Positions 1-64,000 of a DNA stretch of 64,000 nt are shown here, piece after piece. Source of the stretch: Frondihabitans peucedani (GTDB lineage: Bacteria; Actinomycetota; Actinomycetes; Actinomycetales; Microbacteriaceae); contig NZ_BAABAU010000003.1 in NCBI RefSeq assembly GCF_039537585.1, forward strand, positions 248,001 to 312,000. Direction: 5' to 3'. Every line of letters starts with the position of its first letter. Within the stretch, counting starts at the first letter, position 1. The position numbers and the translations under genes are program-made. Under the pieces are notes generated by a model. That model was not told the origin of the DNA. It saw only the letters and a list, made by a program, of their open reading frames with translations, and searched no databases.

Positions 1-664
1 GCACCGTGCGGGTCACCGGGCCGACCTGGTCGAGGCTCGACGCGAGTGCGATCGCGCCGTAGCGGCTGACGGAGCCGTAGGTCGGCTTCACGCCGACGGT
101 GCCCGTGACGGCGCCCGGCTGGCGGATCGAGCCGCCGGTGTCGCTGCCGAGGGCCAGGGGCGCCTCGAACGCGGCCACGGCTGCGGCCGAGCCGCCGCCC
201 GAGCCGCCGGGGATGCGGTCGAGGTCCCACGGGTTGTGGGTCGGGCCGTAGGCGGAGAACTCCGTCGACGAGCCCATCGCGAACTCGTCCATGTTGGTCT
301 TGCCGAGCGGCACGAGGCCTGCGGCGCGGAGCTTGGCGACGACGGTCGCGTCGTAGGGCGGGATCCACCCCTCGAGGATCTTCGAGCCGGAGGTGGAGGG
401 CATGTCGAGGGTGCAGAGCACGTCTTTGATGGCGATCGGGACGCCGGCGAGAGCGCCCAGCTCGTCGCCCGCAGCCCGGCTGGCGTCGATCGCGGCAGCG
501 GTCTCGAGAGCCGCGGCGTTGACGTGGAGGAACGCGTGGACGTCGCCGTCGACGGCGGCGATCCGGTCGAGGTGGGCCCGGGTGGCCTCGACGGCCGACA
601 CCTCGCGCGAGGCGAGCTTCTCGGCCAGGTCTGCGGCGGACAGGCGGATCAGGTCGTCGCTCAC
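1..664 (-). CDS. gatA: Glutamyl-tRNA(Gln)/aspartyl-tRNA(Asn) amidotransferase subunit A (C-terminus outside window)
   Basis: Amidase subunit of GatCAB, which converts misacylated Glu-tRNA(Gln) or Asp-tRNA(Asn) to the correct amide form in the cytosol. The reading frame opens with GTG at 662-664 and is still open at base 1, so only the first about 221 residues are present. Visible amidase-signature landmarks are GVPIAIKD (catalytic Lys), the Gly/Ser-rich [11 protein letters not shown] stretch and [11 protein letters not shown], which carries the cis-Ser and nucleophile Ser of the Ser-Ser-Lys triad. The start overlaps the gatC stop as GTGA, implying translational coupling. gatB is expected further left but is not in the window. 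Confidence 0.97.
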
Positions 665-960
665 TGCTCTTCTCCCAGGATCGCGCTCACCTTGAAGCGG
701 CTGCCGTCGTGCTCGGGTGCGCCGGCCAGCGCCTGCTCCTGCGTGAGGGTCTCGCCCACGACGTCGTCGCGGAACACGTTCGCCAGCGGGATCGGGTGGC
801 TGGTCGCCGGGGTGTCGGCCGACACGGCCTCGGTCACCTTCGCGATGCTGTCGACGATGTGGCCGAGCTCGCCCGTGAGCTTGTCGACCTCGTCGGAGGT
901 GAGGGCGATGCGGGCGAGACCGGCGAGGTGCTCGACCTGCTCGCGCGTGATTTCAGACAT
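661..960 (-). CDS. gatC: Glutamyl-tRNA(Gln)/aspartyl-tRNA(Asn) amidotransferase subunit C
   Basis: 99-residue small subunit that wraps around and stabilises GatA in GatCAB. The N-terminal segment [18 protein letters not shown] and the mid-protein [12 protein letters not shown] are typical for GatC, and the length fits the family. ATG at 958-960 is preceded by CGGAG. A TAGACT box on the minus strand (998-1003) would give a leader of about 30 bases. It is the first gene of a gatC-gatA unit joined by a 4-base GTGA overlap. A GGGGTACCCC palindrome (985-994) sits in the leader region. Confidence 0.96.
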
Positions 961-1038
961 GCGGCTCCGTCACGTGTTCTGTCGGGGGTACCCCGAGAGT
1001 CTATTCGGGTGCCGCCTGGGCCGATGCCCGACGCCGCC

Positions 1039-1123
1039 GTGCTGTGGAGAAGTCGGTGCCGTGCAGAAGTCAGTGCTGTGGAGAAGTCGGTGCTGCGGAG
1101 AACTCGCTGCCGTGGAGGACGGA
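1039..1123. repeat. 17-base tandem repeat, five units
   Basis: Five contiguous 17-base units occupy the gap between the DUF1023 hydrolase and gatC: 1039-1055, 1056-1072, 1073-1089, 1090-1106 and the more diverged 1107-1123. Units 1 and 3 are identical (GTGCTGTGGAGAAGTCG). A GCAGGATC octamer follows at 1126-1133. Fifteen bases of the unit recur once, in opposite orientation, at 52244-52258. Short frames cross the array but none looks coding. Confidence 0.85.
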
Positions 1124-1169
1124 GCGCAGGATCCGGGCCCGACCGGCCACAGCATCCTGCTCTCCCCGC

Positions 1170-2693
1170 TCAGGCGCCCAGCGACTCCCGGTTGACGTCC
1201 TGCGGGCGGACGAGCGCGAGGGTCGGCTGGTCGGTCGGCTGCGGCCCTCCCGGGATCGGCTGCCGCCCCTCGGCGAGGTCTCCGTGGCCCGTGCCGATGA
1301 GCGCGAGGTTGCGCATCGACTGGCTTCCGGGCGTGAAGTAGCGGTTGTGGGTCAGGACGGCGGACAGGGACTGCTCGGTGAAGGGGTCGGTGCCTCCGGC
1401 CACGTCGAGGAGGGTGGCTCCGTAGAGGGTGGATCCGGGGTCGGCCCCGAAGAAGCCGCTGCCGGCGACCGGGTCGAGGGCGGCGGCCGCGGCGTAGACC
1501 TGGCCGCGGGTGACGGCGAGGTCGCCGGCCTTCGCGACCACGCTGCCGGGCGACCCGAGTGCCACGAACGAGTCGACGTGGATCTTCCCGGAGGTGAGGG
1601 CGATGCTGGCGGTCGTGGAGCCGTAGGAGTGCGCGATCAGGGTGACGTGCGGCTCCGATCCTGCGCGCGCCGCCGTCAGCCCCTGGACGGCGTCCTCCAG
1701 GTGCACGGCGCCCGCCTCGGCCAGCGACAGGCCGAGGACGTTGGTCAGGTCGGGCGTGCGGTAGCCCATCCAGGCGATCGTCGCGTTCGTCGCGGCCGAG
1801 GCCGTCGCATCGGTGGCGAGCGTGCTCGACCAGAAGTCCTGCGCGGAGTGGAGGTCGGCGGCGCGGTCCGTCCACCAGGTGATCTGGTTCGACACCGTGT
1901 AGAGCATGCCGGGGACCATCATCGTGACGTTGTCGGCGGTGTCGACGTCGCCGACGGCCACCGCGGCCTTGCCCGGGAACACCGTGTCGAGCGACAGGAG
2001 GCTCCGCTTCGCGTCGTCGCCCTCGCGTCCGCGGTCGAGCGCGATCTCGACCTGCTGCAGCATGACGAGGCGCCGCGAGTCCGCGGACGCCCCGAGGAAC
2101 CCGCTGCCCTGGGCATCGACCTCGCCGCGGAGGTGCGCGACCGTGGAGCTGAGCGTGAGCCGGTTGGCGAGGTCGCGGGTGTCGTAGGGGACGCCCTCGA
2201 GGTTGCCGACGACCGAGGGGAGGTCGGCGACCAGCTCGGTCTGCCGCGCTGCGGTCAGGTCGTGCCACCAGACGCTCGTCGCGGTGGCCGACCCGCGCTC
2301 GCCGAGCGCCGTCGCGAAGGTCACCGCCGACGAGTCGTCGGAGTCGAACGAGCGAGCGAAGCGGCCGAGGACCGCCGGCTCGACGTCGGCGAGCTGCGAC
2401 AGGCAGGCCGACGCCCGGATGTCGCCGGACGTCGTCGCGGCCAAGGCCGTGCCGTCGACGGCTCCGCAGGAGGAGAGGTCGGTCGAGCTCTCGGGGACGC
2501 CCTCCACGGGCGCGGACAGCTCGACGGCGGTCGAGCGCTGCGGGAGGACCTCCGCGCGGCGGACTGCCGACACGAGAGAGACGGTCACCGGAGGCGCGTC
2601 GGACACCGCCTGGTGCACCGGCACGGCAGGCGACCCGGCCACGCCGAACACGTGGACCGAGGAGTACAAGATGGCTGCGACAACTAACAGCAC
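1170..2693 (-). CDS. Secreted or membrane-anchored alpha/beta hydrolase, DUF1023 family
   Basis: 507 residues. A short hydrophobic N-terminus (MLLVVAAILYSS) suggests a signal peptide or anchor, so the protein probably acts outside the membrane. DUF1023 features are PSVVGNLEGVPYDTRDLANR and, near residue 330, the nucleophile elbow AHSYGST, where Ala replaces the first Gly of GxSxG. Later Asp and His residues (including GTGHGDLAEG) could complete a Ser-His-Asp triad. These families resemble lipases or esterases, but no substrate can be inferred. GTG at 2691-2693 is the first start in frame; a weak AGGGG lies upstream. A nested inverted repeat occupies the leader (2709-2756). Confidence 0.82.
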   Translation of the reverse strand: MLLVVAAILYSSVHVFGVAGSPAVPVHQAVSDAPPVTVSLVSAVRRAEVLPQRSTAVELSAPVEGVPESSTDLSSCGAVDGTALAATTSGDIRASACLSQLADVEPAVLGRFARSFDSDDSSAVTFATALGERGSATATSVWWHDLTAARQTELVADLPSVVGNLEGVPYDTRDLANRLTLSSTVAHLRGEVDAQGSGFLGASADSRRLVMLQQVEIALDRGREGDDAKRSLLSLDTVFPGKAAVAVGDVDTADNVTMMVPGMLYTVSNQITWWTDRAADLHSAQDFWSSTLATDATASAATNATIAWMGYRTPDLTNVLGLSLAEAGAVHLEDAVQGLTAARAGSEPHVTLIAHSYGSTTASIALTSGKIHVDSFVALGSPGSVVAKAGDLAVTRGQVYAAAAALDPVAGSGFFGADPGSTLYGATLLDVAGGTDPFTEQSLSAVLTHNRYFTPGSQSMRNLALIGTGHGDLAEGRQPIPGGPQPTDQPTLALVRPQDVNRESLGA

Positions 2694-2708
2694 GTCGGGA
2701 ATCCCCTA

Positions 2709-2756
2709 CTAGCGCACCTGGGTCTCGTACCCCTACAGACGAGATCGATGCGCTAG
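2709..2756. promoter_or_regulatory. Nested inverted repeat between ligA and the DUF1023 hydrolase gene
   Basis: An outer 8-base arm pair CTAGCGCA (2709-2716) / TGCGCTAG (2749-2756) encloses an inner 6-base pair TCTCGT (2723-2728) / ACGAGA (2739-2744). It lies in the 130-base gap downstream of ligA and just upstream of the hydrolase start. No T-run follows on either strand, so it may be an operator, an attenuator or a weak terminator for ligA. Confidence 0.45.
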
Positions 2757-2823
2757 CACACAGCTTAGGGAGCCGCGTGTACCCCTGACCAGCCCAGGGC
2801 CGGATCCATCAGAAACTGTCCCC

Positions 2824-6236
<3,413 letters not shown>

Positions 6237-6242
6237 GCGTCC

Positions 6243-6267
6243 AGTGTAAACGAGCCGGGTTTAGGCT
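6243..6267. promoter_or_regulatory. Divergent leaderless promoters for mnmA and the MFS gene
   Basis: The 38-base gap holds TACACT on the minus strand (6243-6248), 6 bases before the mnmA ATG, and TAGGCT on the plus strand (6262-6267), 7 bases before the MFS ATG. Both fit the TANNNT -10 form of actinobacterial housekeeping promoters with transcription starting at the start codon. No convincing -35 is visible. Confidence 0.6.
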
Positions 6268-6274
6268 CGATCCG

Positions 6275-7540
6275 ATGACTTCTCCGGCCGCCTCCTTCTC
6301 GCTGCGGTCCGTCGCACTCGCCGCCTTCCTGCCCGCCGCGCTCTTTGCGATCGGCGAGGGCGCCATCATCCCGATCATCCCGGTGGCGAGCGACAACCTC
6401 GGCGCCTCGCTCGCGATCTCGGCGTTCGTCGCCTCGCTGATCCTGGTGGGCGAGCTCATCGGCGACATCCCGAGCGGCTGGCTGGTGTCGCGCATCGGCG
6501 AGCGGACGGCGATGATCGGCGCGGCGCTGATCAGCGTCGTCGGGCTGCTGGTGAGCGTCGCGGCGCCGAACGTCTGGATCCTGGCGCTCGGCGTCTTCCT
6601 GATCGGCCTGTCGACGGCCGTCTTCGCCCTCGCGCGGCACGCCTACATGACGACCTTCGTCCCTCCCGAGATCCGGGCGCGCGCCCTGTCGAGCCTCGGC
6701 GGGGTCTTCCGCTTCGGCTACTTCGTCGGCCCGTTCCTCTCCGCCGGTCTGATCCACCTCACCGGCTCGGTGCAGTCGGCGTTCTGGATCCACATCGGCG
6801 GCTGCCTCGCCGCGGCCGCCGTCCTGATCTTCATCAAGGACCCGGGCCTCGGCAGCACTCCCACCCGGTCGCTCGCTCGACCCGCGGCGCCGCGCTCAGC
6901 GGGCGAGGCGGAGGTGGCGCAGGAGGCTCAGGGCCTGTTCCCGACGCTGTGGAAGTACCGCGGGGTGCTGGTGAAGCTCGGCAGCGGCGCGGCCCTCATC
7001 GGCGCCATGCGCGCGGGGCGCCAGGTGATCCTGCCCCTCTGGGCCGTCTCGATCGGCATCGGCTCGTCGCAGACCGCCCTCATCATCGGCATCGCCGGCG
7101 CCATCGACTTCGGCCTCTTCTACACGAGCGGGCAGATCATGGACCGCTGGGGCCGGATGTGGAGCGCGATGCCCTGCATGGTCGGGCTCGGGATCTCGTA
7201 CGTCGTGCTGTCGCTGACGCACGATCTGCCGACGAGCGTCACCTGGTTCATCGGCGTCGCCATGTTCATGTCGGTGGCCAACGGGATCGGGTCGGGGATC
7301 CTGATGACCCTCGGCGCCGATCTGGCCGACAAGGCGAACCCCGCCCCGTTCCTCGGCGCGTGGCGCTTCACCGGCGACTTCGGGAGCGCCGCCGCACCGC
7401 TGCTGATCTCCGGCCTCACGGCCCTCGTGTCGATCTCGCTCGCGAGCGGCGTGATGGGCATCCTCGGCTTCGTCGGGGCCCTGATCCTGCTCCGCTACGT
7501 GCCGCGGTACAGCCCGCACCAGCCGCACCTGAAGCGGTAG
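6275..7540 (+). CDS. MFS transporter
   Basis: 421 residues with about 12 hydrophobic segments, split by a central charged loop near residues 190-225. The region GELIGDIPSGWLVSRIGERTAM matches the conserved MFS loop between helices 2 and 3. ARHAYMTTFVPPEIRARALSSLGG follows in the first half, a pattern seen in drug/proton antiporter-like members. The substrate cannot be read from sequence. ATG at 6275 lies 7 bases after a TAGGCT box and lacks a Shine-Dalgarno sequence. It is divergent from mnmA and followed by tRNA-Leu. Confidence 0.9.
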   Translation: MTSPAASFSLRSVALAAFLPAALFAIGEGAIIPIIPVASDNLGASLAISAFVASLILVGELIGDIPSGWLVSRIGERTAMIGAALISVVGLLVSVAAPNVWILALGVFLIGLSTAVFALARHAYMTTFVPPEIRARALSSLGGVFRFGYFVGPFLSAGLIHLTGSVQSAFWIHIGGCLAAAAVLIFIKDPGLGSTPTRSLARPAAPRSAGEAEVAQEAQGLFPTLWKYRGVLVKLGSGAALIGAMRAGRQVILPLWAVSIGIGSSQTALIIGIAGAIDFGLFYTSGQIMDRWGRMWSAMPCMVGLGISYVVLSLTHDLPTSVTWFIGVAMFMSVANGIGSGILMTLGADLADKANPAPFLGAWRFTGDFGSAAAPLLISGLTALVSISLASGVMGILGFVGALILLRYVPRYSPHQPHLKR

Positions 7541-7574
7541 GCCGCCCGGGGCCGCCGCTACACTCGTCGGTGTC

Positions 7575-7656
7575 GCGGGAGTGGTGGAATCGGTAGACAC
7601 GCAGGATTTAGGTTCCTGTGCTTTCGAGCGTGAGGGTTCAAGTCCCTTCTCCCGCA
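7575..7656 (+). tRNA. tRNA-Leu (anticodon UAG)
   Basis: 82 bases folding as a class II tRNA. The acceptor stem is GCGGGAG / CTCCCGC with discriminator A. The anticodon stem CAGGA/TCCTG (7602-7606, 7614-7618) closes loop TTTAGGT with anticodon TAG at 7609-7611. A variable arm (TGCTTTCGAGCG) is followed by a T arm with GTTCAAGT. CCA is not encoded. A TACACT box at 7559-7564 is a plausible -10. It reads CUN Leu codons. Confidence 0.97.
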
Positions 7657-7770
7657 CTCCCCTCGAGCACTCGGGTCAGCCCCACTGTGGCGGCCTCCGC
7701 GGTCCGTTAAGCTGGCCGGGATCACAGGCTCTCGAACGACAGCTGCGAATCGATCACCGGAGAACTCCTG

Positions 7771-8463
7771 ATGCTGCCGCTGGCCACGCTTTCCTTCCTC
7801 GATCCCGAGGCTCTCATCCACGCTTTCGGCGCCTGGGCGGTGCTCGGCATCTGCGCGATCATCTTCGCCGAGACGGGCCTGCTCGTCGGCTTCATCTTCC
7901 CGGGCGACACCCTGCTGGTGCTCGCCGGCGTCATCGCCGCCAAAGACTCGTACGGCCTCGGGCTGCCGATCTGGCTGATCGCCCTGTGCATCGCCGTGGC
8001 GGCGTTCCTCGGCGGCGAGCTCGGCTACCTCATCGGCCACAAGATCGGTCCGCGCATCTTCGAGCGGAAGGAGAGCGGCCTCTTCTCGTCGGAGAACGTC
8101 AAGCGCACCAACGCGTTCTTCGAGAAGTTCGGCTCGTTCGCCGTGATCCTGGCCCGGTTCGTCCCGGTCGTCCGCACGTTCACGCCGATCGCGGCGGGCG
8201 TCGCCCACATGCACTACCGGAAGTACTCGCTGTACAACGCCATCGGCGCGGTGGCCTGGGGCTTCGGGATCACGATGCTCGGGTTCGGCATCGGGCACAT
8301 CCCGCCGGTCGCGAAGTTCGTCGAGGACTACATCGACCTGATCCTGCTCGGGGCCGTCGTCCTCTCGGTCGTACCGGCTCTGCTGCAGGTCTTCCGCACG
8401 AGCCGCAAGGCGAAGCGCGCCGCGGCCGCGGACGCCGACGGCACGTCGCCCGCTCAGCCGTAG
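7771..8463 (+). CDS. DedA family membrane protein
   Basis: 230 residues with about five hydrophobic segments. Hallmarks of the DedA/VTT family are FAETGLLVGFIFPGDTLLV near residues 33-51 and the re-entrant region RFVPVVRTFTPIAAGV, with the conserved Arg and Pro residues implicated in proton-dependent lipid handling. Family members act as undecaprenyl-phosphate or phospholipid flippases; the particular lipid cannot be assigned here. GGAG lies 8-9 bases before ATG. The C-terminus is basic and Ala-rich. Confidence 0.92.
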   Translation: MLPLATLSFLDPEALIHAFGAWAVLGICAIIFAETGLLVGFIFPGDTLLVLAGVIAAKDSYGLGLPIWLIALCIAVAAFLGGELGYLIGHKIGPRIFERKESGLFSSENVKRTNAFFEKFGSFAVILARFVPVVRTFTPIAAGVAHMHYRKYSLYNAIGAVAWGFGITMLGFGIGHIPPVAKFVEDYIDLILLGAVVLSVVPALLQVFRTSRKAKRAAAADADGTSPAQP

Positions 8464-8465
8464 CG

Positions 8466-8546
8466 GGAGCCGCGCCGCAGCCGCAGCGCAAGCCGCGCCG
8501 CAGCCGCACCGCAGCCGCAGCGCAAGCCGCGCCGCAGCCGCACCGC
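8466..8546. repeat. GCCGCA-rich tandem repeat with 34-base period
   Basis: Between dedA and rdgB, the 26-base block starting CGCAAGCCGCGCCGCAGCC occurs at 8487-8512 and again at 8521-8546 (spacing 34), with a partial unit before it. The block is made of GCCGCA/GCCGCG hexamers. It lies after the dedA stop and before the rdgB stop (convergent genes), and has no coding support of its own. Confidence 0.75.
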
Positions 8547-8562
8547 GACTGCCGGCGGCGGG

Positions 8563-9195
8563 CTACTCGGCCGACGCCAGCGCCGCGATCCTCGGCGCGA
8601 GGGCCCGGAACGCCTGCGACCGGTGGCTCGTCGCGTCTTTCTCGGCGACGGTCAGCTCGGCCGCCGAGCGGTCGGCGTCGTCGGGCCGGAAGACGGGGTC
8701 GTAGCCGAAGCCGCCTGATCCTGCGGGGGCTGTCAGCACGACCCCGGGCCACTCGGCGAGCTCGACCGACTCGTCGCTCTCAGCGGCCTCGGCGGGGCCG
8801 TCGGGCCCGACCGCGCCCACGGGCGGCGGCACGACGAGCGCGGCCGCGCACACGAAGGTCGCTCGCCGGTCGGTCGCGTCGCCCAAGTTCTCGAGCAGGA
8901 GGCGCAGGTTGTCGCCGTCGTCGCGGGTGCCGGCGTAGCGGGCCGAGTGGATGCCGGGAGCGCCGTCGAGAGCCGCGACCGCGATGCCCGAGTCGTCGGC
9001 GATGGCGGGCAGCCCGGTGTACGCGGCGGCCGCCCGGGCCTTGATCAGCGCGTTGGCCTCGAAGGTGTCGCCGTCTTCGACCGGCTCGGGACCCTCGTAC
9101 GTCACCAGCTCGATCCCCTCGAGGGCCTCGCCCAGGATCCGCCTCAGCTCGTCGACCTTGTGCGCATTGTGCGTGGCGAGCACCACCTTCACCAT
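8563..9195 (-). CDS. rdgB: XTP/dITP diphosphatase (non-canonical purine NTP pyrophosphatase)
   Basis: 210 residues. It hydrolyses dITP, XTP and ITP to monophosphates and so keeps deaminated purines out of DNA. Family motifs are LATHNAHKVDELRRIL at the N-terminus, ADDSGIAVAALDGAPGIHSARYAG near residue 67, GGFGYDPVF and SHRSQAF. An acidic/Pro-rich insertion (residues about 125-155) is longer than in E. coli RdgB. ATG overlaps the rph stop by one base (TGATG), so an rph-rdgB coupled unit is clear. Confidence 0.96.
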   Translation of the reverse strand: MVKVVLATHNAHKVDELRRILGEALEGIELVTYEGPEPVEDGDTFEANALIKARAAAAYTGLPAIADDSGIAVAALDGAPGIHSARYAGTRDDGDNLRLLLENLGDATDRRATFVCAAALVVPPPVGAVGPDGPAEAAESDESVELAEWPGVVLTAPAGSGGFGYDPVFRPDDADRSAAELTVAEKDATSHRSQAFRALAPRIAALASAE

Positions 9196-9947
9196 CAGGC
9201 GCCCGCGCCGTCGAGAGCGGTGGCCTCGAGGGTCGCCCGCTGGATGCCTGCGAGGTCGACGGCGCCCGCGAGCGCCAGGTCGAGCAGGAGGTTCAGCTCG
9301 TCGCGGTCGAAGGGGGCGCCCTCGGCGGTCCCCTGCACCTCGACGAACTTGCCGCTGCCGGTGACGACGACGTTCATGTCGGTCTCGGCCCGGACGTCCT
9401 CGACGTAGGCGAGGTCGAGCATCGGCTCGCCGTCGATGATGCCGACGGACACGGCCGAGACGCTGTCGAGCAGCGGCGTCGCCTTCTGCCCGATGAACTT
9501 CTTCTCGCGGCCCCACTCGATGGCCTGCGCGAGGGCGACGTAGGCGCCGGTGATGGCGGCCGTCCGGGTGCCGCCGTCGGCCTGGAGCACGTCGCAGTCG
9601 AGCACGATCGTGTTCTCGCCGAGGGCCTTCATGTCGACGACGGCGCGGAGGCTGCGGCCGATCAGACGGGAGATCTCGTGCGTGCGCCCGCCGATCTTCC
9701 CCTTGACGCTCTCGCGGTCGTTCCGGGAGTTCGTGGCCCGCGGCAGCATCGCGTACTCGGCGGTGACCCAGCCTTTGCCCTTGCCCGTGAGCCAGCGCGG
9801 CACGCCGTTGGTGAACGAGGCGGTGCAGAGCACCTTCGTGCTGCCGAAGCTGACGAGGGCGCTGCCCTCGGCCTGGGCGCTCCAGCCCTTCTCGATGGTG
9901 ACGCGGCGGAGGTCGTCGGCCTGGCGGCCGTCTTCGCGAGTGGTCAT
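9195..9947 (-). CDS. rph: Ribonuclease PH
   Basis: 250 residues, normal for this phosphorolytic 3'-to-5' exoribonuclease that trims tRNA 3' ends as a hexamer. Conserved segments are [31 protein letters not shown] (Arg residues of the phosphate site) and [25 protein letters not shown] precedes ATG by six bases. The next gene, rdgB, overlaps its stop by one base; murI lies upstream by about 27 bases, so the three probably form one operon. Confidence 0.97.
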
Positions 9948-9974
9948 GGTGTCTCCTTGCGTCGGTGCTGTGGT

Positions 9975-10826
9975 TCAGCGGTGCCCGCGGGCGAACCCCG
10001 CGGGAAGATCGATCGTGCCCGTCTCGAGGTGGCTGACGGCCTGGACCTCGGGGCCGAGGAAGCGCTTGGCGAGCCGGATGAAGCCGGCCTGGTCGGCTCC
10101 GGTCGCCTGGAAGTCGTAGCCCGGCGGCTCGGGGCTCTCGCGGAGGAGGTCGTGCGCCACCAGGGTCGAGTAGACGTCGGCGGCCGTCTCCTCGGCGCTC
10201 GACACGAGCCGGACATCGGGCCCCATCACGTACTGGATCGCAGCCGACATCAGCGGGTAGTGCGTGCAGCCGAGCACGAGGGTGTCGACGCCCGCGTCGC
10301 GGAGGGGCGCCAGGTACTCCTCGGCCACCGCTCGGAGCTCGGCGCTCGAGGTGTCGCCGGCCTCGACGAACTCGACGAATCGGGGGCAGGCGCGCGTCAG
10401 CAGCTCGAGGTCGGGAGCGGCCGCGAACGCGTCCTCGTAGGCGCGCGACCGGATGGTGCCGGCGGTGCCGATGACGCCGACGCGCTGGGTGCGGGTCGCC
10501 TTCATCGCGGCGCGGACGGCGGGCTGGATCACCTCCACGACGGGGATCCCGTGCGGGCCCGTGTAGCGCTCGCGCGCGTCGCGAAGCACCGCCGCGGAGG
10601 CCGTGTTGCACGCGATGACGAGGAGCTTCACGCCCTGCGCGACGAGGTCGTCCATGACGGCGAGCGCGTACTCGCGCACCGCGGCGATCGGCTTCGGCCC
10701 GTAGGGCGAGTGCTCGGTGTCGCCGACGTACAGGATCGACTCGCGCGGGAGCTGATCGATGATCGCCCGGGAGACGGTGAGCCCGCCTACTCCCGAGTCG
10801 AAGACTCCGATGGGTGCGTCCGTCAC
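9975..10826 (-). CDS. murI: Glutamate racemase
   Basis: 283 residues. It makes D-glutamate for peptidoglycan precursors. The two catalytic cysteines are seen in ACNTASA and GCTHYPL, and [13 protein letters not shown] opens the first domain. The GTG at 10824-10826 is chosen because a TAGGCT box (minus strand, 10835-10840) sits 8 bases upstream; an in-frame TTG 12 bases further upstream is an alternative. rph and rdgB follow on the same strand. Confidence 0.95.
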
Positions 10827-10834
10827 GGTGCTCA

Positions 10835-10856
10835 AGCCTACCCGGCGGCCTAGGCT
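10835..10856. promoter_or_regulatory. Divergent -10 boxes for murI and pncB
   Basis: AGCCTA (10835-10840, reads TAGGCT on the minus strand) and TAGGCT (10851-10856, plus strand) lie ten bases apart as an inverted pair. The first is 8 bases before the murI GTG and the second 6 bases before the pncB GTG, so the two promoters overlap and could compete. Confidence 0.6.
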
Positions 10857-10862
10857 GGTCGG

Positions 10863-12158
10863 GTGACCAGCGCGCTCCTCACCGACCGGTACGAACTCAC
10901 GATGCTCGACGCGGGGCTCCGCGACGGGACCGCCCTCCGGCGGAGCGTCTTCGAGGTCTTCACCCGGCGCCTCCCGGCCGGCCGTCGCTACGGCATCGTC
11001 GCCGGCACCGGCCGGTTCCTCGAGCAGCTCTCGCGCTTCCGCTTCGGCGACGACGAGCTGGCGTGGCTGGCCGAGGCCGACGTCGTCGGCAGCGAGACGC
11101 TCGACTGGCTCGCCGACTACCGCTTCACCGGCGACATCCAGGGCTATCGGGAGGGCGAGGTGTTCTTCCCGAACTCGCCCCTGCTGGTGGTGGAGTCGAG
11201 CTTCGCCGAGGCCGTCCTGCTCGAGACCCTCGCCCTGTCGGTGTTCAACTACGACTCGGCGGTGGCGAGCGCCGCCGCCCGCATGGTGTCGGCCGCCGAC
11301 GGCCGCCCGCTGGCCGAGATGGGCTCCCGCCGCACGGGCGAGTGGAGCGCCGTCGCTGCTGCGAGAGCCGCCTTCATCGCAGGATTCGGCGCGACCAGCA
11401 ACATGGAGGCCGGGCGCCTGTGGGGCGTCCCCACCATGGGCACCGCGGCCCACGCCTTCACGCTGCTCCACGACTCTGAGGAGGACGCCTTCCGCTCCCA
11501 GGTCGACGCCCTCGGCCCCGGGACGACGCTGCTCATCGACACCTACGACATCCCGAAGGCCGTCGAGACGGCGGTTCGGGTCGCCGGGCCCGAGCTCGGC
11601 TCCGTCCGGATCGACTCGGGCGACCTCCCCCAGCTGGTCGCCGAGGTGCGCGCCCAGCTCGACTCGCTCGGTGCGACCGGGACGAGGATCACGGTCACGA
11701 ACGACCTCGACGAGTTCACCATCGCGGCCCTCCGCGCGGCACCCGTCGACAGCTACGGGGTCGGGACGAGCGTCGTGACCGGCTCCGGGCATCCTGCGGC
11801 GTCGATGGTCTTCAAGCTCGTGGCGCACCACGACGCGGACGGCCGCTGGGTCTCGGTCGGCAAGAAGTCGGCCGAGAAGGCCACGGTGGGCGGGCGGAAG
11901 TTCCCGGTGCGAGCGCGCCGAGGCGGCATCGCCTCGGCGGAGATCGTCCGGGTCGGGAGCCAGGAGGTGGGTGCCTCGGAGCGCACCCTGCTCGTGCCGC
12001 TCGTGACGGGCGGCGAGATCGACCCGCGCTGGCTGGGCCCGGAGGGCGTGCTCGCCGCTCGGAGCCACCGGGAGGCCGCCGTCGGCGAACTGCCGCCGGC
12101 CGCGTTCAGCCTGGGCCGCGGCGAGGCGATCATCCCGACGCGGTACGAGGTGGTGTGA
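10863..12158 (+). CDS. pncB: Nicotinate phosphoribosyltransferase
   Basis: 431 residues. It forms nicotinate mononucleotide from nicotinate and PRPP in the NAD salvage pathway. Family marks are [10 protein letters not shown] at the N-terminus, the [21 protein letters not shown] stretch holding the phosphorylatable His, [12 protein letters not shown] (PRPP site) and [13 protein letters not shown] at 10863 has a TAGGCT box six bases upstream and no Shine-Dalgarno sequence, fitting a leaderless mRNA. It is divergent from murI and convergent with the DUF3039 gene. Confidence 0.95.
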
Positions 12159-12171
12159 GAGGGCCCGGGCC

Positions 12172-12447
12172 CTACTCGCCCTTCATCTTCTCGTAGATCT
12201 CTTTGCAGGTCGGGCAGACGGGGAACTTCTCGGGGTCGCGCCCCGGAGTCCACTTCTTGCCGCACAGCGCCTTGACGGGCTTGCCGCTCAGGGCCGACTC
12301 CATGATCTTGTTCTTCGGCACGTAGTGCGAGAACCGCTCGTGGTCGCCGGGGTCGATGGACTCCTCGTTGAGGAGCTTCTCGAGTTCGCGGTCGAGCACG
12401 TCCGTGCCGCCGCCCTGGACGTCGCCTCCGATACCTGTGTCGCTCAT
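12172..12447 (-). CDS. DUF3039 family protein, putative zinc-binding
   Basis: 91-residue actinobacterial protein of unknown function. The C-terminal half has LCGKKWTPG and [11 protein letters not shown], so three or more Cys could bind zinc, and a conserved HYVPKNKI precedes them. No enzymatic motif is visible. ATG at 12445-12447 lies six bases after TACCAT on the minus strand (12454-12459), again a leaderless arrangement. It is convergent with pncB, ending 13 bases from its stop. Confidence 0.88.
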
Positions 12448-12453
12448 GCCCCC

Positions 12454-12459
12454 ATGGTA
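12454..12459 (-). promoter_or_regulatory. -10 box for the DUF3039 gene
   Basis: TACCAT on the minus strand, six bases before the ATG. It fits the TANNNT leaderless promoter pattern seen at many genes here. Confidence 0.5.
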
Positions 12460-12558
12460 CGCCGGTCGGTGGCGCGGGCCGAGCGGCGGGGCGCGTCGGC
12501 GTCGGCACCTGTCCGCGGACCGGTGCGGCTGCCGTCGTACGGCGCCGACCGGCCGCAG

Positions 12559-14124
12559 CTAGCTGCGGAGCGCGAACGCGAGCAGCTCGGGCGCGCGGTG
12601 CGCGAAGATCCTGCTCCCGATCAGGATCCCGGCCACCAGCACGACGACACCGGTCGCGAGGCCCGTCAGGAGTGCGAGCGCGGTCAGGCCGACCCGGCCG
12701 TCGATCGCTGCCATCACGGCCAGCCACCCGGTGGGCGCCGACAGCAGGACCGCGCCGCCGAACATGATCGACTGCGACCAGCCCGGAGCCGACCCGGTCG
12801 TCTGCGGCTGCTGGAACGGGTCGTCACCGGGGCGCACCGCCGCGTACGGCAGGGCGGCCGACAGGATGCTCGACAGCCCGAGACCGCTGAGCAGCAGGGC
12901 GAACGAGACTCCGAACTCCGCGCCGAACGCGCCGAAGTCGCCGTGCAGCCAGACGGCCACGAGGCTCCCGACGACGCTGAGCGGGATGCCGATGACGAGC
13001 GGCGGCGCGATCCTGCCCACCCGGTCGGGAAGACCGCCGGTGTTGGTGGCGATGTGCAGCCAGAGGGCGGTGTTGTCGTACGACACGTCGTTGTGCGGGA
13101 GGAAGCCGAGCAGCAGGCACATGAGAGGCACCGGCACGAGCGCGAGCATCGACCAGTCGATCCCGGCGATGCCGAGCGGCACGACGAGCAGCGGAAGGAA
13201 CGGCAGGATCACGAGAGACCACCGGTAGCGGGCGTCTCGCGCCCAGTAGGTCAGGCTCCGCGCGGCCACCGCTCCCGTGGGCGTGCCGAGGGTGAAGTCG
13301 AACCAGCCGAGGCCGACGCGCTCTCCGCTCACAGCCGGTGCCGGGGTGCTGTGGAGGGCGCGCTCGACGAGGGAGCGCCAGGCCCACCAGAGCAGCCCGA
13401 TGCTCGCGAGGGCGACGACGAGGCCGCCGATCACCCGGCCGGTGTCGCCGGTCGCCGCGTGCGCGGGAAGAGCGAGGGCGGCGCCGAAGGGCGTCCAGCC
13501 GAGGGCCGAGGTCCAGAAGCTCGAGCCCGGGTATCCGCCGGGCAGCAGCACCCGCACCAGGTCGACGACGAGGGGCACGAGCAGGATCGCGAGGACGATC
13601 CCTCCGGCGACGAGGAGGTCGCGCGAGCGCCGGGTGGTGCTCATCGCCGACAGCGTCGACGCCACGAGCGCCAGCAGGAGCGCCGTGACGCCGGCCAGCA
13701 CGGACGAGACGACGGCGAGCCAGGCGATGCCGGTGCCCTCGCTCCACGACCGCACGTAGCCGGTGGCCAGGATGACGAGCGCCAGCGCCGGCAGGCCGAT
13801 CGCGCCGCCGAGGGCGAGCCCCGCGGCAGCCCGGTCGGTGGACACGCCGTAGCCGAAGAGGCGCCGCGGATCGCTCCACGCCGGCCTCGAGGCGGCGAAG
13901 GGGGCCACGAAGAAGGCGACGAGCAGGAGCGAGCCCGCGCCCGTCGTGAGCGCCTCGACCTCGCCGAGCGGCGCGAACCGCAGCTGACTGGCGAGCGCGG
14001 CGACGACGAGAGACGCCACGAGCGCGACGAGCAGGATCACGACGGTCCAGAACGCGGGCCTCAGCCCGAAGCGCAGGCGGTTGCCGATCCCGACGATCCT
14101 CAGTCGGAGAAGCTGTGCAACCAT
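12559..14124 (-). CDS. ABC transporter permease (ABC-2-like, large)
   Basis: 521 residues, almost entirely hydrophobic, with about 12 likely membrane segments beginning at residues 25-45 (FWTVVILLVALVASLVVAAL). There is no ATPase motif. Its ATG lies inside the end of the ATPase gene (25-base overlap), so the two are translated together and should form one transporter. Such large permeases with an ATPase of the LDEPFESVDP type occur in Actinobacteria as exporters of unknown substrate. The assignment rests on topology and context. Confidence 0.82.
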   Translation of the reverse strand: MVAQLLRLRIVGIGNRLRFGLRPAFWTVVILLVALVASLVVAALASQLRFAPLGEVEALTTGAGSLLLVAFFVAPFAASRPAWSDPRRLFGYGVSTDRAAAGLALGGAIGLPALALVILATGYVRSWSEGTGIAWLAVVSSVLAGVTALLLALVASTLSAMSTTRRSRDLLVAGGIVLAILLVPLVVDLVRVLLPGGYPGSSFWTSALGWTPFGAALALPAHAATGDTGRVIGGLVVALASIGLLWWAWRSLVERALHSTPAPAVSGERVGLGWFDFTLGTPTGAVAARSLTYWARDARYRWSLVILPFLPLLVVPLGIAGIDWSMLALVPVPLMCLLLGFLPHNDVSYDNTALWLHIATNTGGLPDRVGRIAPPLVIGIPLSVVGSLVAVWLHGDFGAFGAEFGVSFALLLSGLGLSSILSAALPYAAVRPGDDPFQQPQTTGSAPGWSQSIMFGGAVLLSAPTGWLAVMAAIDGRVGLTALALLTGLATGVVVLVAGILIGSRIFAHRAPELLAFALRS

Positions 14125-16052
14125 TCCATCCCCTCCGTCGCCGCTTCGCCGCCCGCCAGCTCCACGAACCGCTCCTGCAGGCTCCGGCCGGCGCGCACCT
14201 CGTTGACCGTGCCCTGAGCGAGGACGTGCCCGTCGACGATCACGGCGACCGAGTCGCAGATGCGCTCGACGAGGTCCATGCTGTGGCTCGAGAGGAGCAC
14301 GGTGCCGCCGCCACGGACGTAGCGCTGCAGGATCTCGGTCACCGTCGCCGCCGACACCGGGTCGACCGACTCGAACGGCTCGTCGAGCACCAGGACCCGC
14401 GGCGAGTGGATGATCGCGGCCGCCAGAGCGACCTTCTTCGTCATGCCCACCGAGTAGTCGCTCACGAGGCGCCCGAGGGCGTCCTCCAACCCGAAGGCGG
14501 AGGCCAGGTCGGCGGAGCGCTTGCGGGCAGTGGCGGCGTCGAGGCCGCGCAGCAGCCCGGCGTAGTAGAGGAACTGCGCGCCGGTGAGCTTGTCGAACAG
14601 CCGCAGCCGGTCGGGCAGGACTCCGAGGGAGCGCTTGGCCTTCGCGGAGTCCTTCGTGTCCCAGACATCGGTGCCCAGGATCGTGACGCTCCCGGCATCA
14701 GGGCGGAGGAGCCCGGTCGCGATCGACAGCGTGGTGGTCTTGCCGGCGCCGTTCGGGCCGACGATGCCGTAGAACGAGCCGGCCCGGACGTCGAGGTTGA
14801 CGCCCTCGACGGCGGTGGTCGAGCCGTAGCGCTTCACGAGGCCCGAGATCGACAGGACGACGGGGGCGTCGGCCGGGACCTCGGAGTCGGAGGGGACGCG
14901 GGCTGCGGCGGGCTCGGGAGTGGTGGCGCTGTCGACGACGGCGGCGGGCGCTGCTTCGACGGCGGGTCGGGGAGCCTCGGCGGGTCGGGGAGCCTCGGCG
15001 GGACGAGCTGCGCGGGCCTCCTCGAGGCGCGCCGTGACGCTGGTGCGCGCAGACCTCCACCACGACGACACGCGGCTGGCGGCGTTCGACACCCCGGACG
15101 GGCCGGCCTCGACGGGTTCAGAAGCCTGGACCGGCGCAGGATCGGGCGCCTCGGTCTCCGTCTCGACGGTCTCCGCCGCAGCCGTCTCGGGCTCAGCGGC
15201 CTCGGGCGCGTCGGCCTCGGGTGCAGCCGTCTCGGGCTCAGCGGCCTCCGCCTCGACGACCTCGGGCTCGGGCTGGGGCTCGGGCTCGGGGACTGCGGGC
15301 GCGACGACCACGGGCGCAGTGACGACTTCGGCAGGCTCGACGGGTTCGCCGACCTCCGGCTTCGGCGACGCCGACGGGGAGGTGCGACGGCGGGTCGTCG
15401 CGGGCTTGCGGGTCGTGGTCCGCGGGGTCGGGCGCGTGACCGCGCCCTCTGTCGTCGTCGGCTCCCCGCCCTCGCCAGCGGTCGTGCCCTCAGCAGCGGT
15501 CGCGTCCTCGGCAGCGGTCGCGCGCGGAGCGGTCGCCCGCGGGGTCGTCGTGCGCGGGGCGGAGCCGGTCGTGCGGGCGGCGCCGCTCTTCGCAGCGCCC
15601 GTCTTCGCAGCGCTCGTCCTGGCGGCCGTCGTCTTCGCGGCGGTCGTCTTGGCGGCGGCGGTCTTCGCAGCGCCCGCCTTCGCAGCGGCCGTTTTCGCAG
15701 CCGCGGTCTTCGCAGCCGCAGTCGCCCCTGCCTTCGCGGCACCGGGCTTCGCAGCGCCCGAGCTCGGTGTCTTCCGCGCGGGTGCCTTGCGCGGCGTCGG
15801 CGTCGTGCTGGCCGCCGTCTCGGGCTCCGCTGATACCGCGCTCCCCGATCCGGATCCCGCGGTCTCGGTCTCGACTTCGGCTTCCGCCTGGCCCGTCGTC
15901 TCGTCGGTATCTGTCACTTCGTCCCCCTGCTGCGCCGCCGCGAGTCGTTCCTCGCGGGCGGCAGTCGTGGACGCGTCGTGGTCGCTGCGCGTCCGCCCGA
16001 GCTCGTCCGTCTGCGTGGGCCCCTGCCCACCGGAAGTCTCGGACTCGGTCAT
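14100..16052 (-). CDS. ABC transporter ATP-binding protein with long histone-like, acidic N-terminal tail
   Basis: 650 residues. Only residues about 398-650 form the ABC ATPase: Walker A GPNGAGKTT near 433-441, signature YSVGMTKK in place of LSGGQ, and Walker B VLVLDEPFESVDP. The first about 395 residues are low complexity: an Ala/Lys/Thr tract (about 100-160) of AAKTAAAK-type repeats like histone H1 tails, an Arg/Thr/Pro stretch, then a Glu/Pro/Ala-rich acidic segment (about 235-320). A typical family member is about 250-300 residues. ATG at 16050-16052 is six bases after TACGGT (minus strand, 16059-16064). It is coupled to the permease downstream. Confidence 0.9.
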   Translation of the reverse strand: MTESETSGGQGPTQTDELGRTRSDHDASTTAAREERLAAAQQGDEVTDTDETTGQAEAEVETETAGSGSGSAVSAEPETAASTTPTPRKAPARKTPSSGAAKPGAAKAGATAAAKTAAAKTAAAKAGAAKTAAAKTTAAKTTAARTSAAKTGAAKSGAARTTGSAPRTTTPRATAPRATAAEDATAAEGTTAGEGGEPTTTEGAVTRPTPRTTTRKPATTRRRTSPSASPKPEVGEPVEPAEVVTAPVVVAPAVPEPEPQPEPEVVEAEAAEPETAAPEADAPEAAEPETAAAETVETETEAPDPAPVQASEPVEAGPSGVSNAASRVSSWWRSARTSVTARLEEARAARPAEAPRPAEAPRPAVEAAPAAVVDSATTPEPAAARVPSDSEVPADAPVVLSISGLVKRYGSTTAVEGVNLDVRAGSFYGIVGPNGAGKTTTLSIATGLLRPDAGSVTILGTDVWDTKDSAKAKRSLGVLPDRLRLFDKLTGAQFLYYAGLLRGLDAATARKRSADLASAFGLEDALGRLVSDYSVGMTKKVALAAAIIHSPRVLVLDEPFESVDPVSAATVTEILQRYVRGGGTVLLSSHSMDLVERICDSVAVIVDGHVLAQGTVNEVRAGRSLQERFVELAGGEAATEGMEWLHSFSD

Positions 16053-16407
16053 CGTCCAACCGTACCAATTGTCCCCCGGTCCACCCGGGCCGCGGTCACC
16101 GATTCGCGGCCGATCCGAGGTCGCACCTGATGAGGGCGCGTCACATTAAGGACACGACTCCCTGTCAATCCGTCCCCCGGTTCGGGGTTGTCGCGTAGGC
16201 TCGGGATGCACAGCGACGTGTCCGATACCAGAAAACCGTCGGGTCGGCCTCTCCGAGGTTCGCAGACGAACCCGAACAGCGGGTGAACAGACGATGCAGT
16301 CTCCGGCTCGAAGCCGGGACAGCCAGCACCGTCAGACGCAGTCCCGCGAGACGCAGACCGTCTGAAGCAGACCCATCAGACGCAGACCAACCACAAGGAG
16401 TCAGACC
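16053..16407. promoter_or_regulatory. 355-base non-coding region: ATPase promoter and long leader of the nucleotidyltransferase gene
   Basis: No credible gene lies here. At the left, TACGGT on the minus strand (16059-16064) serves the ABC ATPase gene. To the right is a GC hairpin CCGGCT/AGCCGG (16303-16308 and 16312-16317, loop CGA) and three AGACGCAG copies (16334-16341, 16349-16356, 16378-16385). AGGAG precedes the GTG at 16408. The layout suggests a structured 5' leader, but it matches no riboswitch class I can recognise. Confidence 0.5.
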
Positions 16408-17100
16408 GTGAGCACCCAGATCGTCATCCTGGCAGCAGGCATGGGCACCCGCCTCGGCCGTTCCCTGCCGAAGTGCCTGACCGAGCTGGCCGACGGCCGC
16501 ACCATCATGCAGCAGCAGATGGAGAACATCCGCGCCGCCTTCGGTGCCGACGTGAAGATCACCGTCGTCGTCGGCTACAAGTACGAGCACATCGTCGAGG
16601 CCTTCCCGACCGCGAGCTTCGTCTACAACGAGCAGTACGACCAGACCAACACCTCGAAGAGCCTCATGCGTGCGCTCAAGGCGACCGGCTCGTCGAGCGT
16701 GCTGTGGATGAACGGCGACGTCGTCTTCGATCCTGCGGCTCTCAAGCGCGCAGCGCCGTTCATCGCCTCCGACCAGTCGTTCGTCTCGGTGAACACCTCG
16801 AGCGTGTCCGACGAGGAGGTCAAGTACACGACCGACGCCGAGGGCTTCATCGACGAGCTCTCCAAGCAGGTCAAGCACGGTCTCGGTGAAGCCGTGGGCA
16901 TCAACTTCGTGTCGAAGTCCGACAAGGCGGCTCTCGTGCGGCAGCTCGGGCGCGTCGACAACCAGGACTACTTCGAGCGCGGCATCGAGCTGGGCATCGA
17001 GCAGAATGGCCTACGCTTCGTACCGGTGGACATCTCCGACCTCTACGCCGTCGAGGTCGACTTCGCCGAAGACCTCGAGCGGGCGAACCTCTTCGTCTGA
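16408..17100 (+). CDS. Nucleotidyltransferase of the LicC/MobA type (sugar- or alcohol-phosphate activating)
   Basis: 230 residues. The N-terminal VILAAGMGTRLGRSLPKCL is the nucleotide-binding loop of small NTP transferases such as choline- or inositol-phosphate cytidylyltransferases. WMNGDVVFD supplies a metal-binding Asp and FAEDLERA a second one. GTG at 16408 follows AAGGAG by eight bases. It precedes the polymer-export genes and faces a CDP-alcohol phosphotransferase and a glycerophosphotransferase, so it probably makes a CDP- or other NDP-activated polyol or choline-like group for a wall polymer. The exact substrate is not readable. Confidence 0.85.
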   Translation: MSTQIVILAAGMGTRLGRSLPKCLTELADGRTIMQQQMENIRAAFGADVKITVVVGYKYEHIVEAFPTASFVYNEQYDQTNTSKSLMRALKATGSSSVLWMNGDVVFDPAALKRAAPFIASDQSFVSVNTSSVSDEEVKYTTDAEGFIDELSKQVKHGLGEAVGINFVSKSDKAALVRQLGRVDNQDYFERGIELGIEQNGLRFVPVDISDLYAVEVDFAEDLERANLFV

Positions 17101-17194
17101 CTCGGGCGCGGCACCGGCCGCCTCGCACCGCTCCGCTCCGGGAGCTTCGCGAGCGGCCCGGCTCACGGGATGTCCCTGACCGCAGGAGACACCC

Positions 17195-18007
17195 GTGACC
17201 GCAGTTTCTGAGAGAGCCGACACCGTCAGGCGACCCCGCGCGACCGGGTTCAAGCGGTACCGCCAGGTCCTGTGGCTGCTCACCAGCCGCGACCTCAAGG
17301 TCCGCTACTCGACGAGCGCTCTCGGCTACCTGTGGTCGATCCTCGACCCGCTGCTGATGAGCGGCATCTACTACTTCGTCTTCACGAAGGTGTTCCACCG
17401 CAACGTCGGCGAGACGCCGTACATCGTCTTCCTGCTGAGCGGCATCCTGGCCTGGCAGTGGTTCAACGGCGCCGTCTCCGACGCGACCAAGGCGTTCACC
17501 GCCGATGCGAAGCTGGTCCGCTCGACCAAGATCCCCCGGACGATCTGGGTGAACAGGATCGTGGGGTCGAAGGGCATCGAGTTCCTGTTCAGCCTGCCGG
17601 TGCTCGCGTTCTTCGCCCTGGTCACCGGCGCCCATGTGCACTGGCAGATCGTGTTCTTCCCGGTGGCGATCGTGCTCCAGGGCGTCCTGATCACCGGGCT
17701 CGGGCTGATCATCGCGCCGCTGGTGGTGTTCTTCCGCGACCTCGAGAGGGCGGTGAAGCTGATCCTGCGCTTCCTCTTCTACGCGTCGCCGATCATCTAC
17801 GGCACCAAGAACCTGCCCGAGTCGTTCCATCTGGCGGCGTCGTTCAACCCCCTCAGCGGCATCTTCGGCCTGTACCGCTCCGCCTTCTTCCCCGACCAGC
17901 TCCGGGTGGGCGAGGTCGTGATCGGCGCGATCGTCTGCTTCGTCGTGCTCGCCGCCGGGATCCTGGTGTTCCGAGCCTCCGAGCGCGCCGTCCTGAAAGA
18001 GATCTGA
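17195..18007 (+). CDS. Polysaccharide/teichoic acid ABC exporter, permease subunit (TagG-like)
   Basis: 270 residues with about six membrane segments. RYSTSALGYLWSILDPLLMSG is the conserved start of ABC-2 polymer exporters (TagG, Wzm, KpsM). It would flip a lipid-linked glycopolymer across the membrane. AGGAGA lies six bases before GTG. Its stop overlaps the next gene's ATG by one base (TGATG), and the next gene is its ATPase. Confidence 0.94.
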   Translation: MTAVSERADTVRRPRATGFKRYRQVLWLLTSRDLKVRYSTSALGYLWSILDPLLMSGIYYFVFTKVFHRNVGETPYIVFLLSGILAWQWFNGAVSDATKAFTADAKLVRSTKIPRTIWVNRIVGSKGIEFLFSLPVLAFFALVTGAHVHWQIVFFPVAIVLQGVLITGLGLIIAPLVVFFRDLERAVKLILRFLFYASPIIYGTKNLPESFHLAASFNPLSGIFGLYRSAFFPDQLRVGEVVIGAIVCFVVLAAGILVFRASERAVLKEI

Positions 18008-18768
18008 TGCCGGCGACCACCGTCTCCCCCGTCATCCGCGTCGAGAGCGCGGGAATCCGGTTCCGCCGCAACCGGCGTGCGCGGCGCTCGTTCAAAGACC
18101 TCTTCGCCGACAGCAGCCGCCGGACGAGGCCGGGCGAGTTCTGGGCTCTCCGCGACGTGTCGTTCGACGTGCAGCCGGGCGAGGCGATCGGCGTCGTCGG
18201 CCGGAACGGCCAGGGCAAGTCGACGCTCCTCAAGCTCGTCGCCGAGGTCGTCATCCCCGACGAGGGCCGGGTCGTGGTCCGCGAGGGCGTCGCTCCCCTG
18301 ATCGAGATCACGGGCGGGTTCGTCGGCGATCTGAGCGTCCGCGACAACGTCTACCTGACCGCTGGCCTCCACGGGATGAGCCGGGCCGAGATCGACGCCG
18401 GCTTCGACGAGATCATCGACTTCGCCGAGATCGAGGCGTTCGTCGACACCCCGTACAAGCACCTGTCGAGCGGCATGAAGGTGCGGATCGCGTTCGCCGT
18501 GATCTCGCGCCTCGACGAGCCGATCATCCTGGTCGACGAGGTCCTCGCCGTCGGCGACCGGTCGTTCCGCGAGAAGTGCTACGCCCGCATCGAGGAGATG
18601 CTGGCAGGCGGCCGCACGCTGTTCTTCGTGTCGCACAACGAGAAGGACCTCCGCCGCTTCTGCACGCGCGGCCTCTACCTCGACCGAGGGGCACTCGTCT
18701 TCGACGGCCCCATCGATGAGGCGCTCGATCGGTACAACGCCGACCTGGCTCCCAAGACGAAGGCGTAG
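18007..18768 (+). CDS. Polysaccharide/teichoic acid ABC exporter, ATPase subunit (TagH-like)
   Basis: 253 residues. Walker A is GRNGQGKST (Gln where Ala or Ser is usual), the signature is LSSGMKVRI, typical of TagH/Wzt/KpsT, and Walker B is IILVDEVLAVGD, followed by FVSHNEKD. The C-terminal extension found in long TagH or Wzt proteins is missing, so it probably does not recognise a polymer end cap. It is translationally coupled to the permease. Confidence 0.94.
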   Translation: MPATTVSPVIRVESAGIRFRRNRRARRSFKDLFADSSRRTRPGEFWALRDVSFDVQPGEAIGVVGRNGQGKSTLLKLVAEVVIPDEGRVVVREGVAPLIEITGGFVGDLSVRDNVYLTAGLHGMSRAEIDAGFDEIIDFAEIEAFVDTPYKHLSSGMKVRIAFAVISRLDEPIILVDEVLAVGDRSFREKCYARIEEMLAGGRTLFFVSHNEKDLRRFCTRGLYLDRGALVFDGPIDEALDRYNADLAPKTKA

Positions 18769-18778
18769 TGTCCGCAGG

Positions 18779-19603
18779 ATGCGACGCCACAAGAACCAGA
18801 AGCCGGCCGACGACGCCGCCCGCCCCGGCCAGACCGACCTCGAGAGGGCTCTGCCGCTGCAGGGCGACGAGCTCCGGGCAGTCGGAACGGACCTCGGTCG
18901 CGGCGACGAAGACGACCCGCGCTGGCAGCGGAGCCTCAACCGCGTCCTGACCGTGCAGCACCCGGTGGTCGAGGCGCACGTGCGTGCGCTGCGACGCCGT
19001 CACCCCGGTCACACCCCGGCGCAGATCCTGCGGACCCTCGAGCGCGAGTACCTGACGGCCGTCACCGCCGGCGGCGCCGCGGTCGGGGCCAGCGCCGTCA
19101 TCCCCGGCGTCGGCATCGGGGTCTCGCTCGCCCTGTCGGGCGTCGAGACCGCGTACTTCCTCGAGGCGAGTGCCCTCTACGCGCAGTCGGTCACGGAGGT
19201 GCACGGGATCGCCGTGTCTGATCCCGAGCGGGCTCGCACGATCGTGATGGCGATGATGCTCGGCGGTCCCGGGGCCGACCTGGTCCGTCAGCTGGCCGGC
19301 GAGGCGATCGGCAAGGGCCCGGCGCGCCAGGCCTTCTGGGGAGACCTCGTCGCTCAGCGGCTCCCCAAGGCCGCCATGTCGAGCATCTCGGACATGGTGC
19401 GCAAGAGGTTCATCGGCCGCTTCGTGAGGGCGCAGGGCGCCAGCATCGTCGGCCGCGCGATCCCCTTCGGCATCGGTGCGGTGGTCGGCGGGATCGGCAA
19501 CCACACCCTCGGCCGCAAGGTCGTCTCGAGCTCCCGGTCGGCCTTCGGCCCGGCTCCGACGACGTTCCCCTCCGACCTCCCCCTCCGCGGACCCAGCCGC
19601 TGA
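18779..19603 (+). CDS. EcsC-like hydrophobic-core protein of unknown function
   Basis: 274 residues from the ATG at 18779, ten bases after the TagH-like stop. The N-terminal 50 residues are charged. The centre is Gly/Ala-rich and amphipathic (GGAAVGASAVIPGVGIGVSLAL, then ETAYFLEASALYAQSV), and a second Gly-rich hydrophobic segment lies near the C-terminus (IPFGIGAVVGGIGNHTLG). The pattern resembles EcsC-family proteins, but I cannot assign it firmly. Position suggests cotranscription with the exporter. Confidence 0.75.
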   Translation: MRRHKNQKPADDAARPGQTDLERALPLQGDELRAVGTDLGRGDEDDPRWQRSLNRVLTVQHPVVEAHVRALRRRHPGHTPAQILRTLEREYLTAVTAGGAAVGASAVIPGVGIGVSLALSGVETAYFLEASALYAQSVTEVHGIAVSDPERARTIVMAMMLGGPGADLVRQLAGEAIGKGPARQAFWGDLVAQRLPKAAMSSISDMVRKRFIGRFVRAQGASIVGRAIPFGIGAVVGGIGNHTLGRKVVSSSRSAFGPAPTTFPSDLPLRGPSR

Positions 19604-19702
19604 GCAGACCCGCCTCCCCTCCCCAGGCACCCTGAACGACCCGGTTCTCCACGGTCTTCTCGTCGCTCACAGGCCTGGCGTCGCGACGTCGGACGCCCCT
19701 CC

Positions 19703-19708
19703 TAGGTT
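19703..19708 (+). promoter_or_regulatory. -10 box for the 97-residue gene
   Basis: TAGGTT, six bases before the ATG at 19715. It matches the leaderless promoter pattern and is the main support for this small gene. Confidence 0.45.
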
Positions 19709-19714
19709 CGGGGC

Positions 19715-20008
19715 ATGAGCAGTCACCCGCCGGCCTACGCCGTCCCCTTCTGGATCGATCGAGAGAACGCACCCCGCCTGTATCGCGTGGTCAACCTGGG
19801 CGATGAAGACGTCCGCGGCTTCCGCGTGTCGCTCCTCGGGCCCGGCTACCTGGTGCCGGTCTTCATCCCCCTGCTGCCTCCGGGCTCGGCCGCGACGCTG
19901 ACACTGCTGGGTCTCGAGACCGGCGACGATCCTGCCCGGAGCACGGTCGCCGTCGTCAGCTGGCTCCGACCCGACGGCGAGGAGTACCTGTGGCGGTTCA
20001 GCTTCTGA
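19715..20008 (+). CDS. Small hypothetical protein
   Basis: 97 residues, no recognised family. It reads as a compact beta-rich protein (RLYRVVNLGDEDVRGFRVSLLG, LPPGSAATLTLLG, ending LWRFSF), perhaps an immunoglobulin-like fold, with no signal peptide or membrane segment. Its codon use matches neighbouring genes (GC-rich third positions). A TAGGTT box lies six bases upstream of ATG. It is convergent with the XRE regulator gene. Confidence 0.6.
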   Translation: MSSHPPAYAVPFWIDRENAPRLYRVVNLGDEDVRGFRVSLLGPGYLVPVFIPLLPPGSAATLTLLGLETGDDPARSTVAVVSWLRPDGEEYLWRFSF

Positions 20009-20082
20009 GCCGGGCGCGCCAGGCGGCCGGGCGGCGGCGGCGGGAACGACAGCCGAGGGCGGGCAGGTCAACGCCCGAGGGA

Positions 20083-20391
20083 TCAGCCCCGGCCGAGCCG
20101 CCTGCGGCGCTCGTCGACGAAGTCGGCCGCGCTGAACGCCTCCAGGAGGGGCGGCAGAGCGTCCGCTCCGATGCCGGTGACGAAGACGGCGGGATCGACC
20201 CCGAGCACCGTTCCGAGCCGCACGATGGTGTGGAGCACGGGGTTCCCGATCCCGCGCTCGATCTTGCCGTAGTTCGAGACGTTCATGCCGGCGAGGTGGG
20301 CGACCTCGTCCTGGCTGAGGCCGAGGCGCAGCCGCTCGTCGCGCACGCGCTCACCGAACAGGCGAGCGGCTTCGGAAGACGGCTGAGGCAT
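20083..20391 (-). CDS. XRE-family helix-turn-helix regulator
   Basis: 102 residues. A single HTH domain spans about residues 12-66: RLRLGLSQDEVAHLAGMNVSNYGKIERG is the classic XRE recognition region. The tail contains no further domain. A perfect 14-base palindrome TGAGGCATGCCTCA (20384-20397) overlaps its own start codon, which suggests autoregulation. It lies between the exporter genes and the polymerase gene. Confidence 0.88.
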   Translation of the reverse strand: MPQPSSEAARLFGERVRDERLRLGLSQDEVAHLAGMNVSNYGKIERGIGNPVLHTIVRLGTVLGVDPAVFVTGIGADALPPLLEAFSAADFVDERRRRLGRG

Positions 20392-20457
20392 GCCTCATGG
20401 TCGCGCCACAGGGCGCTGCAGGTCCAGACGCTCCGGGCACGGGGTGTTCATGCCTCA
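20384..20457. promoter_or_regulatory. Palindrome and repeated half-site at the XRE gene start
   Basis: TGAGGCATGCCTCA (20384-20397) is a perfect palindrome covering the ATG of the XRE gene. Nine of its bases, CATGCCTCA (20389-20397), recur at 20449-20457, exactly 60 bases away, in the gap before the polymerase gene. This fits an operator for the adjacent regulator. Confidence 0.5.
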
Positions 20458-20514
20458 GGCCCGCCTGCCTCGCCGACGGCCGGGCCCGCCGAAGACGGCG
20501 CCGGGAGCGACGCG

Positions 20515-21801
20515 TCAGACGTCGGTGTCGTCGATCGCGAGCGTCTCGTCGCTGGCGGCACTCGTCGTCTCGTCCGGGGCGGGGAACCTCGCGTCGAACT
20601 CGTGCCAGCGGTCGACCAGGAGTCCGACGGCCTCCTCGAAGCGCTCGGTCGCGCGGCCCCTGGTCGTGTCGCCGAAGTGGTGCTCCGCCCAGAAGTCGAG
20701 CCGGGCGCGGGCCTCCTCGTCGCCCAGCACCCGCTCCACCTGCGCGACGACGTCGCCCGCCTCGTCCGCTGTCAGCCACTCGGCGGCACCGAGGTAGCCG
20801 CCCTCGTCGACGTCGGCCTCGGGCGACACCGGACGGCAGACCAGCAGCGGCCGCCCGGTCGCGAGGCGGTCGTAGACCATCGCCGAGATGTCCGTGATCG
20901 CGACGTCGGCGGCGGCGAGCTGCCAGCCGAGGTCGGGGCCGTCGTCGTAGACGTGGCCCGCCCCCGGATCCCGGCGGTTCGCCTCCTCGAGGGCTCTCAC
21001 GGTCGCCTCGTGGGCCGCCCGGTACGCCGGGTCGACCACGCCGCTGCGCGGGTGCGGGCGGTAGACGACGCGGTGCCGACCCGTCGCGAGAAGGGCCGGC
21101 ACGAGGGCTGCGTGGCTGGCGATCGAGCCGTAGGCCGCCGCCGGACGGTCGCCCTCCCAGGTCGGGGCGTACAGCACCACGAGGCGCTCGTCGGGGGTGT
21201 AGGGCAGCCTGCCCTCGAAGTGGTCGGCCTGGGGGCGCCCGATCATGATGGCGCGCGTGTCGAGGTCGTAGTCCCACAGCTTCGACCCGAGCCGCTGCAG
21301 CGCGGCCTTGCCGGCGACGAAGGCGTAGTCGTACGCCTTGAACTGGTTCGTCGTCATGTACATCTTGTCGCTCTCGCCGTGGTTGACGAACACGTGCCAC
21401 ATGCGGCCGTAGCGCATCATCTGGAAGTTGCGGGAGTTCTGGTTGACGTACAGCGTCATCGCGACGGGGTTCGACTCGACGAACGCCTCGAGGTCGACCA
21501 CCTGCCGCGCGTACACCACGGGCACCGACGACTCGTCGAGCAGCGCGAGCATGGTCGCGGGGCTCCGGACGACGATCGCGACCGACCTCGTCTTCGCGAG
21601 GTGCTCCAGGGGGCCGTACCACTGCCGGATCTGGTAGAGGTTCACCGGCCCGTCGGCGAAGTAGACGGCGACCTGCACCGTGCCGGGCCGTGGCGCTTTG
21701 GCGCTCGTGTCGCGCGAGGCCAGGGTGCGGCGGTTGACGCGCGAGGTCCAGGCTCGCTTGACCAGGCCGTAGGCGAGACCGAGGTCACGGGTGAGGGGCA
21801 C
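20515..21801 (-). CDS. CDP-glycerol glycerophosphotransferase family protein (TagB/TagF-like)
   Basis: 428 residues, soluble and probably peripheral to the membrane. It matches the teichoic acid polymerase/primase fold: FVNHGESDKMY holds a catalytic His, VVLYAPTWEGD and VVYRPHPRSG follow, and ADVAITDISAMVYDRL is the Asp-Ser region that binds CDP-glycerol. These enzymes transfer glycerol-phosphate (or related polyol-phosphate) units onto a lipid-linked acceptor. It ends the minus-strand polymer group, 69 bases after the GT2 gene. No CDP-glycerol synthase (TagD) is seen nearby. Confidence 0.93.
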   Translation of the reverse strand: MPLTRDLGLAYGLVKRAWTSRVNRRTLASRDTSAKAPRPGTVQVAVYFADGPVNLYQIRQWYGPLEHLAKTRSVAIVVRSPATMLALLDESSVPVVYARQVVDLEAFVESNPVAMTLYVNQNSRNFQMMRYGRMWHVFVNHGESDKMYMTTNQFKAYDYAFVAGKAALQRLGSKLWDYDLDTRAIMIGRPQADHFEGRLPYTPDERLVVLYAPTWEGDRPAAAYGSIASHAALVPALLATGRHRVVYRPHPRSGVVDPAYRAAHEATVRALEEANRRDPGAGHVYDDGPDLGWQLAAADVAITDISAMVYDRLATGRPLLVCRPVSPEADVDEGGYLGAAEWLTADEAGDVVAQVERVLGDEEARARLDFWAEHHFGDTTRGRATERFEEAVGLLVDRWHEFDARFPAPDETTSAASDETLAIDDTDV

Positions 21802-21870
21802 GAGACGTTCTCCGTTCTGAGGGTTCTGCTGCTGGTGTCGAGCGGCGGGGGTGGTCGGCCACCACGACGC

Positions 21871-22752
21871 TCAGAGCAGGGGCGGTCGTCCTGCCCGAGC
21901 CATCCGCACCACTGTGCCCCACCCCATCGAGCGGCGTCCGCCCGGCGATGTCGCCCAGCCCTCCCGGAAGCCCGCGAACCAGGGCCGCAGCCGGTCCGGG
22001 CGCCGCGCCCAGCGGAGCACCTGCACCGCTGTCCACGATGCCACGTAGACGGGCACGAGGGGCCAGGGCAGGTTCCGCTTCGCCAGCCAGACGCGGTTGC
22101 GGGCGTTCAGCCGGTAGTACTGGCTGTGCCGCGCAGGATCGATCGAGGGGTGGTGCGCGACGAGGTCACCCGCGTACCACACGCGCTTCCCCTGAGCCCA
22201 CACCCGCCAGGCGAGCTCGATCCCCTCGTGAGCGTAGAAGTACGGCTCGCCCCACCCGCCGCACGCGTCGAAGACAGGGCGCGGGAGGAGCGTCGCCCCC
22301 TCCCACACCGAGAAGACGTCGCTCGAGTCGGTCGCCGAGCCCTTGCGGAGGCGCGGGATCCAGCGCCTCGGGTCGCCCGCACCGGCGGGGTCGGTGACCC
22401 GCGGCTGGAGCAGGCCGATGTCGCCGCTCGCCACGAGCATCCTGACGGCGTCGGCGAGGAAGGTCGTCGACGCGAGCGCCGCGTCGTCGTCCAGGAAGAA
22501 GACGTAGTCGCCCCGCACCTGGTCGGCGCCCCGGTTGCGTCCGGCGGGGATGCCGGCGTTCTCCGGCAGGACGAGCCGCCGCACGCCGGCGGGCAGTGCG
22601 CCGGGGTCGGCGCCGTTGCCGACGCAGACGATGTCGAGCTCGACGTCCTCCTGCGCGAGGACCGACGCGATACCGCGGGCGAGGTCGTCGGGGCGGCGCC
22701 CCTGGGTGAGACTGACCACGCCGATCGAGGGCCGCCTCGCGGGCTCGGTCAG
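21871..22752 (-). CDS. Glycosyltransferase family 2, probable CTG start
   Basis: 293 residues. The GT-A fold is clear: PSIGVVSLTQGRRPDDLARG at the start, NAGIPAGRNRGADQVRGDYV, the DxD-like FFLDDDAAL, and GWGEPYFYAHEGIELAWRV with the acceptor-site Glu. No ATG, GTG or TTG occurs before the first beta strand. CTG at 22750-22752 overlaps the previous stop as CTGA and gives a complete domain; the next in-frame start, GTG at 22717-22719, would cut off that strand. It is coupled to the CDP-alcohol phosphotransferase gene. Confidence 0.9.
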   Translation of the reverse strand: MTEPARRPSIGVVSLTQGRRPDDLARGIASVLAQEDVELDIVCVGNGADPGALPAGVRRLVLPENAGIPAGRNRGADQVRGDYVFFLDDDAALASTTFLADAVRMLVASGDIGLLQPRVTDPAGAGDPRRWIPRLRKGSATDSSDVFSVWEGATLLPRPVFDACGGWGEPYFYAHEGIELAWRVWAQGKRVWYAGDLVAHHPSIDPARHSQYYRLNARNRVWLAKRNLPWPLVPVYVASWTAVQVLRWARRPDRLRPWFAGFREGWATSPGGRRSMGWGTVVRMARAGRPPLL

Positions 22753-23558
22753 GAGCGCACCCGCTTCGACGACATGATGGCCACGAAGTGCCCGACCAGC
22801 GCCAGGAACGACAGCGGCAGGAGCACGCTGAGCAGGAAGCGGTCGGCCGTGACCTGGCCGACGGCCAGCCCGATCAGCGACACGACGAAGATGATGATCG
22901 TCATCTCGACCGAGTGGTACAGCCGGTGGAACGGCACGAAGCGCGCCGCGCTGCGGAGCCGGGCCAGCAGGCGCCCGCTCGGCACCGTCACTCCCCCGCG
23001 CTTGTCCTCGAGCTTCGTCAGGCCGGCGTTCGCCCTGGCGACGTGGACCATGTCGTTCAGGGCCTTGTTCAGCACGATGATCAGGGCGAGAGCGAGACCG
23101 AGGGTCGTCCAGAGGAAGTCTGCCGGCGTCTGGAACGGGAACCCGGCCGCCCGGATGCCGAGCATGACCGGGATCAGCGCCTCGGTCGTGTAGTGCCCGA
23201 CCTTGTCCAGAAAGACCCCGGCGGGCGACGACGAGCCGCGCCACCGGGCGACCTCGCCGTCGCAGCAGTCGATGAGCATCTGCAGCTGGCCCAGCACGAG
23301 TGCCAGGGCCGGGCCGGCGATGCCGGGGATCAGGAGCGAGAAGGCCGTGGCCCAGCCCGCCAGGATCATGAAGCCCGTCACGCCGTTCGCCGTGATCGAC
23401 GTCTTCAGGAACACCCAGGTGAGGTACGGCGAGAGGTCGCGCAGGTACAGCGACGCGGTCCAGTGCTCGGCGTTCGCCCTGCTCCGCACCTCCGGCGGCT
23501 GCGCGACGCGCCTCAGCTCGGCGATCGAGGAGGGTCGAGTGGTGGTCGGATGGGTCAT
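22749..23558 (-). CDS. CDP-alcohol phosphotransferase family membrane protein
   Basis: 269 residues with about six membrane segments. The motif DCCDGEVARWRG then PAGVFLDKVGHY follows D-x2-D-G-x2-A-R-x8-G-x3-D-x3-, but the last position is His rather than the usual catalytic Asp. Family members move a phospho-alcohol from CDP-alcohol to an acceptor in the membrane. ATG at 23556-23558 starts two bases after the preceding GT2 gene's stop. Context suggests it attaches or builds part of a phosphopolymer rather than a bulk phospholipid. Confidence 0.9.
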   Translation of the reverse strand: MTHPTTTRPSSIAELRRVAQPPEVRSRANAEHWTASLYLRDLSPYLTWVFLKTSITANGVTGFMILAGWATAFSLLIPGIAGPALALVLGQLQMLIDCCDGEVARWRGSSSPAGVFLDKVGHYTTEALIPVMLGIRAAGFPFQTPADFLWTTLGLALALIIVLNKALNDMVHVARANAGLTKLEDKRGGVTVPSGRLLARLRSAARFVPFHRLYHSVEMTIIIFVVSLIGLAVGQVTADRFLLSVLLPLSFLALVGHFVAIMSSKRVRS

Positions 23559-23560
23559 CG

Positions 23561-24604
23561 TTACCTTCCGACGTGCTCGGTGATGTTCTTGGTCAGCTTC
23601 GAGAAGCCCGCGACGAAGCCGAGGCCCCAGCCGAAGTGGATGCACGGCAAGACTACGAGAAACCACAGCTTGGTCGGGGCGTCTTCGGCGCGCGCCGACG
23701 TCACCGTCGCGGCCACCACGAAGAGGGCGTAGACGGCGGGCACGGCGAAGCCGACGAGCAGCCAGGCGAGGCCCGTGCCGAGGACCGCCCCGACGACGCC
23801 GACCAGGCCGACGACGAGTCCGAGCCCTACTCCCAGCACCATGACGGGCGGCACCAGGTACCGTAGCGAGTTCGAGAACGCGAAGCGCCGGACGAGCTCG
23901 CCCCGCCAGATGCCGGTGGCGACGAACTGCCGGACGAGCTTCTTCAGGCTCGGCCGGGGCCGGTAGGTGACCGTCAGCTCGGGCGTGAACCAGACCGTCC
24001 CTCCCGTCGCCCGGAGGCGCCGGTTGAGCTCCCAGTCCTGACCGCGCTTGATGTTCTCGTCGAAGAGGCCGACCTCGATCAGGCGGTGCCTCTGGAAGAC
24101 GCCGAGGTAGGCCGTCTCGGCCGGGCCCTCCTTGCCGCCCACGTGGTGCGGGGTGCCGCCCAGGCCGACGCGGCTGCCGTACGCGCGGGCGACGGCCTTC
24201 TCGAACGGCGTGCGGCCCTCGGCGTGCATGATGCCACCGACGTTGTCGGCGCCGCTCCGCAGCAGGGTCTCGACGGCGATCCGGGTGTAGTCGCGGGGCA
24301 GCACCGAGTGCGCGTCGACGCGCACGGTGACCGGGTACTGCGAGGCCAGGATCGCGACGTTCAGGCCGGCCGGGGTCGAGCCGACGGGATTCGGGATGCT
24401 CCGGATGCGGTCGTCGAGCGCCGCCATCTCGGCGACCACCTCGTCGGTGCCGTCGATGCTGGGCCCCAGGGCCAGGATGACTTCGAAGGGGCCCTCGTGA
24501 TCCTGCGCGATGAGGCTCTCGACGGCGGACCGGATGTCGCGCACCTCGTTGAGCACGGGCATGACGTAGGACACACCGACGGTGCGGCTGTCTCTGGAGG
24601 TCAT
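23561..24604 (-). CDS. Membrane-anchored glycosyltransferase family 2
   Basis: 347 residues. The N-terminal GT-A domain (about 1-240) has SYVMPVLNEVRDIRSAVESL, a DAHS sugar-nucleotide/metal site (VRVDAHSVL) and FDENIKRGQDWELNRRLRA. Two to four hydrophobic segments follow at about 255-335 (VMVLGVGLGLVVGLVGVVGA). This layout matches ExoA-type glycosyltransferases that work on lipid-linked acceptors at the inner face of the membrane. ATG at 24602-24604 has AGGAT upstream. It is the first gene of the four-gene minus-strand polymer unit. Confidence 0.93.
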   Translation of the reverse strand: MTSRDSRTVGVSYVMPVLNEVRDIRSAVESLIAQDHEGPFEVILALGPSIDGTDEVVAEMAALDDRIRSIPNPVGSTPAGLNVAILASQYPVTVRVDAHSVLPRDYTRIAVETLLRSGADNVGGIMHAEGRTPFEKAVARAYGSRVGLGGTPHHVGGKEGPAETAYLGVFQRHRLIEVGLFDENIKRGQDWELNRRLRATGGTVWFTPELTVTYRPRPSLKKLVRQFVATGIWRGELVRRFAFSNSLRYLVPPVMVLGVGLGLVVGLVGVVGAVLGTGLAWLLVGFAVPAVYALFVVAATVTSARAEDAPTKLWFLVVLPCIHFGWGLGFVAGFSKLTKNITEHVGR

Positions 24605-24678
24605 GTGATCCTGTGGCGTCGGGAGGGCGGGCGGCCGTGTGCTGGCCGCGGAGATCCGGACGAGCTTACCAGGCCGGA

Positions 24679-26346
<1,668 letters not shown>

Positions 26347-26508
26347 GCGCGAGTGCTCCTTCCAAGCCTCACCGTCACTCGCCGCGGCCGGTGAGCCGGT
26401 CGGGGAGCCCGGGAGCGATCCGGTCTCACATCATAGGCGGGCACCGTAAGGGGCAGCCGTGAACGGAGGTACGGTGTGAGGACACCCCGCCGAGCGCACG
26501 AGGACACG

Positions 26509-27708
26509 ATGACGACACTCGCCCCCTGGGAGCGCGCCGCGCGCGGCGCGATGCTCCTCGACTCCCACGGAACCCTCGCCCCGACGATCTTCGCCGAGAT
26601 GTCGGCGCTGGCCGCGTCGACGTCGAGCATCAACCTCGGGCAGGGCTTCCCCGACGAGGACGGCCCGGTCGAGGTGCTCGAAGCGGCGAGGAAGGCCATC
26701 ACAGACGGCGCCAACCAGTACCCGCCCGGGCGGGGCGTGCCGATCCTGCTCGAGGCGATAGCGGCTCACCAGGAGCGCTTCTACGGTCTGCGGCCCGATC
26801 CGGGGAGCGAGGTCCTCGTGACGGCCGGCGCGACGGAGGCGATCGCAGCGACCCTCCTCGCGCTGGTCGACGCCGGCGACGAGGTCGTCACGCTCGAGCC
26901 CTTCTACGACTCCTACGGCGCCGTCATCGGCCTGGCCCGAGGCGAGCACCGGACCGTGCCGCTCCGGGGGCCGAACTTCACCGTCGACCACGACGATCTG
27001 CGGCGCGCGATCACCGACCGGACGCGCGTGATCCTGCTCAACGACCCGCACAACCCGACCGGCACCGTGCTCGACCCGGCCACGAGGGCGCTCATCGTCG
27101 AGCTGGCCGAGCGGCACGACGCGGTCATCGTGTCGGACGAGGTCTACGAGCACCTGCTCTTCGACGGCCGGAAGCACGTCCCCATCGCCACCCTCCCCGG
27201 CGCAGGATCACGCACGGTCACCATCTCGTCGGGCGGCAAGACGTTCTCGACCACCGGCTGGAAGATCGGCTGGCTCACCGCTCCGGCGACGCTGGTGTCG
27301 CAGATCCTGGCGGTGAAGCAGTTCTTGACCTACGTGAACGGTTCGCCGTTCCAGCCGGCGATCGCGGTCGGCCTGGGCCTCCCCGACGCCTACTTCACCG
27401 GGATCGCGGCGACCCTCGAGCGCAAGCGCGACCTGCTCGAGTCGGGGCTCCGGTCGGCGGGCTTCGAGGTCTCGCACCCGGCCGGCTCGTACTTCGTCGT
27501 GGCCGATGCCGCGCCCCTCGGCTTCGACGACGCTGTCGACCTCTGCCGCCGCCTCCCGGCCCTGGCGGGCGTCGTCGGCGTGCCGATCAGCGCCTTCTGC
27601 CACGCCGACCTCGCCGCCGAGCTGCGGTCGAGGGTGCGGTTCGCTTTCTGCAAGCGCACGGAGGTGCTCGAGAGGGCCTCCGCGCAGCTCGCAGCGCTGC
27701 GGGCCTAG
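26509..27708 (+). CDS. Class I/II PLP-dependent aminotransferase
   Basis: 399 residues from ATG at 26509 (GAGG eight bases upstream; an earlier GTG start is less likely). Fold-type I features: NQYPPGRGVP, TAGATEAIAA, LNDPHNPTG (ring-contact Asn), SDEVYEHL (Asp contacting pyridine N), and the Schiff-base Lys in SSGGKTFSTTGWKIGW. The family includes methionine, glutamine and kynurenine aminotransferases (KAT/YbdL). It is convergent with a Nit2-like amidase, overlapping by four bases, which supports a glutamine-transaminase role; this is inference. Confidence 0.93.
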   Translation: MTTLAPWERAARGAMLLDSHGTLAPTIFAEMSALAASTSSINLGQGFPDEDGPVEVLEAARKAITDGANQYPPGRGVPILLEAIAAHQERFYGLRPDPGSEVLVTAGATEAIAATLLALVDAGDEVVTLEPFYDSYGAVIGLARGEHRTVPLRGPNFTVDHDDLRRAITDRTRVILLNDPHNPTGTVLDPATRALIVELAERHDAVIVSDEVYEHLLFDGRKHVPIATLPGAGSRTVTISSGGKTFSTTGWKIGWLTAPATLVSQILAVKQFLTYVNGSPFQPAIAVGLGLPDAYFTGIAATLERKRDLLESGLRSAGFEVSHPAGSYFVVADAAPLGFDDAVDLCRRLPALAGVVGVPISAFCHADLAAELRSRVRFAFCKRTEVLERASAQLAALRA

Positions 27709-28520
27709 GCGGACGCGCTGCGCGGCACCACGCCGAACCGCCGCAGCGCCAGCGACGGATTCACCCGGCGGACGCCCTCGAGCCGGTCGCGGCGGAGCTC
27801 CGCCACGGCGATCCCCCGCTCGTCGCCGATGGTCGCGATCTCGACACCCGACGGGTCGACGATCATGCTGTTGCCGACCCCGACCGGCGGAGTGTGGTCG
27901 GCGGCGGCCACATAGACCGTGTTCTCGATGGCGCGCGCCGTGACCAGGGTGCGCCAGTGGTGCTCCTTGAGCGGGCCGCGCACCCACTCGGCCGGCAGCA
28001 GGACGACCTCCACGCCGGCGTCGACGAGCAGCCGCGTCACCTCCGGGAACCGGACGTCGTAGCAGGTCTGCAGGCCGACCGTGAAGCCGTCGACGTCGAA
28101 GGTCTCGGGCTGCTCGATCCCGCCCGCCTCGACCCAGTCGGACTCGCGCTGACCGAACGCGTCGTAGAGGTGCAGCTTGCGGTAGGTCGCCTCGAGCGCT
28201 CCGGTCGGGGACACGGCGACGAGGGTGTTCGAGAAGCGGTCGGTGCCGGCGACGGCGACGAGGCCCGCGACGACGTGGAGATCGAGGCGCCGCGCGATCC
28301 TGCCGAGGCCTGTCACGAACGGCCCGTCGAGAGGCTCGGCCGCTTCGACGAAGCGCGGGCCGAGGTCCTTCTCGAAGAACGACGAGTACTCGGGGAACAC
28401 CACCACGCGAGCACCGCGATCAGCGGCACGAGACGCGAGCTCGTCGATCGAGGCGAGATTCTCGGCAGGATCGGAGGTGGGCGCGAACTGCGCGACGGCG
28501 ACCAGGATGCTCTCGCTCAT
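27705..28520 (-). CDS. Carbon-nitrogen hydrolase, Nit2/omega-amidase-like
   Basis: 271 residues. The catalytic triad is visible: Glu in VVVFPEYSSF, Lys in YRKLHLYDAFG and Cys in LQTCYDVRFPE. The YRKLHLYDAFGQRESDW segment resembles Nit1/Nit2 proteins, which hydrolyse omega-amides such as alpha-ketoglutaramate or deaminated glutathione. ATG is six bases after TAGGGT on the minus strand (28527-28532), a leaderless layout. It is convergent with the aminotransferase gene. Confidence 0.92.
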   Translation of the reverse strand: MSESILVAVAQFAPTSDPAENLASIDELASRAADRGARVVVFPEYSSFFEKDLGPRFVEAAEPLDGPFVTGLGRIARRLDLHVVAGLVAVAGTDRFSNTLVAVSPTGALEATYRKLHLYDAFGQRESDWVEAGGIEQPETFDVDGFTVGLQTCYDVRFPEVTRLLVDAGVEVVLLPAEWVRGPLKEHHWRTLVTARAIENTVYVAAADHTPPVGVGNSMIVDPSGVEIATIGDERGIAVAELRRDRLEGVRRVNPSLALRRFGVVPRSASA

Positions 28521-28526
28521 GTCGTC

Positions 28527-28532
28527 ACCCTA
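28527..28532 (-). promoter_or_regulatory. -10 box for the Nit2-like gene
   Basis: TAGGGT on the minus strand, six bases before the ATG. It is a TANNNT leaderless promoter. Confidence 0.5.
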
Positions 28533-28540
28533 ACCGCCCG

Positions 28541-29557
28541 TCACCGGAGCGGGTCGCTCAGGCCGAGGCTCCACACGGCGACGCCCCCGAGGTGCAGCTT
28601 CTTCGCGTAGGCCGTGCGGGCGGCGTAGGTCTTCGCGTCGGACCACCAGAGGACGGTCCCGTTCTTCAGGGTCGCGTGCCACTCGAGCTGCCGGGCGTCC
28701 CACACCGGGCTCACGTGGTCTCTCGCCGCGAGCGCGCGGGCGCCGGAGTCGGAGACCTGGACGCCGTCGCCGTGCTTCGGCCAGGTGTACCCGTACCCGG
28801 CGACGCCGAGCTGGATCCTGCCCGCCGGCACGGCCTTGAGCACCGGCGCGAGCGAGGATGCGACCCACGGCTGCCCGCCGACCGGCCCCGCCGTCGTCCA
28901 GGTGGGGCCGTGCTGGTCGTAGGCCATGAGCACGACGTGGTCGGCCGCGTTGGCCAGCCCCTCGAGGTCGTAGCCCTCGGCCGCGTAGTCGTCGGGCGTC
29001 GCCATGAGGCAGATCGAGACGCTCTTCGAGGCGCCCAGCCGCCACTTCAGCTTGGCGACGAGGTCGGTGAGCTGAGCAGGATGCCGCGGCGTCAGGCTCT
29101 CGAGGTCGACCGTGACGCCGTCCCACCCGTGCGCCTTCACCTCGGACGCGAGCCGGTTCACCACGGTGGTGATGTTCGCGGGCGATCCGAGGAGGCGGTC
29201 GCCGATCGCCGGCGAGAAGTCGCCGAGCGCTCCGTCGAAGTTGCCGACCAGGAGCTCCGCCTTCTTCTTCTGCGCGTGGGCGCTCTCGAGGAGCGACAGG
29301 GCCTCCGGGGCGACCGGCGTCAGCCCGGAGCCGTTGGACGTGACGTTGATGCCGTCGACGCCGACGGTCGTGACAGCCCTGCTGCTGGCCTGCAGCTGCT
29401 TCGCGGTCGTGCTGCCGGCCTCGGCGTAGCCGACGACCTGGAGCCGGGCTTTTGCGGGCGTGGACGGGGTCGCGGCGAGCGCCTGCGATGCGACGAGGCC
29501 GCCGCCGAGGAGGGCTGCCGCCGTGATCGCGGCGGTGACGGCGAGACGGGTGCGCAT
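28541..29557 (-). CDS. Secreted glycoside hydrolase family 18-like protein
   Basis: 338 residues with a clear signal peptide (basic start, hydrophobic core AAITAAALLGGGLVA, ALA cleavage site). The TIM-barrel catalytic strand WDGVTVDLESL matches the DxxDxDxE motif of GH18 as in spore and wall hydrolases of the YaaH/SleL group. HVVLMAYDQHGPTW and GVAVWSLGLSDP are later barrel strands. It probably cleaves chitin- or peptidoglycan-like glycans outside the cell. ATG is six bases after TAGGCT on the minus strand (29564-29569). Confidence 0.88.
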   Translation of the reverse strand: MRTRLAVTAAITAAALLGGGLVASQALAATPSTPAKARLQVVGYAEAGSTTAKQLQASSRAVTTVGVDGINVTSNGSGLTPVAPEALSLLESAHAQKKKAELLVGNFDGALGDFSPAIGDRLLGSPANITTVVNRLASEVKAHGWDGVTVDLESLTPRHPAQLTDLVAKLKWRLGASKSVSICLMATPDDYAAEGYDLEGLANAADHVVLMAYDQHGPTWTTAGPVGGQPWVASSLAPVLKAVPAGRIQLGVAGYGYTWPKHGDGVQVSDSGARALAARDHVSPVWDARQLEWHATLKNGTVLWWSDAKTYAARTAYAKKLHLGGVAVWSLGLSDPLR

Positions 29558-29563
29558 CCGGTC

Positions 29564-29569
29564 AGCCTA
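29564..29569 (-). promoter_or_regulatory. -10 box for the GH18-like gene
   Basis: TAGGCT on the minus strand, six bases before the ATG. A 15-base direct repeat GGCGGGCGGTCGATC (29591-29605 and 29606-29620) lies just upstream, where -35 contacts or an operator would be. Confidence 0.5.
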
Positions 29570-29669
29570 CGGCGTGGCGCGGCGTGGTCCGGCGGGCGGT
29601 CGATCGGCGGGCGGTCGATCGGCGGCCAGGATCGGCGTGCCTCGCGACCCGGGCGACCCCGGAAAGGCG

Positions 29670-29707
29670 AAAGGCCCCCGACCAGCAGTTGCTGATCAGG
29701 GGCCTTT
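29670..29707 (-). terminator. Terminator of tRNA-fMet
   Basis: A strong hairpin AAAGGCCCC (29670-29678) / GGGGCCTTT (29699-29707) lies seven bases past the tRNA 3' end. On the minus strand the stem is flanked by A- and T-containing sequence (AAAGG stem base, then CGCCTTTCC). It is the clearest intrinsic terminator in the window. Confidence 0.85.
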
Positions 29708-29713
29708 CTCTTG

Positions 29714-29787
29714 TTGCGGGGGCAGGATTTGAACCTACGACCTCTGGGTTATGAGCCCAGCGAGCTACCGAACTGCTCCACCCCGCG
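29714..29787 (-). tRNA. Initiator tRNA-Met (anticodon CAU)
   Basis: 74 bases without encoded CCA. It has the initiator features: a C1-A72 mismatch (base 29787 against 29715), three consecutive G-C pairs in the anticodon stem (CTGGG CTCATAA CCCAG), and anticodon CAT at 29751-29753. The acceptor stem is otherwise GCGGGG/CCCCGC. A promoter and a terminator flank it, so it is a single-gene unit. Confidence 0.97.
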
Positions 29788-29799
29788 GCACAAGAAATG

Positions 29800-29829
29800 A
29801 CTCTAGCACGGGGTCTCGCCTCGGTCCAA
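29800..29829 (-). promoter_or_regulatory. Promoter of tRNA-fMet
   Basis: On the minus strand TTGGAC (29824-29829) and TAGAGT (29800-29805) are separated by 18 bases, and the tRNA begins 12 bases after the -10. This is the only clear -35/-10 pair I could recognise in the window. Confidence 0.75.
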
Positions 29830-29846
29830 TCGAGGCCGATCGGCGC

Positions 29847-32795
29847 CTACTGCGAGGCCTTCACAGCAGCCTCGAGCGCCGACTGCAGCTTCGCGTCGGC
29901 CTCCGCGGCCGCCACGAGGTCGTTCTTCGCGTAGGCGGCCTTGCGCTCCGTCAGGGCCGACTGTGCGTCTGCGAGCGCCTGCTTGAGAGCCGGGCTCTGC
30001 GAGCCGGACCCGGTGCTGGTGCCGGTGTTCGTCCCGGTCCCCGTGCCAGAGCCTGTGCCGGTACCGGTGCCGCCGCCGGTCGTCCCGCCGCCGACGCCGG
30101 CATCACCGGTCGTCGCCCCCGAGTCGCCGCCGAAGAGGTCGTCGAGGGCCTCCTTCAGGGTGTCCTCGAACGCGATCTTGTCGCCGAACGAGACGAGGAT
30201 CTTCTGCAGGATCGGGTACGACGTGTCGGAGGTCGACTGGACGTAGACGGGCTGCACGTAGAGCAGACCGCCGCCGACGGGCAGGGTCAGCAGGTTTCCG
30301 CGCTTCACCTGCGTGTCGCCGCGCGCCAGGATGTTCAGCACGTTCGCGACCGTGGAGTCGGCGTTGAAGTTCGCCTGCACCTGGCCGGGGCCCGGCACGT
30401 TGTCGGTCTTCGGGAGCGTGAGCAGCGTCAGCTTGCCGTAGCTCTTCGAGATCGACCCCTTGGTGTCTCCCGCGTCGGAGTTGGCCGCGAGGTAGCCGGT
30501 CAGCACGTTCCGCGGGTTCGACTCGTTGACCTGCTGCGGGATGTACGTCGTGTAGAGCTGGAACGCGGCATCCTGCTTCGGCAGCTTCATCGTGAGGTAG
30601 TACGGCGGCTGCAGCGAGGTGTCGCCGCTCGTCTTCGTCGGCTCGTTCGGCGTGGTCCACGCGTCGTCGCCGTTGTAGAAGGAGCCCGGGTCGGTCACGT
30701 GGTAGGTGCCGAGGACCTCGCGCTGCACCTTGAAGAGGTCTTCGGGGTAGCGCACATGGCTAAGCAGCGTGCCGCTCATGTCGGCCATCGGCTTCACCGT
30801 GGAGGGGAACACCTTCTGCCAGGTCTCGAGGATCGGGTCGGTCTTGTCCCAGGCGTACAGCGTGACCTTGCCCGAGTACGCGTCGACCGTCGCCTTCACC
30901 GAGTTGCGGATGTAGTTGATCTGGTCGGTCGCGTACGCCGGCGCCGGCGTGTACGTGTCGGCGATGGACGTCGACAGGCTGCGCTGAGCCGAGTACGGGT
31001 ACTGGTCGCTCGTCGTGTAGCCGTCGACGATCCAGACGACCTTGCCGTTGACGACCGCGGGATACGGGTCGCTGTCGAGCGTGAGGTACGGCGCGACCTT
31101 CTGGACTCGGGTCGACGGGTCGCGGTCGTAAAGGATCTGCGACTTCGAGTTGACCGCGTCGGAGAGGAAGATCTGCTCCGACTGGAACTTGATCGCGTAG
31201 ATGAGCTTCTTGAAGGCGTTGTCGAGCTTCGGCCCGCCGTTGCCCGCATAGGTGGTCTGAGCGTTGTTGCCGTTGTCGTCGTTGCCGGACGGGTAGTCGA
31301 GCTCGACCTTGTTGAGGCCGCTGCCGCCGACGATCGAGTACTGCGGGCCCTGCTCGCCGAAGTAGATGCGGGGCTGGTAGTTCTTCGCGGTGCCGAGCGC
31401 TCCCTTGACGGGGATGCCCGACTCGAGGAACACCGGCTGGCCGTCGGCCGAGCGCTGGTTGCCGTAGGCCGCGACGACGCCGTAGCCGTGCGTGTACACG
31501 AACGTCGAGTTGTAGGGGTTGTTCGAGGAGCCCAGCCCGGTCTGGTTGAGCTCGCGGACCGCGATCACGACGTCCTGGACCTTGCCGTCGATCTTGTAGC
31601 GGTCGACGTCGAGCTTGTCGGGGAACGCGTAGTACTGGCGGTACTGCTGGAGTTGAGCGAAGGCGTCGGTGACGAGCGACGGGTCGATGATCCTGATGTT
31701 CTCGGTGGTCGTCGCGTCGTTGGCGAGCGCGCCCTTCGAGGCCGTCGACTTCGCGTCGTAGTTCGACTCCTTGACCTCGGCCACGCCGTACGCCGTTCTC
31801 GTCGCCTTGATGTTCTTCTCGATGTAGCTCGACTCGACGCTCTTCGCCGACGGGTCGACGGTGAAGCGCTGCACGATCCACGGGTAGACGGCCCCGATCA
31901 GGAGGCTGATCACGATGAGCAGCGCGGTGCCGATGATCGGCAGGCGCCACCGCCCGATGACGGCCGTGACGATGAACAGGATGGCGACGACGGCTGCGGC
32001 GTAGGCCAGGATCTGCTTGGCCGGGATGCCTGCGACCACGTCGGTGTAGGTCGCACCGGTCAGGAGCTTGTTGGAGCCGTCGGTCAGGGTCGCGTACTGG
32101 TCGAGCCAGAGGCTGACGGCCTGGAGGCCGATGTAGACCGCCGCGGTGACCGCGATCTGGATGCGGGCCACGCGGGAGATCCGCACCTCGCGGCCGGAGA
32201 AGCGGAGCGCGCCGTACAGGTAGCTCGTGGCGAGTGCCGCGATGGCCGACAGGAGGACCACGGCCGACGCGAACCCGACGAGCCCCTGGTAGAAGGGCAG
32301 CGAGAAGACGTAGAAGCCGATGTCGAGGTGGAACTGCGGGTCGGTCTTGCCGAACGGCGTGCGGTTGAGGAACTGCAGGATCATCGACCAGTGGCTGGAC
32401 GCGGCGATCCCGCCGAAGAGGCCGAGCACGATCGGGATGCCGAGCATGACCGTGCGGCGGAGGGGCTCGATGACCTGCTGGTAGCGGTCGAGCTGGGAGT
32501 TGAGCTTCGCGTACACCGGGCGGAACCGGAACGCGATGTCGATGCTGACGAACACCGGCACCGCCATGCCGAGGAACCCGATGAAGAACAGCGCCGTGCC
32601 CGTGATCCACTGGGTCATGATGACGCGGGTGAACCCGAGCTGCTGGTACCACAGGTAGTCGGTCGCGAGGCCCGCGAAGATGAAGAACAGGATGACGAGC
32701 GCGGCGAGGATGCCGATCGTCACGAGGATGGGGACGCGCGGCGACCGTCGACCCGGGCGGACCGGACCAGACGACGCTGTGGCAGAGGAAGTCAA
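29847..32795 (-). CDS. UPF0182 family membrane protein
   Basis: 982 residues, the usual size for UPF0182 (homologue of Rv3193c). Seven membrane segments fill the first about 330 residues (starting ILVTIGILAALVILFFIF), followed by a large extracellular region containing NPYNSTFVYTHGYGVVAAYG and the PEDLFKVQREVLGTYH motif. The C-terminus has a Gly/Thr-rich linker (about 905-940) and a short Ala-rich helix. Function is unknown. TTG at 32793-32795 with AGGAG eight bases upstream is the start. In many Actinobacteria it lies beside the PDZ protease gene, as here. Confidence 0.95.
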   Translation of the reverse strand: MTSSATASSGPVRPGRRSPRVPILVTIGILAALVILFFIFAGLATDYLWYQQLGFTRVIMTQWITGTALFFIGFLGMAVPVFVSIDIAFRFRPVYAKLNSQLDRYQQVIEPLRRTVMLGIPIVLGLFGGIAASSHWSMILQFLNRTPFGKTDPQFHLDIGFYVFSLPFYQGLVGFASAVVLLSAIAALATSYLYGALRFSGREVRISRVARIQIAVTAAVYIGLQAVSLWLDQYATLTDGSNKLLTGATYTDVVAGIPAKQILAYAAAVVAILFIVTAVIGRWRLPIIGTALLIVISLLIGAVYPWIVQRFTVDPSAKSVESSYIEKNIKATRTAYGVAEVKESNYDAKSTASKGALANDATTTENIRIIDPSLVTDAFAQLQQYRQYYAFPDKLDVDRYKIDGKVQDVVIAVRELNQTGLGSSNNPYNSTFVYTHGYGVVAAYGNQRSADGQPVFLESGIPVKGALGTAKNYQPRIYFGEQGPQYSIVGGSGLNKVELDYPSGNDDNGNNAQTTYAGNGGPKLDNAFKKLIYAIKFQSEQIFLSDAVNSKSQILYDRDPSTRVQKVAPYLTLDSDPYPAVVNGKVVWIVDGYTTSDQYPYSAQRSLSTSIADTYTPAPAYATDQINYIRNSVKATVDAYSGKVTLYAWDKTDPILETWQKVFPSTVKPMADMSGTLLSHVRYPEDLFKVQREVLGTYHVTDPGSFYNGDDAWTTPNEPTKTSGDTSLQPPYYLTMKLPKQDAAFQLYTTYIPQQVNESNPRNVLTGYLAANSDAGDTKGSISKSYGKLTLLTLPKTDNVPGPGQVQANFNADSTVANVLNILARGDTQVKRGNLLTLPVGGGLLYVQPVYVQSTSDTSYPILQKILVSFGDKIAFEDTLKEALDDLFGGDSGATTGDAGVGGGTTGGGTGTGTGSGTGTGTNTGTSTGSGSQSPALKQALADAQSALTERKAAYAKNDLVAAAEADAKLQSALEAAVKASQ

Positions 32796-32876
32796 GAGGC
32801 TGCTCCTGGCTCGGGGAGAGGTGGAACCGCCATCCTATGTGTCGAACCTCCACGGTCCGGCCCCGGTGATCAAGCC

Positions 32877-32885
32877 TGTGGACAA
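32877..32885 (-). promoter_or_regulatory. DnaA-box-like site between UPF0182 and the PDZ protease gene
   Basis: TTGTCCACA on the minus strand. It equals the consensus DnaA box described for high-GC Actinobacteria. It is a single site, not an origin cluster; a second copy is at 35645-35653. Confidence 0.35.
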
Positions 32886-32904
32886 CCTAAGCGGATGGTG
32901 AGTG

Positions 32905-34047
32905 TCAGTTCGACTGGCAGGTCGGGAGCGACGACACGTCGCCCTTCGAGGCGACCGTGTCGAGGACCGTGACCGACTGGTCGAGCGTGCTCACGGCGTA
33001 CACCGACAGGCCGGACGGGATGTGTCCGGTCACCTCGTTGCAGTTGCTCGCCGGCGCCAGGAAGACCGTCGCACCGGCCGCTCTCGCCCCGTACATCTTC
33101 TGCCGGATGCCGCCGATCGCGCCGATGGTGCCGTTGGCGGTGATCGTCCCGGTGCCGGCGACCCTCTTGCCGCCGTTGAGCTCGCCCGGCGTGATCTTGT
33201 CGATGATCCCGAGCGCGAACATCTGCCCGGCACTCGGTCCGCCGACGTCGGCGAGCTTGAGCGAGACCGAGAACGGGAAGTCGTACGAGACGCTCGCTCC
33301 GATGCCGAGCAGGTACGCGGTCTGCCCGTTGCCCGTCACCTTCTGCGGCGTGATGGTCGCGACCCGGGTCGGGCCGCCCTGGGCCTCCGAGTCGCCGGAC
33401 CGCGAGTACCGTACCGTCGCCGGCTTCGAGCCGTTCTTCGTCACCAGGGCGCGCAGGGTGTCGACGTCGCTGTTCTGACGGAGATCGACTCCGTTGATCG
33501 AGTCGATGACGTCGCCCTTGGCCAGCTTGCCGGAGGCGGGGCTGTCCTTCTCGACGGCGCTGACGGTGATCGAGGTGCCGACGTCGTATCCCTCGTGGTC
33601 GAGTGCCGCCGTCACCGCCGACTTCTGGCTCTGCTCCATGTCGAGGGTGTTCTGCTGGTCGACCTGCTTGTTCGAGACGCCCGTCGGGTAGATCTCGTCG
33701 ACCGGGATGACGGCCTTGGAGGGGTCGAACCAGGCGCCGACGATCTCGGCCCAGTTGGGGCGCTGCGTCTGGTTGCCGACGACGCTCACCGTCAGCAGGT
33801 CGAGCGACCCGGCGGTGGCGTAGGTCGGGTGGCCCTCGATCGAGATCAGGGGGGTCTGCTTGCCGTCGAACTCGTTGGTGCCGAGGGTGTCGAAGACCGG
33901 GCCGGGCTGCTCGATCAGATACGGGGCGGGCAGGATCGACAGGACGATCCCGATCACGACGGCGACCGCGAGGAACACGAGGCCGACGGTGCTGCGACGC
34001 CGCCGCGGCGGAGGGGTCGAGCGCTCGGGAGCGGTGAACAGAGTCAC
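32905..34047 (-). CDS. Membrane-anchored PDZ and Lon-type (S16) serine protease, YlbL-like
   Basis: 380 residues from GTG at 34045-34047 (GAAAGG ten bases upstream); TTG at 34063-34065 is an in-frame alternative. One N-terminal helix (TVGLVFLAVAVVIGIVLSIL) is followed by a PDZ domain (about 140-230, GKLAKGDVIDSINGVDL) and a C-terminal S16 domain with the dyad Ser in GGPSAGQMFA and Lys in GIRQKMYGARAAG. It faces outside and is a homologue of Rv3194c. A target cannot be inferred. Divergent from the DUF2342 gene. Confidence 0.94.
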   Translation of the reverse strand: MTLFTAPERSTPPPRRRRSTVGLVFLAVAVVIGIVLSILPAPYLIEQPGPVFDTLGTNEFDGKQTPLISIEGHPTYATAGSLDLLTVSVVGNQTQRPNWAEIVGAWFDPSKAVIPVDEIYPTGVSNKQVDQQNTLDMEQSQKSAVTAALDHEGYDVGTSITVSAVEKDSPASGKLAKGDVIDSINGVDLRQNSDVDTLRALVTKNGSKPATVRYSRSGDSEAQGGPTRVATITPQKVTGNGQTAYLLGIGASVSYDFPFSVSLKLADVGGPSAGQMFALGIIDKITPGELNGGKRVAGTGTITANGTIGAIGGIRQKMYGARAAGATVFLAPASNCNEVTGHIPSGLSVYAVSTLDQSVTVLDTVASKGDVSSLPTCQSN

Positions 34048-34195
34048 GGGGAGACTGCCTTTCAAGGGGCGTCACGAGGCCGCGCGCCGATCGGAACCAC
34101 GCTCTTCTGGCCGACCGACGGGAGTGTTCGCCGTGGGCGCAGTGGAGGACCCCCGAGAAGTGGTCGAATCCCAGACTGTTCGAGTGGCCACCGGC

Positions 34196-34201
34196 TAGCG
34201 T
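34196..34201 (+). promoter_or_regulatory. -10 box for the DUF2342 gene
   Basis: TAGCGT, seven bases before the ATG. It matches the leaderless pattern. Confidence 0.5.
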
Positions 34202-34208
34202 AGTTGCC

Positions 34209-35573
34209 ATGTCTGAAGATTCGCAGCCCGGCCCGGAAGACGAGTTCCGCGACATGCTGCGGCAGTTCCTGTCCGGCGACTCCGAGATCGATCCGTCGAA
34301 GCTCGTCGGCGCAGCCGGTCTGCCGAACGACCCGGCCTTCATGGCCCGTCTGATGAGCCAGCTGCAGAACGCGGTCAACCGCTCGGGCGACGGGATCGAC
34401 TGGTCGCTCGCCACCGAGCAGGCGACCAGCATCGGCAACCAGTCCGCCCTGGTCACTCCCCCGGCGAAGGTGAGCTCGCTCGAGCAGGCCTTCCACGTCG
34501 CGGCCCTGTGGCTCGACGAGGTCGCGCACGTCGCCGAGCTCACCGTCGAGCCCCGGCTGATGACCCGCGCCGAGTGGGCCCGCGCGAGCATGCCCGTCTG
34601 GACCCAGCTCGCCGAGCCCGTCGCCGCGTCGATCGCCGACTCCCTCACGCGCGTCCTCAGCGAGCAGGCTCCGGAGGAGATGCGCGGCATGCTCGCCGAG
34701 GCGAGCGAGGTGATGCGCAGCGTCGGCGGCGCCCTGTTCGCCATGCAGCTCGGGCAGGTCGTCGGACAGCTCTCGACCGAGGTCGTCTCCGGCGGCGACG
34801 TCGGCATCCCGCTCCTCGACGAGCAGCAGGCCGCCCTCGTCCCTCAGAACGTCGCCGCGTTCGGTGAGGGCCTCGACATCGACGCCGACCAGATCCAGCT
34901 CTACCTCGCCGTCCGGGAGCTCGCGCACGCCCGCCTGTTCCGGCACGCCCGCTGGCTCCGCCTGCACCTCATCACGTCGATCCGCGAGTTCTCGCAGGGC
35001 ATCTCCATCGACACCAGTGCGCTCGAAGAGCTGGCGGTCGACTTCGATCCTGCGAATCCGGAGCAGCTCCAGGACGCCATGCGGAGCGGAGCGCTCATCC
35101 CTCCGAAGAGCGACGAGCAGCTCGCAGCGCTCGCCCGCCTCGAGACGACGCTCGCCCTCATCGAGGGCTGGGTCGACGTCGTCACCGCCGCGGCCACCGA
35201 GCGCCTCCCGAAGTCGGGCGCCATCGCCGAGATGGTCCGGCGCCGTCGTGCGGCGGGCGGTCCGGCCGAGTCGGCCTTCGCGACCCTGGTCGGTCTCGAA
35301 CTGCGCCCGCGGCGACTCCGCGAGGCCGCGGCGATGTGGCAGGCCGTGCACGACGCCGTGGGCGGCGAGCAGCGCGACGCGCTCTGGGCCCACCCCGACA
35401 TCGTCCCGACGAGCGAGGACATCGACGACCCTCAGGCCCTGATCGCGCGACTGACCGCCGGCGAGCCCGAGCTCGACGACGTCGACCGCGCCATCGCCGA
35501 CCTGCTGAGCGACGACAGCGACGACCGGCCTCACGAGGCGGGAGACGGCTCGGCGGAGGAGCCCCGGGCCTGA
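34209..35573 (+). CDS. DUF2342 family putative zinc-dependent metalloprotease-like protein
   Basis: 454 residues, homologue of Rv3195. The family is often named zinc-dependent metalloprotease, or linked with F420 biosynthesis, but the function is not established. The conserved core is AVRELAHARLFRHARWLRLHL near residues 234-254: RE-x2-H in place of HExxH, so metalloprotease activity is doubtful. A second conserved Glu lies in ALIEGWVDVV. The C-terminus is acidic and disordered. Start ATG at 34209 is seven bases after TAGCGT. Confidence 0.9.
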   Translation: MSEDSQPGPEDEFRDMLRQFLSGDSEIDPSKLVGAAGLPNDPAFMARLMSQLQNAVNRSGDGIDWSLATEQATSIGNQSALVTPPAKVSSLEQAFHVAALWLDEVAHVAELTVEPRLMTRAEWARASMPVWTQLAEPVAASIADSLTRVLSEQAPEEMRGMLAEASEVMRSVGGALFAMQLGQVVGQLSTEVVSGGDVGIPLLDEQQAALVPQNVAAFGEGLDIDADQIQLYLAVRELAHARLFRHARWLRLHLITSIREFSQGISIDTSALEELAVDFDPANPEQLQDAMRSGALIPPKSDEQLAALARLETTLALIEGWVDVVTAAATERLPKSGAIAEMVRRRRAAGGPAESAFATLVGLELRPRRLREAAAMWQAVHDAVGGEQRDALWAHPDIVPTSEDIDDPQALIARLTAGEPELDDVDRAIADLLSDDSDDRPHEAGDGSAEEPRA

Positions 35574-35640
35574 TCCTGCAGTCCGACGGGGGCGTTCTCT
35601 GCCGGGCCGCTTTCACACCGCCTCGGGGGAACGACGAGAG

Positions 35641-35665
35641 GGCCTGTGGACAACGTCTGCAGGCC
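35641..35665 (-). promoter_or_regulatory. Hairpin containing a DnaA-box-like site
   Basis: TTGTCCACA reads on the minus strand at 35645-35653, partly inside a GGCCTG (35641-35646) / CAGGCC (35660-35665) inverted repeat. It lies 27 bases before the cyclodehydratase-like gene, in its putative leader. Confidence 0.35.
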
Positions 35666-35691
35666 TTCCGCCGTTCGGGCATCCTCTCGGC

Positions 35692-36570
35692 ATGGACATC
35701 CGATTCGATCCCCGGCTCCCCTTCGTCTGGCGCGACCCGACCGCCCTGCAGGTGGGGGTCGACCGGGTCGTCGCCGTCCTCGACGGCGTCACGGCGAAGC
35801 ACGAGAGGATCATCTCGGCCATCGCGTCCGGCCACGGGCGAGCGGGTGTCGGCCCCGTGGCGCAGCGGGCCGGCTGCAGTCCGGCCGAGGTCACGGCCCT
35901 CGTCGACCGCCTGACCCCGGCGCTGATCCGGCCGCGCGATCCGACGGCCCCGACCGTCCACGTCTCGGGCACGACGGTCCTCGCCGGGGAGGTGCGCGAG
36001 CTCGTCGCCTCCCTCGGCGTCGTGGTCGAGCCCACGGACGGCGAGAGCGCCCTGGCCGGCCCGGCGCCGTCGTTCGGCATCGCCGTCGCCGACCACGTGC
36101 ACGATCCTGTGCTCGCACGGGTGTGGCTCGGCCGCGACGTCCCGCACCTGCAGGTGGTCACGGGCGACCGGACCATCAGGATCGGGCCCGTCGTCCGGCC
36201 CGGCCTCACCGCCTGCGCGCACTGCCTCGACCTGCACCGCGCCGACCACGACTCCTCCTGGGGAGTCCTCGCCGCCCAGCTCTGGGGGCGGCGCCAGATC
36301 GTCCCGACGCTCCTGGCCGTCCGCGAGGCGGCGACCCGCATCGCCCGACGCGCGATCGTGTCGGCGACGACGCCCGCAGGCTCGGCCGACGACAGCGTCG
36401 TCGACCTGATCGACGTCGACACCGGCGAGGTCATGCGGTCGACGACCCGACCGCATCCCGACTGCGGATGCGCAGTTCTTCCACGAACCGGCTCGGTCGG
36501 CGATCCGACTGCCCCCGACCCTGGCCCTGGTGGCTCCACGACAGATGCAGCCGTCGCCGTGCCCGCGTGA
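35692..36570 (+). CDS. Orphan cyclodehydratase-like (TOMM/ThiF-related) protein
   Basis: 292 residues, homologue of Rv3196. The central IGPVVRPGLTACAHCLDLHRADHD segment and the late PHPDCGCAV give two Cys pairs (CAHC, CGC) as in the zinc site of ThiF-like cyclodehydratase partners of YcaO enzymes. The N-terminal 90 residues resemble a winged-helix peptide-binding domain (VAQRAGCSPAEVTALVDRLTP). No YcaO, precursor peptide or dehydrogenase lies nearby, so a role in peptide modification is unproven. The last 140 bases overlap the UvrD2 gene on the other strand. Confidence 0.88.
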   Translation: MDIRFDPRLPFVWRDPTALQVGVDRVVAVLDGVTAKHERIISAIASGHGRAGVGPVAQRAGCSPAEVTALVDRLTPALIRPRDPTAPTVHVSGTTVLAGEVRELVASLGVVVEPTDGESALAGPAPSFGIAVADHVHDPVLARVWLGRDVPHLQVVTGDRTIRIGPVVRPGLTACAHCLDLHRADHDSSWGVLAAQLWGRRQIVPTLLAVREAATRIARRAIVSATTPAGSADDSVVDLIDVDTGEVMRSTTRPHPDCGCAVLPRTGSVGDPTAPDPGPGGSTTDAAVAVPA

Positions 36571-38143
36571 TCCCGACGTAGAGGAGGCGGCGCTCCTCGT
36601 CGACGGCCTCGAAGGTCTGCGCGTAGCTGATCGGCAGCAGTCCCTCGCTGAGGCCGACGATATAGACGCTCTCCCACTCGAGGCCCTTGGCGGAGTGGAG
36701 GGTGGCGATTGTGACCGCCGACATGGTGGGCTCGTGCTGCCCGGCCTGGCGCGCGAACAGCTCGGCCACGAAGTCGCGGAGCGTCGTCTCGGGCGGCGCC
36801 TGCTCGGCCAGGCCCATCAGCGCGTTCAGCGACTCCCACCGGTCGCGCACCGCGCCGCGCTGCTCGGGGGCCTCCTGCGTCCAGCCGAGCGAGCGGAGCA
36901 CGTCGCTGACGGTCTTGAAGAGGGGCTCGCCGACGATGCTGACGGCCGCGCCCTTCAGCATCATGAGCGCCTGCTTGACCTCGCGCAGCTCGAAGAACCT
37001 GGCTGCTCCGTGCAGGCGCGTGCTGATCCCGAGGTCGTCGAGCGCGCGCTCGAGCGCCGCGACCTGCACGTTGACGCGCACCAGGACGGCGATGTCCTCC
37101 GGCTTCGCTCCCTGCCGGATCTCCGCCGCGACGCTCTCGGCGACCGCCCGCGCCTCCGCGGAGTCCGAGACGTGGTCGGTCACCTTCGGCTGCGGCCCCG
37201 GCACCTGCTCGACCGGGTGGAGGTGGAGCGCACCGGGGCGGCCCCTCATGAGCTCGTTCGCCGTCTCGACGATCGGACGGGCCGACCGGTAGTTCTGCTC
37301 GAGACGCAGCACGGTGGCGTCGTCGTAGCGGGAGCCGAACCCGAGGAGGAAGTCTGCCGACGCCCCCGCGAACGAGTAGATTGTCTGGCTCGCATCGCCG
37401 ACCACGCACACGTCGTTCCGGTCGCCGAGCCAGAGGTCGAGGAGATCCTGCTGGAGGGGCGAGACGTCCTGGTACTCGTCGACGACGAAGAAGCGGTACT
37501 GCTCGCGCACCTGCTGTGCGACGCGCGGCTCGAGCTCGAGCATGCCCGCCGTCGCCAGCAGGACGTCCTCGAAGTCGAGCTGACGCCGCGAGTCCTTGAT
37601 GTCCTCGTAGGCCCGGTGCAGGTCGATCGCCTGCTCGGGCGTGATGCTCTGCGGGAGCGACCGGCTCGGGAGCGCAGCGGCGTACTCCTCGAGGGTGAGC
37701 CTCGACACCTTCCGCCACTCGATCTCGGCCGACAGGTCGCGGAGGCTCGGGGTGTCGAGCCGCAGCCGGAGGTTCTCGGCGGCGTGCGCCACGACCTTCG
37801 CCTTGCCGTCGAGCAGCCGGGGCATCGTTCCGCCCATCGTCTGGGGCCAGAAGTACGACAGCTGCGAGAGCGCTGCCGCGTGGAACGTCTTCGCCGACAC
37901 TCCCCCGGCACCGAGCGCTCGGAGCCTGCTGCGGAGCTCCGCGGCGGCCCGCGACGTGAACGTGAGCGCCATGACGCGGTTCGGCGCGTAGACGCCGGTC
38001 GCCACACCGTAGGCGATGCGGTGCGTGATGGCGCGGGTCTTGCCCGTGCCGGCACCGGCGAGGAGGCAGACCGGGCCCAGGAGGGTCTGGGCGGCCCGTC
38101 GCTGCTGCTCGTCGAGGCCAGCGATCAGATCGGCGGCCTCCAC
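36431..38143 (-). CDS. uvrD2: UvrD/Rep-family ATP-dependent DNA helicase (UvrD2-like)
   Basis: 570 residues. SF1A motifs: LAGAGTGKTRAITHRI (I), ALTFTSRAAAEL (Ia), FFVVDEYQDVSPLQQ (II), VVGDASQTIYSFAGAS (III), LEQNYRSARPIVE (IV), TIATLHSAKGLEWESVYIVG (V) and EERRLLYVGITRARRRLHLSW (VI). The position next to nudC equals mycobacterial uvrD2, but the C-terminal HRDC and four-Cys region of that protein are absent (570 against about 700 residues). GTG starts one base after the nudC stop, so they are one operon. It acts in DNA repair or recombination. Confidence 0.95.
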   Translation of the reverse strand: MEAADLIAGLDEQQRRAAQTLLGPVCLLAGAGTGKTRAITHRIAYGVATGVYAPNRVMALTFTSRAAAELRSRLRALGAGGVSAKTFHAAALSQLSYFWPQTMGGTMPRLLDGKAKVVAHAAENLRLRLDTPSLRDLSAEIEWRKVSRLTLEEYAAALPSRSLPQSITPEQAIDLHRAYEDIKDSRRQLDFEDVLLATAGMLELEPRVAQQVREQYRFFVVDEYQDVSPLQQDLLDLWLGDRNDVCVVGDASQTIYSFAGASADFLLGFGSRYDDATVLRLEQNYRSARPIVETANELMRGRPGALHLHPVEQVPGPQPKVTDHVSDSAEARAVAESVAAEIRQGAKPEDIAVLVRVNVQVAALERALDDLGISTRLHGAARFFELREVKQALMMLKGAAVSIVGEPLFKTVSDVLRSLGWTQEAPEQRGAVRDRWESLNALMGLAEQAPPETTLRDFVAELFARQAGQHEPTMSAVTIATLHSAKGLEWESVYIVGLSEGLLPISYAQTFEAVDEERRLLYVGITRARRRLHLSWSHQGQGRGQSDRRPSRFVEELRIRSRDAVGSSTA

Positions 38144-38144
38144 G

Positions 38145-39098
38145 TCAGTCGGCGATCTCGGAGCCGTACCAGTCCTCGATGATCGCCCTGGCGATCGACG
38201 AACGGCCGGGCAGGATCACGGTGTCGCCGGCCTCCGCGGCCAGCTCCTCGCGGGTGAACCAGCGGAGGTCGATGATCTCGGCGCCGTCGGGCTCCAGGGT
38301 GCCGGGGTCGACGTCGTCGACGCGGGCGCGGAAGCCGACCATGAGCGACGCCGGGAACGGCCACGGCTGCGAGCCGAGGTACTCCGCGTCGGTGACCCGG
38401 ACGCCCGACTCCTCGAAGATCTCGCGCTCGACGGCCTGCTCGAGCGACTCGCCCGGCTCGACGAAGCCCGCCAGGAGCGAGTAGCGGTTCTTCTCCCAGA
38501 GCGCGTTCGAGCCGAGCAGGAGGCGGTCGTCGGCGTCCGTGACGCCGACGATGATCGCCGGGTCGGTCCGCGGGAAGATCTCGTGGCCGTCGTCGGTGTC
38601 GACGCGGACCCAGCCGCCCTTGACGGAGCGGAGCGGCCGGCCGGTGCGGGGAGAGAAGCGGTGGGAGGCGTGCCAGTTGGCGATGGCGAGCGCCTCGGTG
38701 GCAAGGCCGGCGTCGCGGTCGCTCAGGCCGGTGGCGAACATGCGGAGGTTGCCCCACTGCTCGTCCGTCGCGACCTCGGACGCCTGCTCGTCGGTGAGGA
38801 GGGCGGCCAGGATGGGCGTGCCCACCGGCTCGTCGGCGTCGTCGGCGAGCGACAGGCCGAGGTACACCAGCTCGGCCTGCGGCGGGATCGCCGACGGCGG
38901 CAGCAGCTGGAGGCTCGTGTCGGTGCGAAACAGCGCGCGCCCCTTCGACACCGGCAGGATGCGGGTGCTCTCGTCTCCGAGGAGGGCCGGGAAGAGGTCT
39001 TCACGCTCTCGTGCCAGGTAGTCGCGGTCGACCTGATGACGCGAGAGCGGCAGCTTGGCGGAGAAGGAGGCCCGGTTTTCGGAGGGACGAGCAGGCAT
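38145..39098 (-). CDS. nudC: NAD(+) diphosphatase / RNA decapping NUDIX hydrolase
   Basis: 317 residues. The Nudix box is intact (GFVEPGESLEQAVEREIFEESGV) and is followed by SQPWPFPASLM, the NADH-pyrophosphatase signature, so hydrolysis of NAD(H) to NMN and AMP or NAD-cap removal is likely. The four zinc-binding Cys normally preceding the Nudix domain are lost: the equivalent stretch reads NWHASHRFSPRTGRPLRS. No Shine-Dalgarno or TANNNT box is obvious at the ATG. It shares an operon with uvrD2 and is divergent from the phosphotransferase-like gene. Confidence 0.95.
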   Translation of the reverse strand: MPARPSENRASFSAKLPLSRHQVDRDYLAREREDLFPALLGDESTRILPVSKGRALFRTDTSLQLLPPSAIPPQAELVYLGLSLADDADEPVGTPILAALLTDEQASEVATDEQWGNLRMFATGLSDRDAGLATEALAIANWHASHRFSPRTGRPLRSVKGGWVRVDTDDGHEIFPRTDPAIIVGVTDADDRLLLGSNALWEKNRYSLLAGFVEPGESLEQAVEREIFEESGVRVTDAEYLGSQPWPFPASLMVGFRARVDDVDPGTLEPDGAEIIDLRWFTREELAAEAGDTVILPGRSSIARAIIEDWYGSEIAD

Positions 39099-39160
39099 CC
39101 GACCACCAATCGTCGTGAGTATTCAGCGTGGCGCACGGCGGGTGGCCGTGATGGGCGGCC

Positions 39161-39166
39161 TACCCT
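39161..39166 (+). promoter_or_regulatory. -10 box for the phosphotransferase-like gene
   Basis: TACCCT, seven bases before the ATG at 39174. It supports that start within a frame that is open for over 1 kb upstream. Confidence 0.5.
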
Positions 39167-39173
39167 TGGGGAC

Positions 39174-40175
39174 ATGGCCAGAACCCACCTAACTCTAGCC
39201 GCGCTGGCGACGGCCGCCGTCGCCGACCTCGACGTCCGACAGGTCGGCCCGCACGGCCGGCTCGGTGCCGGCGACTTCGACTCCGCGCGGCTCGCCGGCC
39301 CTCAGGGCGAGCGGTGGATCATCCGCGTCCCGCGCACCCAGCGGGCCGAGGCGCAGCAGTCGGCCGACCTCGTGGCGATCCGCGCGCTCAGCGCCGGCGT
39401 CCGCAGCAGGCTCTCGTTCACGGTGCCGTCCTACCGCGGTCAGGCCCCCATCGCCGAGACCCGGGCGATCGTGTACGACTACGTCGAGGGCTCGCCCCTC
39501 CGCGCGACCGACGTGCTCGCCGGCACCGGACTCCCCTCCGCCGTGGGTGCGGCCGTCGCTGCGATCCACTCGCTGCCGACGAGCTTCGTCACCGACGCCG
39601 GGCTCACGAGCCACACGCCCTTCGAGGCCATGCGCTCCTCGGCGAGCGTCGTCGACCGCGCCGCCGCGACCGGCCTTCTCCCGGCCGCGCTCCTCGAGCG
39701 CTGGGAGACCGCCATCCAGGACAGCCTGCTCTGGCAGTTCCAGCCGACCGTCGTCAATGGCTCCCTCGAGGCCGAGTCGCTGCTCGTGACCGGCGACGAG
39801 ATCAGCGGTGTGATCGGGTGGCACGACCTGCAGATCGCTGATCCTGCGCGGGATCTCGCCTGGGTGCTCGGAGCCCCGACGCCCGACAGCATCGACGCCG
39901 TGTTCGAGGCGTACAACGTGGCGCGCGGCACGAGCGACCGGCAGCTGCGGCACCGCGCGACGCTCTACCACGAGCTCGATCTGGCGAAGTACCTCCTGCA
40001 CGGCACGCACACGAAGAACACCGAGGTCGTCGACGACGCGGTCGCCATGATGTCGAGGCTCGTCGACGCCGTCCAGCTGCACGACGAGCGGCCGCTCGTG
40101 GTCGGCACCACCGAGGCGCTCGACCTCGACGGCGTCGAGGACCTCCTCGCGTCGACGGAGCGGCACCGGCCCTAG
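39174..40175 (+). CDS. APH-family phosphotransferase-like protein, probable pseudokinase
   Basis: 333 residues. The fold of aminoglycoside/macrolide phosphotransferases is recognisable (GERWIIRVPRTQRAEAQQSADLVAIRAL; YDYVEGSPL; DPARDLAWVLG). The catalytic loop, normally HGDL, reads VVNGSLEAESLL, and the metal-binding Asp of the IDW motif is Gly in VIGWHDLQIADP. Both key Asp are therefore missing and kinase activity is unlikely. ATG at 39174 is seven bases after TACCCT. It sits where mycobacteria have Rv3200c, between nudC and adnB, on the opposite strand. Confidence 0.85.
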   Translation: MARTHLTLAALATAAVADLDVRQVGPHGRLGAGDFDSARLAGPQGERWIIRVPRTQRAEAQQSADLVAIRALSAGVRSRLSFTVPSYRGQAPIAETRAIVYDYVEGSPLRATDVLAGTGLPSAVGAAVAAIHSLPTSFVTDAGLTSHTPFEAMRSSASVVDRAAATGLLPAALLERWETAIQDSLLWQFQPTVVNGSLEAESLLVTGDEISGVIGWHDLQIADPARDLAWVLGAPTPDSIDAVFEAYNVARGTSDRQLRHRATLYHELDLAKYLLHGTHTKNTEVVDDAVAMMSRLVDAVQLHDERPLVVGTTEALDLDGVEDLLASTERHRP

Positions 40176-40256
40176 CGCGTCGGCGTCGCCCGGGCCCTGT
40201 CTCGCTCGCCCGGCCCGGCCCGGCCCGGCTCGCCCGACTCACCCAGCCCGACCCGC

Positions 40257-43200
40257 TCAGCCGCTCGCACCGCCGCTCGACGCGACTCCAGAGCCCTCCA
40301 CGCCGGCCCAGAGCCGCTCGAGCTCGGCGCGGTCGCTGACGTGCACCGGGCGCAGGATCACGTCGTCGGCCACGAAGTAGAACACGGCGTCGATGCGCTC
40401 GGGGTCGATCCCGCGGTAGGCCGAGTAGGCCTCCCGGTAGAGCGCGAGCTGCAGCTGCTTCAGCTCGAGGTCGCGGTCGTCGCGGGGTGCCTTGCCGGTC
40501 TTCCAGTCGACCACCTGGTAGCCGCCGTCGCGCTCGAAGACGGCGTCGATCTTGCAGATGACCGTCCGTTCGCCGAGCGGCAGGTGGATCTCGAGCTCGA
40601 CGTCGACCGCCTCGAGGTCGGCCCACTCCGATGCCTCGAAGGTCGTCTGGAGCTCGGCCAGGCGCCTCGCGTCGTCGGCGTCGACCGGAGCGTCACCGAG
40701 ACCGAGAGCAGGAGCGCCCGACCCGGCGGTCCCCTCGTCGTCCGCGTCGAAGTCGAGCTCGAAGGGGCTGGCGTCGAGGGTCTCGATCTGTCCGCTCGGT
40801 CGGAAGCGCGACTCGACCCAGGCGTGGAAGAGGGTGCCGAGGCGGGTCGCCCGGTACGGCCGCTCGGGGAGCGGGCGCCGGAGCGAGGCCACGACCGCCG
40901 CTGGATCGTCGACGTAGTCTTTGAAACGAGACGCGGGGATGCGCTGGGGCAGCCCGACGGCGCCCGAGCGGTCGCGGAGGGCCGCGCTCTCGCGCAGCAG
41001 CAGCTCGATGTCGTCCGACCAGCGGCCGGCCTCGCGGGAGCCCGACTCGAGGGCACGCCTGACCGCGTCGGCCGCCTCGTGGACGACTCCCCGGCGCGCG
41101 CCCAGCGGATCGAAGGGCCAGGCCGGCGTGCGGTACTCCGCTGCGAGCGGGTTCTCGTCGGACTCGGGCGCCTCAGGCAGCGCCTCGGCGGGGATGAGCC
41201 CGGCTTCGGCGAGTTCGGCGAGGTAGGCGCTCGGTCGCCGCGGCCGCTTCTGCGTGGCCCAGAACGAGCCGGTCAGGAGCAGTGCGTCGCGAGCGCGCGT
41301 CAGAGCGACGTAGCCGAGCCGGCGCTCCTCGGCGAGGTGCCGGCGCTTCAGCTCGTCGCGGAAGACCTCGACGGCTTCGTGGAACTCGTTCTGATCGTCG
41401 GCGCCGCGCCACGCCAGCATCGGGAGCTCGGACGCGTCGCCGCGGAACTCGTAGGGCAGCTCGCCGAAGGCCACCCAGCCGTTGCCGTCGCGGGAGGTTC
41501 CCGGGAGCTCGCCCTCCACGAGGCGCGGCACGGCGACGAGCTGCCACTCGAGCCCCTTCGCCCCGTGGATCGTCAGGAGCTGGACGACCCCTGCTTCGCT
41601 CGCCTCCGAGCGCGGGCCCATGTCGTCGCGCCGCTCGGCGGCCGACAGCCAGCCGAGGAACCCCGCCAGGCTCGCGTTCTCGTCGGTCGCGACATAGCCG
41701 GCGACCTCGTCGTCGAAGGCCTGCAGATAGGCGCCGCCGTGCAGCGACCCGTTGACGGCCGCGACCTCGATGTCGAGGAGCATCTCCTGCTGCACGAGCG
41801 CGACGAGGTCGACGAGGTCGAGGCCGATCCTGTTGCGGAGCGATGCCAACTGCCGCGCCAGTCGGCGCAGCCGGTCGAGCCCCTCGGGACTGAACCCGCG
41901 GAGCTGCGAGTGCGTGACCGGAGCGGCACCGACGAAGTCGAGCGCGTCGACGATGGAGCCGTCCTCTCCGGCGGCCACCGACGCCCGGAGCCGTTCGCGC
42001 ACCTGGTCGGGGAGCTTCTGCTGCGCGTGATCGTGCTGGAACAGCCACGACGACACCTCGCGGAGCACCTTGATGTCGTGGAGCCCGACGCGCCACCGGG
42101 CACCGGCCAGCAGCCGGATCAGCTCGGAACCCGCGGCGGGATCGTGCAGCACCCGGAGGCAACTGACGAGGTCGACGATCTCGGGTCGCGACAGCAGCCC
42201 GCCGACGCCCAGGACGTGGAAGGGCACCCCCCGGGCACGCAGCGCCTCGGCGAAGACCTGCACGTTCTTCTTCGAGCGGAACAGCAGAGCGGCGGTCCGC
42301 TTCGACCCGTCGTCGTTCGTCGTGGCGAGGCCGCGCTCGAGCCACTCGGCCACGGCCGCGGCCTCCTCGGGCAGGGTCTCGGGGAACGCCACCTCGACGT
42401 GGCCCTCCGGCGCGGACGGACGCGGCCGGAGGCGCCCGACCTCGACCAGGGACGCCCGCGAGAGCTCGTCGACGACGACGTTGGCCGCGTCGAGGACGCG
42501 GACGGGGTTCCGCCAGCTCGTCGACAGCGTGTACGACGACTGGTCGCCGGCCCCGAAGTCGCCGGGGAACCGGCCCAGGTTCGCAGCGCTGGCTCCCCGG
42601 AACCCGTAGATCGACTGGTGCGGGTCGCCGACCGCCATCACGGCCGTGCCGCCGAACAGCCGCGCCAGCAGGCGGGTCTGCACGACGCTCGTGTCCTGGT
42701 ACTCGTCGAGCAGGATCACGCGGTACCGGTCTCGGTACTCGGCCACCACCGCCGCGTCGGTCTCGCACACCTCGAGCGCGAGAGCGACCTGGTCGGAGAA
42801 CTCGACGAAGCCGCGCCGCGCCTTCTCGGCGCTGAACGCGGTGGCCAGGTCGAGGAGCGCCGGCAGCGACGCGACGGCTCCGGTCGCCCGGGTGACGTGC
42901 GGGCGGTGAGCCCGACCGGTGAAGGGCAGGGACGCGACGTCGAGGAAGCGCTCGGCCATCCTCGCGACCTCGCCCGCGTCGGCGACGTTCTCGCCGAGAG
43001 CGTGGCTCAGCGACAGGACGGCCTCGGTGATCTGGTCGACCGACTTGCCCATCTCGGCCAGTCTGTCGTCGTCGCTCCGCACCACGAGGGAGCGGGCCAG
43101 CTGCCAGGCAGACGCCTCGCCGAGGAGCTGCGACTCGCTCTCGCGGCCGACGAGCAGCGCATGATCGCGGAAGATGGCGTTGGCGAAGGCGTTGTAGGTC

Positions 43201-43544
43201 GAGACGGTCGGCGCGTCGAACGGGTCGAGAGCCACGTCGAGCAACCCCTTGTCGGTCAGGAGATCGATGCGCTTCGCGATGCGCTCGCCGAGCTCGCCCG
43301 CCGCCTTGCGCGTGAAAGTCAGGCCCAGGATCTCGGGCACCCGGACGTGCCCGTTCGCGAGCAGCCAGACGACGCGGCTCGCCATCGTCTCGGTCTTGCC
43401 GCTGCCTGCTCCGGCGACGACGAGCGCGGGTTCGAGCGGGGCCTCGATGACCCTCTGCTGCTCGGCAGTCGGCTCGGGCAGGCCGAGGACGGCTGCGATG
43501 TCGGTCGCCGAGTAGTGCCTGGTGGTGGTCTCGGTCTCGCTCAC
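40257..43544 (-). CDS. adnB: AdnB-like helicase-nuclease (UvrD-type motor with RecB-like nuclease domain)
   Basis: 1095 residues. Motor motifs are complete: VVAGAGSGKTETMASRVVW (Walker A Lys about 50), GLTFTRKAAGEL, VILLDEYQDTSVVQ, AVGDPHQSIYGFRGAS, LLTIHGAKGLEWQLVAVP and YVALTRARDALLL. The C-terminal PD-(D/E)xK nuclease shows CKIDAVFERDGGYQVVDWKTGK. With AdnA it forms the actinobacterial double-strand break resecting complex; here it looks like the lead motor. GTG at 43542-43544 overlaps the adnA stop as GTGA. The longer upstream frame into adnA is rejected. Confidence 0.93.
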   Translation of the reverse strand: MSETETTTRHYSATDIAAVLGLPEPTAEQQRVIEAPLEPALVVAGAGSGKTETMASRVVWLLANGHVRVPEILGLTFTRKAAGELGERIAKRIDLLTDKGLLDVALDPFDAPTVSTYNAFANAIFRDHALLVGRESESQLLGEASAWQLARSLVVRSDDDRLAEMGKSVDQITEAVLSLSHALGENVADAGEVARMAERFLDVASLPFTGRAHRPHVTRATGAVASLPALLDLATAFSAEKARRGFVEFSDQVALALEVCETDAAVVAEYRDRYRVILLDEYQDTSVVQTRLLARLFGGTAVMAVGDPHQSIYGFRGASAANLGRFPGDFGAGDQSSYTLSTSWRNPVRVLDAANVVVDELSRASLVEVGRLRPRPSAPEGHVEVAFPETLPEEAAAVAEWLERGLATTNDDGSKRTAALLFRSKKNVQVFAEALRARGVPFHVLGVGGLLSRPEIVDLVSCLRVLHDPAAGSELIRLLAGARWRVGLHDIKVLREVSSWLFQHDHAQQKLPDQVRERLRASVAAGEDGSIVDALDFVGAAPVTHSQLRGFSPEGLDRLRRLARQLASLRNRIGLDLVDLVALVQQEMLLDIEVAAVNGSLHGGAYLQAFDDEVAGYVATDENASLAGFLGWLSAAERRDDMGPRSEASEAGVVQLLTIHGAKGLEWQLVAVPRLVEGELPGTSRDGNGWVAFGELPYEFRGDASELPMLAWRGADDQNEFHEAVEVFRDELKRRHLAEERRLGYVALTRARDALLLTGSFWATQKRPRRPSAYLAELAEAGLIPAEALPEAPESDENPLAAEYRTPAWPFDPLGARRGVVHEAADAVRRALESGSREAGRWSDDIELLLRESAALRDRSGAVGLPQRIPASRFKDYVDDPAAVVASLRRPLPERPYRATRLGTLFHAWVESRFRPSGQIETLDASPFELDFDADDEGTAGSGAPALGLGDAPVDADDARRLAELQTTFEASEWADLEAVDVELEIHLPLGERTVICKIDAVFERDGGYQVVDWKTGKAPRDDRDLELKQLQLALYREAYSAYRGIDPERIDAVFYFVADDVILRPVHVSDRAELERLWAGVEGSGVASSGGASG

Positions 43545-46500
43545 TGGGTCACCTCTCCGACGACGTGGATCCGGCAGCTGCCGCCGCCCCTCTGCAGGCA
43601 GTGCTCGTCGATCCTGGCCTCGAACACGCGACCGGCCATCCCGACGGCGTCGGCGCGGACCCTCTCTCGGAAGGCGTCGACCGCCTGGTCGTCGAAGGGC
43701 GCCTGGACCCGCTCGGAGTAGGCCTTCCTGGCCGTCCGCACCGCGACGAACAGCAGCTTGGCACCGCCGCGGGGCGACCCGGCGGGAGCAGCCTCGAGCG
43801 CGCCGTCGACGAGAGCGAGCTGGTAGCTGCCGAGCTGCGGGTTCTTCTCCGCCTCGGAACCGGACGGGGCGTACTTGCCGGTCTTGAGGTCGACGATGAC
43901 CACGCTGCCGTCGGCCTGACGCTCGACCCGGTCGATCTTGCCTCGGAGGGCGGCCTGCCCGACGTCGAGCTCGAAGCCCGACTCGGCGCCGAGGAGGGTC
44001 GCCTGGGAGGCCACGAAGTCGGCGAGGTACGCCGCGAGGCTCTCGGTCATGGCGCGGGCGCGCCTCTTCTCGGACGCCGCGATCCAGTCGGACTCGAACT
44101 CGAGCTCGCCCCAGCGGGCCTCGACGCCGCGCCAGAGCGACTCGACGTCGATCTCGACGGCGTTCTCCATCACGTCGTGGATGACGGTGCCGAGCCCCAT
44201 TGCGGTGCTCGAGGCGGATCCGCCGAACCTCTCGACGAACCAGTGCAGCGGGCACTCCTCGAAGGTGCCCATCGACGACGGCGAGACCGCCACGCGGGCC
44301 CCGGGGTCGGTGAGGTCGACCAGGTCGTCGGTGGTCGACGGCTCGAGGAGGCCGTACCACTCGTCAGGCGACGCCCCGGCGACACCGGCCTCGGCCAGGC
44401 GGGCGAGGCCTCCGGCGGCGTCCGCCGCGTCGAGAGGACCCCGGCCGGCGACCTGGGCGTTGCGGAGGTGGCCGACGAGACCTCGGAGAGACAGGGGCGG
44501 CCGGACGTCGACGACCGGGGCGGTCGGCGGCACCAGCCTCAGGAACATCGACGGCGACTCGTCGTCGTTGGAGGTGCACGAGAGGACGACCTGGCGCGTG
44601 GCGCGGGAGGCGGCCAGCGCCAGGATCCGGAGCTCGTCGGACAGCACGCCCGCGCGACGCCCGACCGCGGTGTCGGCCGCTCCCCCGGGCGCCGCCGCCT
44701 GCGGGCCGTTCTCGAGCGCCTCGACGAGGGCGTCGGGCGCGAGCAGCCCGCCGCGGACCCGCAGGTTCGGCCAGACGCCGTCCTGGAGGCGCGCGATCAC
44801 GACGACGTCGACCTCGGCTCCGATCGCGGCGGACGGCGTGCACACGAGGACGGACTCGGCGAGCGCCTGCGGCGACAGCGTGTCTTCGGGCACGTCCGCC
44901 CCGAGCATCGCGTCGAGGAAGACCACGGCCGACGCCTCGGGCGTCCGTTCGACGAAGCGCTTGGCCGCCGTGAAGAGGGCGACGACGCCGTCGAGGTGCC
45001 GGTCGGCCTCGGCCGCGACGATGCCGTGGCCGCGGGACTGCCCGCTCCACTCGTCGGCCAGGCCGCTCCGCTCCCAGAGCCCCCAGAGGACCTCCTCGAT
45101 GCTGAGACCCGCGGCGGCGTCGACTCGCGCCTGCTCGAGGCTCTTCGAGAACCGGCCCGCCCTCGCCGCGAAGCGGGCGTCGATCGTCGCGAAGCGGCCT
45201 GCCCCCGAGAGCGCCTCGACGAGCAGGTCGTCGGCGGAGCGGCTCCCGTCGCCGGCCAGCTCCTCAGCGCGGAGGGCCAGCCGCAGCCGACGCAGGGAGA
45301 GCGAGTCGAAACCGGCCAGCGGGCCGCCGAGCAGCTCGGTCGCGACCTCCGCGGTCAGCGGCTCGCGGCCCGTGGCGACCGAGGCGGCCAGGAGAAGATG
45401 CCGGGCCCCGAACTCGTCGCGGACGGCGCGGCCGCCGATCGGGGTGCGGGTGGGCACCTCCGCGAGCTGGAGCGAGCGGGCGACGCTCGGGACGAGGGCG
45501 CCGTTCCGCACCACGACCATCATCCTCGACCAGGGGATGCCGCCGAACAGGTGGTGCTCTCGGAGGGATCTCGCCACGGCGGCGAGCTCGTGCGCGGGGC
45601 TGTCGGACTCGATCCGGAGGAGCGGAGGCAGAGAGGCGTCGTCGTCGGTCGTCGAGCCGGCGGCGTGCTGGCGGCCCGCGCCCGCAGCGCCGATCCGCTC
45701 GGAGATGCCGCGGACGAACGACCGCACGGCAGGACCGTGCCGGTGCACGGACTCGAGGTGGACGGTCTCGACGGAGGGGAGGTCGAGGCGGAGGCCCAGC
45801 CGCCCGAGCACGTCGGGCGAGCCCCCTCGGAACGCGTTCGTCGCGAGATCGGGGTCGCCGAAGGCGACGATGTCGATGCCCCGCCGGGCGAGCGCACGCA
45901 GGAGGGCGAGGGTCGACTCGGTGGCCTCCTGGGCGTCGTCGACGACGACGACCCGGAGCCCCTCGAGCAGCGGCGAGGTCTCGCCGCGGTCGAGCGCGGC
46001 CACGGCGTAGTCGACGAGCTCGGCCGAGTCGAGCACGCCGGCCCGCAGACCGTCGACGACCTCGCGGTACTCGTCGATGAAGTCGGCGGCCGCCTGCCAT
46101 TCGGGACGCTCGGCGGCGACGCCGAGGCTCCGCAGGAGGGACGTGGAGACGGAGTGCTCGGTCGCCCGCATCATCAGCTCGCGGAGCTCGGTGCGGAACC
46201 CGCGCAGGCTGCGGACGGCGGGCCCCAGGTTCTCGGGCCACGCCGGACCGGTGCCGTCGTCGAGGTGGCCCTGCAGGAGGTCGCGGATCACGGCGTCCTG
46301 CTCGCCGCCGGTGAGGAGCACGGGAGGAGCGCTCGACGACGCGCGAGCCGAGTGGCCGGTGATGTCGAAGGCGAGCGAGGCGATGGTCCGGGCGAGGGGC
46401 CCGGGCGTCGGGAGGTCGAGTCGAGCCGCCAGGACGTCGCGGAGGGCGGTCGCCGTCGCCCGCGTCGGCGTCAGCGCCATGACCGAGGTCGGACCCCAGC

Positions 46501-46699
46501 CCCGCCGGTGCACGCGGTCGAGCACGAAGGAGATCAGAGCCTCGGTCTTGCCGGAGCCGGGCGCGCCGATGACGGCGGCGGAGCGGCCGTCGGCGAGCGC
46601 GAGGACGGCCCGCTGCGACGGGTCGAGCGACCCGGGCCCGCGGAGGGCAGGACGGACCGCCGGAGAGGACGACGCGGTGCTGGATGCTGTGGTGACCAC
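43541..46699 (-). CDS. adnA: AdnA-like helicase-nuclease subunit
   Basis: 1052 residues. Walker A is VIGAPGSGKTEALISFV, but motif II reads RVVVVDDAQEATEST instead of DExx, so ATPase function may be reduced, as in known AdnA. The C-terminal nuclease has GKIDRVERQADGSVVIVDLKTGK. Cys residues in TFEECPLHW, HCLQRG and SCRIH may be remains of an iron-sulfur site. GTG at 46697-46699 is six bases after TACCGT on the minus strand (46706-46711). It is the first gene of adnA-adnB and divergent from the DUF3107 gene. Confidence 0.92.
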   Translation of the reverse strand: MVTTASSTASSSPAVRPALRGPGSLDPSQRAVLALADGRSAAVIGAPGSGKTEALISFVLDRVHRRGWGPTSVMALTPTRATATALRDVLAARLDLPTPGPLARTIASLAFDITGHSARASSSAPPVLLTGGEQDAVIRDLLQGHLDDGTGPAWPENLGPAVRSLRGFRTELRELMMRATEHSVSTSLLRSLGVAAERPEWQAAADFIDEYREVVDGLRAGVLDSAELVDYAVAALDRGETSPLLEGLRVVVVDDAQEATESTLALLRALARRGIDIVAFGDPDLATNAFRGGSPDVLGRLGLRLDLPSVETVHLESVHRHGPAVRSFVRGISERIGAAGAGRQHAAGSTTDDDASLPPLLRIESDSPAHELAAVARSLREHHLFGGIPWSRMMVVVRNGALVPSVARSLQLAEVPTRTPIGGRAVRDEFGARHLLLAASVATGREPLTAEVATELLGGPLAGFDSLSLRRLRLALRAEELAGDGSRSADDLLVEALSGAGRFATIDARFAARAGRFSKSLEQARVDAAAGLSIEEVLWGLWERSGLADEWSGQSRGHGIVAAEADRHLDGVVALFTAAKRFVERTPEASAVVFLDAMLGADVPEDTLSPQALAESVLVCTPSAAIGAEVDVVVIARLQDGVWPNLRVRGGLLAPDALVEALENGPQAAAPGGAADTAVGRRAGVLSDELRILALAASRATRQVVLSCTSNDDESPSMFLRLVPPTAPVVDVRPPLSLRGLVGHLRNAQVAGRGPLDAADAAGGLARLAEAGVAGASPDEWYGLLEPSTTDDLVDLTDPGARVAVSPSSMGTFEECPLHWFVERFGGSASSTAMGLGTVIHDVMENAVEIDVESLWRGVEARWGELEFESDWIAASEKRRARAMTESLAAYLADFVASQATLLGAESGFELDVGQAALRGKIDRVERQADGSVVIVDLKTGKYAPSGSEAEKNPQLGSYQLALVDGALEAAPAGSPRGGAKLLFVAVRTARKAYSERVQAPFDDQAVDAFRERVRADAVGMAGRVFEARIDEHCLQRGGGSCRIHVVGEVTQ

Positions 46700-46705
46700 G
46701 GGACG

Positions 46706-46711
46706 ACGGTA
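46706..46711 (-). promoter_or_regulatory. -10 box for adnA
   Basis: TACCGT on the minus strand, six bases before the GTG start. It matches the leaderless pattern. Confidence 0.5.
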
Positions 46712-46817
46712 GCGGGTGCCTCCGACAACGGGGGTCGGATCCTGCGCCCCCTCCGCCCTTCGAGACTGCCGCTTCTGCCGACAGTGAACGCGGGACTCCG
46801 ACGCGTGGGAAGTCGGT

Positions 46818-46823
46818 TATCGT
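46818..46823 (+). promoter_or_regulatory. -10 box for the DUF3107 gene
   Basis: TATCGT, seven bases before the GTG at 46831. Confidence 0.5.
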
Positions 46824-46830
46824 CGTCCTC

Positions 46831-47055
46831 GTGGACATTCGCATCGGTATAGCCAACAGCCCCCGTGAGATCTCGTTCGAGTCGGCCGAGACGCCGGCCG
46901 ACGTCGAGAAGGTCGTCGCCGACGCACTCGACGGCGGCAAGAGCTACTTCACCCTGAAAGACACCAAGGGCAAGGTCTTCCTGGTCCCCACCGCAGGCCT
47001 CGCCTACGTGGAGGTCGGCTCCGAGGAGCGCGGCCGCGTCGGCTTCGTCAGCTAG
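46831..47055 (+). CDS. DUF3107 family protein
   Basis: 74-residue conserved actinobacterial protein (homologue of Rv3208A, TB9.4). It starts with DIRIGIANSPREISFES and contains KGKVFLVPTAGLAYVEVG; this compact alpha/beta protein has no known function and no catalytic motif. GTG at 46831 follows TATCGT by seven bases. The next gene begins two bases after its stop. Confidence 0.92.
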   Translation: MDIRIGIANSPREISFESAETPADVEKVVADALDGGKSYFTLKDTKGKVFLVPTAGLAYVEVGSEERGRVGFVS

Positions 47056-47057
47056 CC

Positions 47058-47357
47058 GTGGAGCTCCTGTTCGCCGCCCTGGGCGGCGCTCTGATCGGGC
47101 TGGTCCTGCACTTCGCGCTGCCCGGCGCCGACACCCGCGGTCTCGTCTGGCTCGCAGGATGGGGCGCGGCCTCGGCCATCGTGGTCTGGGAGCTGTTGAC
47201 CTGGCTCGAGTGGAAGTCCGACTCCGGCTGGATCTGGGCCGTGACGCTCATCGTCGCGGGCCTCACCGCCGCCGCGGTGGGTCGACTCGGAACGGTGCGC
47301 CGGCGCGAGGCGGACAGGGAGCAGCTCGACCGGCTGATCCGGGGCGCTGCGGCCTGA
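47058..47357 (+). CDS. Small membrane protein
   Basis: 99 residues with three hydrophobic segments (LLFAALGGALIGLVLHFAL; LVWLAGWGAASAIVVWELL; IWAVTLIVAGLTAAAVG) and a basic C-terminal tail. No family is recognised. GTG at 47058 lies two bases after the DUF3107 stop, so the two are cotranscribed. It may be the counterpart of small membrane proteins near TB9.4 in other Actinobacteria. Confidence 0.78.
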   Translation: MELLFAALGGALIGLVLHFALPGADTRGLVWLAGWGAASAIVVWELLTWLEWKSDSGWIWAVTLIVAGLTAAAVGRLGTVRRREADREQLDRLIRGAAA

Positions 47358-47419
47358 GATCGGCCTTGTCCTGCTGACGCAGGCCTTCTCCTCCTGAGTG
47401 GCAGCAGGCGGTCGTGGGG

Positions 47420-48145
47420 TCAGGCGGTCAGCCCGAGGGCGTCCATCCTGCGCGTGTGGGCGGCGATCAACTCGGTGAACACCGGCTCGAGACGCTCATC
47501 GTCAGCCGACTCGTGCGAGGCGGAGATCGCGGCGCGCGCCACCAGCAGGGTGTCGCCCACGAGACGCCTCCCCCAGAGGGCGAGGCGCGAGGCCAGCTTT
47601 GGATCGGCTCCGATCGCGAGCGAGAGCTCGGTCACGATCCCCGACTCGTCTCTCGCAGCCCCGGTCTCGAGCGCCGCGACGACGCGGTCGCGGTAGTCGT
47701 CGGGGAGCCCCGCGGCCAGCCGGGAGAAGACGTCGTCGAGGAGGCCGGCTCCGACGTAGGTGGCGAGCATGGTCTCGTACCAGTCGCCGCCGCCGGTCCG
47801 CTGCTGGAAGTCGTCGATGACGGCCGTGTGCGGCTGCATGACGTCGGCGGCGTCCTTGCCGGCGCGCTCGATCTCCGTCAGGAGGGCCTGATGCCGCTCG
47901 AGGGTCGACGTCGCGACCAGCCCGGTCAGGGCCTTGGCCCGAGTCGACGGAGCGATGCTCGAGGCGCGCCCGAGGGACTCGAACAGGGCGAGCTGCAGAT
48001 AGGCCGCGAGACCGAGGTAGACGTCGAGGTCGGGAGTGAAGTCGCCGAGCTCGACCCGACTGACGACCAGGGGCCGGGAGGCCGCTCGCGGACGCGCGTT
48101 CTTCGGCGTCGTCCTCCGAGCACGAAAGCTCCTCCACGAAATCAC
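47420..48145 (-). CDS. Ferritin-like protein related to tRNA hydroxylase MiaE
   Basis: 241 residues. It is a helical ferritin-like protein: LQLALFESLGR, LLTEIERAGKDAADVMQPH and WYETMLATYVGAG supply Glu and His spaced as in di-iron carboxylate proteins (homologue of Rv3210c). Whether it hydroxylates a tRNA base is unknown. GTG at 48143-48145 is supported by TAAGGT (minus strand, 48152-48157) six bases upstream. It is divergent from the DEAD-box helicase gene, the same order as in Mycobacterium. Confidence 0.85.
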   Translation of the reverse strand: MISWRSFRARRTTPKNARPRAASRPLVVSRVELGDFTPDLDVYLGLAAYLQLALFESLGRASSIAPSTRAKALTGLVATSTLERHQALLTEIERAGKDAADVMQPHTAVIDDFQQRTGGGDWYETMLATYVGAGLLDDVFSRLAAGLPDDYRDRVVAALETGAARDESGIVTELSLAIGADPKLASRLALWGRRLVGDTLLVARAAISASHESADDERLEPVFTELIAAHTRRMDALGLTA

Positions 48146-48151
48146 GGCACC

Positions 48152-48157
48152 ACCTTA
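48152..48157 (-). promoter_or_regulatory. -10 box for the ferritin-like gene
   Basis: TAAGGT on the minus strand, six bases before the GTG start. Confidence 0.5.
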
Positions 48158-48243
48158 GAGGGTCGAGTCTGGGCACTGAGCCAGCTCTGCGGACCGACCG
48201 GCTAAACTGCTGGCTTACCCCTACATATGAGACAGGGCCACAC

Positions 48244-49767
48244 TTGACATTCAGCGACCTCTCGATCGACCAGGACATGGTCGACGCTCTGGCGTCCAAG
48301 GGGATCATCGAACCCTTCCCGATCCAGACCCAGACCATCCCCCTCGCCCTCGCGGGGCAGGACATCATCGGCCAGGCCAAGACCGGCACCGGCAAGACGT
48401 TCGGCTTCGGCCTCCCGATCATCCAGCGCATCGGCCTCCACCCGGCCGACGGCGTGAAGGTCCTCGTCGTCGTCCCCACGCGCGAACTGTGCGTTCAGGT
48501 GAGCGAAGACCTCGAGACCGCGACCGCCAACCGCCCCGACACGAAGATCGTGTCGATCTACGGCGGCAAGGCCTACGAGGGCCAGGTCGAGCAGCTCAAG
48601 GCCGGCGCTCAGATCGTCGTCGGCACCCCGGGGCGCCTCCTCGACCTCGCCGGCCAGCGCCTCCTCGATCTCAAGAACGTCACCGAGGTGGTCCTCGACG
48701 AGGCCGACAAGATGCTCGACCTCGGGTTCCTCTCCGACATCGAGAAGATCTTCGCGCAGATCCCTGCGACGCGGCACACGATGCTGTTCTCGGCGACGAT
48801 GCCCGGCCCGATCGTCGCTCTCGCCCGTCGCTTCATGACGAAGCCGATCCACATCCGCGCGACCGACCCCGACGAGGGCCTCACGCAGGCCAACATAAAG
48901 CACCTCGTCTACCGGGCCCACAACCTCGACAAAGACGAGGTCATCGCCCGCATCCTGCAGTCCGAGGGCCGCGGCAAGACCGTCGTGTTCACGCGCACGA
49001 AGCGCGCCGCCGCCAAGCTCGTCGAAGAGCTCAACGACCGCGGCTTCAACGCCGCCGCCGTCCACGGCGACCTCAACCAGGAGCAGCGCGAGCGCGCGAT
49101 GGCCGCCTTCAAGGCCGGCAAGAAGGACATCCTGATCGCCACCGACGTCGCGGCCCGCGGCATCGACGTGAACGACGTCACGCACGTGATCAACCACACC
49201 GTGCCCGACGATCACGACACCTACCTCCACCGCGCCGGCCGCACCGGCCGTGCGGGCAAGACCGGCATCGCCGTGACGTTCGTCGACTGGGACGACCTGC
49301 ACAAGTGGGCCCTCATCAACCGCGCTCTCGAGATGAACATCCCCGAGCCCGTCGAGACCTACTCGTCGAGCCCGCACCTGTTCGCCGACCTCGACATCCC
49401 CGAGGGCACGCGCGGTCGCCTGAAGCCCACCTCGCGCGAGGTCCCACCGCGGTCGGCTGTCGCCGGCACGGGCCGCTCGGGTTCTCGTGACGGGTCCTCG
49501 CGCGATGGCTCGACTCGTGAGGGGTCTTCGCGTGACGGCTCGTCTCGTGACGGCTCGACTCGTGACTCGTCGCGGGGCCGCGGTCGTGGCCGCGGCGCCC
49601 AGGGCTCTGCGCCCCAGGGTCAGCGTGAAGAGGCCGTCCCCGCTGTCGCCGGCACCTCAGCCCCTGCCGACGGCGAGAGCAGCAGCGCCCCGCGTCGTCG
49701 CAGCCGCAATCGTCGCCGTCGTCCCGGTGGCGAGGGTGCAGGATCGGCCGCACCCGCCGCCGAGTAG
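48244..49767 (+). CDS. DEAD-box RNA helicase (RhlE-like)
   Basis: 507 residues. Motifs are FPIQTQTIPLALAGQD (Q), AKTGTGKTFGFGLPI (I), VVPTRELCVQV (Ia), VLDEADKMLDLGF (II), FSATMP (III), DVAARGIDVNDVTHVIN (V) and YLHRAGRTGRAGKTG (VI). It unwinds structured RNA. The C-terminal about 100 residues are disordered: repeated SRDGS units (about 412-445), GRGRGRG, and a basic RRRSRNRRRR end, likely RNA binding. TTG at 48244 is the first start; TAAACT at 48203-48208 is a possible -10. Confidence 0.95.
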   Translation: MTFSDLSIDQDMVDALASKGIIEPFPIQTQTIPLALAGQDIIGQAKTGTGKTFGFGLPIIQRIGLHPADGVKVLVVVPTRELCVQVSEDLETATANRPDTKIVSIYGGKAYEGQVEQLKAGAQIVVGTPGRLLDLAGQRLLDLKNVTEVVLDEADKMLDLGFLSDIEKIFAQIPATRHTMLFSATMPGPIVALARRFMTKPIHIRATDPDEGLTQANIKHLVYRAHNLDKDEVIARILQSEGRGKTVVFTRTKRAAAKLVEELNDRGFNAAAVHGDLNQEQRERAMAAFKAGKKDILIATDVAARGIDVNDVTHVINHTVPDDHDTYLHRAGRTGRAGKTGIAVTFVDWDDLHKWALINRALEMNIPEPVETYSSSPHLFADLDIPEGTRGRLKPTSREVPPRSAVAGTGRSGSRDGSSRDGSTREGSSRDGSSRDGSTRDSSRGRGRGRGAQGSAPQGQREEAVPAVAGTSAPADGESSSAPRRRSRNRRRRPGGEGAGSAAPAAE

Positions 49768-49860
49768 CACTTCCTCCGGAGCCCCGCCGACCGCAGCCTG
49801 GTCGGCGGGGCTCTTCTCTGCCCGCGTGCTGCCCCTGCCTTGCCCCTGCCTTGCGTCGCG

Positions 49861-50187
49861 TACAAATGGACGGAGATTCTCGCGAAATCACGAAAGTGAG
49901 GCGGATCCGAGGGGCATCGCGCGAGAATCTCCGTCCATATGCGCGCTCGGCATTCCTCCTGACCCCGCGCGCTGCTCGTCCGTACAAATGGACGGAGATC
50001 CTCGCAGGATCACGAAAGTGAGGCGGATCGGAGGTGCACTCCCCGAGGATCTCCGTCCATATGCGCGCTCGGCTCTCCTCCAGACCCCGCACGCTGCTCG
50101 TCCGTACAAATGGACGGAGATCCTCGCAGGATCACGAAAATGAGGCGGATCGGAGGGGCACCGCCCGAGAATCTCCGTCCATATGTG
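49861..50187. repeat. Three tandem 122-base palindromic repeats
   Basis: Copies start at 49861, 49983 and 50105, exactly 122 bases apart; the third stops after its palindrome. Each begins TACAAATGGACGGAGAT and ends ATCTCCGTCCATATG. Inverted arms are 49866-49884/49920-49938 (19 bases, perfect), 49988-50004/50044-50060 (17, perfect) and 50110-50126/50166-50182 (17, one mismatch). The arms enclose about 35-40 bases containing ACGAAAGTGAGGCGGATC. The array fills most of the 470-base gap 49768-50237 between the helicase and PHP genes, which holds no gene. Confidence 0.93.
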
Positions 50188-50237
50188 CACGAAGAAGCAA
50201 GCAGACAAGCAGGCACGCGCGCACCCACACCCGCACC

Positions 50238-51092
50238 TCAGCCCGCGACAGGCTCGCTTCCGGTCGCCTGGGCGACGATGCGCTCCAGCTGGTCGGGGGC
50301 CGTGCTGTTCTCGGCGAGGCGGTTGGGCTTGCCCTCGCCGTGGTAGTCGCTCGATCCGGTGACGATCAGGTCGTACTGGGCCGCGAGCGCGAGCAGCGTC
50401 TCTTTGCCGCCCTCGGTGTTCTCGCGGTGGTTCACCTCGACGCCGCCGAGGCCGGCCTCGACGAGTTCGAGCAGGTGGGTCCGGGGCAGGTTGGTCTCGC
50501 GGCCTCGCGTCGCGGGGTGCGCCAGGACGGGGACGCCGCCGGCAGCCCGGATCAACTGCACGCCGGTCAGCGGGCTCGGCGCCTCGTGGGGCTCGTAGTA
50601 GCCGCTCCGCCAGTGCAGGATCCCGGCGAAGGCGGCGCTCCGGTCGACGGCGTAGCCCTTGGCGACGAGGGCGTCGGCGATGTGCGGCCGGCCGAGGGTG
50701 GCGCCGACGGTGGCCTGCGCGAGGACGTCGTCCCAGGTCAGGTCGTAGTCGACTCCGATGCGCTCGACCATGCGCTCGGCGCGCACCGACCGGTCGTGTC
50801 GCAGGCGGTCGGTCGTCGTCACGAGTGCTTCGTCCGCAGGATCGAAGAGGTACCCGAGCATGTGGACGCTGTACACGCCCACGCGGGTCGACAGCTCCAT
50901 GCCCGGCACGAGGGTCATGCCGGTGCCGAGCACGGCCTCCCGGGCCTCCTGCCAGCCGGCCGTCGAGTCGTGGTCGGTGAGCGCGACGGCGGAGAGGCCG
51001 AGGCCTGCGGCCGCACGGACGAGCTCGCCGGGCGTCTCCGTCCCGTCGGACACGCTGGAGTGCGTGTGCAGGTCGATGGGGCCGGAGGTCAT
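50238..51092 (-). CDS. PHP-domain phosphoesterase
   Basis: 284 residues. Metal-binding motifs of the PHP fold are present: IDLHTHSSVSDGTETP, ALTDHDSTAGW, LVPGMELST, VLAHPATRG and VTGSSDYHGEGKPNRL. It resembles YciV/RNase AM and 3',5'-nucleoside bisphosphate phosphatases, so an oligonucleotide or nucleotide phosphatase role is likely. ATG at 51090-51092 is six bases after TACGAT on the minus strand (51099-51104). It is divergent from the EEP-family gene. Confidence 0.93.
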   Translation of the reverse strand: MTSGPIDLHTHSSVSDGTETPGELVRAAAGLGLSAVALTDHDSTAGWQEAREAVLGTGMTLVPGMELSTRVGVYSVHMLGYLFDPADEALVTTTDRLRHDRSVRAERMVERIGVDYDLTWDDVLAQATVGATLGRPHIADALVAKGYAVDRSAAFAGILHWRSGYYEPHEAPSPLTGVQLIRAAGGVPVLAHPATRGRETNLPRTHLLELVEAGLGGVEVNHRENTEGGKETLLALAAQYDLIVTGSSDYHGEGKPNRLAENSTAPDQLERIVAQATGSEPVAG

Positions 51093-51098
51093 CTGCCC

Positions 51099-51104
51099 AT
51101 CGTA
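51099..51104 (-). promoter_or_regulatory. -10 box for the PHP gene
   Basis: TACGAT on the minus strand, six bases before the ATG. A plus-strand TAGGCT at 51154-51159 serves the divergent gene (GTG nine bases on). Confidence 0.5.
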
Positions 51105-51168
51105 GGTCCCGGTCGGTCACGCGTCGTTCAGCCGGGGGCGGCCCCGCGTCCCGTAGGCTCTGGGGACC

Positions 51169-52188
51169 GTGCTCCGCCGATTCGTCTCCTTCGTCCTGCT
51201 GCTGGCCATCGCCGCGGCTCTCTTCGTCGTGTGCTTCCCGCAGGTCGTCGGCCTGCAGCGGAGCTACGGGTTCTCCCAGCTGCTGGCGTTCCGCGGCGTG
51301 CTGGTCGTCGTCGCGGTCGTGGCGGCGGTCGTGATCCTGCTCCTCGCACTCGTGATCCGGCCGGTCAGGGGCTTCTTCGGCGGGCTCGGCGTGCTGCTGC
51401 TGGTCTTCGCGGCGGTCTCGGCCGGCGTCGTGGTGGAGCGCGGCACGGGTTCGACGTCGTTCGACGCCAAGAAGTCGGGCGACATCACGGTCGTCGCGTG
51501 GAACACCGAGGGAGGCGCTCCGGGGTCGGCGACGATCGCGCAGCTCGCTCTCGCGCAGCACGCCAACATCGTGAGTCTCCCCGAGACGCAGCGGAAGACG
51601 GGCGACGAGGTCGCGGCGATCATGAAGCGGAGCGGGGTCACGATGAGCGTGCTCACCCTCGCGTACGACCAGAGAGACACCGCGCTCTCGACCACCCTGC
51701 TCATCTCGGCCAACCTCGGCGAGTACGAGACGTCCGCCGACAAGACGACGACGCCGTGGCTGCCGACGCTGGTCGCGCGTCCGTCCGACGGCGACGGCCC
51801 CGTCATCGTCGCCGTCCACCCGGCCTCCCCCGTGAAGTCGCACATGGCCGACTGGCGAGCGGGGCTGAAGTACCTCTCGAAGCTGTGCTCGGGCGAGAGC
51901 ATGATCATGGCCGGCGACTTCAACTCGACTCTCGATCACCAGTCCGGCCTCGGGGCCACGCCCAGCTCGAGCCTCGGCAAGTGCCGCGACGCGGCCAAGG
52001 TGACCAGCAACGCCGGCGTGGGCACCTGGCCGACGAACGTCCCGGAACTCCTGGCGACTCCGATCGACCACGTGATGAACACGTCCGACTACACCGTCAC
52101 GGGCTTCAAGGTGATCACCAACCAGGACTCGGCGGGAAGCGACCACCGGCCCATCGTGGCGCAGCTGACCCCTCGCGCCAGCGACTAG
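51169..52188 (+). CDS. Membrane-anchored endonuclease/exonuclease/phosphatase family protein
   Basis: 339 residues. Three hydrophobic segments fill the first about 95 residues, and the EEP domain follows with VVAWNTEG (Asn), VSLPETQRKT (Glu), MAGDFNSTLD and SDHRPIVAQL. The catalytic domain should face outside, as in the vancomycin resistance-associated and YafD-like proteins. The substrate could be DNA, a phosphoester or a lipid headgroup. GTG at 51169 is the start; TAGGCT lies nine bases upstream. Confidence 0.92.
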   Translation: MLRRFVSFVLLLAIAAALFVVCFPQVVGLQRSYGFSQLLAFRGVLVVVAVVAAVVILLLALVIRPVRGFFGGLGVLLLVFAAVSAGVVVERGTGSTSFDAKKSGDITVVAWNTEGGAPGSATIAQLALAQHANIVSLPETQRKTGDEVAAIMKRSGVTMSVLTLAYDQRDTALSTTLLISANLGEYETSADKTTTPWLPTLVARPSDGDGPVIVAVHPASPVKSHMADWRAGLKYLSKLCSGESMIMAGDFNSTLDHQSGLGATPSSSLGKCRDAAKVTSNAGVGTWPTNVPELLATPIDHVMNTSDYTVTGFKVITNQDSAGSDHRPIVAQLTPRASD

Positions 52189-52243
52189 CCGTCCCGGGCG
52201 CAGGGTGCGCAGGATCGCGTCCTCCCCACCGCCAGCGCAGGAT

Positions 52244-52258
52244 CGACTTCTCCACAGC
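52244..52258 (-). repeat. Solitary copy of the 17-base repeat unit
   Basis: CGACTTCTCCACAGC is identical, on the opposite strand, to 15 of the 17 bases of units at 1039-1123. Two GCAGGATC octamers (52209-52216, 52237-52244) flank it. The site is in the gap before the aminopeptidase gene. Confidence 0.55.
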
Positions 52259-52295
52259 CCGCCACGGACCCCGCTCCTCCGCCGACTCCCGGCCT

Positions 52296-52301
52296 CATAA
52301 T
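52296..52301 (+). promoter_or_regulatory. -10 box for the aminopeptidase gene
   Basis: CATAAT, seven bases before the ATG at 52309, close to TATAAT. It favours this start over the ATG at 52300, which would be inside the promoter. Confidence 0.5.
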
Positions 52302-52308
52302 GGGTCAC

Positions 52309-53829
52309 ATGGCAGATCAGAAGGCACCGCGAGCCACCACCAACCGCTCGACCACGCCGGGCTCCGACACGTTCAAGCAGTACATCTCGTCGCAGTGGGC
52401 CGAGCGCCCGGACGAGGAGGTGCCCGCTCGCGAGCAGTCGGCCTTCGCCGCTCGCCGCCGTGCCGCGATCAGTGCCGCGCACCCGGGCACGAGGCTGATC
52501 GTCCCCGCGGGCCAGGCCAAGGTGCGGTCGAACGACACCGACTACCCGTTCCGCGCCCACTCCGCCTTCTCCCACCTGACCGGCTGGGGCGCCGACACGG
52601 TTCCCGGGTCCGTCCTGGTGCTCGAGCCCACCGCCGACGGCCACGAGGCGACCCTCTACTTCCGGGCCAGCGCGGGTCGTGACTCCGACGAGTTCTACGC
52701 GAACCCCGAGATCGGCGAGTTCTGGATCGGGCCGCGTCCGTCATTGGCGCAGGTCGGCACCGATCTCGCTCTGGCGACCCGCGATCTCGCCGACCTCGAC
52801 GCCGTCATCGCCGCAGCCGGGTCTGCCGAGAGCGACGACGACACGCTGGTCGTCCGCGAGGCCGATCCCGATCTCACGCGCCGTCTCGACGCGCTGCCGA
52901 CCGGCGCGACCGACAAGACCGTCGACACGGTCGAGACCGTCGACACGGTCGCCGACCGCGCTGCCAGTCTCGACGTCCTGTCGCGCGACCTCAGTGAGCT
53001 CCGCCTCGTCAAGGACGACTACGAGATCGCGCAGATGCGCGCTGCGGTCGCGGCGACGAAACGCGGCTTCGACGACATCATCGACGACCTCCCCGAGGTC
53101 GTCGCGCACCGTCGCGGCGAGCGGCTCGTCGAGGGCACCTTCAACCGAAGGGCACGGGCCGACGGCAACACGGTCGGCTACGACACGATCGCGGCGTCCG
53201 GCCCGCACGCGTGCATCCTGCACTGGACGACGAACGACGGCGTCGTGGCCCCGGGCGACCTCATCCTGATCGACGCCGGCATCGAGCTCGAGAGCCTCTA
53301 CACGGCCGACATCACCCGCACCCTGCCGATCTCCGGCACCTTCTCCGACGTGCAGCGGCTCGTCTACGAGGCCGTCCTGGAGGCTGCCGACGCCGCCTTC
53401 GCGATCGTCAGGCCCGGCATCCGCTTCCGCGAGATCCACGCCACCGCGATGGCCGTGATCGCCGAGAAGACCGCCGAGTGGGGCTTCCTCCCGGTCAGCG
53501 CGGCCGAGTCCATCCAGCCCGAGCAGCAGTACCACCGGCGCTACATGGTCCACGGCACCAGCCACCACCTCGGCATCGACGTGCACGACTGCGCGGCGGC
53601 CCGACGCGACCTGTACCTCGACGGCGTCCTCGAGCCGGGCATGGTGTTCACCATCGAGCCCGGCCTCTACTTCCAGCCCGACGACCTGACGGTGCCCGAG
53701 GCGTTCCGCGGGATCGGCGTCCGGATCGAGGACGACATCCTGGTCACCGCCGACGGGGCGGAGAACCTGTCGATCGCCATTCCGCGCACCGTCGCCGATG
53801 TCGAGGCGTGGGTGGCCGTGCAGAAGTAA
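52309..53829 (+). CDS. Xaa-Pro aminopeptidase (M24B, aminopeptidase P family)
   Basis: 506 residues. The creatinase-like N-terminal domain is followed by the pita-bread domain, with metal ligands in LILIDAGIELES and TADITRTLP (two Asp), GTSHHLGIDVHD (His), FTIEPGLYF and GVRIEDDIL (two Glu). It removes N-terminal residues before proline in the cytosol. Lengthwise it matches the long aminopeptidase P form. A Thr/Val-rich repeat segment (KTVDTVETVDTVADR, about residue 207) is an unusual linker. A GC hairpin follows the stop. Confidence 0.95.
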   Translation: MADQKAPRATTNRSTTPGSDTFKQYISSQWAERPDEEVPAREQSAFAARRRAAISAAHPGTRLIVPAGQAKVRSNDTDYPFRAHSAFSHLTGWGADTVPGSVLVLEPTADGHEATLYFRASAGRDSDEFYANPEIGEFWIGPRPSLAQVGTDLALATRDLADLDAVIAAAGSAESDDDTLVVREADPDLTRRLDALPTGATDKTVDTVETVDTVADRAASLDVLSRDLSELRLVKDDYEIAQMRAAVAATKRGFDDIIDDLPEVVAHRRGERLVEGTFNRRARADGNTVGYDTIAASGPHACILHWTTNDGVVAPGDLILIDAGIELESLYTADITRTLPISGTFSDVQRLVYEAVLEAADAAFAIVRPGIRFREIHATAMAVIAEKTAEWGFLPVSAAESIQPEQQYHRRYMVHGTSHHLGIDVHDCAAARRDLYLDGVLEPGMVFTIEPGLYFQPDDLTVPEAFRGIGVRIEDDILVTADGAENLSIAIPRTVADVEAWVAVQK

Positions 53830-53847
53830 GCTCGGCAACCACGACGA

Positions 53848-53865
53848 CCGGCCCTTGAGGGCCGG
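53848..53865 (+). terminator. GC hairpin after the aminopeptidase gene
   Basis: CCGGCCC (53848-53854) / GGGCCGG (53859-53865) with a TTGA loop, 18 bases past the stop. No T-run follows, so termination is likely but unproven. Confidence 0.5.
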
Positions 53866-53897
53866 CGTCGACGGCCACCCCTCCTTCGCCACGACGG

Positions 53898-56800
53898 GTG
53901 GTGCGGGCGGCGGGTCCACGCGTATCGGCCAGGGGGGCGATCATTTCAAGCGATGCACAGCGACGCCGGACGGGCGGGCGAGCACTGGCGGGCGGGGGTG
54001 CCGGTGCCCGCGGTACCGGCGGCGCCGGTGCGGGCGGCGGTAACGGCGCCCGCGGTGCCGGTGCCGGTGCCGGTGCCGGAGGCGCTGCCCGCGGCAGCCT
54101 CGGCCTCGGCACGGGCACGCTGCTCCGACGGCGGGCCCGCCGTCAGCGCGGTCTGCTCGCTGCCCTCGCCGGGGTGCTCGTCGTCGTCGCGGCCTCGCTG
54201 ATCGTGCTGTCGGGGCTCGCCGGAGCCTCCACCGACGCCGGTGCCGCGGGCTTCCTCGAGGCGCAGCCGCCGGTGGCCCGAGCACTCCAGGTGGTCGAGA
54301 CGGCGAGCGGGTCCGCCTCCGTCGAGGCGCGCGGGCGTGCTCGTCTGACGTCGCTCTTCCCGGCCGGCACCGTCGAGGTGTCGTCGGCGGGTCGGGCCGC
54401 GCCCGCTCAGCTGCTGTCGGGCGGAGCGGCGCCCCAGGCTGCAGAGCCGAAAGGGACGAGTGCGGCCGACGAGGTCGTGGTCGCGGCTCTGTCGACTCAC
54501 CGCGGTCTCCGGCTCGTCAGCGGCGACTGGCCGAGTGCCGCCCCCGGAGGGGCGTCCCCGACTCCCGCGGCCGTGCAGGAGCAGGCGGCGCGCGAGCTCG
54601 GGCTCCGCATCGGAGACACCCTCCGGATCGGGACCACGTCCTCTCCCGTCACCGTCCGGATGGTCGGCACCTGGTCGGCGGACGAGCCCGCGGGCGCACG
54701 CTGGTTCGGCGATCCCCTGACGGCCTCGGGGCGGGACGGCACTGCGGCTGGCCCGTTCCTCGTGACGCCCGCCTCCCTCGATCACCTCGCGGACACCCTC
54801 GACGTCGACCACTCGTGGACGATCGAGGTCCTCCCGCGTGGAGTGGACAGAGCGCACCTGCAGGCGGTCCAGCAGGCGGCCGCCCGCGTCGACGCCGCCC
54901 TGCCCGACGCTCGGATCACGTCACGAGAGGCGACGACCACGTCGGGCCGACTGTCCGACACGCTCGACGCCCTGTCGGCGGCCGAGGCCGTGACGGCGGC
55001 CCTGGTCGACGTCGCACTCGCCCTCGTCGCAGCTCTCGGACTCGTCGCGACGCTGCAGCTGGCCGCACTCCTGGCAGCGTCTCGCACTCCCGAGTCGGAT
55101 CTCCTGCGAGCGCGCGGAGCGTCCACCGCACAGCTCGTCGCCGCGACGACGGTCGAGACGGCGGTCCTGGCTCTCCCCGCGGCGGTCATGGGAGTCGGCG
55201 GGGCCGCGGTCGCCCTGCGGCTCGTCGATCCTGCGTCGGTGCCGTCCGCGGGCTTCGCTCTGCTCGTCGCGGGGGTCGTCGTCGGAGGCGCGACCGTCGT
55301 CAGCGCGGTCGTCGCCCTGGTCGCGGGGCGCGCGTCGATCGTCGGCCGTCGTGCGGGCATCGCGAGCCTGACCCTCGCGGCGCTGGCAGCGGTGGTCCTC
55401 GCCGCGCTCGCGACGTGGCGGGTGGTCCTGTACGGCTCGCCGCTGATCGACGGGATCCACGCCGACCCGCTCGCAGCGTTGAGCCCGGTCCTGCTGCTGC
55501 TCGCCGGGGGCCTCGTGGCAGCCGTGGCGACGCGACCGCTGAGCGCCCTGGCCGCGAGGCGCAGTGCCCGGCGGAAGGGGTGGCGCTCCGCTTGGGTGGC
55601 GCGGCAGCTGTCGAGACGCCACTCGGCCTTCGTGGCACCGATCCTCGCGCTCGCTCTCGTGTCGGCCGCGGGCGGCTTCGCCTCCGCGTTCGCGGCGACC
55701 GCGGCGTCCGTCGACGAGCAGGCGGGCAGCATCGTCCTCGGTGCCGACGCCCGGGTGCACTCCGGGGTGAGCGGCTCGGTGACTCCCGGGTCGACCGCCG
55801 TCACAGCGCCACCGATCGCGGGTCTGTCGGGTGTCGGGCACGTTGTCACCGCCCTGGACGACACCGCGGCGCTCGGCGGGTCGACGGTCTCGGTCGTGGC
55901 CCTCCCCGAGACCGCCTTCCCGACGAGCATCGCAGCCCTCCTCGCCGGCGACGAGCCCGTCGGCGTCCGGCTGCCGGCGGGCACGCGGCAGCTCTCCCTG
56001 CGAGCCTCGACGGATTCCCCGACGACGATCGAGGGCTCCTCGTCGGGCGCCACCGTCTCGCTGGTCGCCTGGCTGAGCGATGCGCAGGGCGCCACGATCG
56101 CCGTCCCCCTCCGGACCGGTGACGGGGCCTCAGGCGGCGCAGTCACGAGCGGCACCGATCTCACCCTCGGAGGGTCCGCCTCCCTCCACGCCGTCCTGCC
56201 CGCCGGCGCGGGCGCCTGGCGCCTCGTCGCCGTCGAGCCGACGTTCCGGGTCGCCGACGGCTCCAAGCGGTCGGTGCTGCGGGTGAGCGGTCTCCGGGCC
56301 TCGAGCGACGTCGGCGACGGTGCGGCCCGGGGCGTCTCGCTCGCGGGCAGCGTCGAGGCCCGACTCGACTCCGACGCCCCGCCCCGCCGTCTCGCCGTCG
56401 GTTCGCGGGCAGCAGCGCTCGGCGATGCCGACGCGCCCCTCCGCGTCGTCGTGTCGAACGGCGCGGCCGACGCCCTCGGGCTCCGTCGCGGCTCGAGAAT
56501 CGACGCGGTGCTCGCCTCGACGGCGCAGTCGACCCCTGCCGTGGTGGCGGGAGTGGTCGACCGGATCCCCGGGTCCGGCTCGCGCGAGGCCCTCGCCGTC
56601 GATCTCGTGGCTCTCACGCAGCAGGCCGTGCTCGACGGGACGGCCGTTCCCCAGGCGGACGACGTGTGGGTGACGACGGCTCGGCCGGACGCCCTGCCGG
56701 GGCTCGCCGCCCGCGCCTCCGATCATTCGGTCGAGGTCACGACGCGAGCATCCGCGTCGACTGCCGCTGTCGTCGACGCCGCGTCTTCGGCCCTGTGGTC

Positions 56801-57206
56801 GGCCGCGATCGTCGCGGCGTGCCTCGCTCTCGTCATCCTGTCGGCCGCTGCCGCCGGCCTGGCTCGCAGCCGACGCGACGAGGCGGCGGTCCTCCGCGCG
56901 CTCGGAGTCTCCCCCACCCGTCAGGGGGCCCTGCGCGCCTCGGAGCTCGGCGTCGCAGTGACTCTCGGGCTCCTCGGGGGTGTCGTCGTCGGGCTCGTCG
57001 TCGTCGGATCCGTCGGAGCCCGCTTCGGAGTGGCCGCGTCGCCGGGCGCGTCGGCTCTGCTGGTCTCGCCGCCGGTCTTCGATCCGCTCTCCTGGGCCCT
57101 CTTCGGAGCCGCGACCACAGCGGCCGTCCTGGTCGTCCTGGCCGTCGCAGCCCGCGGGACCGCCCGACGAGCGGCCACGGCTCTCGTGAGAGGGCGTGAC
57201 CGATGA
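53898..57206 (+). CDS. FtsX-family ABC permease with Gly/Ala-rich N-terminus
   Basis: Up to 1102 residues. Residues about 25-70 are Gly/Ala/Arg repeats; a membrane helix follows (LLAALAGVLVVVAASLIVL). A large extracellular region and two FtsX-like groups of four membrane segments (about 355-500; 975-1095, ending VLVVLAVAARGTARR) complete it. The start is uncertain: GTG at 53898, or a rare ATT at 53943 behind AGGGGGGC. The next gene's ATG overlaps its stop (ATGA at 57203). It should pair with the second permease and an ATPase. Confidence 0.85.
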   Translation: MVRAAGPRVSARGAIISSDAQRRRTGGRALAGGGAGARGTGGAGAGGGNGARGAGAGAGAGGAARGSLGLGTGTLLRRRARRQRGLLAALAGVLVVVAASLIVLSGLAGASTDAGAAGFLEAQPPVARALQVVETASGSASVEARGRARLTSLFPAGTVEVSSAGRAAPAQLLSGGAAPQAAEPKGTSAADEVVVAALSTHRGLRLVSGDWPSAAPGGASPTPAAVQEQAARELGLRIGDTLRIGTTSSPVTVRMVGTWSADEPAGARWFGDPLTASGRDGTAAGPFLVTPASLDHLADTLDVDHSWTIEVLPRGVDRAHLQAVQQAAARVDAALPDARITSREATTTSGRLSDTLDALSAAEAVTAALVDVALALVAALGLVATLQLAALLAASRTPESDLLRARGASTAQLVAATTVETAVLALPAAVMGVGGAAVALRLVDPASVPSAGFALLVAGVVVGGATVVSAVVALVAGRASIVGRRAGIASLTLAALAAVVLAALATWRVVLYGSPLIDGIHADPLAALSPVLLLLAGGLVAAVATRPLSALAARRSARRKGWRSAWVARQLSRRHSAFVAPILALALVSAAGGFASAFAATAASVDEQAGSIVLGADARVHSGVSGSVTPGSTAVTAPPIAGLSGVGHVVTALDDTAALGGSTVSVVALPETAFPTSIAALLAGDEPVGVRLPAGTRQLSLRASTDSPTTIEGSSSGATVSLVAWLSDAQGATIAVPLRTGDGASGGAVTSGTDLTLGGSASLHAVLPAGAGAWRLVAVEPTFRVADGSKRSVLRVSGLRASSDVGDGAARGVSLAGSVEARLDSDAPPRRLAVGSRAAALGDADAPLRVVVSNGAADALGLRRGSRIDAVLASTAQSTPAVVAGVVDRIPGSGSREALAVDLVALTQQAVLDGTAVPQADDVWVTTARPDALPGLAARASDHSVEVTTRASASTAAVVDAASSALWSAAIVAACLALVILSAAAAGLARSRRDEAAVLRALGVSPTRQGALRASELGVAVTLGLLGGVVVGLVVVGSVGARFGVAASPGASALLVSPPVFDPLSWALFGAATTAAVLVVLAVAARGTARRAATALVRGRDR

Positions 57207-59968
57207 ACTCACCGAAGCCCGGCCGACGCGCACCCCGGGGGCGCAGGATCAGCGGCGCCGCCCTCGCCCTCCGCACTCTCCGCGCCCACGTCTCCTCGGC
57301 CCTCGGCATCGCGCTCCTGAGCCTCCTCCTCGCCGCTGCCGGCATCGTCACGCCGCAGGTGACCTCGGCGCTGCTCGCAGCAGGCCTCGACTACGACGTG
57401 ACGCGGGCCACCGCGGTCGAGCGCGACCTCACGACGACATTCCCCGGGGGTCCGGCCGTCGGGACGGCGCCGACGGCGGGAGACGCCGGCACGAGCTCGG
57501 GCCGGAGACTCGATGCTGCCGACGAAGAGGTCTGGGGCGCCTTCGACAGCGAGCTCGCCTCCGTCCGGGCATCGCTGCCGAGTCCGCTCCGCCGGGCCAC
57601 GGGCCCGGCCGAGTACGCCGCGACGACCTCCTCGATGGACCTCGTCCAGTTTCCCGGAGGACTCCTCGGGAGCGCGCTCTCGCTCACGTCCGGCCCGGGT
57701 TTCGCGAGCCGCGTCCGGATCGTGCAGGGGTCCGCCCCCACCGCGGTGACCGTTCCCGGCGACACGATCCCCCTGATGCTCACGAGGAGCTCGGCCGACG
57801 TCCTCCGGTGGAGGGTCGGTGCCGTGCACGAGATGACGACGTCCGACGGCGGAACCGCCCGCGCGAGACTGACCGGCATCTTCGTGCCGCGTGATCGGTC
57901 CGACGACTTCTGGGGGCACTCCTTCGGCGTGCTCTCCGTGACCTACCGGGCGGCCTCGAAGGGGCCGCCGACACCTGTGGCCACCGGAGTCGTCGCGGGC
58001 GCGGGCTATCCCGCGCTCCAGGCGCTGCCGCAGGCGGGCTACCAGGGCGATCTCCAGACCCAGGCGTGGTTCCCGATCCGGTCGAGCGGGCTCGATCCTG
58101 CGAATGCGGCCACGATCGCGACCCAGGTGCGTCGCTTCTCGTCGGTGCGTCACTCCGTGCCGTCGGCGGGAGACGCCCCGCTCCCCTTCTCCACGCGGCT
58201 CCCCGACGTCGTCGCCGACGCCCAGGCGCGCCTCGCCACGGCCTCGTCGCTCTCCGACTCCGTGCTCGCGGGTCCCCTCGGCGCGGCGCTCGCCCTCGAG
58301 ATCCTGCTCGCCCGCCTCGTCGTGACCAGGGCGCGCTCGGCGCTCGAGCTGATCGGCGCGCGCGGTGCCGGCCCGGGCTGGCTGCGCCTCCGCGTGATGC
58401 TCTTCGCCAGCGTCGCAGCGGTGCCGGGGGCGATCGTCGGCGGTCTCCTCGGCAGCGTCGCGGCGCGGTTCGTCGCCGGCTCCGGTCCCTCCGAATCGCT
58501 CTTCGCAGCCGTGGTGCTCGCGGTCGCCCTGCTGCCCGTCGTGGTCTTCGGCCTGTCCCTGCCCCGGCTCGTCCGGCGGGAAGGGCGCGTCCCCCTACGA
58601 TCGCTCGTCGAAGCGGGCACCGTGCTCCTGACGGTCGTCTCCGCTCTCGTGGTCGCTCGGCGCGGCATCGGCGAGGCACCTCCGGGCGCGGGGCTCGACC
58701 CCGTCCCCGCGGCGCTCCCCGTCCTCCTGGGGCTCACCGGCTGCATCGTCGCGCTCCGACTGCTCGGACCCCTCCTCGACGCCGCCCGCGCTCGCGCCAA
58801 GCGGCGACGCGGCCCGTCACTCGCGACCGGCCTGGCTCTGGCCCGACGCAACCGGACGGGCACGGCGGCGCCGCTGTTCGCCGCGACGATCGGCATCGCG
58901 GTCGCGCTCTTCTGCAGCGTCCTCGGCTCGACGCTCTCCCACGGTCTCGACGAGGCGGCCCACGCGCGGGTGGGCGCCGACGTCTCCGCGGTGACGAGCC
59001 CCCTCGACTTCACGACGGAGATCCCCTTCGACACGGTGCCGGGTGAAGCGCACACGGCCTTCGTGAGCGACACGGCGCAGGTGCAGATCAAGGCCGGGAC
59101 GGCCACCGTCCTCGCCACGGCGGTCGTCGTCGATCCTGCGTCGCTCCGTCGCGTCCAGGCCGGGGTGCCCGGCGCCGTCCCGCTCCCCGCGGCGCTCGGC
59201 CGCTCGGCCGCCCGCGGCACGCCCGTCGTCCTCTCGGGAGACCTCGCCGACCGTCTCGCTCAGACGGGCGGCACGATCGAGGGGCAGCGGCTCGAGCCGG
59301 TCGAGGTGTCGCGGGCTCCGCTCGGGCTCCTCCCCGACACCGACCTCTGGCTCGTCGTCTCCGAGTCCCGGGCGTCGTCGCTCGGGGTCGACAACGACGC
59401 CCCCGACCGCACCCTCCTCCGCCTCGACCAGGGCGCCGACTCCCGGGCCGCAGCCGCGGGCGTCCGCCGTCTGCTCGGCGGCGGGATCGCGGTCAGCACT
59501 GTCGACCAGGTCGAGGCGGAGCTCTCCGAGAACCCGCTCGTCCCGGGACTTCAGCGGATCGCCGTCGAGGCCGCCGTCCTCGCCGCGTCGTTCGGACTCC
59601 TGTCGCTGCTGGCGGCCACCGTCCTCGAGACCGCCGAGAGACGGCGCAGGATCGACCTCCTCACCCTCCTCGGCATGTCGCGCAGCCAGCGGCGTCGCCT
59701 GGTCCTCGCGGAGACGGCACCTCTCGGCGCGACGGCCCTCGCCGCCGGCTGCGTCGTAGCGGCCCTGATGGTCGCGCTCGTGCTGCCCTCAGCCGACCTG
59801 AGGTCGTTCACGGGGGCCCAGGCCCGGCCCGCGATCCACCTCGATCCCGTGATCCTGCCCCTGCTCGTGCTCGCCGGGCTCGCCGCCACCGCGGCCGTCT
59901 CGGCCGTCGCCGTCGCCCTCTCCCGTCCCCTCGCCCCAGGATCCCACCGCCCGGAAGGCTCAGAATGA
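57203..59968 (+). CDS. FtsX-family ABC permease
   Basis: 921 residues. One N-terminal helix (LGIALLSLLLAAAGIV) precedes a large extracellular region, a central FtsX core (about 350-530), a second extracellular domain and a C-terminal four-helix core (about 780-905) with RRRIDLLTLLGMSRSQRRRLVL, a typical FtsX cytosolic loop. It overlaps genes on both sides as ATGA. This two-permease, two-ATPase layout suggests a heteromeric exporter or lipoprotein/peptide releasing system of MacB/LolCDE type; the substrate is unknown. Confidence 0.88.
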   Translation: MNSPKPGRRAPRGRRISGAALALRTLRAHVSSALGIALLSLLLAAAGIVTPQVTSALLAAGLDYDVTRATAVERDLTTTFPGGPAVGTAPTAGDAGTSSGRRLDAADEEVWGAFDSELASVRASLPSPLRRATGPAEYAATTSSMDLVQFPGGLLGSALSLTSGPGFASRVRIVQGSAPTAVTVPGDTIPLMLTRSSADVLRWRVGAVHEMTTSDGGTARARLTGIFVPRDRSDDFWGHSFGVLSVTYRAASKGPPTPVATGVVAGAGYPALQALPQAGYQGDLQTQAWFPIRSSGLDPANAATIATQVRRFSSVRHSVPSAGDAPLPFSTRLPDVVADAQARLATASSLSDSVLAGPLGAALALEILLARLVVTRARSALELIGARGAGPGWLRLRVMLFASVAAVPGAIVGGLLGSVAARFVAGSGPSESLFAAVVLAVALLPVVVFGLSLPRLVRREGRVPLRSLVEAGTVLLTVVSALVVARRGIGEAPPGAGLDPVPAALPVLLGLTGCIVALRLLGPLLDAARARAKRRRGPSLATGLALARRNRTGTAAPLFAATIGIAVALFCSVLGSTLSHGLDEAAHARVGADVSAVTSPLDFTTEIPFDTVPGEAHTAFVSDTAQVQIKAGTATVLATAVVVDPASLRRVQAGVPGAVPLPAALGRSAARGTPVVLSGDLADRLAQTGGTIEGQRLEPVEVSRAPLGLLPDTDLWLVVSESRASSLGVDNDAPDRTLLRLDQGADSRAAAAGVRRLLGGGIAVSTVDQVEAELSENPLVPGLQRIAVEAAVLAASFGLLSLLAATVLETAERRRRIDLLTLLGMSRSQRRRLVLAETAPLGATALAAGCVVAALMVALVLPSADLRSFTGAQARPAIHLDPVILPLLVLAGLAATAAVSAVAVALSRPLAPGSHRPEGSE

Positions 59969-60969
59969 CCACAGGCACAGCGAGACCGCCGCTCGGCGTC
60001 CGCCCGGAACCCGACATCCTCTGCTCCGACCTCGTGCGGATCTACCGGTCGCGCGACGTCGAGGTCCAGGCGCTGCAGGGCCTCGACCTGCGGGTGGAGC
60101 GCGGCGAGATGGTGGCGCTGGTCGGCGCCTCGGGGAGCGGCAAGTCCACGCTCCTCGGGATCCTCTCGGGGCTCGACGAGCCGAGCGCGGGGCGGGCCGT
60201 GGTGGCCGGGCAGGATCTCGCCGGCTTGACCGTCCGGCAGCGCACGGCCTTCCACCGCAGCCGCGTCGGCTTCGTCTGGCAGCAGACGGCGCGCAACCTG
60301 CTGCCGTTCCTCACCGCGGCACAGAACGTCGCGGCCGTGCTCGCCGTCTCCGGGGGCTCTCGCCGCCGCGACGGCGCCAGCCGCGTCGGCACCGGCCGCG
60401 CGGACCGCGTCGCCGAGGTGCTCGAGCTCGTCGGCGTTCCGGAGCTCCGCGACCGCTTCCCGTCCGAGCTCTCCGGCGGTCAACAGCAGCGCGTGGCCCT
60501 GGCGGTGGCGATGGCGAACCGGCCGACCGTCCTCCTCGCCGACGAGCCGACCGGCGCTCTCGACGAGGAGACGAGCGGGGAGGTGCTGGAGGCGATGGAG
60601 CGGGTCAACCGCCAGAGCGGCGTCACGACGCTGATCGTGACCCACGACGCCTCCGTCGCCGAGCACGTCGAGCGCACGATCCAGATCCGCGACGGGCGCA
60701 CGTCGACCGAGGTGGTCCGGTCCCGGTCGGGAGAAGACGGCGCCGTGACCGCCGAGGAGTACTCGGTGATCGACCGGGTGGGCCGGCTCCAGCTCCCGCA
60801 GGCGTTCCAGGAGTCGCTCGGCCTCCACGACCGCGTGCGGCTCTCGCTGCAGTCCGACCACGTGGCCGTGCGGCCGGCGCAGCAGGCGGACGACGCCGAC
60901 TCGCAGGACCGGGAGGCCGAGCGGGCGCCGAGGCACGCGGGCGGGGCCGGAGAGGGGGGCCGGGCATGA
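59965..60969 (+). CDS. ABC transporter ATP-binding protein (MacB/LolD type) with C-terminal extension
   Basis: 334 residues. Walker A is VGASGSGKST, the signature ELSGGQQQRVALA, and Walker B PTVLLADEPTGALDEET. Residues about 240-334 are an added tail: a VTAEEYSVIDRVGRLQLPQAF segment, as in other actinobacterial ATPases of this class, then a charged disordered end. The ATGA overlaps at both ends make it part of the four-gene operon. Confidence 0.94.
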   Translation: MTTGTARPPLGVRPEPDILCSDLVRIYRSRDVEVQALQGLDLRVERGEMVALVGASGSGKSTLLGILSGLDEPSAGRAVVAGQDLAGLTVRQRTAFHRSRVGFVWQQTARNLLPFLTAAQNVAAVLAVSGGSRRRDGASRVGTGRADRVAEVLELVGVPELRDRFPSELSGGQQQRVALAVAMANRPTVLLADEPTGALDEETSGEVLEAMERVNRQSGVTTLIVTHDASVAEHVERTIQIRDGRTSTEVVRSRSGEDGAVTAEEYSVIDRVGRLQLPQAFQESLGLHDRVRLSLQSDHVAVRPAQQADDADSQDREAERAPRHAGGAGEGGRA

Positions 60970-61637
60970 GCGGCCCGATCCTGCGCGCTGTCGGACTCGG
61001 ACGCGACTTCGTCTCGGCGGGCGAGACGGTCCGTGTCCTGGACGACGTGTCTCTGGAGGTCGCACCGGGCGAGCTCGTCGTCGTCCGCGGCCAGTCGGGC
61101 TCGGGCAAGTCGACTCTGCTCAACCTCCTCTCGGGGCTCGACCGCCCCACGCGCGGGGAGGTGCTCCTCGGCGACGAGCGCCTCGACCTCGCCGGCCCCG
61201 AGCGCCTCGCCGACCTGCGGCGCGACCGGCTCGGCATCGTCTTCCAGGCGTTCGGGCTCCTGTCGGTGCTGACCGCCGCCGAGAACGTGGAACTCCCGCT
61301 CAGGATCTCCCGCACCTCCGGAAGGCGGCGCGATGCCCGGGTCGCGGAGGTGCTCGACCTCGTCGGGCTCTCCGAGCATGCGGCGCAGCGCCCCGAGGAG
61401 CTGTCGGGCGGTCAGCAGCAGCGGGTCGGGATCGCCCGCGCCATCGCCGGGCGCCCCGAGGTCCTCATCGCCGACGAGCCGACGGCCCAGCTCGACAGCG
61501 TCACGGGCGCGGCGATCCTGGAGCTGCTCGTCTCGATGGTCGAGACCGACGGGATGGCGGCGGTCGTCGCGACCCACGACGAGTCGCTCGCCGCTCGGGC
61601 CGACCGGGTGGTGACGCTCCGGGCACGCCGGGTCTGA
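60966..61637 (+). CDS. ABC transporter ATP-binding protein (MacB/LolD type)
   Basis: 223 residues, a minimal ATPase. Walker A is VRGQSGSGKSTLL, the signature ELSGGQQQRVGIARA, and Walker B VLIADEPTAQLD. It is the last gene of the FtsX-FtsX-ATPase-ATPase operon, coupled by ATGA. The second ATPase could replace or pair with the first, giving an asymmetric ATPase dimer. Confidence 0.94.
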   Translation: MSGPILRAVGLGRDFVSAGETVRVLDDVSLEVAPGELVVVRGQSGSGKSTLLNLLSGLDRPTRGEVLLGDERLDLAGPERLADLRRDRLGIVFQAFGLLSVLTAAENVELPLRISRTSGRRRDARVAEVLDLVGLSEHAAQRPEELSGGQQQRVGIARAIAGRPEVLIADEPTAQLDSVTGAAILELLVSMVETDGMAAVVATHDESLAARADRVVTLRARRV

Positions 61638-61706
61638 CCCGGTCGCAGGCGTCCGTCGCGAAGGCTGTTGCGAGCTCCGGGCCCGGGCATACGACCCGCA
61701 CCCGGT

Positions 61707-62192
61707 TCACGACCGGGCGAGCAGCTCCTGCGCCCGCGCAGCGAACTCCGACTCGACGATCACCTGGTAGTTCGACGCGAGCACCTGGTTCGTCGACGTG
61801 AAGTCGCGGCGCCTCCGGGTGATGCCGTAGCTCGCGACCCCGTAGAGCATGCCGAACCCGGCTCCGATCACCGCGGCCGCGACGATCAGGCCGAAGCCCG
61901 ACGATCCGTCGCCGAAGAGCGTCACGACGATGCCGAGGAACACCCCGAGCCACAGCCCGCTCACGGCGCCGGCCAGCGCGACGCGCCCGTAGCTGAGCGC
62001 GCCCGTCACCCTCTCGACGGTCTTGAGGTCGTTGCCCACGATCGACACGCGGGCGACCGGGAAGTCGCCCTGGGCGAGCTTCGCGACGACGGCCTGGGCC
62101 TCCGGGTAGGTCTCGTAGGTGCCGAGCACGTCGCCCCTCGGCAGGGTCGGATACTGCGGACCCCGCCGGCCGAGAGGCGTCTGGCTGCTCAT
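61707..62192 (-). CDS. General-stress-protein-17M-like membrane protein
   Basis: 161 residues. The N-terminal half has GTYETYPEAQAVVAKLAQGDFPVARVSIVG, the alpha/beta domain of general stress protein 17M. A Gly-rich double membrane segment follows (VSGLWLGVFLGIVVTLFG; GLIVAAAVIGAGFGMLYG). Homologue of Rv1234, whose role is unknown. TTTAAT lies six bases before the ATG on the minus strand. It is divergent from the CBS-protein gene. Confidence 0.88.
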   Translation of the reverse strand: MSSQTPLGRRGPQYPTLPRGDVLGTYETYPEAQAVVAKLAQGDFPVARVSIVGNDLKTVERVTGALSYGRVALAGAVSGLWLGVFLGIVVTLFGDGSSGFGLIVAAAVIGAGFGMLYGVASYGITRRRRDFTSTNQVLASNYQVIVESEFAARAQELLARS

Positions 62193-62228
62193 TCGGACAT
62201 TAAACACGGTGGGCTCAGCGCGACAGGC

Positions 62229-62234
62229 TAAATT
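62229..62234 (+). promoter_or_regulatory. -10 box for the PRC/MgtE-N/CBS gene
   Basis: TAAATT, six bases before the GTG at 62241; a close match to TATAAT and a clear example of the leaderless pattern. Confidence 0.55.
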
Positions 62235-62240
62235 GGGTCC

Positions 62241-63560
62241 GTGAGCGCCACGAGAGTCTTCGTCGCCCGTCTGGCCGGGTGCTCCGTTTTCGACCCCGCG
62301 GGCGATCGCGTCGGCAAGGTCCGCGATGTCCTGATCGTCTACCGCTCGACCGAGTCCCCGCGCGTCGTCGGCTTCGTCGTCGAGGTCCCGGGCAAACGGC
62401 GCGTCTTCGTCAGCATCGGCCGCGTGACCAGCATCGGCTCGGGTCAGATCATCACCACAGGCACCGTCACGCTCCGCCGGTTCGAGCAGCGCGGCGGCGA
62501 GGTCCGCGTCATCGCCGAGCTCCTCGGGCGGCGCGTGCGCCTGCGTCACGACAACTCCGCCGCCACGATCGAGGACGTCGCGATCGACGAGGTCGGCGAG
62601 GGCGACTGGGAGGTCTCGCAGGTCTTCGTCAGGAAGCCGAAGACGAGCCCGTCGCCGTTCGGCAAGGGCGCGACGGTGTTCGCCGCCTGGAGCGACGTCC
62701 GCGAGGAGGACGCCGACGGCGAGGCCCAGAGCGCCGAGCACGTCATCGCGGCATACGCCGACCTCCTGCCCGCCGACCTCGCGAACACCCTCCTCGACCT
62801 CTCGGAGGAGCGCCGCTTCGAGGTCGCCGGCGAGCTGTCCGACGGCCGTCTCGCCGACGTGCTCGAGGAGATGCCCGAAGACGAGCAGGTCCACATCCTG
62901 AACCGGCTCGAGGACAGCCGCGCAGCCGACGTCCTCGACCAGATGCAGCCCGACGACGCAGCCGACCTCATCGCGCAGCTCTCCGACGAGCGCGGCGAGG
63001 CCCTGCTCGAGCTCATGGAGCCCGAAGAGGCCGAAGACGTCCGGATGCTCCTGAGCTACGACTCCGACACCGCCGGCGGTCTCATGACCACCGAGCCCGT
63101 GATCGTGTCCGGCGACGCGACCGTCGCCGAGGGCCTGGCGATGATCCGCCGCCACGAGATCGCGCCTGCGCTCGGGGCCGCGGTCTGCGTCGTCCTGCCG
63201 CCCTACGAGCCGCCGACCGGCCGCTTCCTCGGCATGGTGCACTTCCAGCGGATGCTCCGGTATCCGCCGAACGAGCGGCTCGGCACGCTGATCGATCAGC
63301 AGCTCGAGCCGGTCAACGTCGGCGCCTCGGCGCTCGAGGTCACCCGGGTCATGGCGAGGTACAACCTCGTCTCCGTCCCCGTGGTCGACGACAACCACCG
63401 ACTTGTCGGGGTGGTGACAATCGACGACGTCCTCGACCATGTGCTCCCCGACGACTGGCGCAGCCAGGATCCCGAGGGGCCCCTCGGCAGAACCCGGCCC
63501 CGGCTCAGAAGAACCCCCGTGACAAGCACCGGAAGGAGGACGACCAATGGCACGCGATAG
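62241..63560 (+). CDS. Soluble PRC-barrel, MgtE-N and CBS domain protein
   Basis: 439 residues, homologue of Rv1232c. A PRC-barrel-like N-terminus (about 1-160, GDRVGKVRDVLIVY) is followed by an MgtE intracellular domain (about 165-280, LPADLANTLLDLSEERRFEVAGEL) and a CBS pair (about 285-410, GGLMTTEPVIVSGDATVAE and RYNLVSVPVVDDNHRLVGVV). There is no membrane segment, so it cannot transport magnesium itself; it may sense Mg2+ or nucleotides. It overlaps the DUF1003 gene by 14 bases. Confidence 0.92.
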   Translation: MSATRVFVARLAGCSVFDPAGDRVGKVRDVLIVYRSTESPRVVGFVVEVPGKRRVFVSIGRVTSIGSGQIITTGTVTLRRFEQRGGEVRVIAELLGRRVRLRHDNSAATIEDVAIDEVGEGDWEVSQVFVRKPKTSPSPFGKGATVFAAWSDVREEDADGEAQSAEHVIAAYADLLPADLANTLLDLSEERRFEVAGELSDGRLADVLEEMPEDEQVHILNRLEDSRAADVLDQMQPDDAADLIAQLSDERGEALLELMEPEEAEDVRMLLSYDSDTAGGLMTTEPVIVSGDATVAEGLAMIRRHEIAPALGAAVCVVLPPYEPPTGRFLGMVHFQRMLRYPPNERLGTLIDQQLEPVNVGASALEVTRVMARYNLVSVPVVDDNHRLVGVVTIDDVLDHVLPDDWRSQDPEGPLGRTRPRLRRTPVTSTGRRTTNGTR

Positions 63561-64000
63561 CCGCAGCGACGTCCGTCTCGATTCACCCAAGGGCCTCCGC
63601 GTCCGCGTCCTCCCGGGCCGCGGCCGACAGAGTCGCGACAGCTTCGGGCGGGCCACCGAGGCCATCGCCCGCGGCATGGGCACCCCCTACTTCCTGATCG
63701 CGCTGACGCTGTTCTGTCTGCTCTGGATCTTCTGGAACACGTCTCTTCCGGCGTTCCTGCGCTTCGACTCGTCGGCGAACGGCTTCACGGCCCTGACGCT
63801 GGTGCTCTCCCTCCAGGCCTCGTACGCCGCGCCCCTGATCCTGCTCGCGCAGAACCGTCAGGACGACCGCGACCGCGTGCAGGTGGAGCAGGATCGCCAG
63901 CGCGCCGAGCGCAACCTCGCCGACACCGAGTACCTCGCCCGCGAGGTCGTGGCCCTGCGGCTCGCGATCAAGGACATGGCCTCGAAGGACTTCATCCGAG
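63547..64000 (+). CDS. DUF1003 family membrane protein (3' end outside window)
   Basis: About 151 residues are present and the frame is open at the window edge. AAGGAGGA (63533-63540) lies six bases before the ATG, the best ribosome site in the window. Two membrane segments (FLIALTLFCLLWIFWNTSLP; LTLVLSLQASYAAPLILLAQ) with DFIR near the end are typical of DUF1003. Its ATG is inside the end of the CBS-protein gene, so the two are coupled (homologue of Rv1231c). Confidence 0.93.
   Translation, partial: MARDSRSDVRLDSPKGLRVRVLPGRGRQSRDSFGRATEAIARGMGTPYFLIALTLFCLLWIFWNTSLPAFLRFDSSANGFTALTLVLSLQASYAAPLILLAQNRQDDRDRVQVEQDRQRAERNLADTEYLAREVVALRLAIKDMASKDFIR

Follow-up and report, generated by a model that had tools for sequence, protein, structure and literature searches.

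An octamer in excess of codon expectation on the Frondihabitans chromosome that looks like a self-recognition mark

The DNA analysed here (the window, 64,000 nt of a Frondihabitans genome) raises the question of why one non-palindromic octamer, GCAGGATC, recurs within and between its genes, and what kind of process could have spread it.

Abundance of the octamer in the window and the genome

A count on both strands of the window revealed 57 copies of GCAGGATC (27 forward and 30 reverse), against a mean of 3.49 and a maximum of 9 in 100 dinucleotide shuffles of the same DNA. An earlier note on this DNA had reported 45-50 copies; the over-representation is thus stronger than it stated, and its figure was too low. 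According to our own gene calls, 50 copies lie within genes (35 antisense and 15 sense), 6 are intergenic and 1 lies over a gene end. The copies, with position, strand (in brackets) and context, are as follows.

1126..1133 (+), intergenic
1657..1664 (-), sense, GCA GGA TC in frame, gene 1170-2693(-)
3024..3031 (+), antisense, gene on (-)
5380..5387 (-), sense in frame, gene 5091-6236(-)
7027..7034 (-), antisense, gene 6275-7540(+)
7483..7490 (-), antisense, gene 6275-7540(+)
8340..8347 (-), antisense, gene 7771-8463(+)
8717..8724 (-), sense in frame, gene 8563-9195(-)
12607..12614 (-), sense, gene 12559-14124(-)
13009..13016 (-), sense, gene 12559-14124(-)
13203..13210 (+), antisense, gene 12559-14124(-)
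13581..13588 (+), antisense, gene 12559-14124(-)
14031..14038 (+), antisense, gene 12559-14124(-)
14327..14334 (+), antisense, gene on (-)
15136..15143 (+), antisense, GAT CCT GC in frame
16729..16736 (-), antisense, GAT CCT GC in frame, gene 16408-17100(+)
17761..17768 (-), antisense, gene 17195-18007(+)
19024..19031 (-), antisense, gene on (+)
19928..19935 (-), antisense, GAT CCT GC in frame
22133..22140 (+), antisense, GAT CCT GC in frame
24499..24506 (-), sense, gene 23561-24604(-)
26742..26749 (-), antisense, gene 26509-27708(+)
27030..27037 (-), antisense, gene 26509-27708(+)
27202..27209 (+), sense in frame, gene 26509-27708(+)
28296..28303 (-), sense, gene 27705-28520(-)
28465..28472 (+), antisense, GAT CCT GC in frame
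28814..28821 (-), sense, gene 28541-29557(-)
30206..30213 (+), antisense, gene 29847-32723(-)
32375..32382 (+), antisense, gene 29847-32723(-)
33930..33937 (+), antisense, gene on (-)
35046..35053 (-), antisense, GAT CCT GC in frame, gene 34209-35573(+)
35572..35579 (-), overlaps end of gene 34209-35573(+)
37444..37451 (-), sense, gene 36431-38143(-)
38210..38217 (+), antisense, gene 38145-39098(-)
39840..39847 (-), antisense, GAT CCT GC in frame, gene 39174-40175(+)
40352..40359 (+), antisense, helicase gene 40257-43544(-)
42710..42717 (+), antisense, helicase gene 40257-43544(-)
46738..46745 (-), intergenic
49738..49745 (+), sense in frame, gene 48244-49767(+)
50004..50011 (+), intergenic, within hairpin repeat unit 2
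50126..50133 (+), intergenic, within hairpin repeat unit 3
50615..50622 (+), antisense, gene 50238-51092(-)
50836..50843 (+), antisense, GAT CCT GC in frame
51333..51340 (-), antisense, gene 51169-52188(+)
52209..52216 (+), intergenic
52237..52244 (+), intergenic
55227..55234 (-), antisense, GAT CCT GC in frame, gene 54174-57206(+)
57243..57250 (+), sense, gene 57203-59968(+)
58094..58101 (-), antisense, GAT CCT GC in frame, gene 57203-59968(+)
58300..58307 (-), antisense, gene 57203-59968(+)
59132..59139 (-), antisense, GAT CCT GC in frame, gene 57203-59968(+)
59646..59653 (+), sense, gene 57203-59968(+)
59851..59858 (-), antisense, gene 57203-59968(+)
60210..60217 (+), sense, gene 59965-60969(+)
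60977..60984 (-), antisense, gene on (+)
63837..63844 (-), antisense, gene 63547-63999(+)
63888..63895 (+), sense, gene 63547-63999(+)

The four copies previously described as intergenic (1126, 46738, 52209 and 52237) all fall outside our gene calls, and the six described as in-frame GAT CCT GC (16729, 35046, 39840, 55227, 58094 and 59132) are indeed so. The two intergenic copies at 50004 and 50126 are housed in hairpin repeat units of a single family.

The same excess was observed in the whole genome of 3,692,699 bases, with 1579 + 1629 = 3208 copies, or about 0.87 per kb, a density of the HIP1-like or uptake-like order proposed earlier. The excess also extends between genes: in 664 kb of chromosome the density was 0.941/kb in intergenic and 0.887/kb in coding DNA. 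Both the genome-wide and the intergenic excess had been set as tests that could refute the earlier proposal, and both came out in its favour. As a control for the genome-wide search the word was also read backwards, giving 22 copies; since this control includes CTAG, which is rare in general, it is a weak one, and we therefore relied on a codon-shuffle null.

Codon choice and the shape of the word

Shuffling of synonymous codons gave an expectation of 52 copies of GCAGGATC, compared with 522 observed, and placed the word first in over-representation among all octamers. This agrees with the earlier claim that a DNA word is favoured and codon choice overridden. In-frame GAT CCT GC was found 100 times against 0.56 expected under this null, and in-frame GCA GGA TC 77 times against 0.64. 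As a result, about half of the Asp-Pro-Ala tripeptides (100/191) are spelled with the word, as GAT CCT GCN, and so are 77 of the 231 Ala-Gly-Ser tripeptides; the frequencies of the tripeptides themselves differ little between this genome and its relatives. Copies inside genes were more often antisense (302) than sense (219), an orientation that codons alone also favour. Whichever reading of the word holds, the codon statistics of Microbacteriaceae carry a DNA-level signal.

Analysis of near-matches indicated a graded site, with a core CAGGAT, degenerate ends and preferred flanks (approximately GC before and NCG after). All three alternatives exceeded expectation at positions 1, 4, 5 and 7, and two of the three did so at position 8; at positions 2 and 6 all three fell below expectation.

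Plasmids, congeners and dialects

In three Frondihabitans species the word was scarce on plasmid or plasmid-like DNA. Plasmid-like contig C2 of the present genome holds 6 copies in 94 kb, and plasmid NZ_AP027733.1 of F. sucicola showed 3 over 60 kb and 1 over 50 kb; in PAMC 28766, two plasmid-size contigs gave 9 over 60 kb, and a further 50 kb gave 6. Stretches that congeners lack were not poorer in the word (0.97 vs 0.86 per kb).

Comparison with G203, the nearest congener, revealed conservation in place at 46 of 85 sites, against 22% of flanking octamers (p 1e-10). Conservation was not clearly better than that of the flanks in G200 (18/59 vs 22%), G198 (17/62 vs 25%), G202 (19/72 vs 24%), G199 (12/69 vs 19%) or G201 (10/69 vs 16%), and was 0/15 against 21% in Frigoribacterium. 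Related words take its place elsewhere: GCAGGAGC in two Frondihabitans congeners, GCAGGAAC and AGGATCCG in others, CGGATCC in Clavibacter, and CGGATGC in 17 of 61 samples across Microbacteriaceae. A switch of dialect in place was observed in G201, which reads GCAGGATG at 10 of 60 gap-free sites, with 2 expected. A single other genus, that of G249, carried GCAGGATC at a like density, and no GGAT word was seen in Frigoribacterium or Leifsonia. The scarcity on plasmids and the dialects, both absent from the earlier note, are the most telling features of the word. With counts from 844 to 3208 across seven related Frondihabitans genomes and four dialects, the genus allows a reader and its word to be tracked side by side.

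Candidate roles of the word

Altogether, abundance, rarity on plasmids and dialects make GCAGGATC look like a self-recognition mark for DNA uptake or recombination. Our tentative proposal is that it marks the Frondihabitans chromosome as self, a DNA watermark acting like the DUS of Neisseriaceae and the USS of Pasteurellaceae, with a predicted reader. A sequence-specific DNA-binding protein would prefer DNA bearing the graded site, most likely during natural transformation through a pilus and the ComEA/ComEC pathway. The word would accumulate because fragments that carry it are more often taken up and recombined, building up on both strands and without polarity wherever the protein sequence permits; a shift in reader specificity would shift the word too, giving dialects between species. 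Three steps here are ones that we infer: the reading of the word by a protein, DNA uptake as the process, and uptake drive as the cause of the accumulation.

The likeness to DUS and USS covers thousands of copies at about one per kb, on both strands with no general orientation bias found, within and between genes, with one orientation commoner within genes, scarcity on mobile elements (here plasmid or plasmid-like DNA) and dialects in related species. In the available portions of the sources, known uptake sequences have dialects (PMC3630211) and a preferred orientation inside genes with no general orientation bias (PMC2346458); the literature seen in part describes them from Neisseriaceae and Pasteurellaceae. 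On the contrary, GCAGGATC is shorter (8 bp plus weak flanks, with a GGAT-type core), and belongs to a high-GC Gram-positive family. Inverted pairs near gene ends, which are frequent for DUS and USS, do not seem prominent here: among 28 neighbour pairs less than 50 bp apart, 16 face each other, 9 of these being overlapping palindromes. No earlier report of GCAGGATC was found in the literature searched, and 'DNA uptake sequence' and 'uptake signal sequence' were absent among the matches listed in one search.

Competence genes are present, though equally so in word-poor relatives. ComEC was detected in 30 of 31 genomes and a ComEA-type domain in 20 of 20, in this genome near the ComEC domain match; T2SSE-type ATPases were also found here. 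All three are equally present in Frigoribacterium and Leifsonia; they therefore do not co-vary with the word and are not decisive for the uptake reading. The strongly word-bearing Clavibacter yielded weaker members of the T2SSE-type ATPase family and not the high-scoring, PilB-like one, and the word is abundant in G200 although the ComEC match there falls in two separate frames. The undiminished density in DNA that congeners lack, and the site conservation beyond G203 that is not clearly above that of the flanks, also speak against the uptake reading. The search found no receptor for GCAGGATC. None of 'uptake sequence', 'uptake signal' or 'sequence-specific' appears in the Micrococcus luteus transformation papers checked, and the matches listed in a literature search held no statement on natural competence of Frondihabitans. 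A broader and more speculative possibility is that a fast-changing GGAT-core identity word (CGGATGC, CGGATCC, GCAGGATC, GCAGGAGC, AGGATCCG and others) acts in Microbacteriaceae as a species-level password for uptake or recombination, the first such in Gram-positives, its reader having shifted specificity several times in one genus.

A Chi-like role, in which AdnAB or another end-resecting helicase-nuclease would read the single-stranded word, halt degradation and start recombination, sparing self DNA, seems unlikely. Like the Chi words of RecBCD/AddAB, GCAGGATC is non-palindromic, in excess on chromosomes but uncommon on plasmids, and the window contains two AdnAB-like genes (matches below curated cut-offs), which had prompted the earlier hint at this enzyme. 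However, polarity with replication was seen neither in this genome nor in G198 (for G198, 0.573 at best rotation vs a null mean of 0.554, p 0.19; 213 copies, 20 stretches), the origin of replication not having been located, and AdnB is universal (30 of 30 genomes), in word-poor as in word-rich genera; the hint is not supported, and a Chi-like action through AdnAB is the weaker reading. Furthermore, G249 shares the word with an AdnB among the more divergent (41% identity), and the density is several times that of Chi in E. coli. The part available of PMC4824097 gives the response of AdnAB to Chi as unknown. Were the role Chi-like, the word would supply the missing signal for actinobacterial end resection.

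We also consider it improbable that the word is tied to a DNA methyltransferase or a chromosome-structuring protein and kept by selection for spread marks or binding sites, as may be the case for HIP1 of cyanobacteria (GCGATCGC). HIP1 is likewise an octamer in extreme excess, with similar density and codon override; GCAGGATC ends in GATC, D12 methylases are present in G203, G202 and G249, and a structural mark, which would be a new one for chromosomes, fits the near-random spacing of the copies. On the other hand, HIP1 is a palindrome and GCAGGATC is not, the dialects GCAGGAGC, GCAGGAAC and CGGATGC lose GATC, and degenerate ends with flanks are unlike a strict modification site. The check for a cognate methylase suggested earlier came out negative for the D12/Dam-type family: 24 of 31 genomes lack PF02086, including this one, G200, G198, G201, G199 and both Clavibacter, and with 0 matches in the present genome a Dam-like reading fails. 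The seen portion of PMC4390886 links HIP1 to a methylase.

A bias of mutation or mismatch repair with no function behind it, similar to very-short-patch repair, would predict the equal density within and between genes and the tripeptide frequencies close to those of relatives, but is very unlikely given that near-matches reveal no one source-product pair, that sites are conserved in place with G203 and that chromosome and plasmid differ inside one cell.

Polar segregation words such as KOPS are also octamers strewn across the chromosome, whereas GCAGGATC had no consistent strand bias across stretches, its local bias following gene direction.

Abundance of the word and its effect on codon choice

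The octamer GCAGGATC, read on both strands, was found in 57 copies in the window (C3:248001-312000), in comparison with a mean of 3.49 in shuffled sequences. The whole Frondihabitans peucedani assembly (3.69 Mb, 12 contigs) contained 3208 copies, 1579 forward and 1629 reverse. These counts confirm the over-representation that the earlier note had described. When the octamers of the window were scored against a Markov model, a test that the note had proposed for the full genome, scoring at maximum order was uninformative because the heptamers enclosed in the word are enriched too.

Genes were analyzed in a 664-kb chromosome sample, for which the window and C1:1-200000 were supplemented with twenty stretches of 20 kb taken every 100 kb along contig C1. 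The word occurred at 0.887 copies/kb inside genes (521 copies) and at a matching 0.941 copies/kb outside them (72 copies), where any gene missed by our home-made gene finder, which predicted 603 genes, would score as outside; another 9 copies span gene ends. An excess between genes, whose absence would have counted against the earlier note, was observed. Shuffling of synonymous codons in all genes gave a mean of 52 copies in comparison with 522 seen, and GCAGGATC ranked top among all octamers in this analysis.

Copies of the word by reading frame in the 664-kb sample (observed v expected in the codon shuffle)
GAT CCT GC frame: 100 v 0.56
GCA GGA TC frame: 77 v 0.64
N-Arg-Ile frame: 81 v 5.8
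Gln-Asp frame: 62 v 3.9
Ile-Leu frame: 198 v 41
Remaining frame: 4 v 0.12

In the same sample, 100 of the 191 Asp-Pro-Ala tripeptides and 77 of the 231 Ala-Gly-Ser tripeptides were written with the word. The frequency of Asp-Pro-Ala equals that of relatives, and Ala-Gly-Ser is somewhat commoner (11.8 per 10,000 codons vs 6.8-9.2 in relatives). Together with the spelling, these frequencies indicate that the bias lies mostly in synonymous choice and comes from a DNA word rather than from codon preference, and the proposal that the word overrides codon choice is therefore upheld. A codon effect is excluded as the origin of the excess by the shuffle of synonymous codons and by the equal density found between genes.

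A separate observation in the genes of this sample was the strong depletion of GGAGGATG/CATCCTCC (8 copies v 104 expected), which perhaps reflects avoidance of ribosome-binding-like sequence.

Structure, spacing and orientation of the sites

Near-match counts in F. peucedani revealed that the core CAGGAT is enriched even with differing ends. Variants with the first G of GCAGGATC replaced by A, C or T were found 76, 148 and 107 times (18, 40 and 31 expected), and the near-match GCAGGATG 157 times (28 expected). Among the 72 intergenic copies, the word was preceded by C in 50, with G one base further 5′ in 41, and the second and third bases after it were C in 43 and G in 47, respectively; the context frequencies for these four bases (0.34-0.37, 0.31, 0.29 and 0.41) were all exceeded. 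These patterns suggest that the site is graded and spans about 12 bases, which sets it apart from a strict restriction or modification site.

Spacing in the sample was near-random (coefficient of variation 0.98), and the variance/mean ratio of 0.86 in 2-kb bins, only slightly under random, rules out even spacing. No part of the gene was preferred. Strand polarity of the kind associated with KOPS segregation words and Chi was rejected, as no consistent bias was detected in F. peucedani or in the congener G198. The first 200 kb of C1 carried 93 v 96 copies on the two strands, with individual 20-kb stretches as far apart as 6 v 13. This local bias tracked gene direction (Spearman −0.59, p 0.004) and GC skew (Spearman 0.51, p 0.016), both of which would result from an antisense preference of the word inside genes. 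In twenty stretches around the 4.04-Mb contig of G198, polarity at the best rotation was 0.573, where the null averaged 0.554 (p 0.19). The start of this contig is not dnaA by its proteins, so its origin was not placed.

Adjacent words were more often in opposite than in like orientation (547 v 422 overall, p 7e-5): 320 v 250 in F. peucedani, where pairs closer than 12 bp were omitted, and 227 v 172 in G198, F. sucicola and PAMC 28766 pooled.

Distribution, conservation and dialects

Copy numbers of GCAGGATC in the seven Frondihabitans genomes were 3208, 2135, 2092, 2980, 1013, 919 and 844. Among 391 other genomes drawn from the family Microbacteriaceae, a like density was found in G249 only (1559 copies in 2.9 Mb); G508 carried 1012 copies in 3.4 Mb, and five loci of the sister genus Frigoribacterium 1 or 2 copies per 23 kb. 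G249 belongs to a distant genus, g119 (L134-L135, L154-L155), and could share the word through convergence or because the putative reader was transferred.

The 94-kb contig C2 of F. peucedani, plasmid-like by size and composition only, contained 6 copies. The F. sucicola plasmid NZ_AP027733.1 had 3 copies in 60 kb and 1 in 50 kb, in contrast with 89 in 120 kb of its chromosome. In PAMC 28766, 9 copies were found in 60 kb from two plasmid-size contigs and 6 in a further 50 kb of plasmid 1; its chromosome had 68 in 120 kb. Of the G198 stretches, the four that are GC-poor held 14 copies, and the other sixteen had 199. Evidence to the contrary came from those parts of the window and of C1 that lack a counterpart in any congener, in which the word was as frequent as elsewhere.

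F. sucicola is the closest named relative (a 958-residue query reached 95% in its best segment), and a species tree of 58,797 columns pairs it with F. peucedani, PAMC 28766 with G198, and PhB188 with Leaf304. Conservation of the word in place, a comparison suggested in the earlier note, was evident in F. sucicola, with 46 of 85 aligned sites identical vs 22% of flanking octamers (p 1e-10); beyond this species it was at or little above the flanks.

Word sites identical in other relatives (flanking octamers identical)
PAMC 28766 (G200): 18/59 (22%)
G198: 17/62 (25%)
PhB188 (G202): 19/72 (24%)
Leaf304 (G199): 12/69 (19%)
G201: 10/69 (16%)
Frigoribacterium: 0/15 (21%)

In G201, a C-to-G change at the last base was the sole difference at 10 of 60 gap-free sites, where 2 were expected (p 3e-5). 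In Leaf304, a C-to-G change at the second base was the sole difference at 6 of 61, against an expectation of 1.7 (p 0.006); both p values are uncorrected, for changes chosen after the tables were seen.

The same codon shuffle, applied to 120 kb per congener (520 kb for G198), identified GCAGGATC as the leading octamer in F. sucicola, PAMC 28766 and G198; outside the genus, it also led in G249 (40 v 6). The leader was GCAGGAGC in G201 (60 v 14.4), a word also strong in G198 (243 v 67), CGCAGGAA (23 v 4) and GCAGGAAC (29 v 6) in PhB188, and AGGATCCG (45 v 8) in Leaf304. GCAGGATC was still above expectation in G201 (31 v 7), PhB188 (30 v 7) and Leaf304 (21 v 4.5). Genome-wide, GCAGGAGC numbered 1682 copies in G201, 2193 in G198 and 358 to 589 in the remaining five Frondihabitans; the two genomes that share it are not sister lineages in the species tree.

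For other genera, 64 samples of about 20 kb were taken. Of these, 28 were selected among 80 named loci, and 36 came from a set of 40 unnamed stretches, four of which were omitted as short or gene-poor. Three samples under 3000 codons were dropped, leaving 61 from at most 58 genomes (Humibacter enters as L078 and G259, G508 twice, and Glaciihabitans dw_435 probably as both L010 and G254). These exclude L017 (Curtobacterium Leaf261, in which no such word was found) and most other Curtobacterium loci. GGAT lay within the top heptamer in 18 of the 61 samples vs 1.9 expected (p 2e-13, somewhat overstated owing to duplicates). CGGATGC exceeded z = 4 in 17 samples and CGGATCC in 6, CAGGATC and AGGATCC in none of the 61; for control words matched in composition, the average was 0.37 samples. 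None of these four words exceeded z = 4 in the Frigoribacterium, Leifsonia and Agreia samples. Clavibacter was clearest, with CGGATCC at 39 v 3.6 in one genome and 40 v 6.3 in another (loci L054 and L065); this enrichment, about 6- to 11-fold relative to the codon shuffle, was the strongest of any word in the samples outside Frondihabitans. Top words of pooled Curtobacterium were spurious, since the 30 loci are homologous, and were not counted. In G265 (L213), CGGAACGG and ACCGTTCC were enriched alongside GGATGCCG, and perhaps constitute another dialect.

Candidate readers and possible role

In our judgement, GCAGGATC is very probably under selection or drive, and a protein favouring DNA that carries it is the most likely remaining explanation. 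Most of the features that could be tested are shared with uptake sequences: density, absence of polarity, orientation preference inside genes, plasmid scarcity and dialects. ComEC was detected in 30 of 31 genomes (absent from G240), a ComEA-type domain in 20 of 20 and T2SSE-type ATPases in 30 of 30; a high-scoring ATPase, probably PilB-like, was present in 19 of these 30 and absent from Clavibacter. The ComEC and ComEA-type matches of F. peucedani lie about 750 bases apart on the same strand. These proteins also occur in word-poor genera, so uptake is permitted, not proven, and we give a role of GCAGGATC in DNA uptake somewhat under an even chance. In PAMC 28766, the ComEC match is split over two frames (G200:C1:2981383-2982173), yet word density is high.

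The neighbouring AdnAB had been taken as a clue to a recombination role, which the relatives did not bear out: AdnB, present in 30 of 30 genomes (identity 41% in G249, 37-57% in other genera, 68% in Frigoribacterium), did not co-vary with the word. AdnA and AdnB are so named on the basis of the earlier note and of weak UvrD, AddA and AddB model matches, none above cut-off. A Dam-type methylase is an unlikely explanation; the D12 methylase family occurs in 7 of 31 genomes, including F. sucicola, PhB188 and G249, but none was found in F. peucedani, and it was rejected as the reader there. Segregation words such as KOPS are likewise unlikely.

The window also contains, at 49862-50188, a tandem array of three units, each about 122 bp in length and with long inverted ends, ATGGACGGAGAT...ATCTCCGTCCAT; the units fold to strong hairpins (−37 to −45 kcal/mol), and further copies of their ends occur in L104 and L113. 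GCAGGATC is present in units 2 and 3, whereas the corresponding position of unit 1 reads GCGAAATC.
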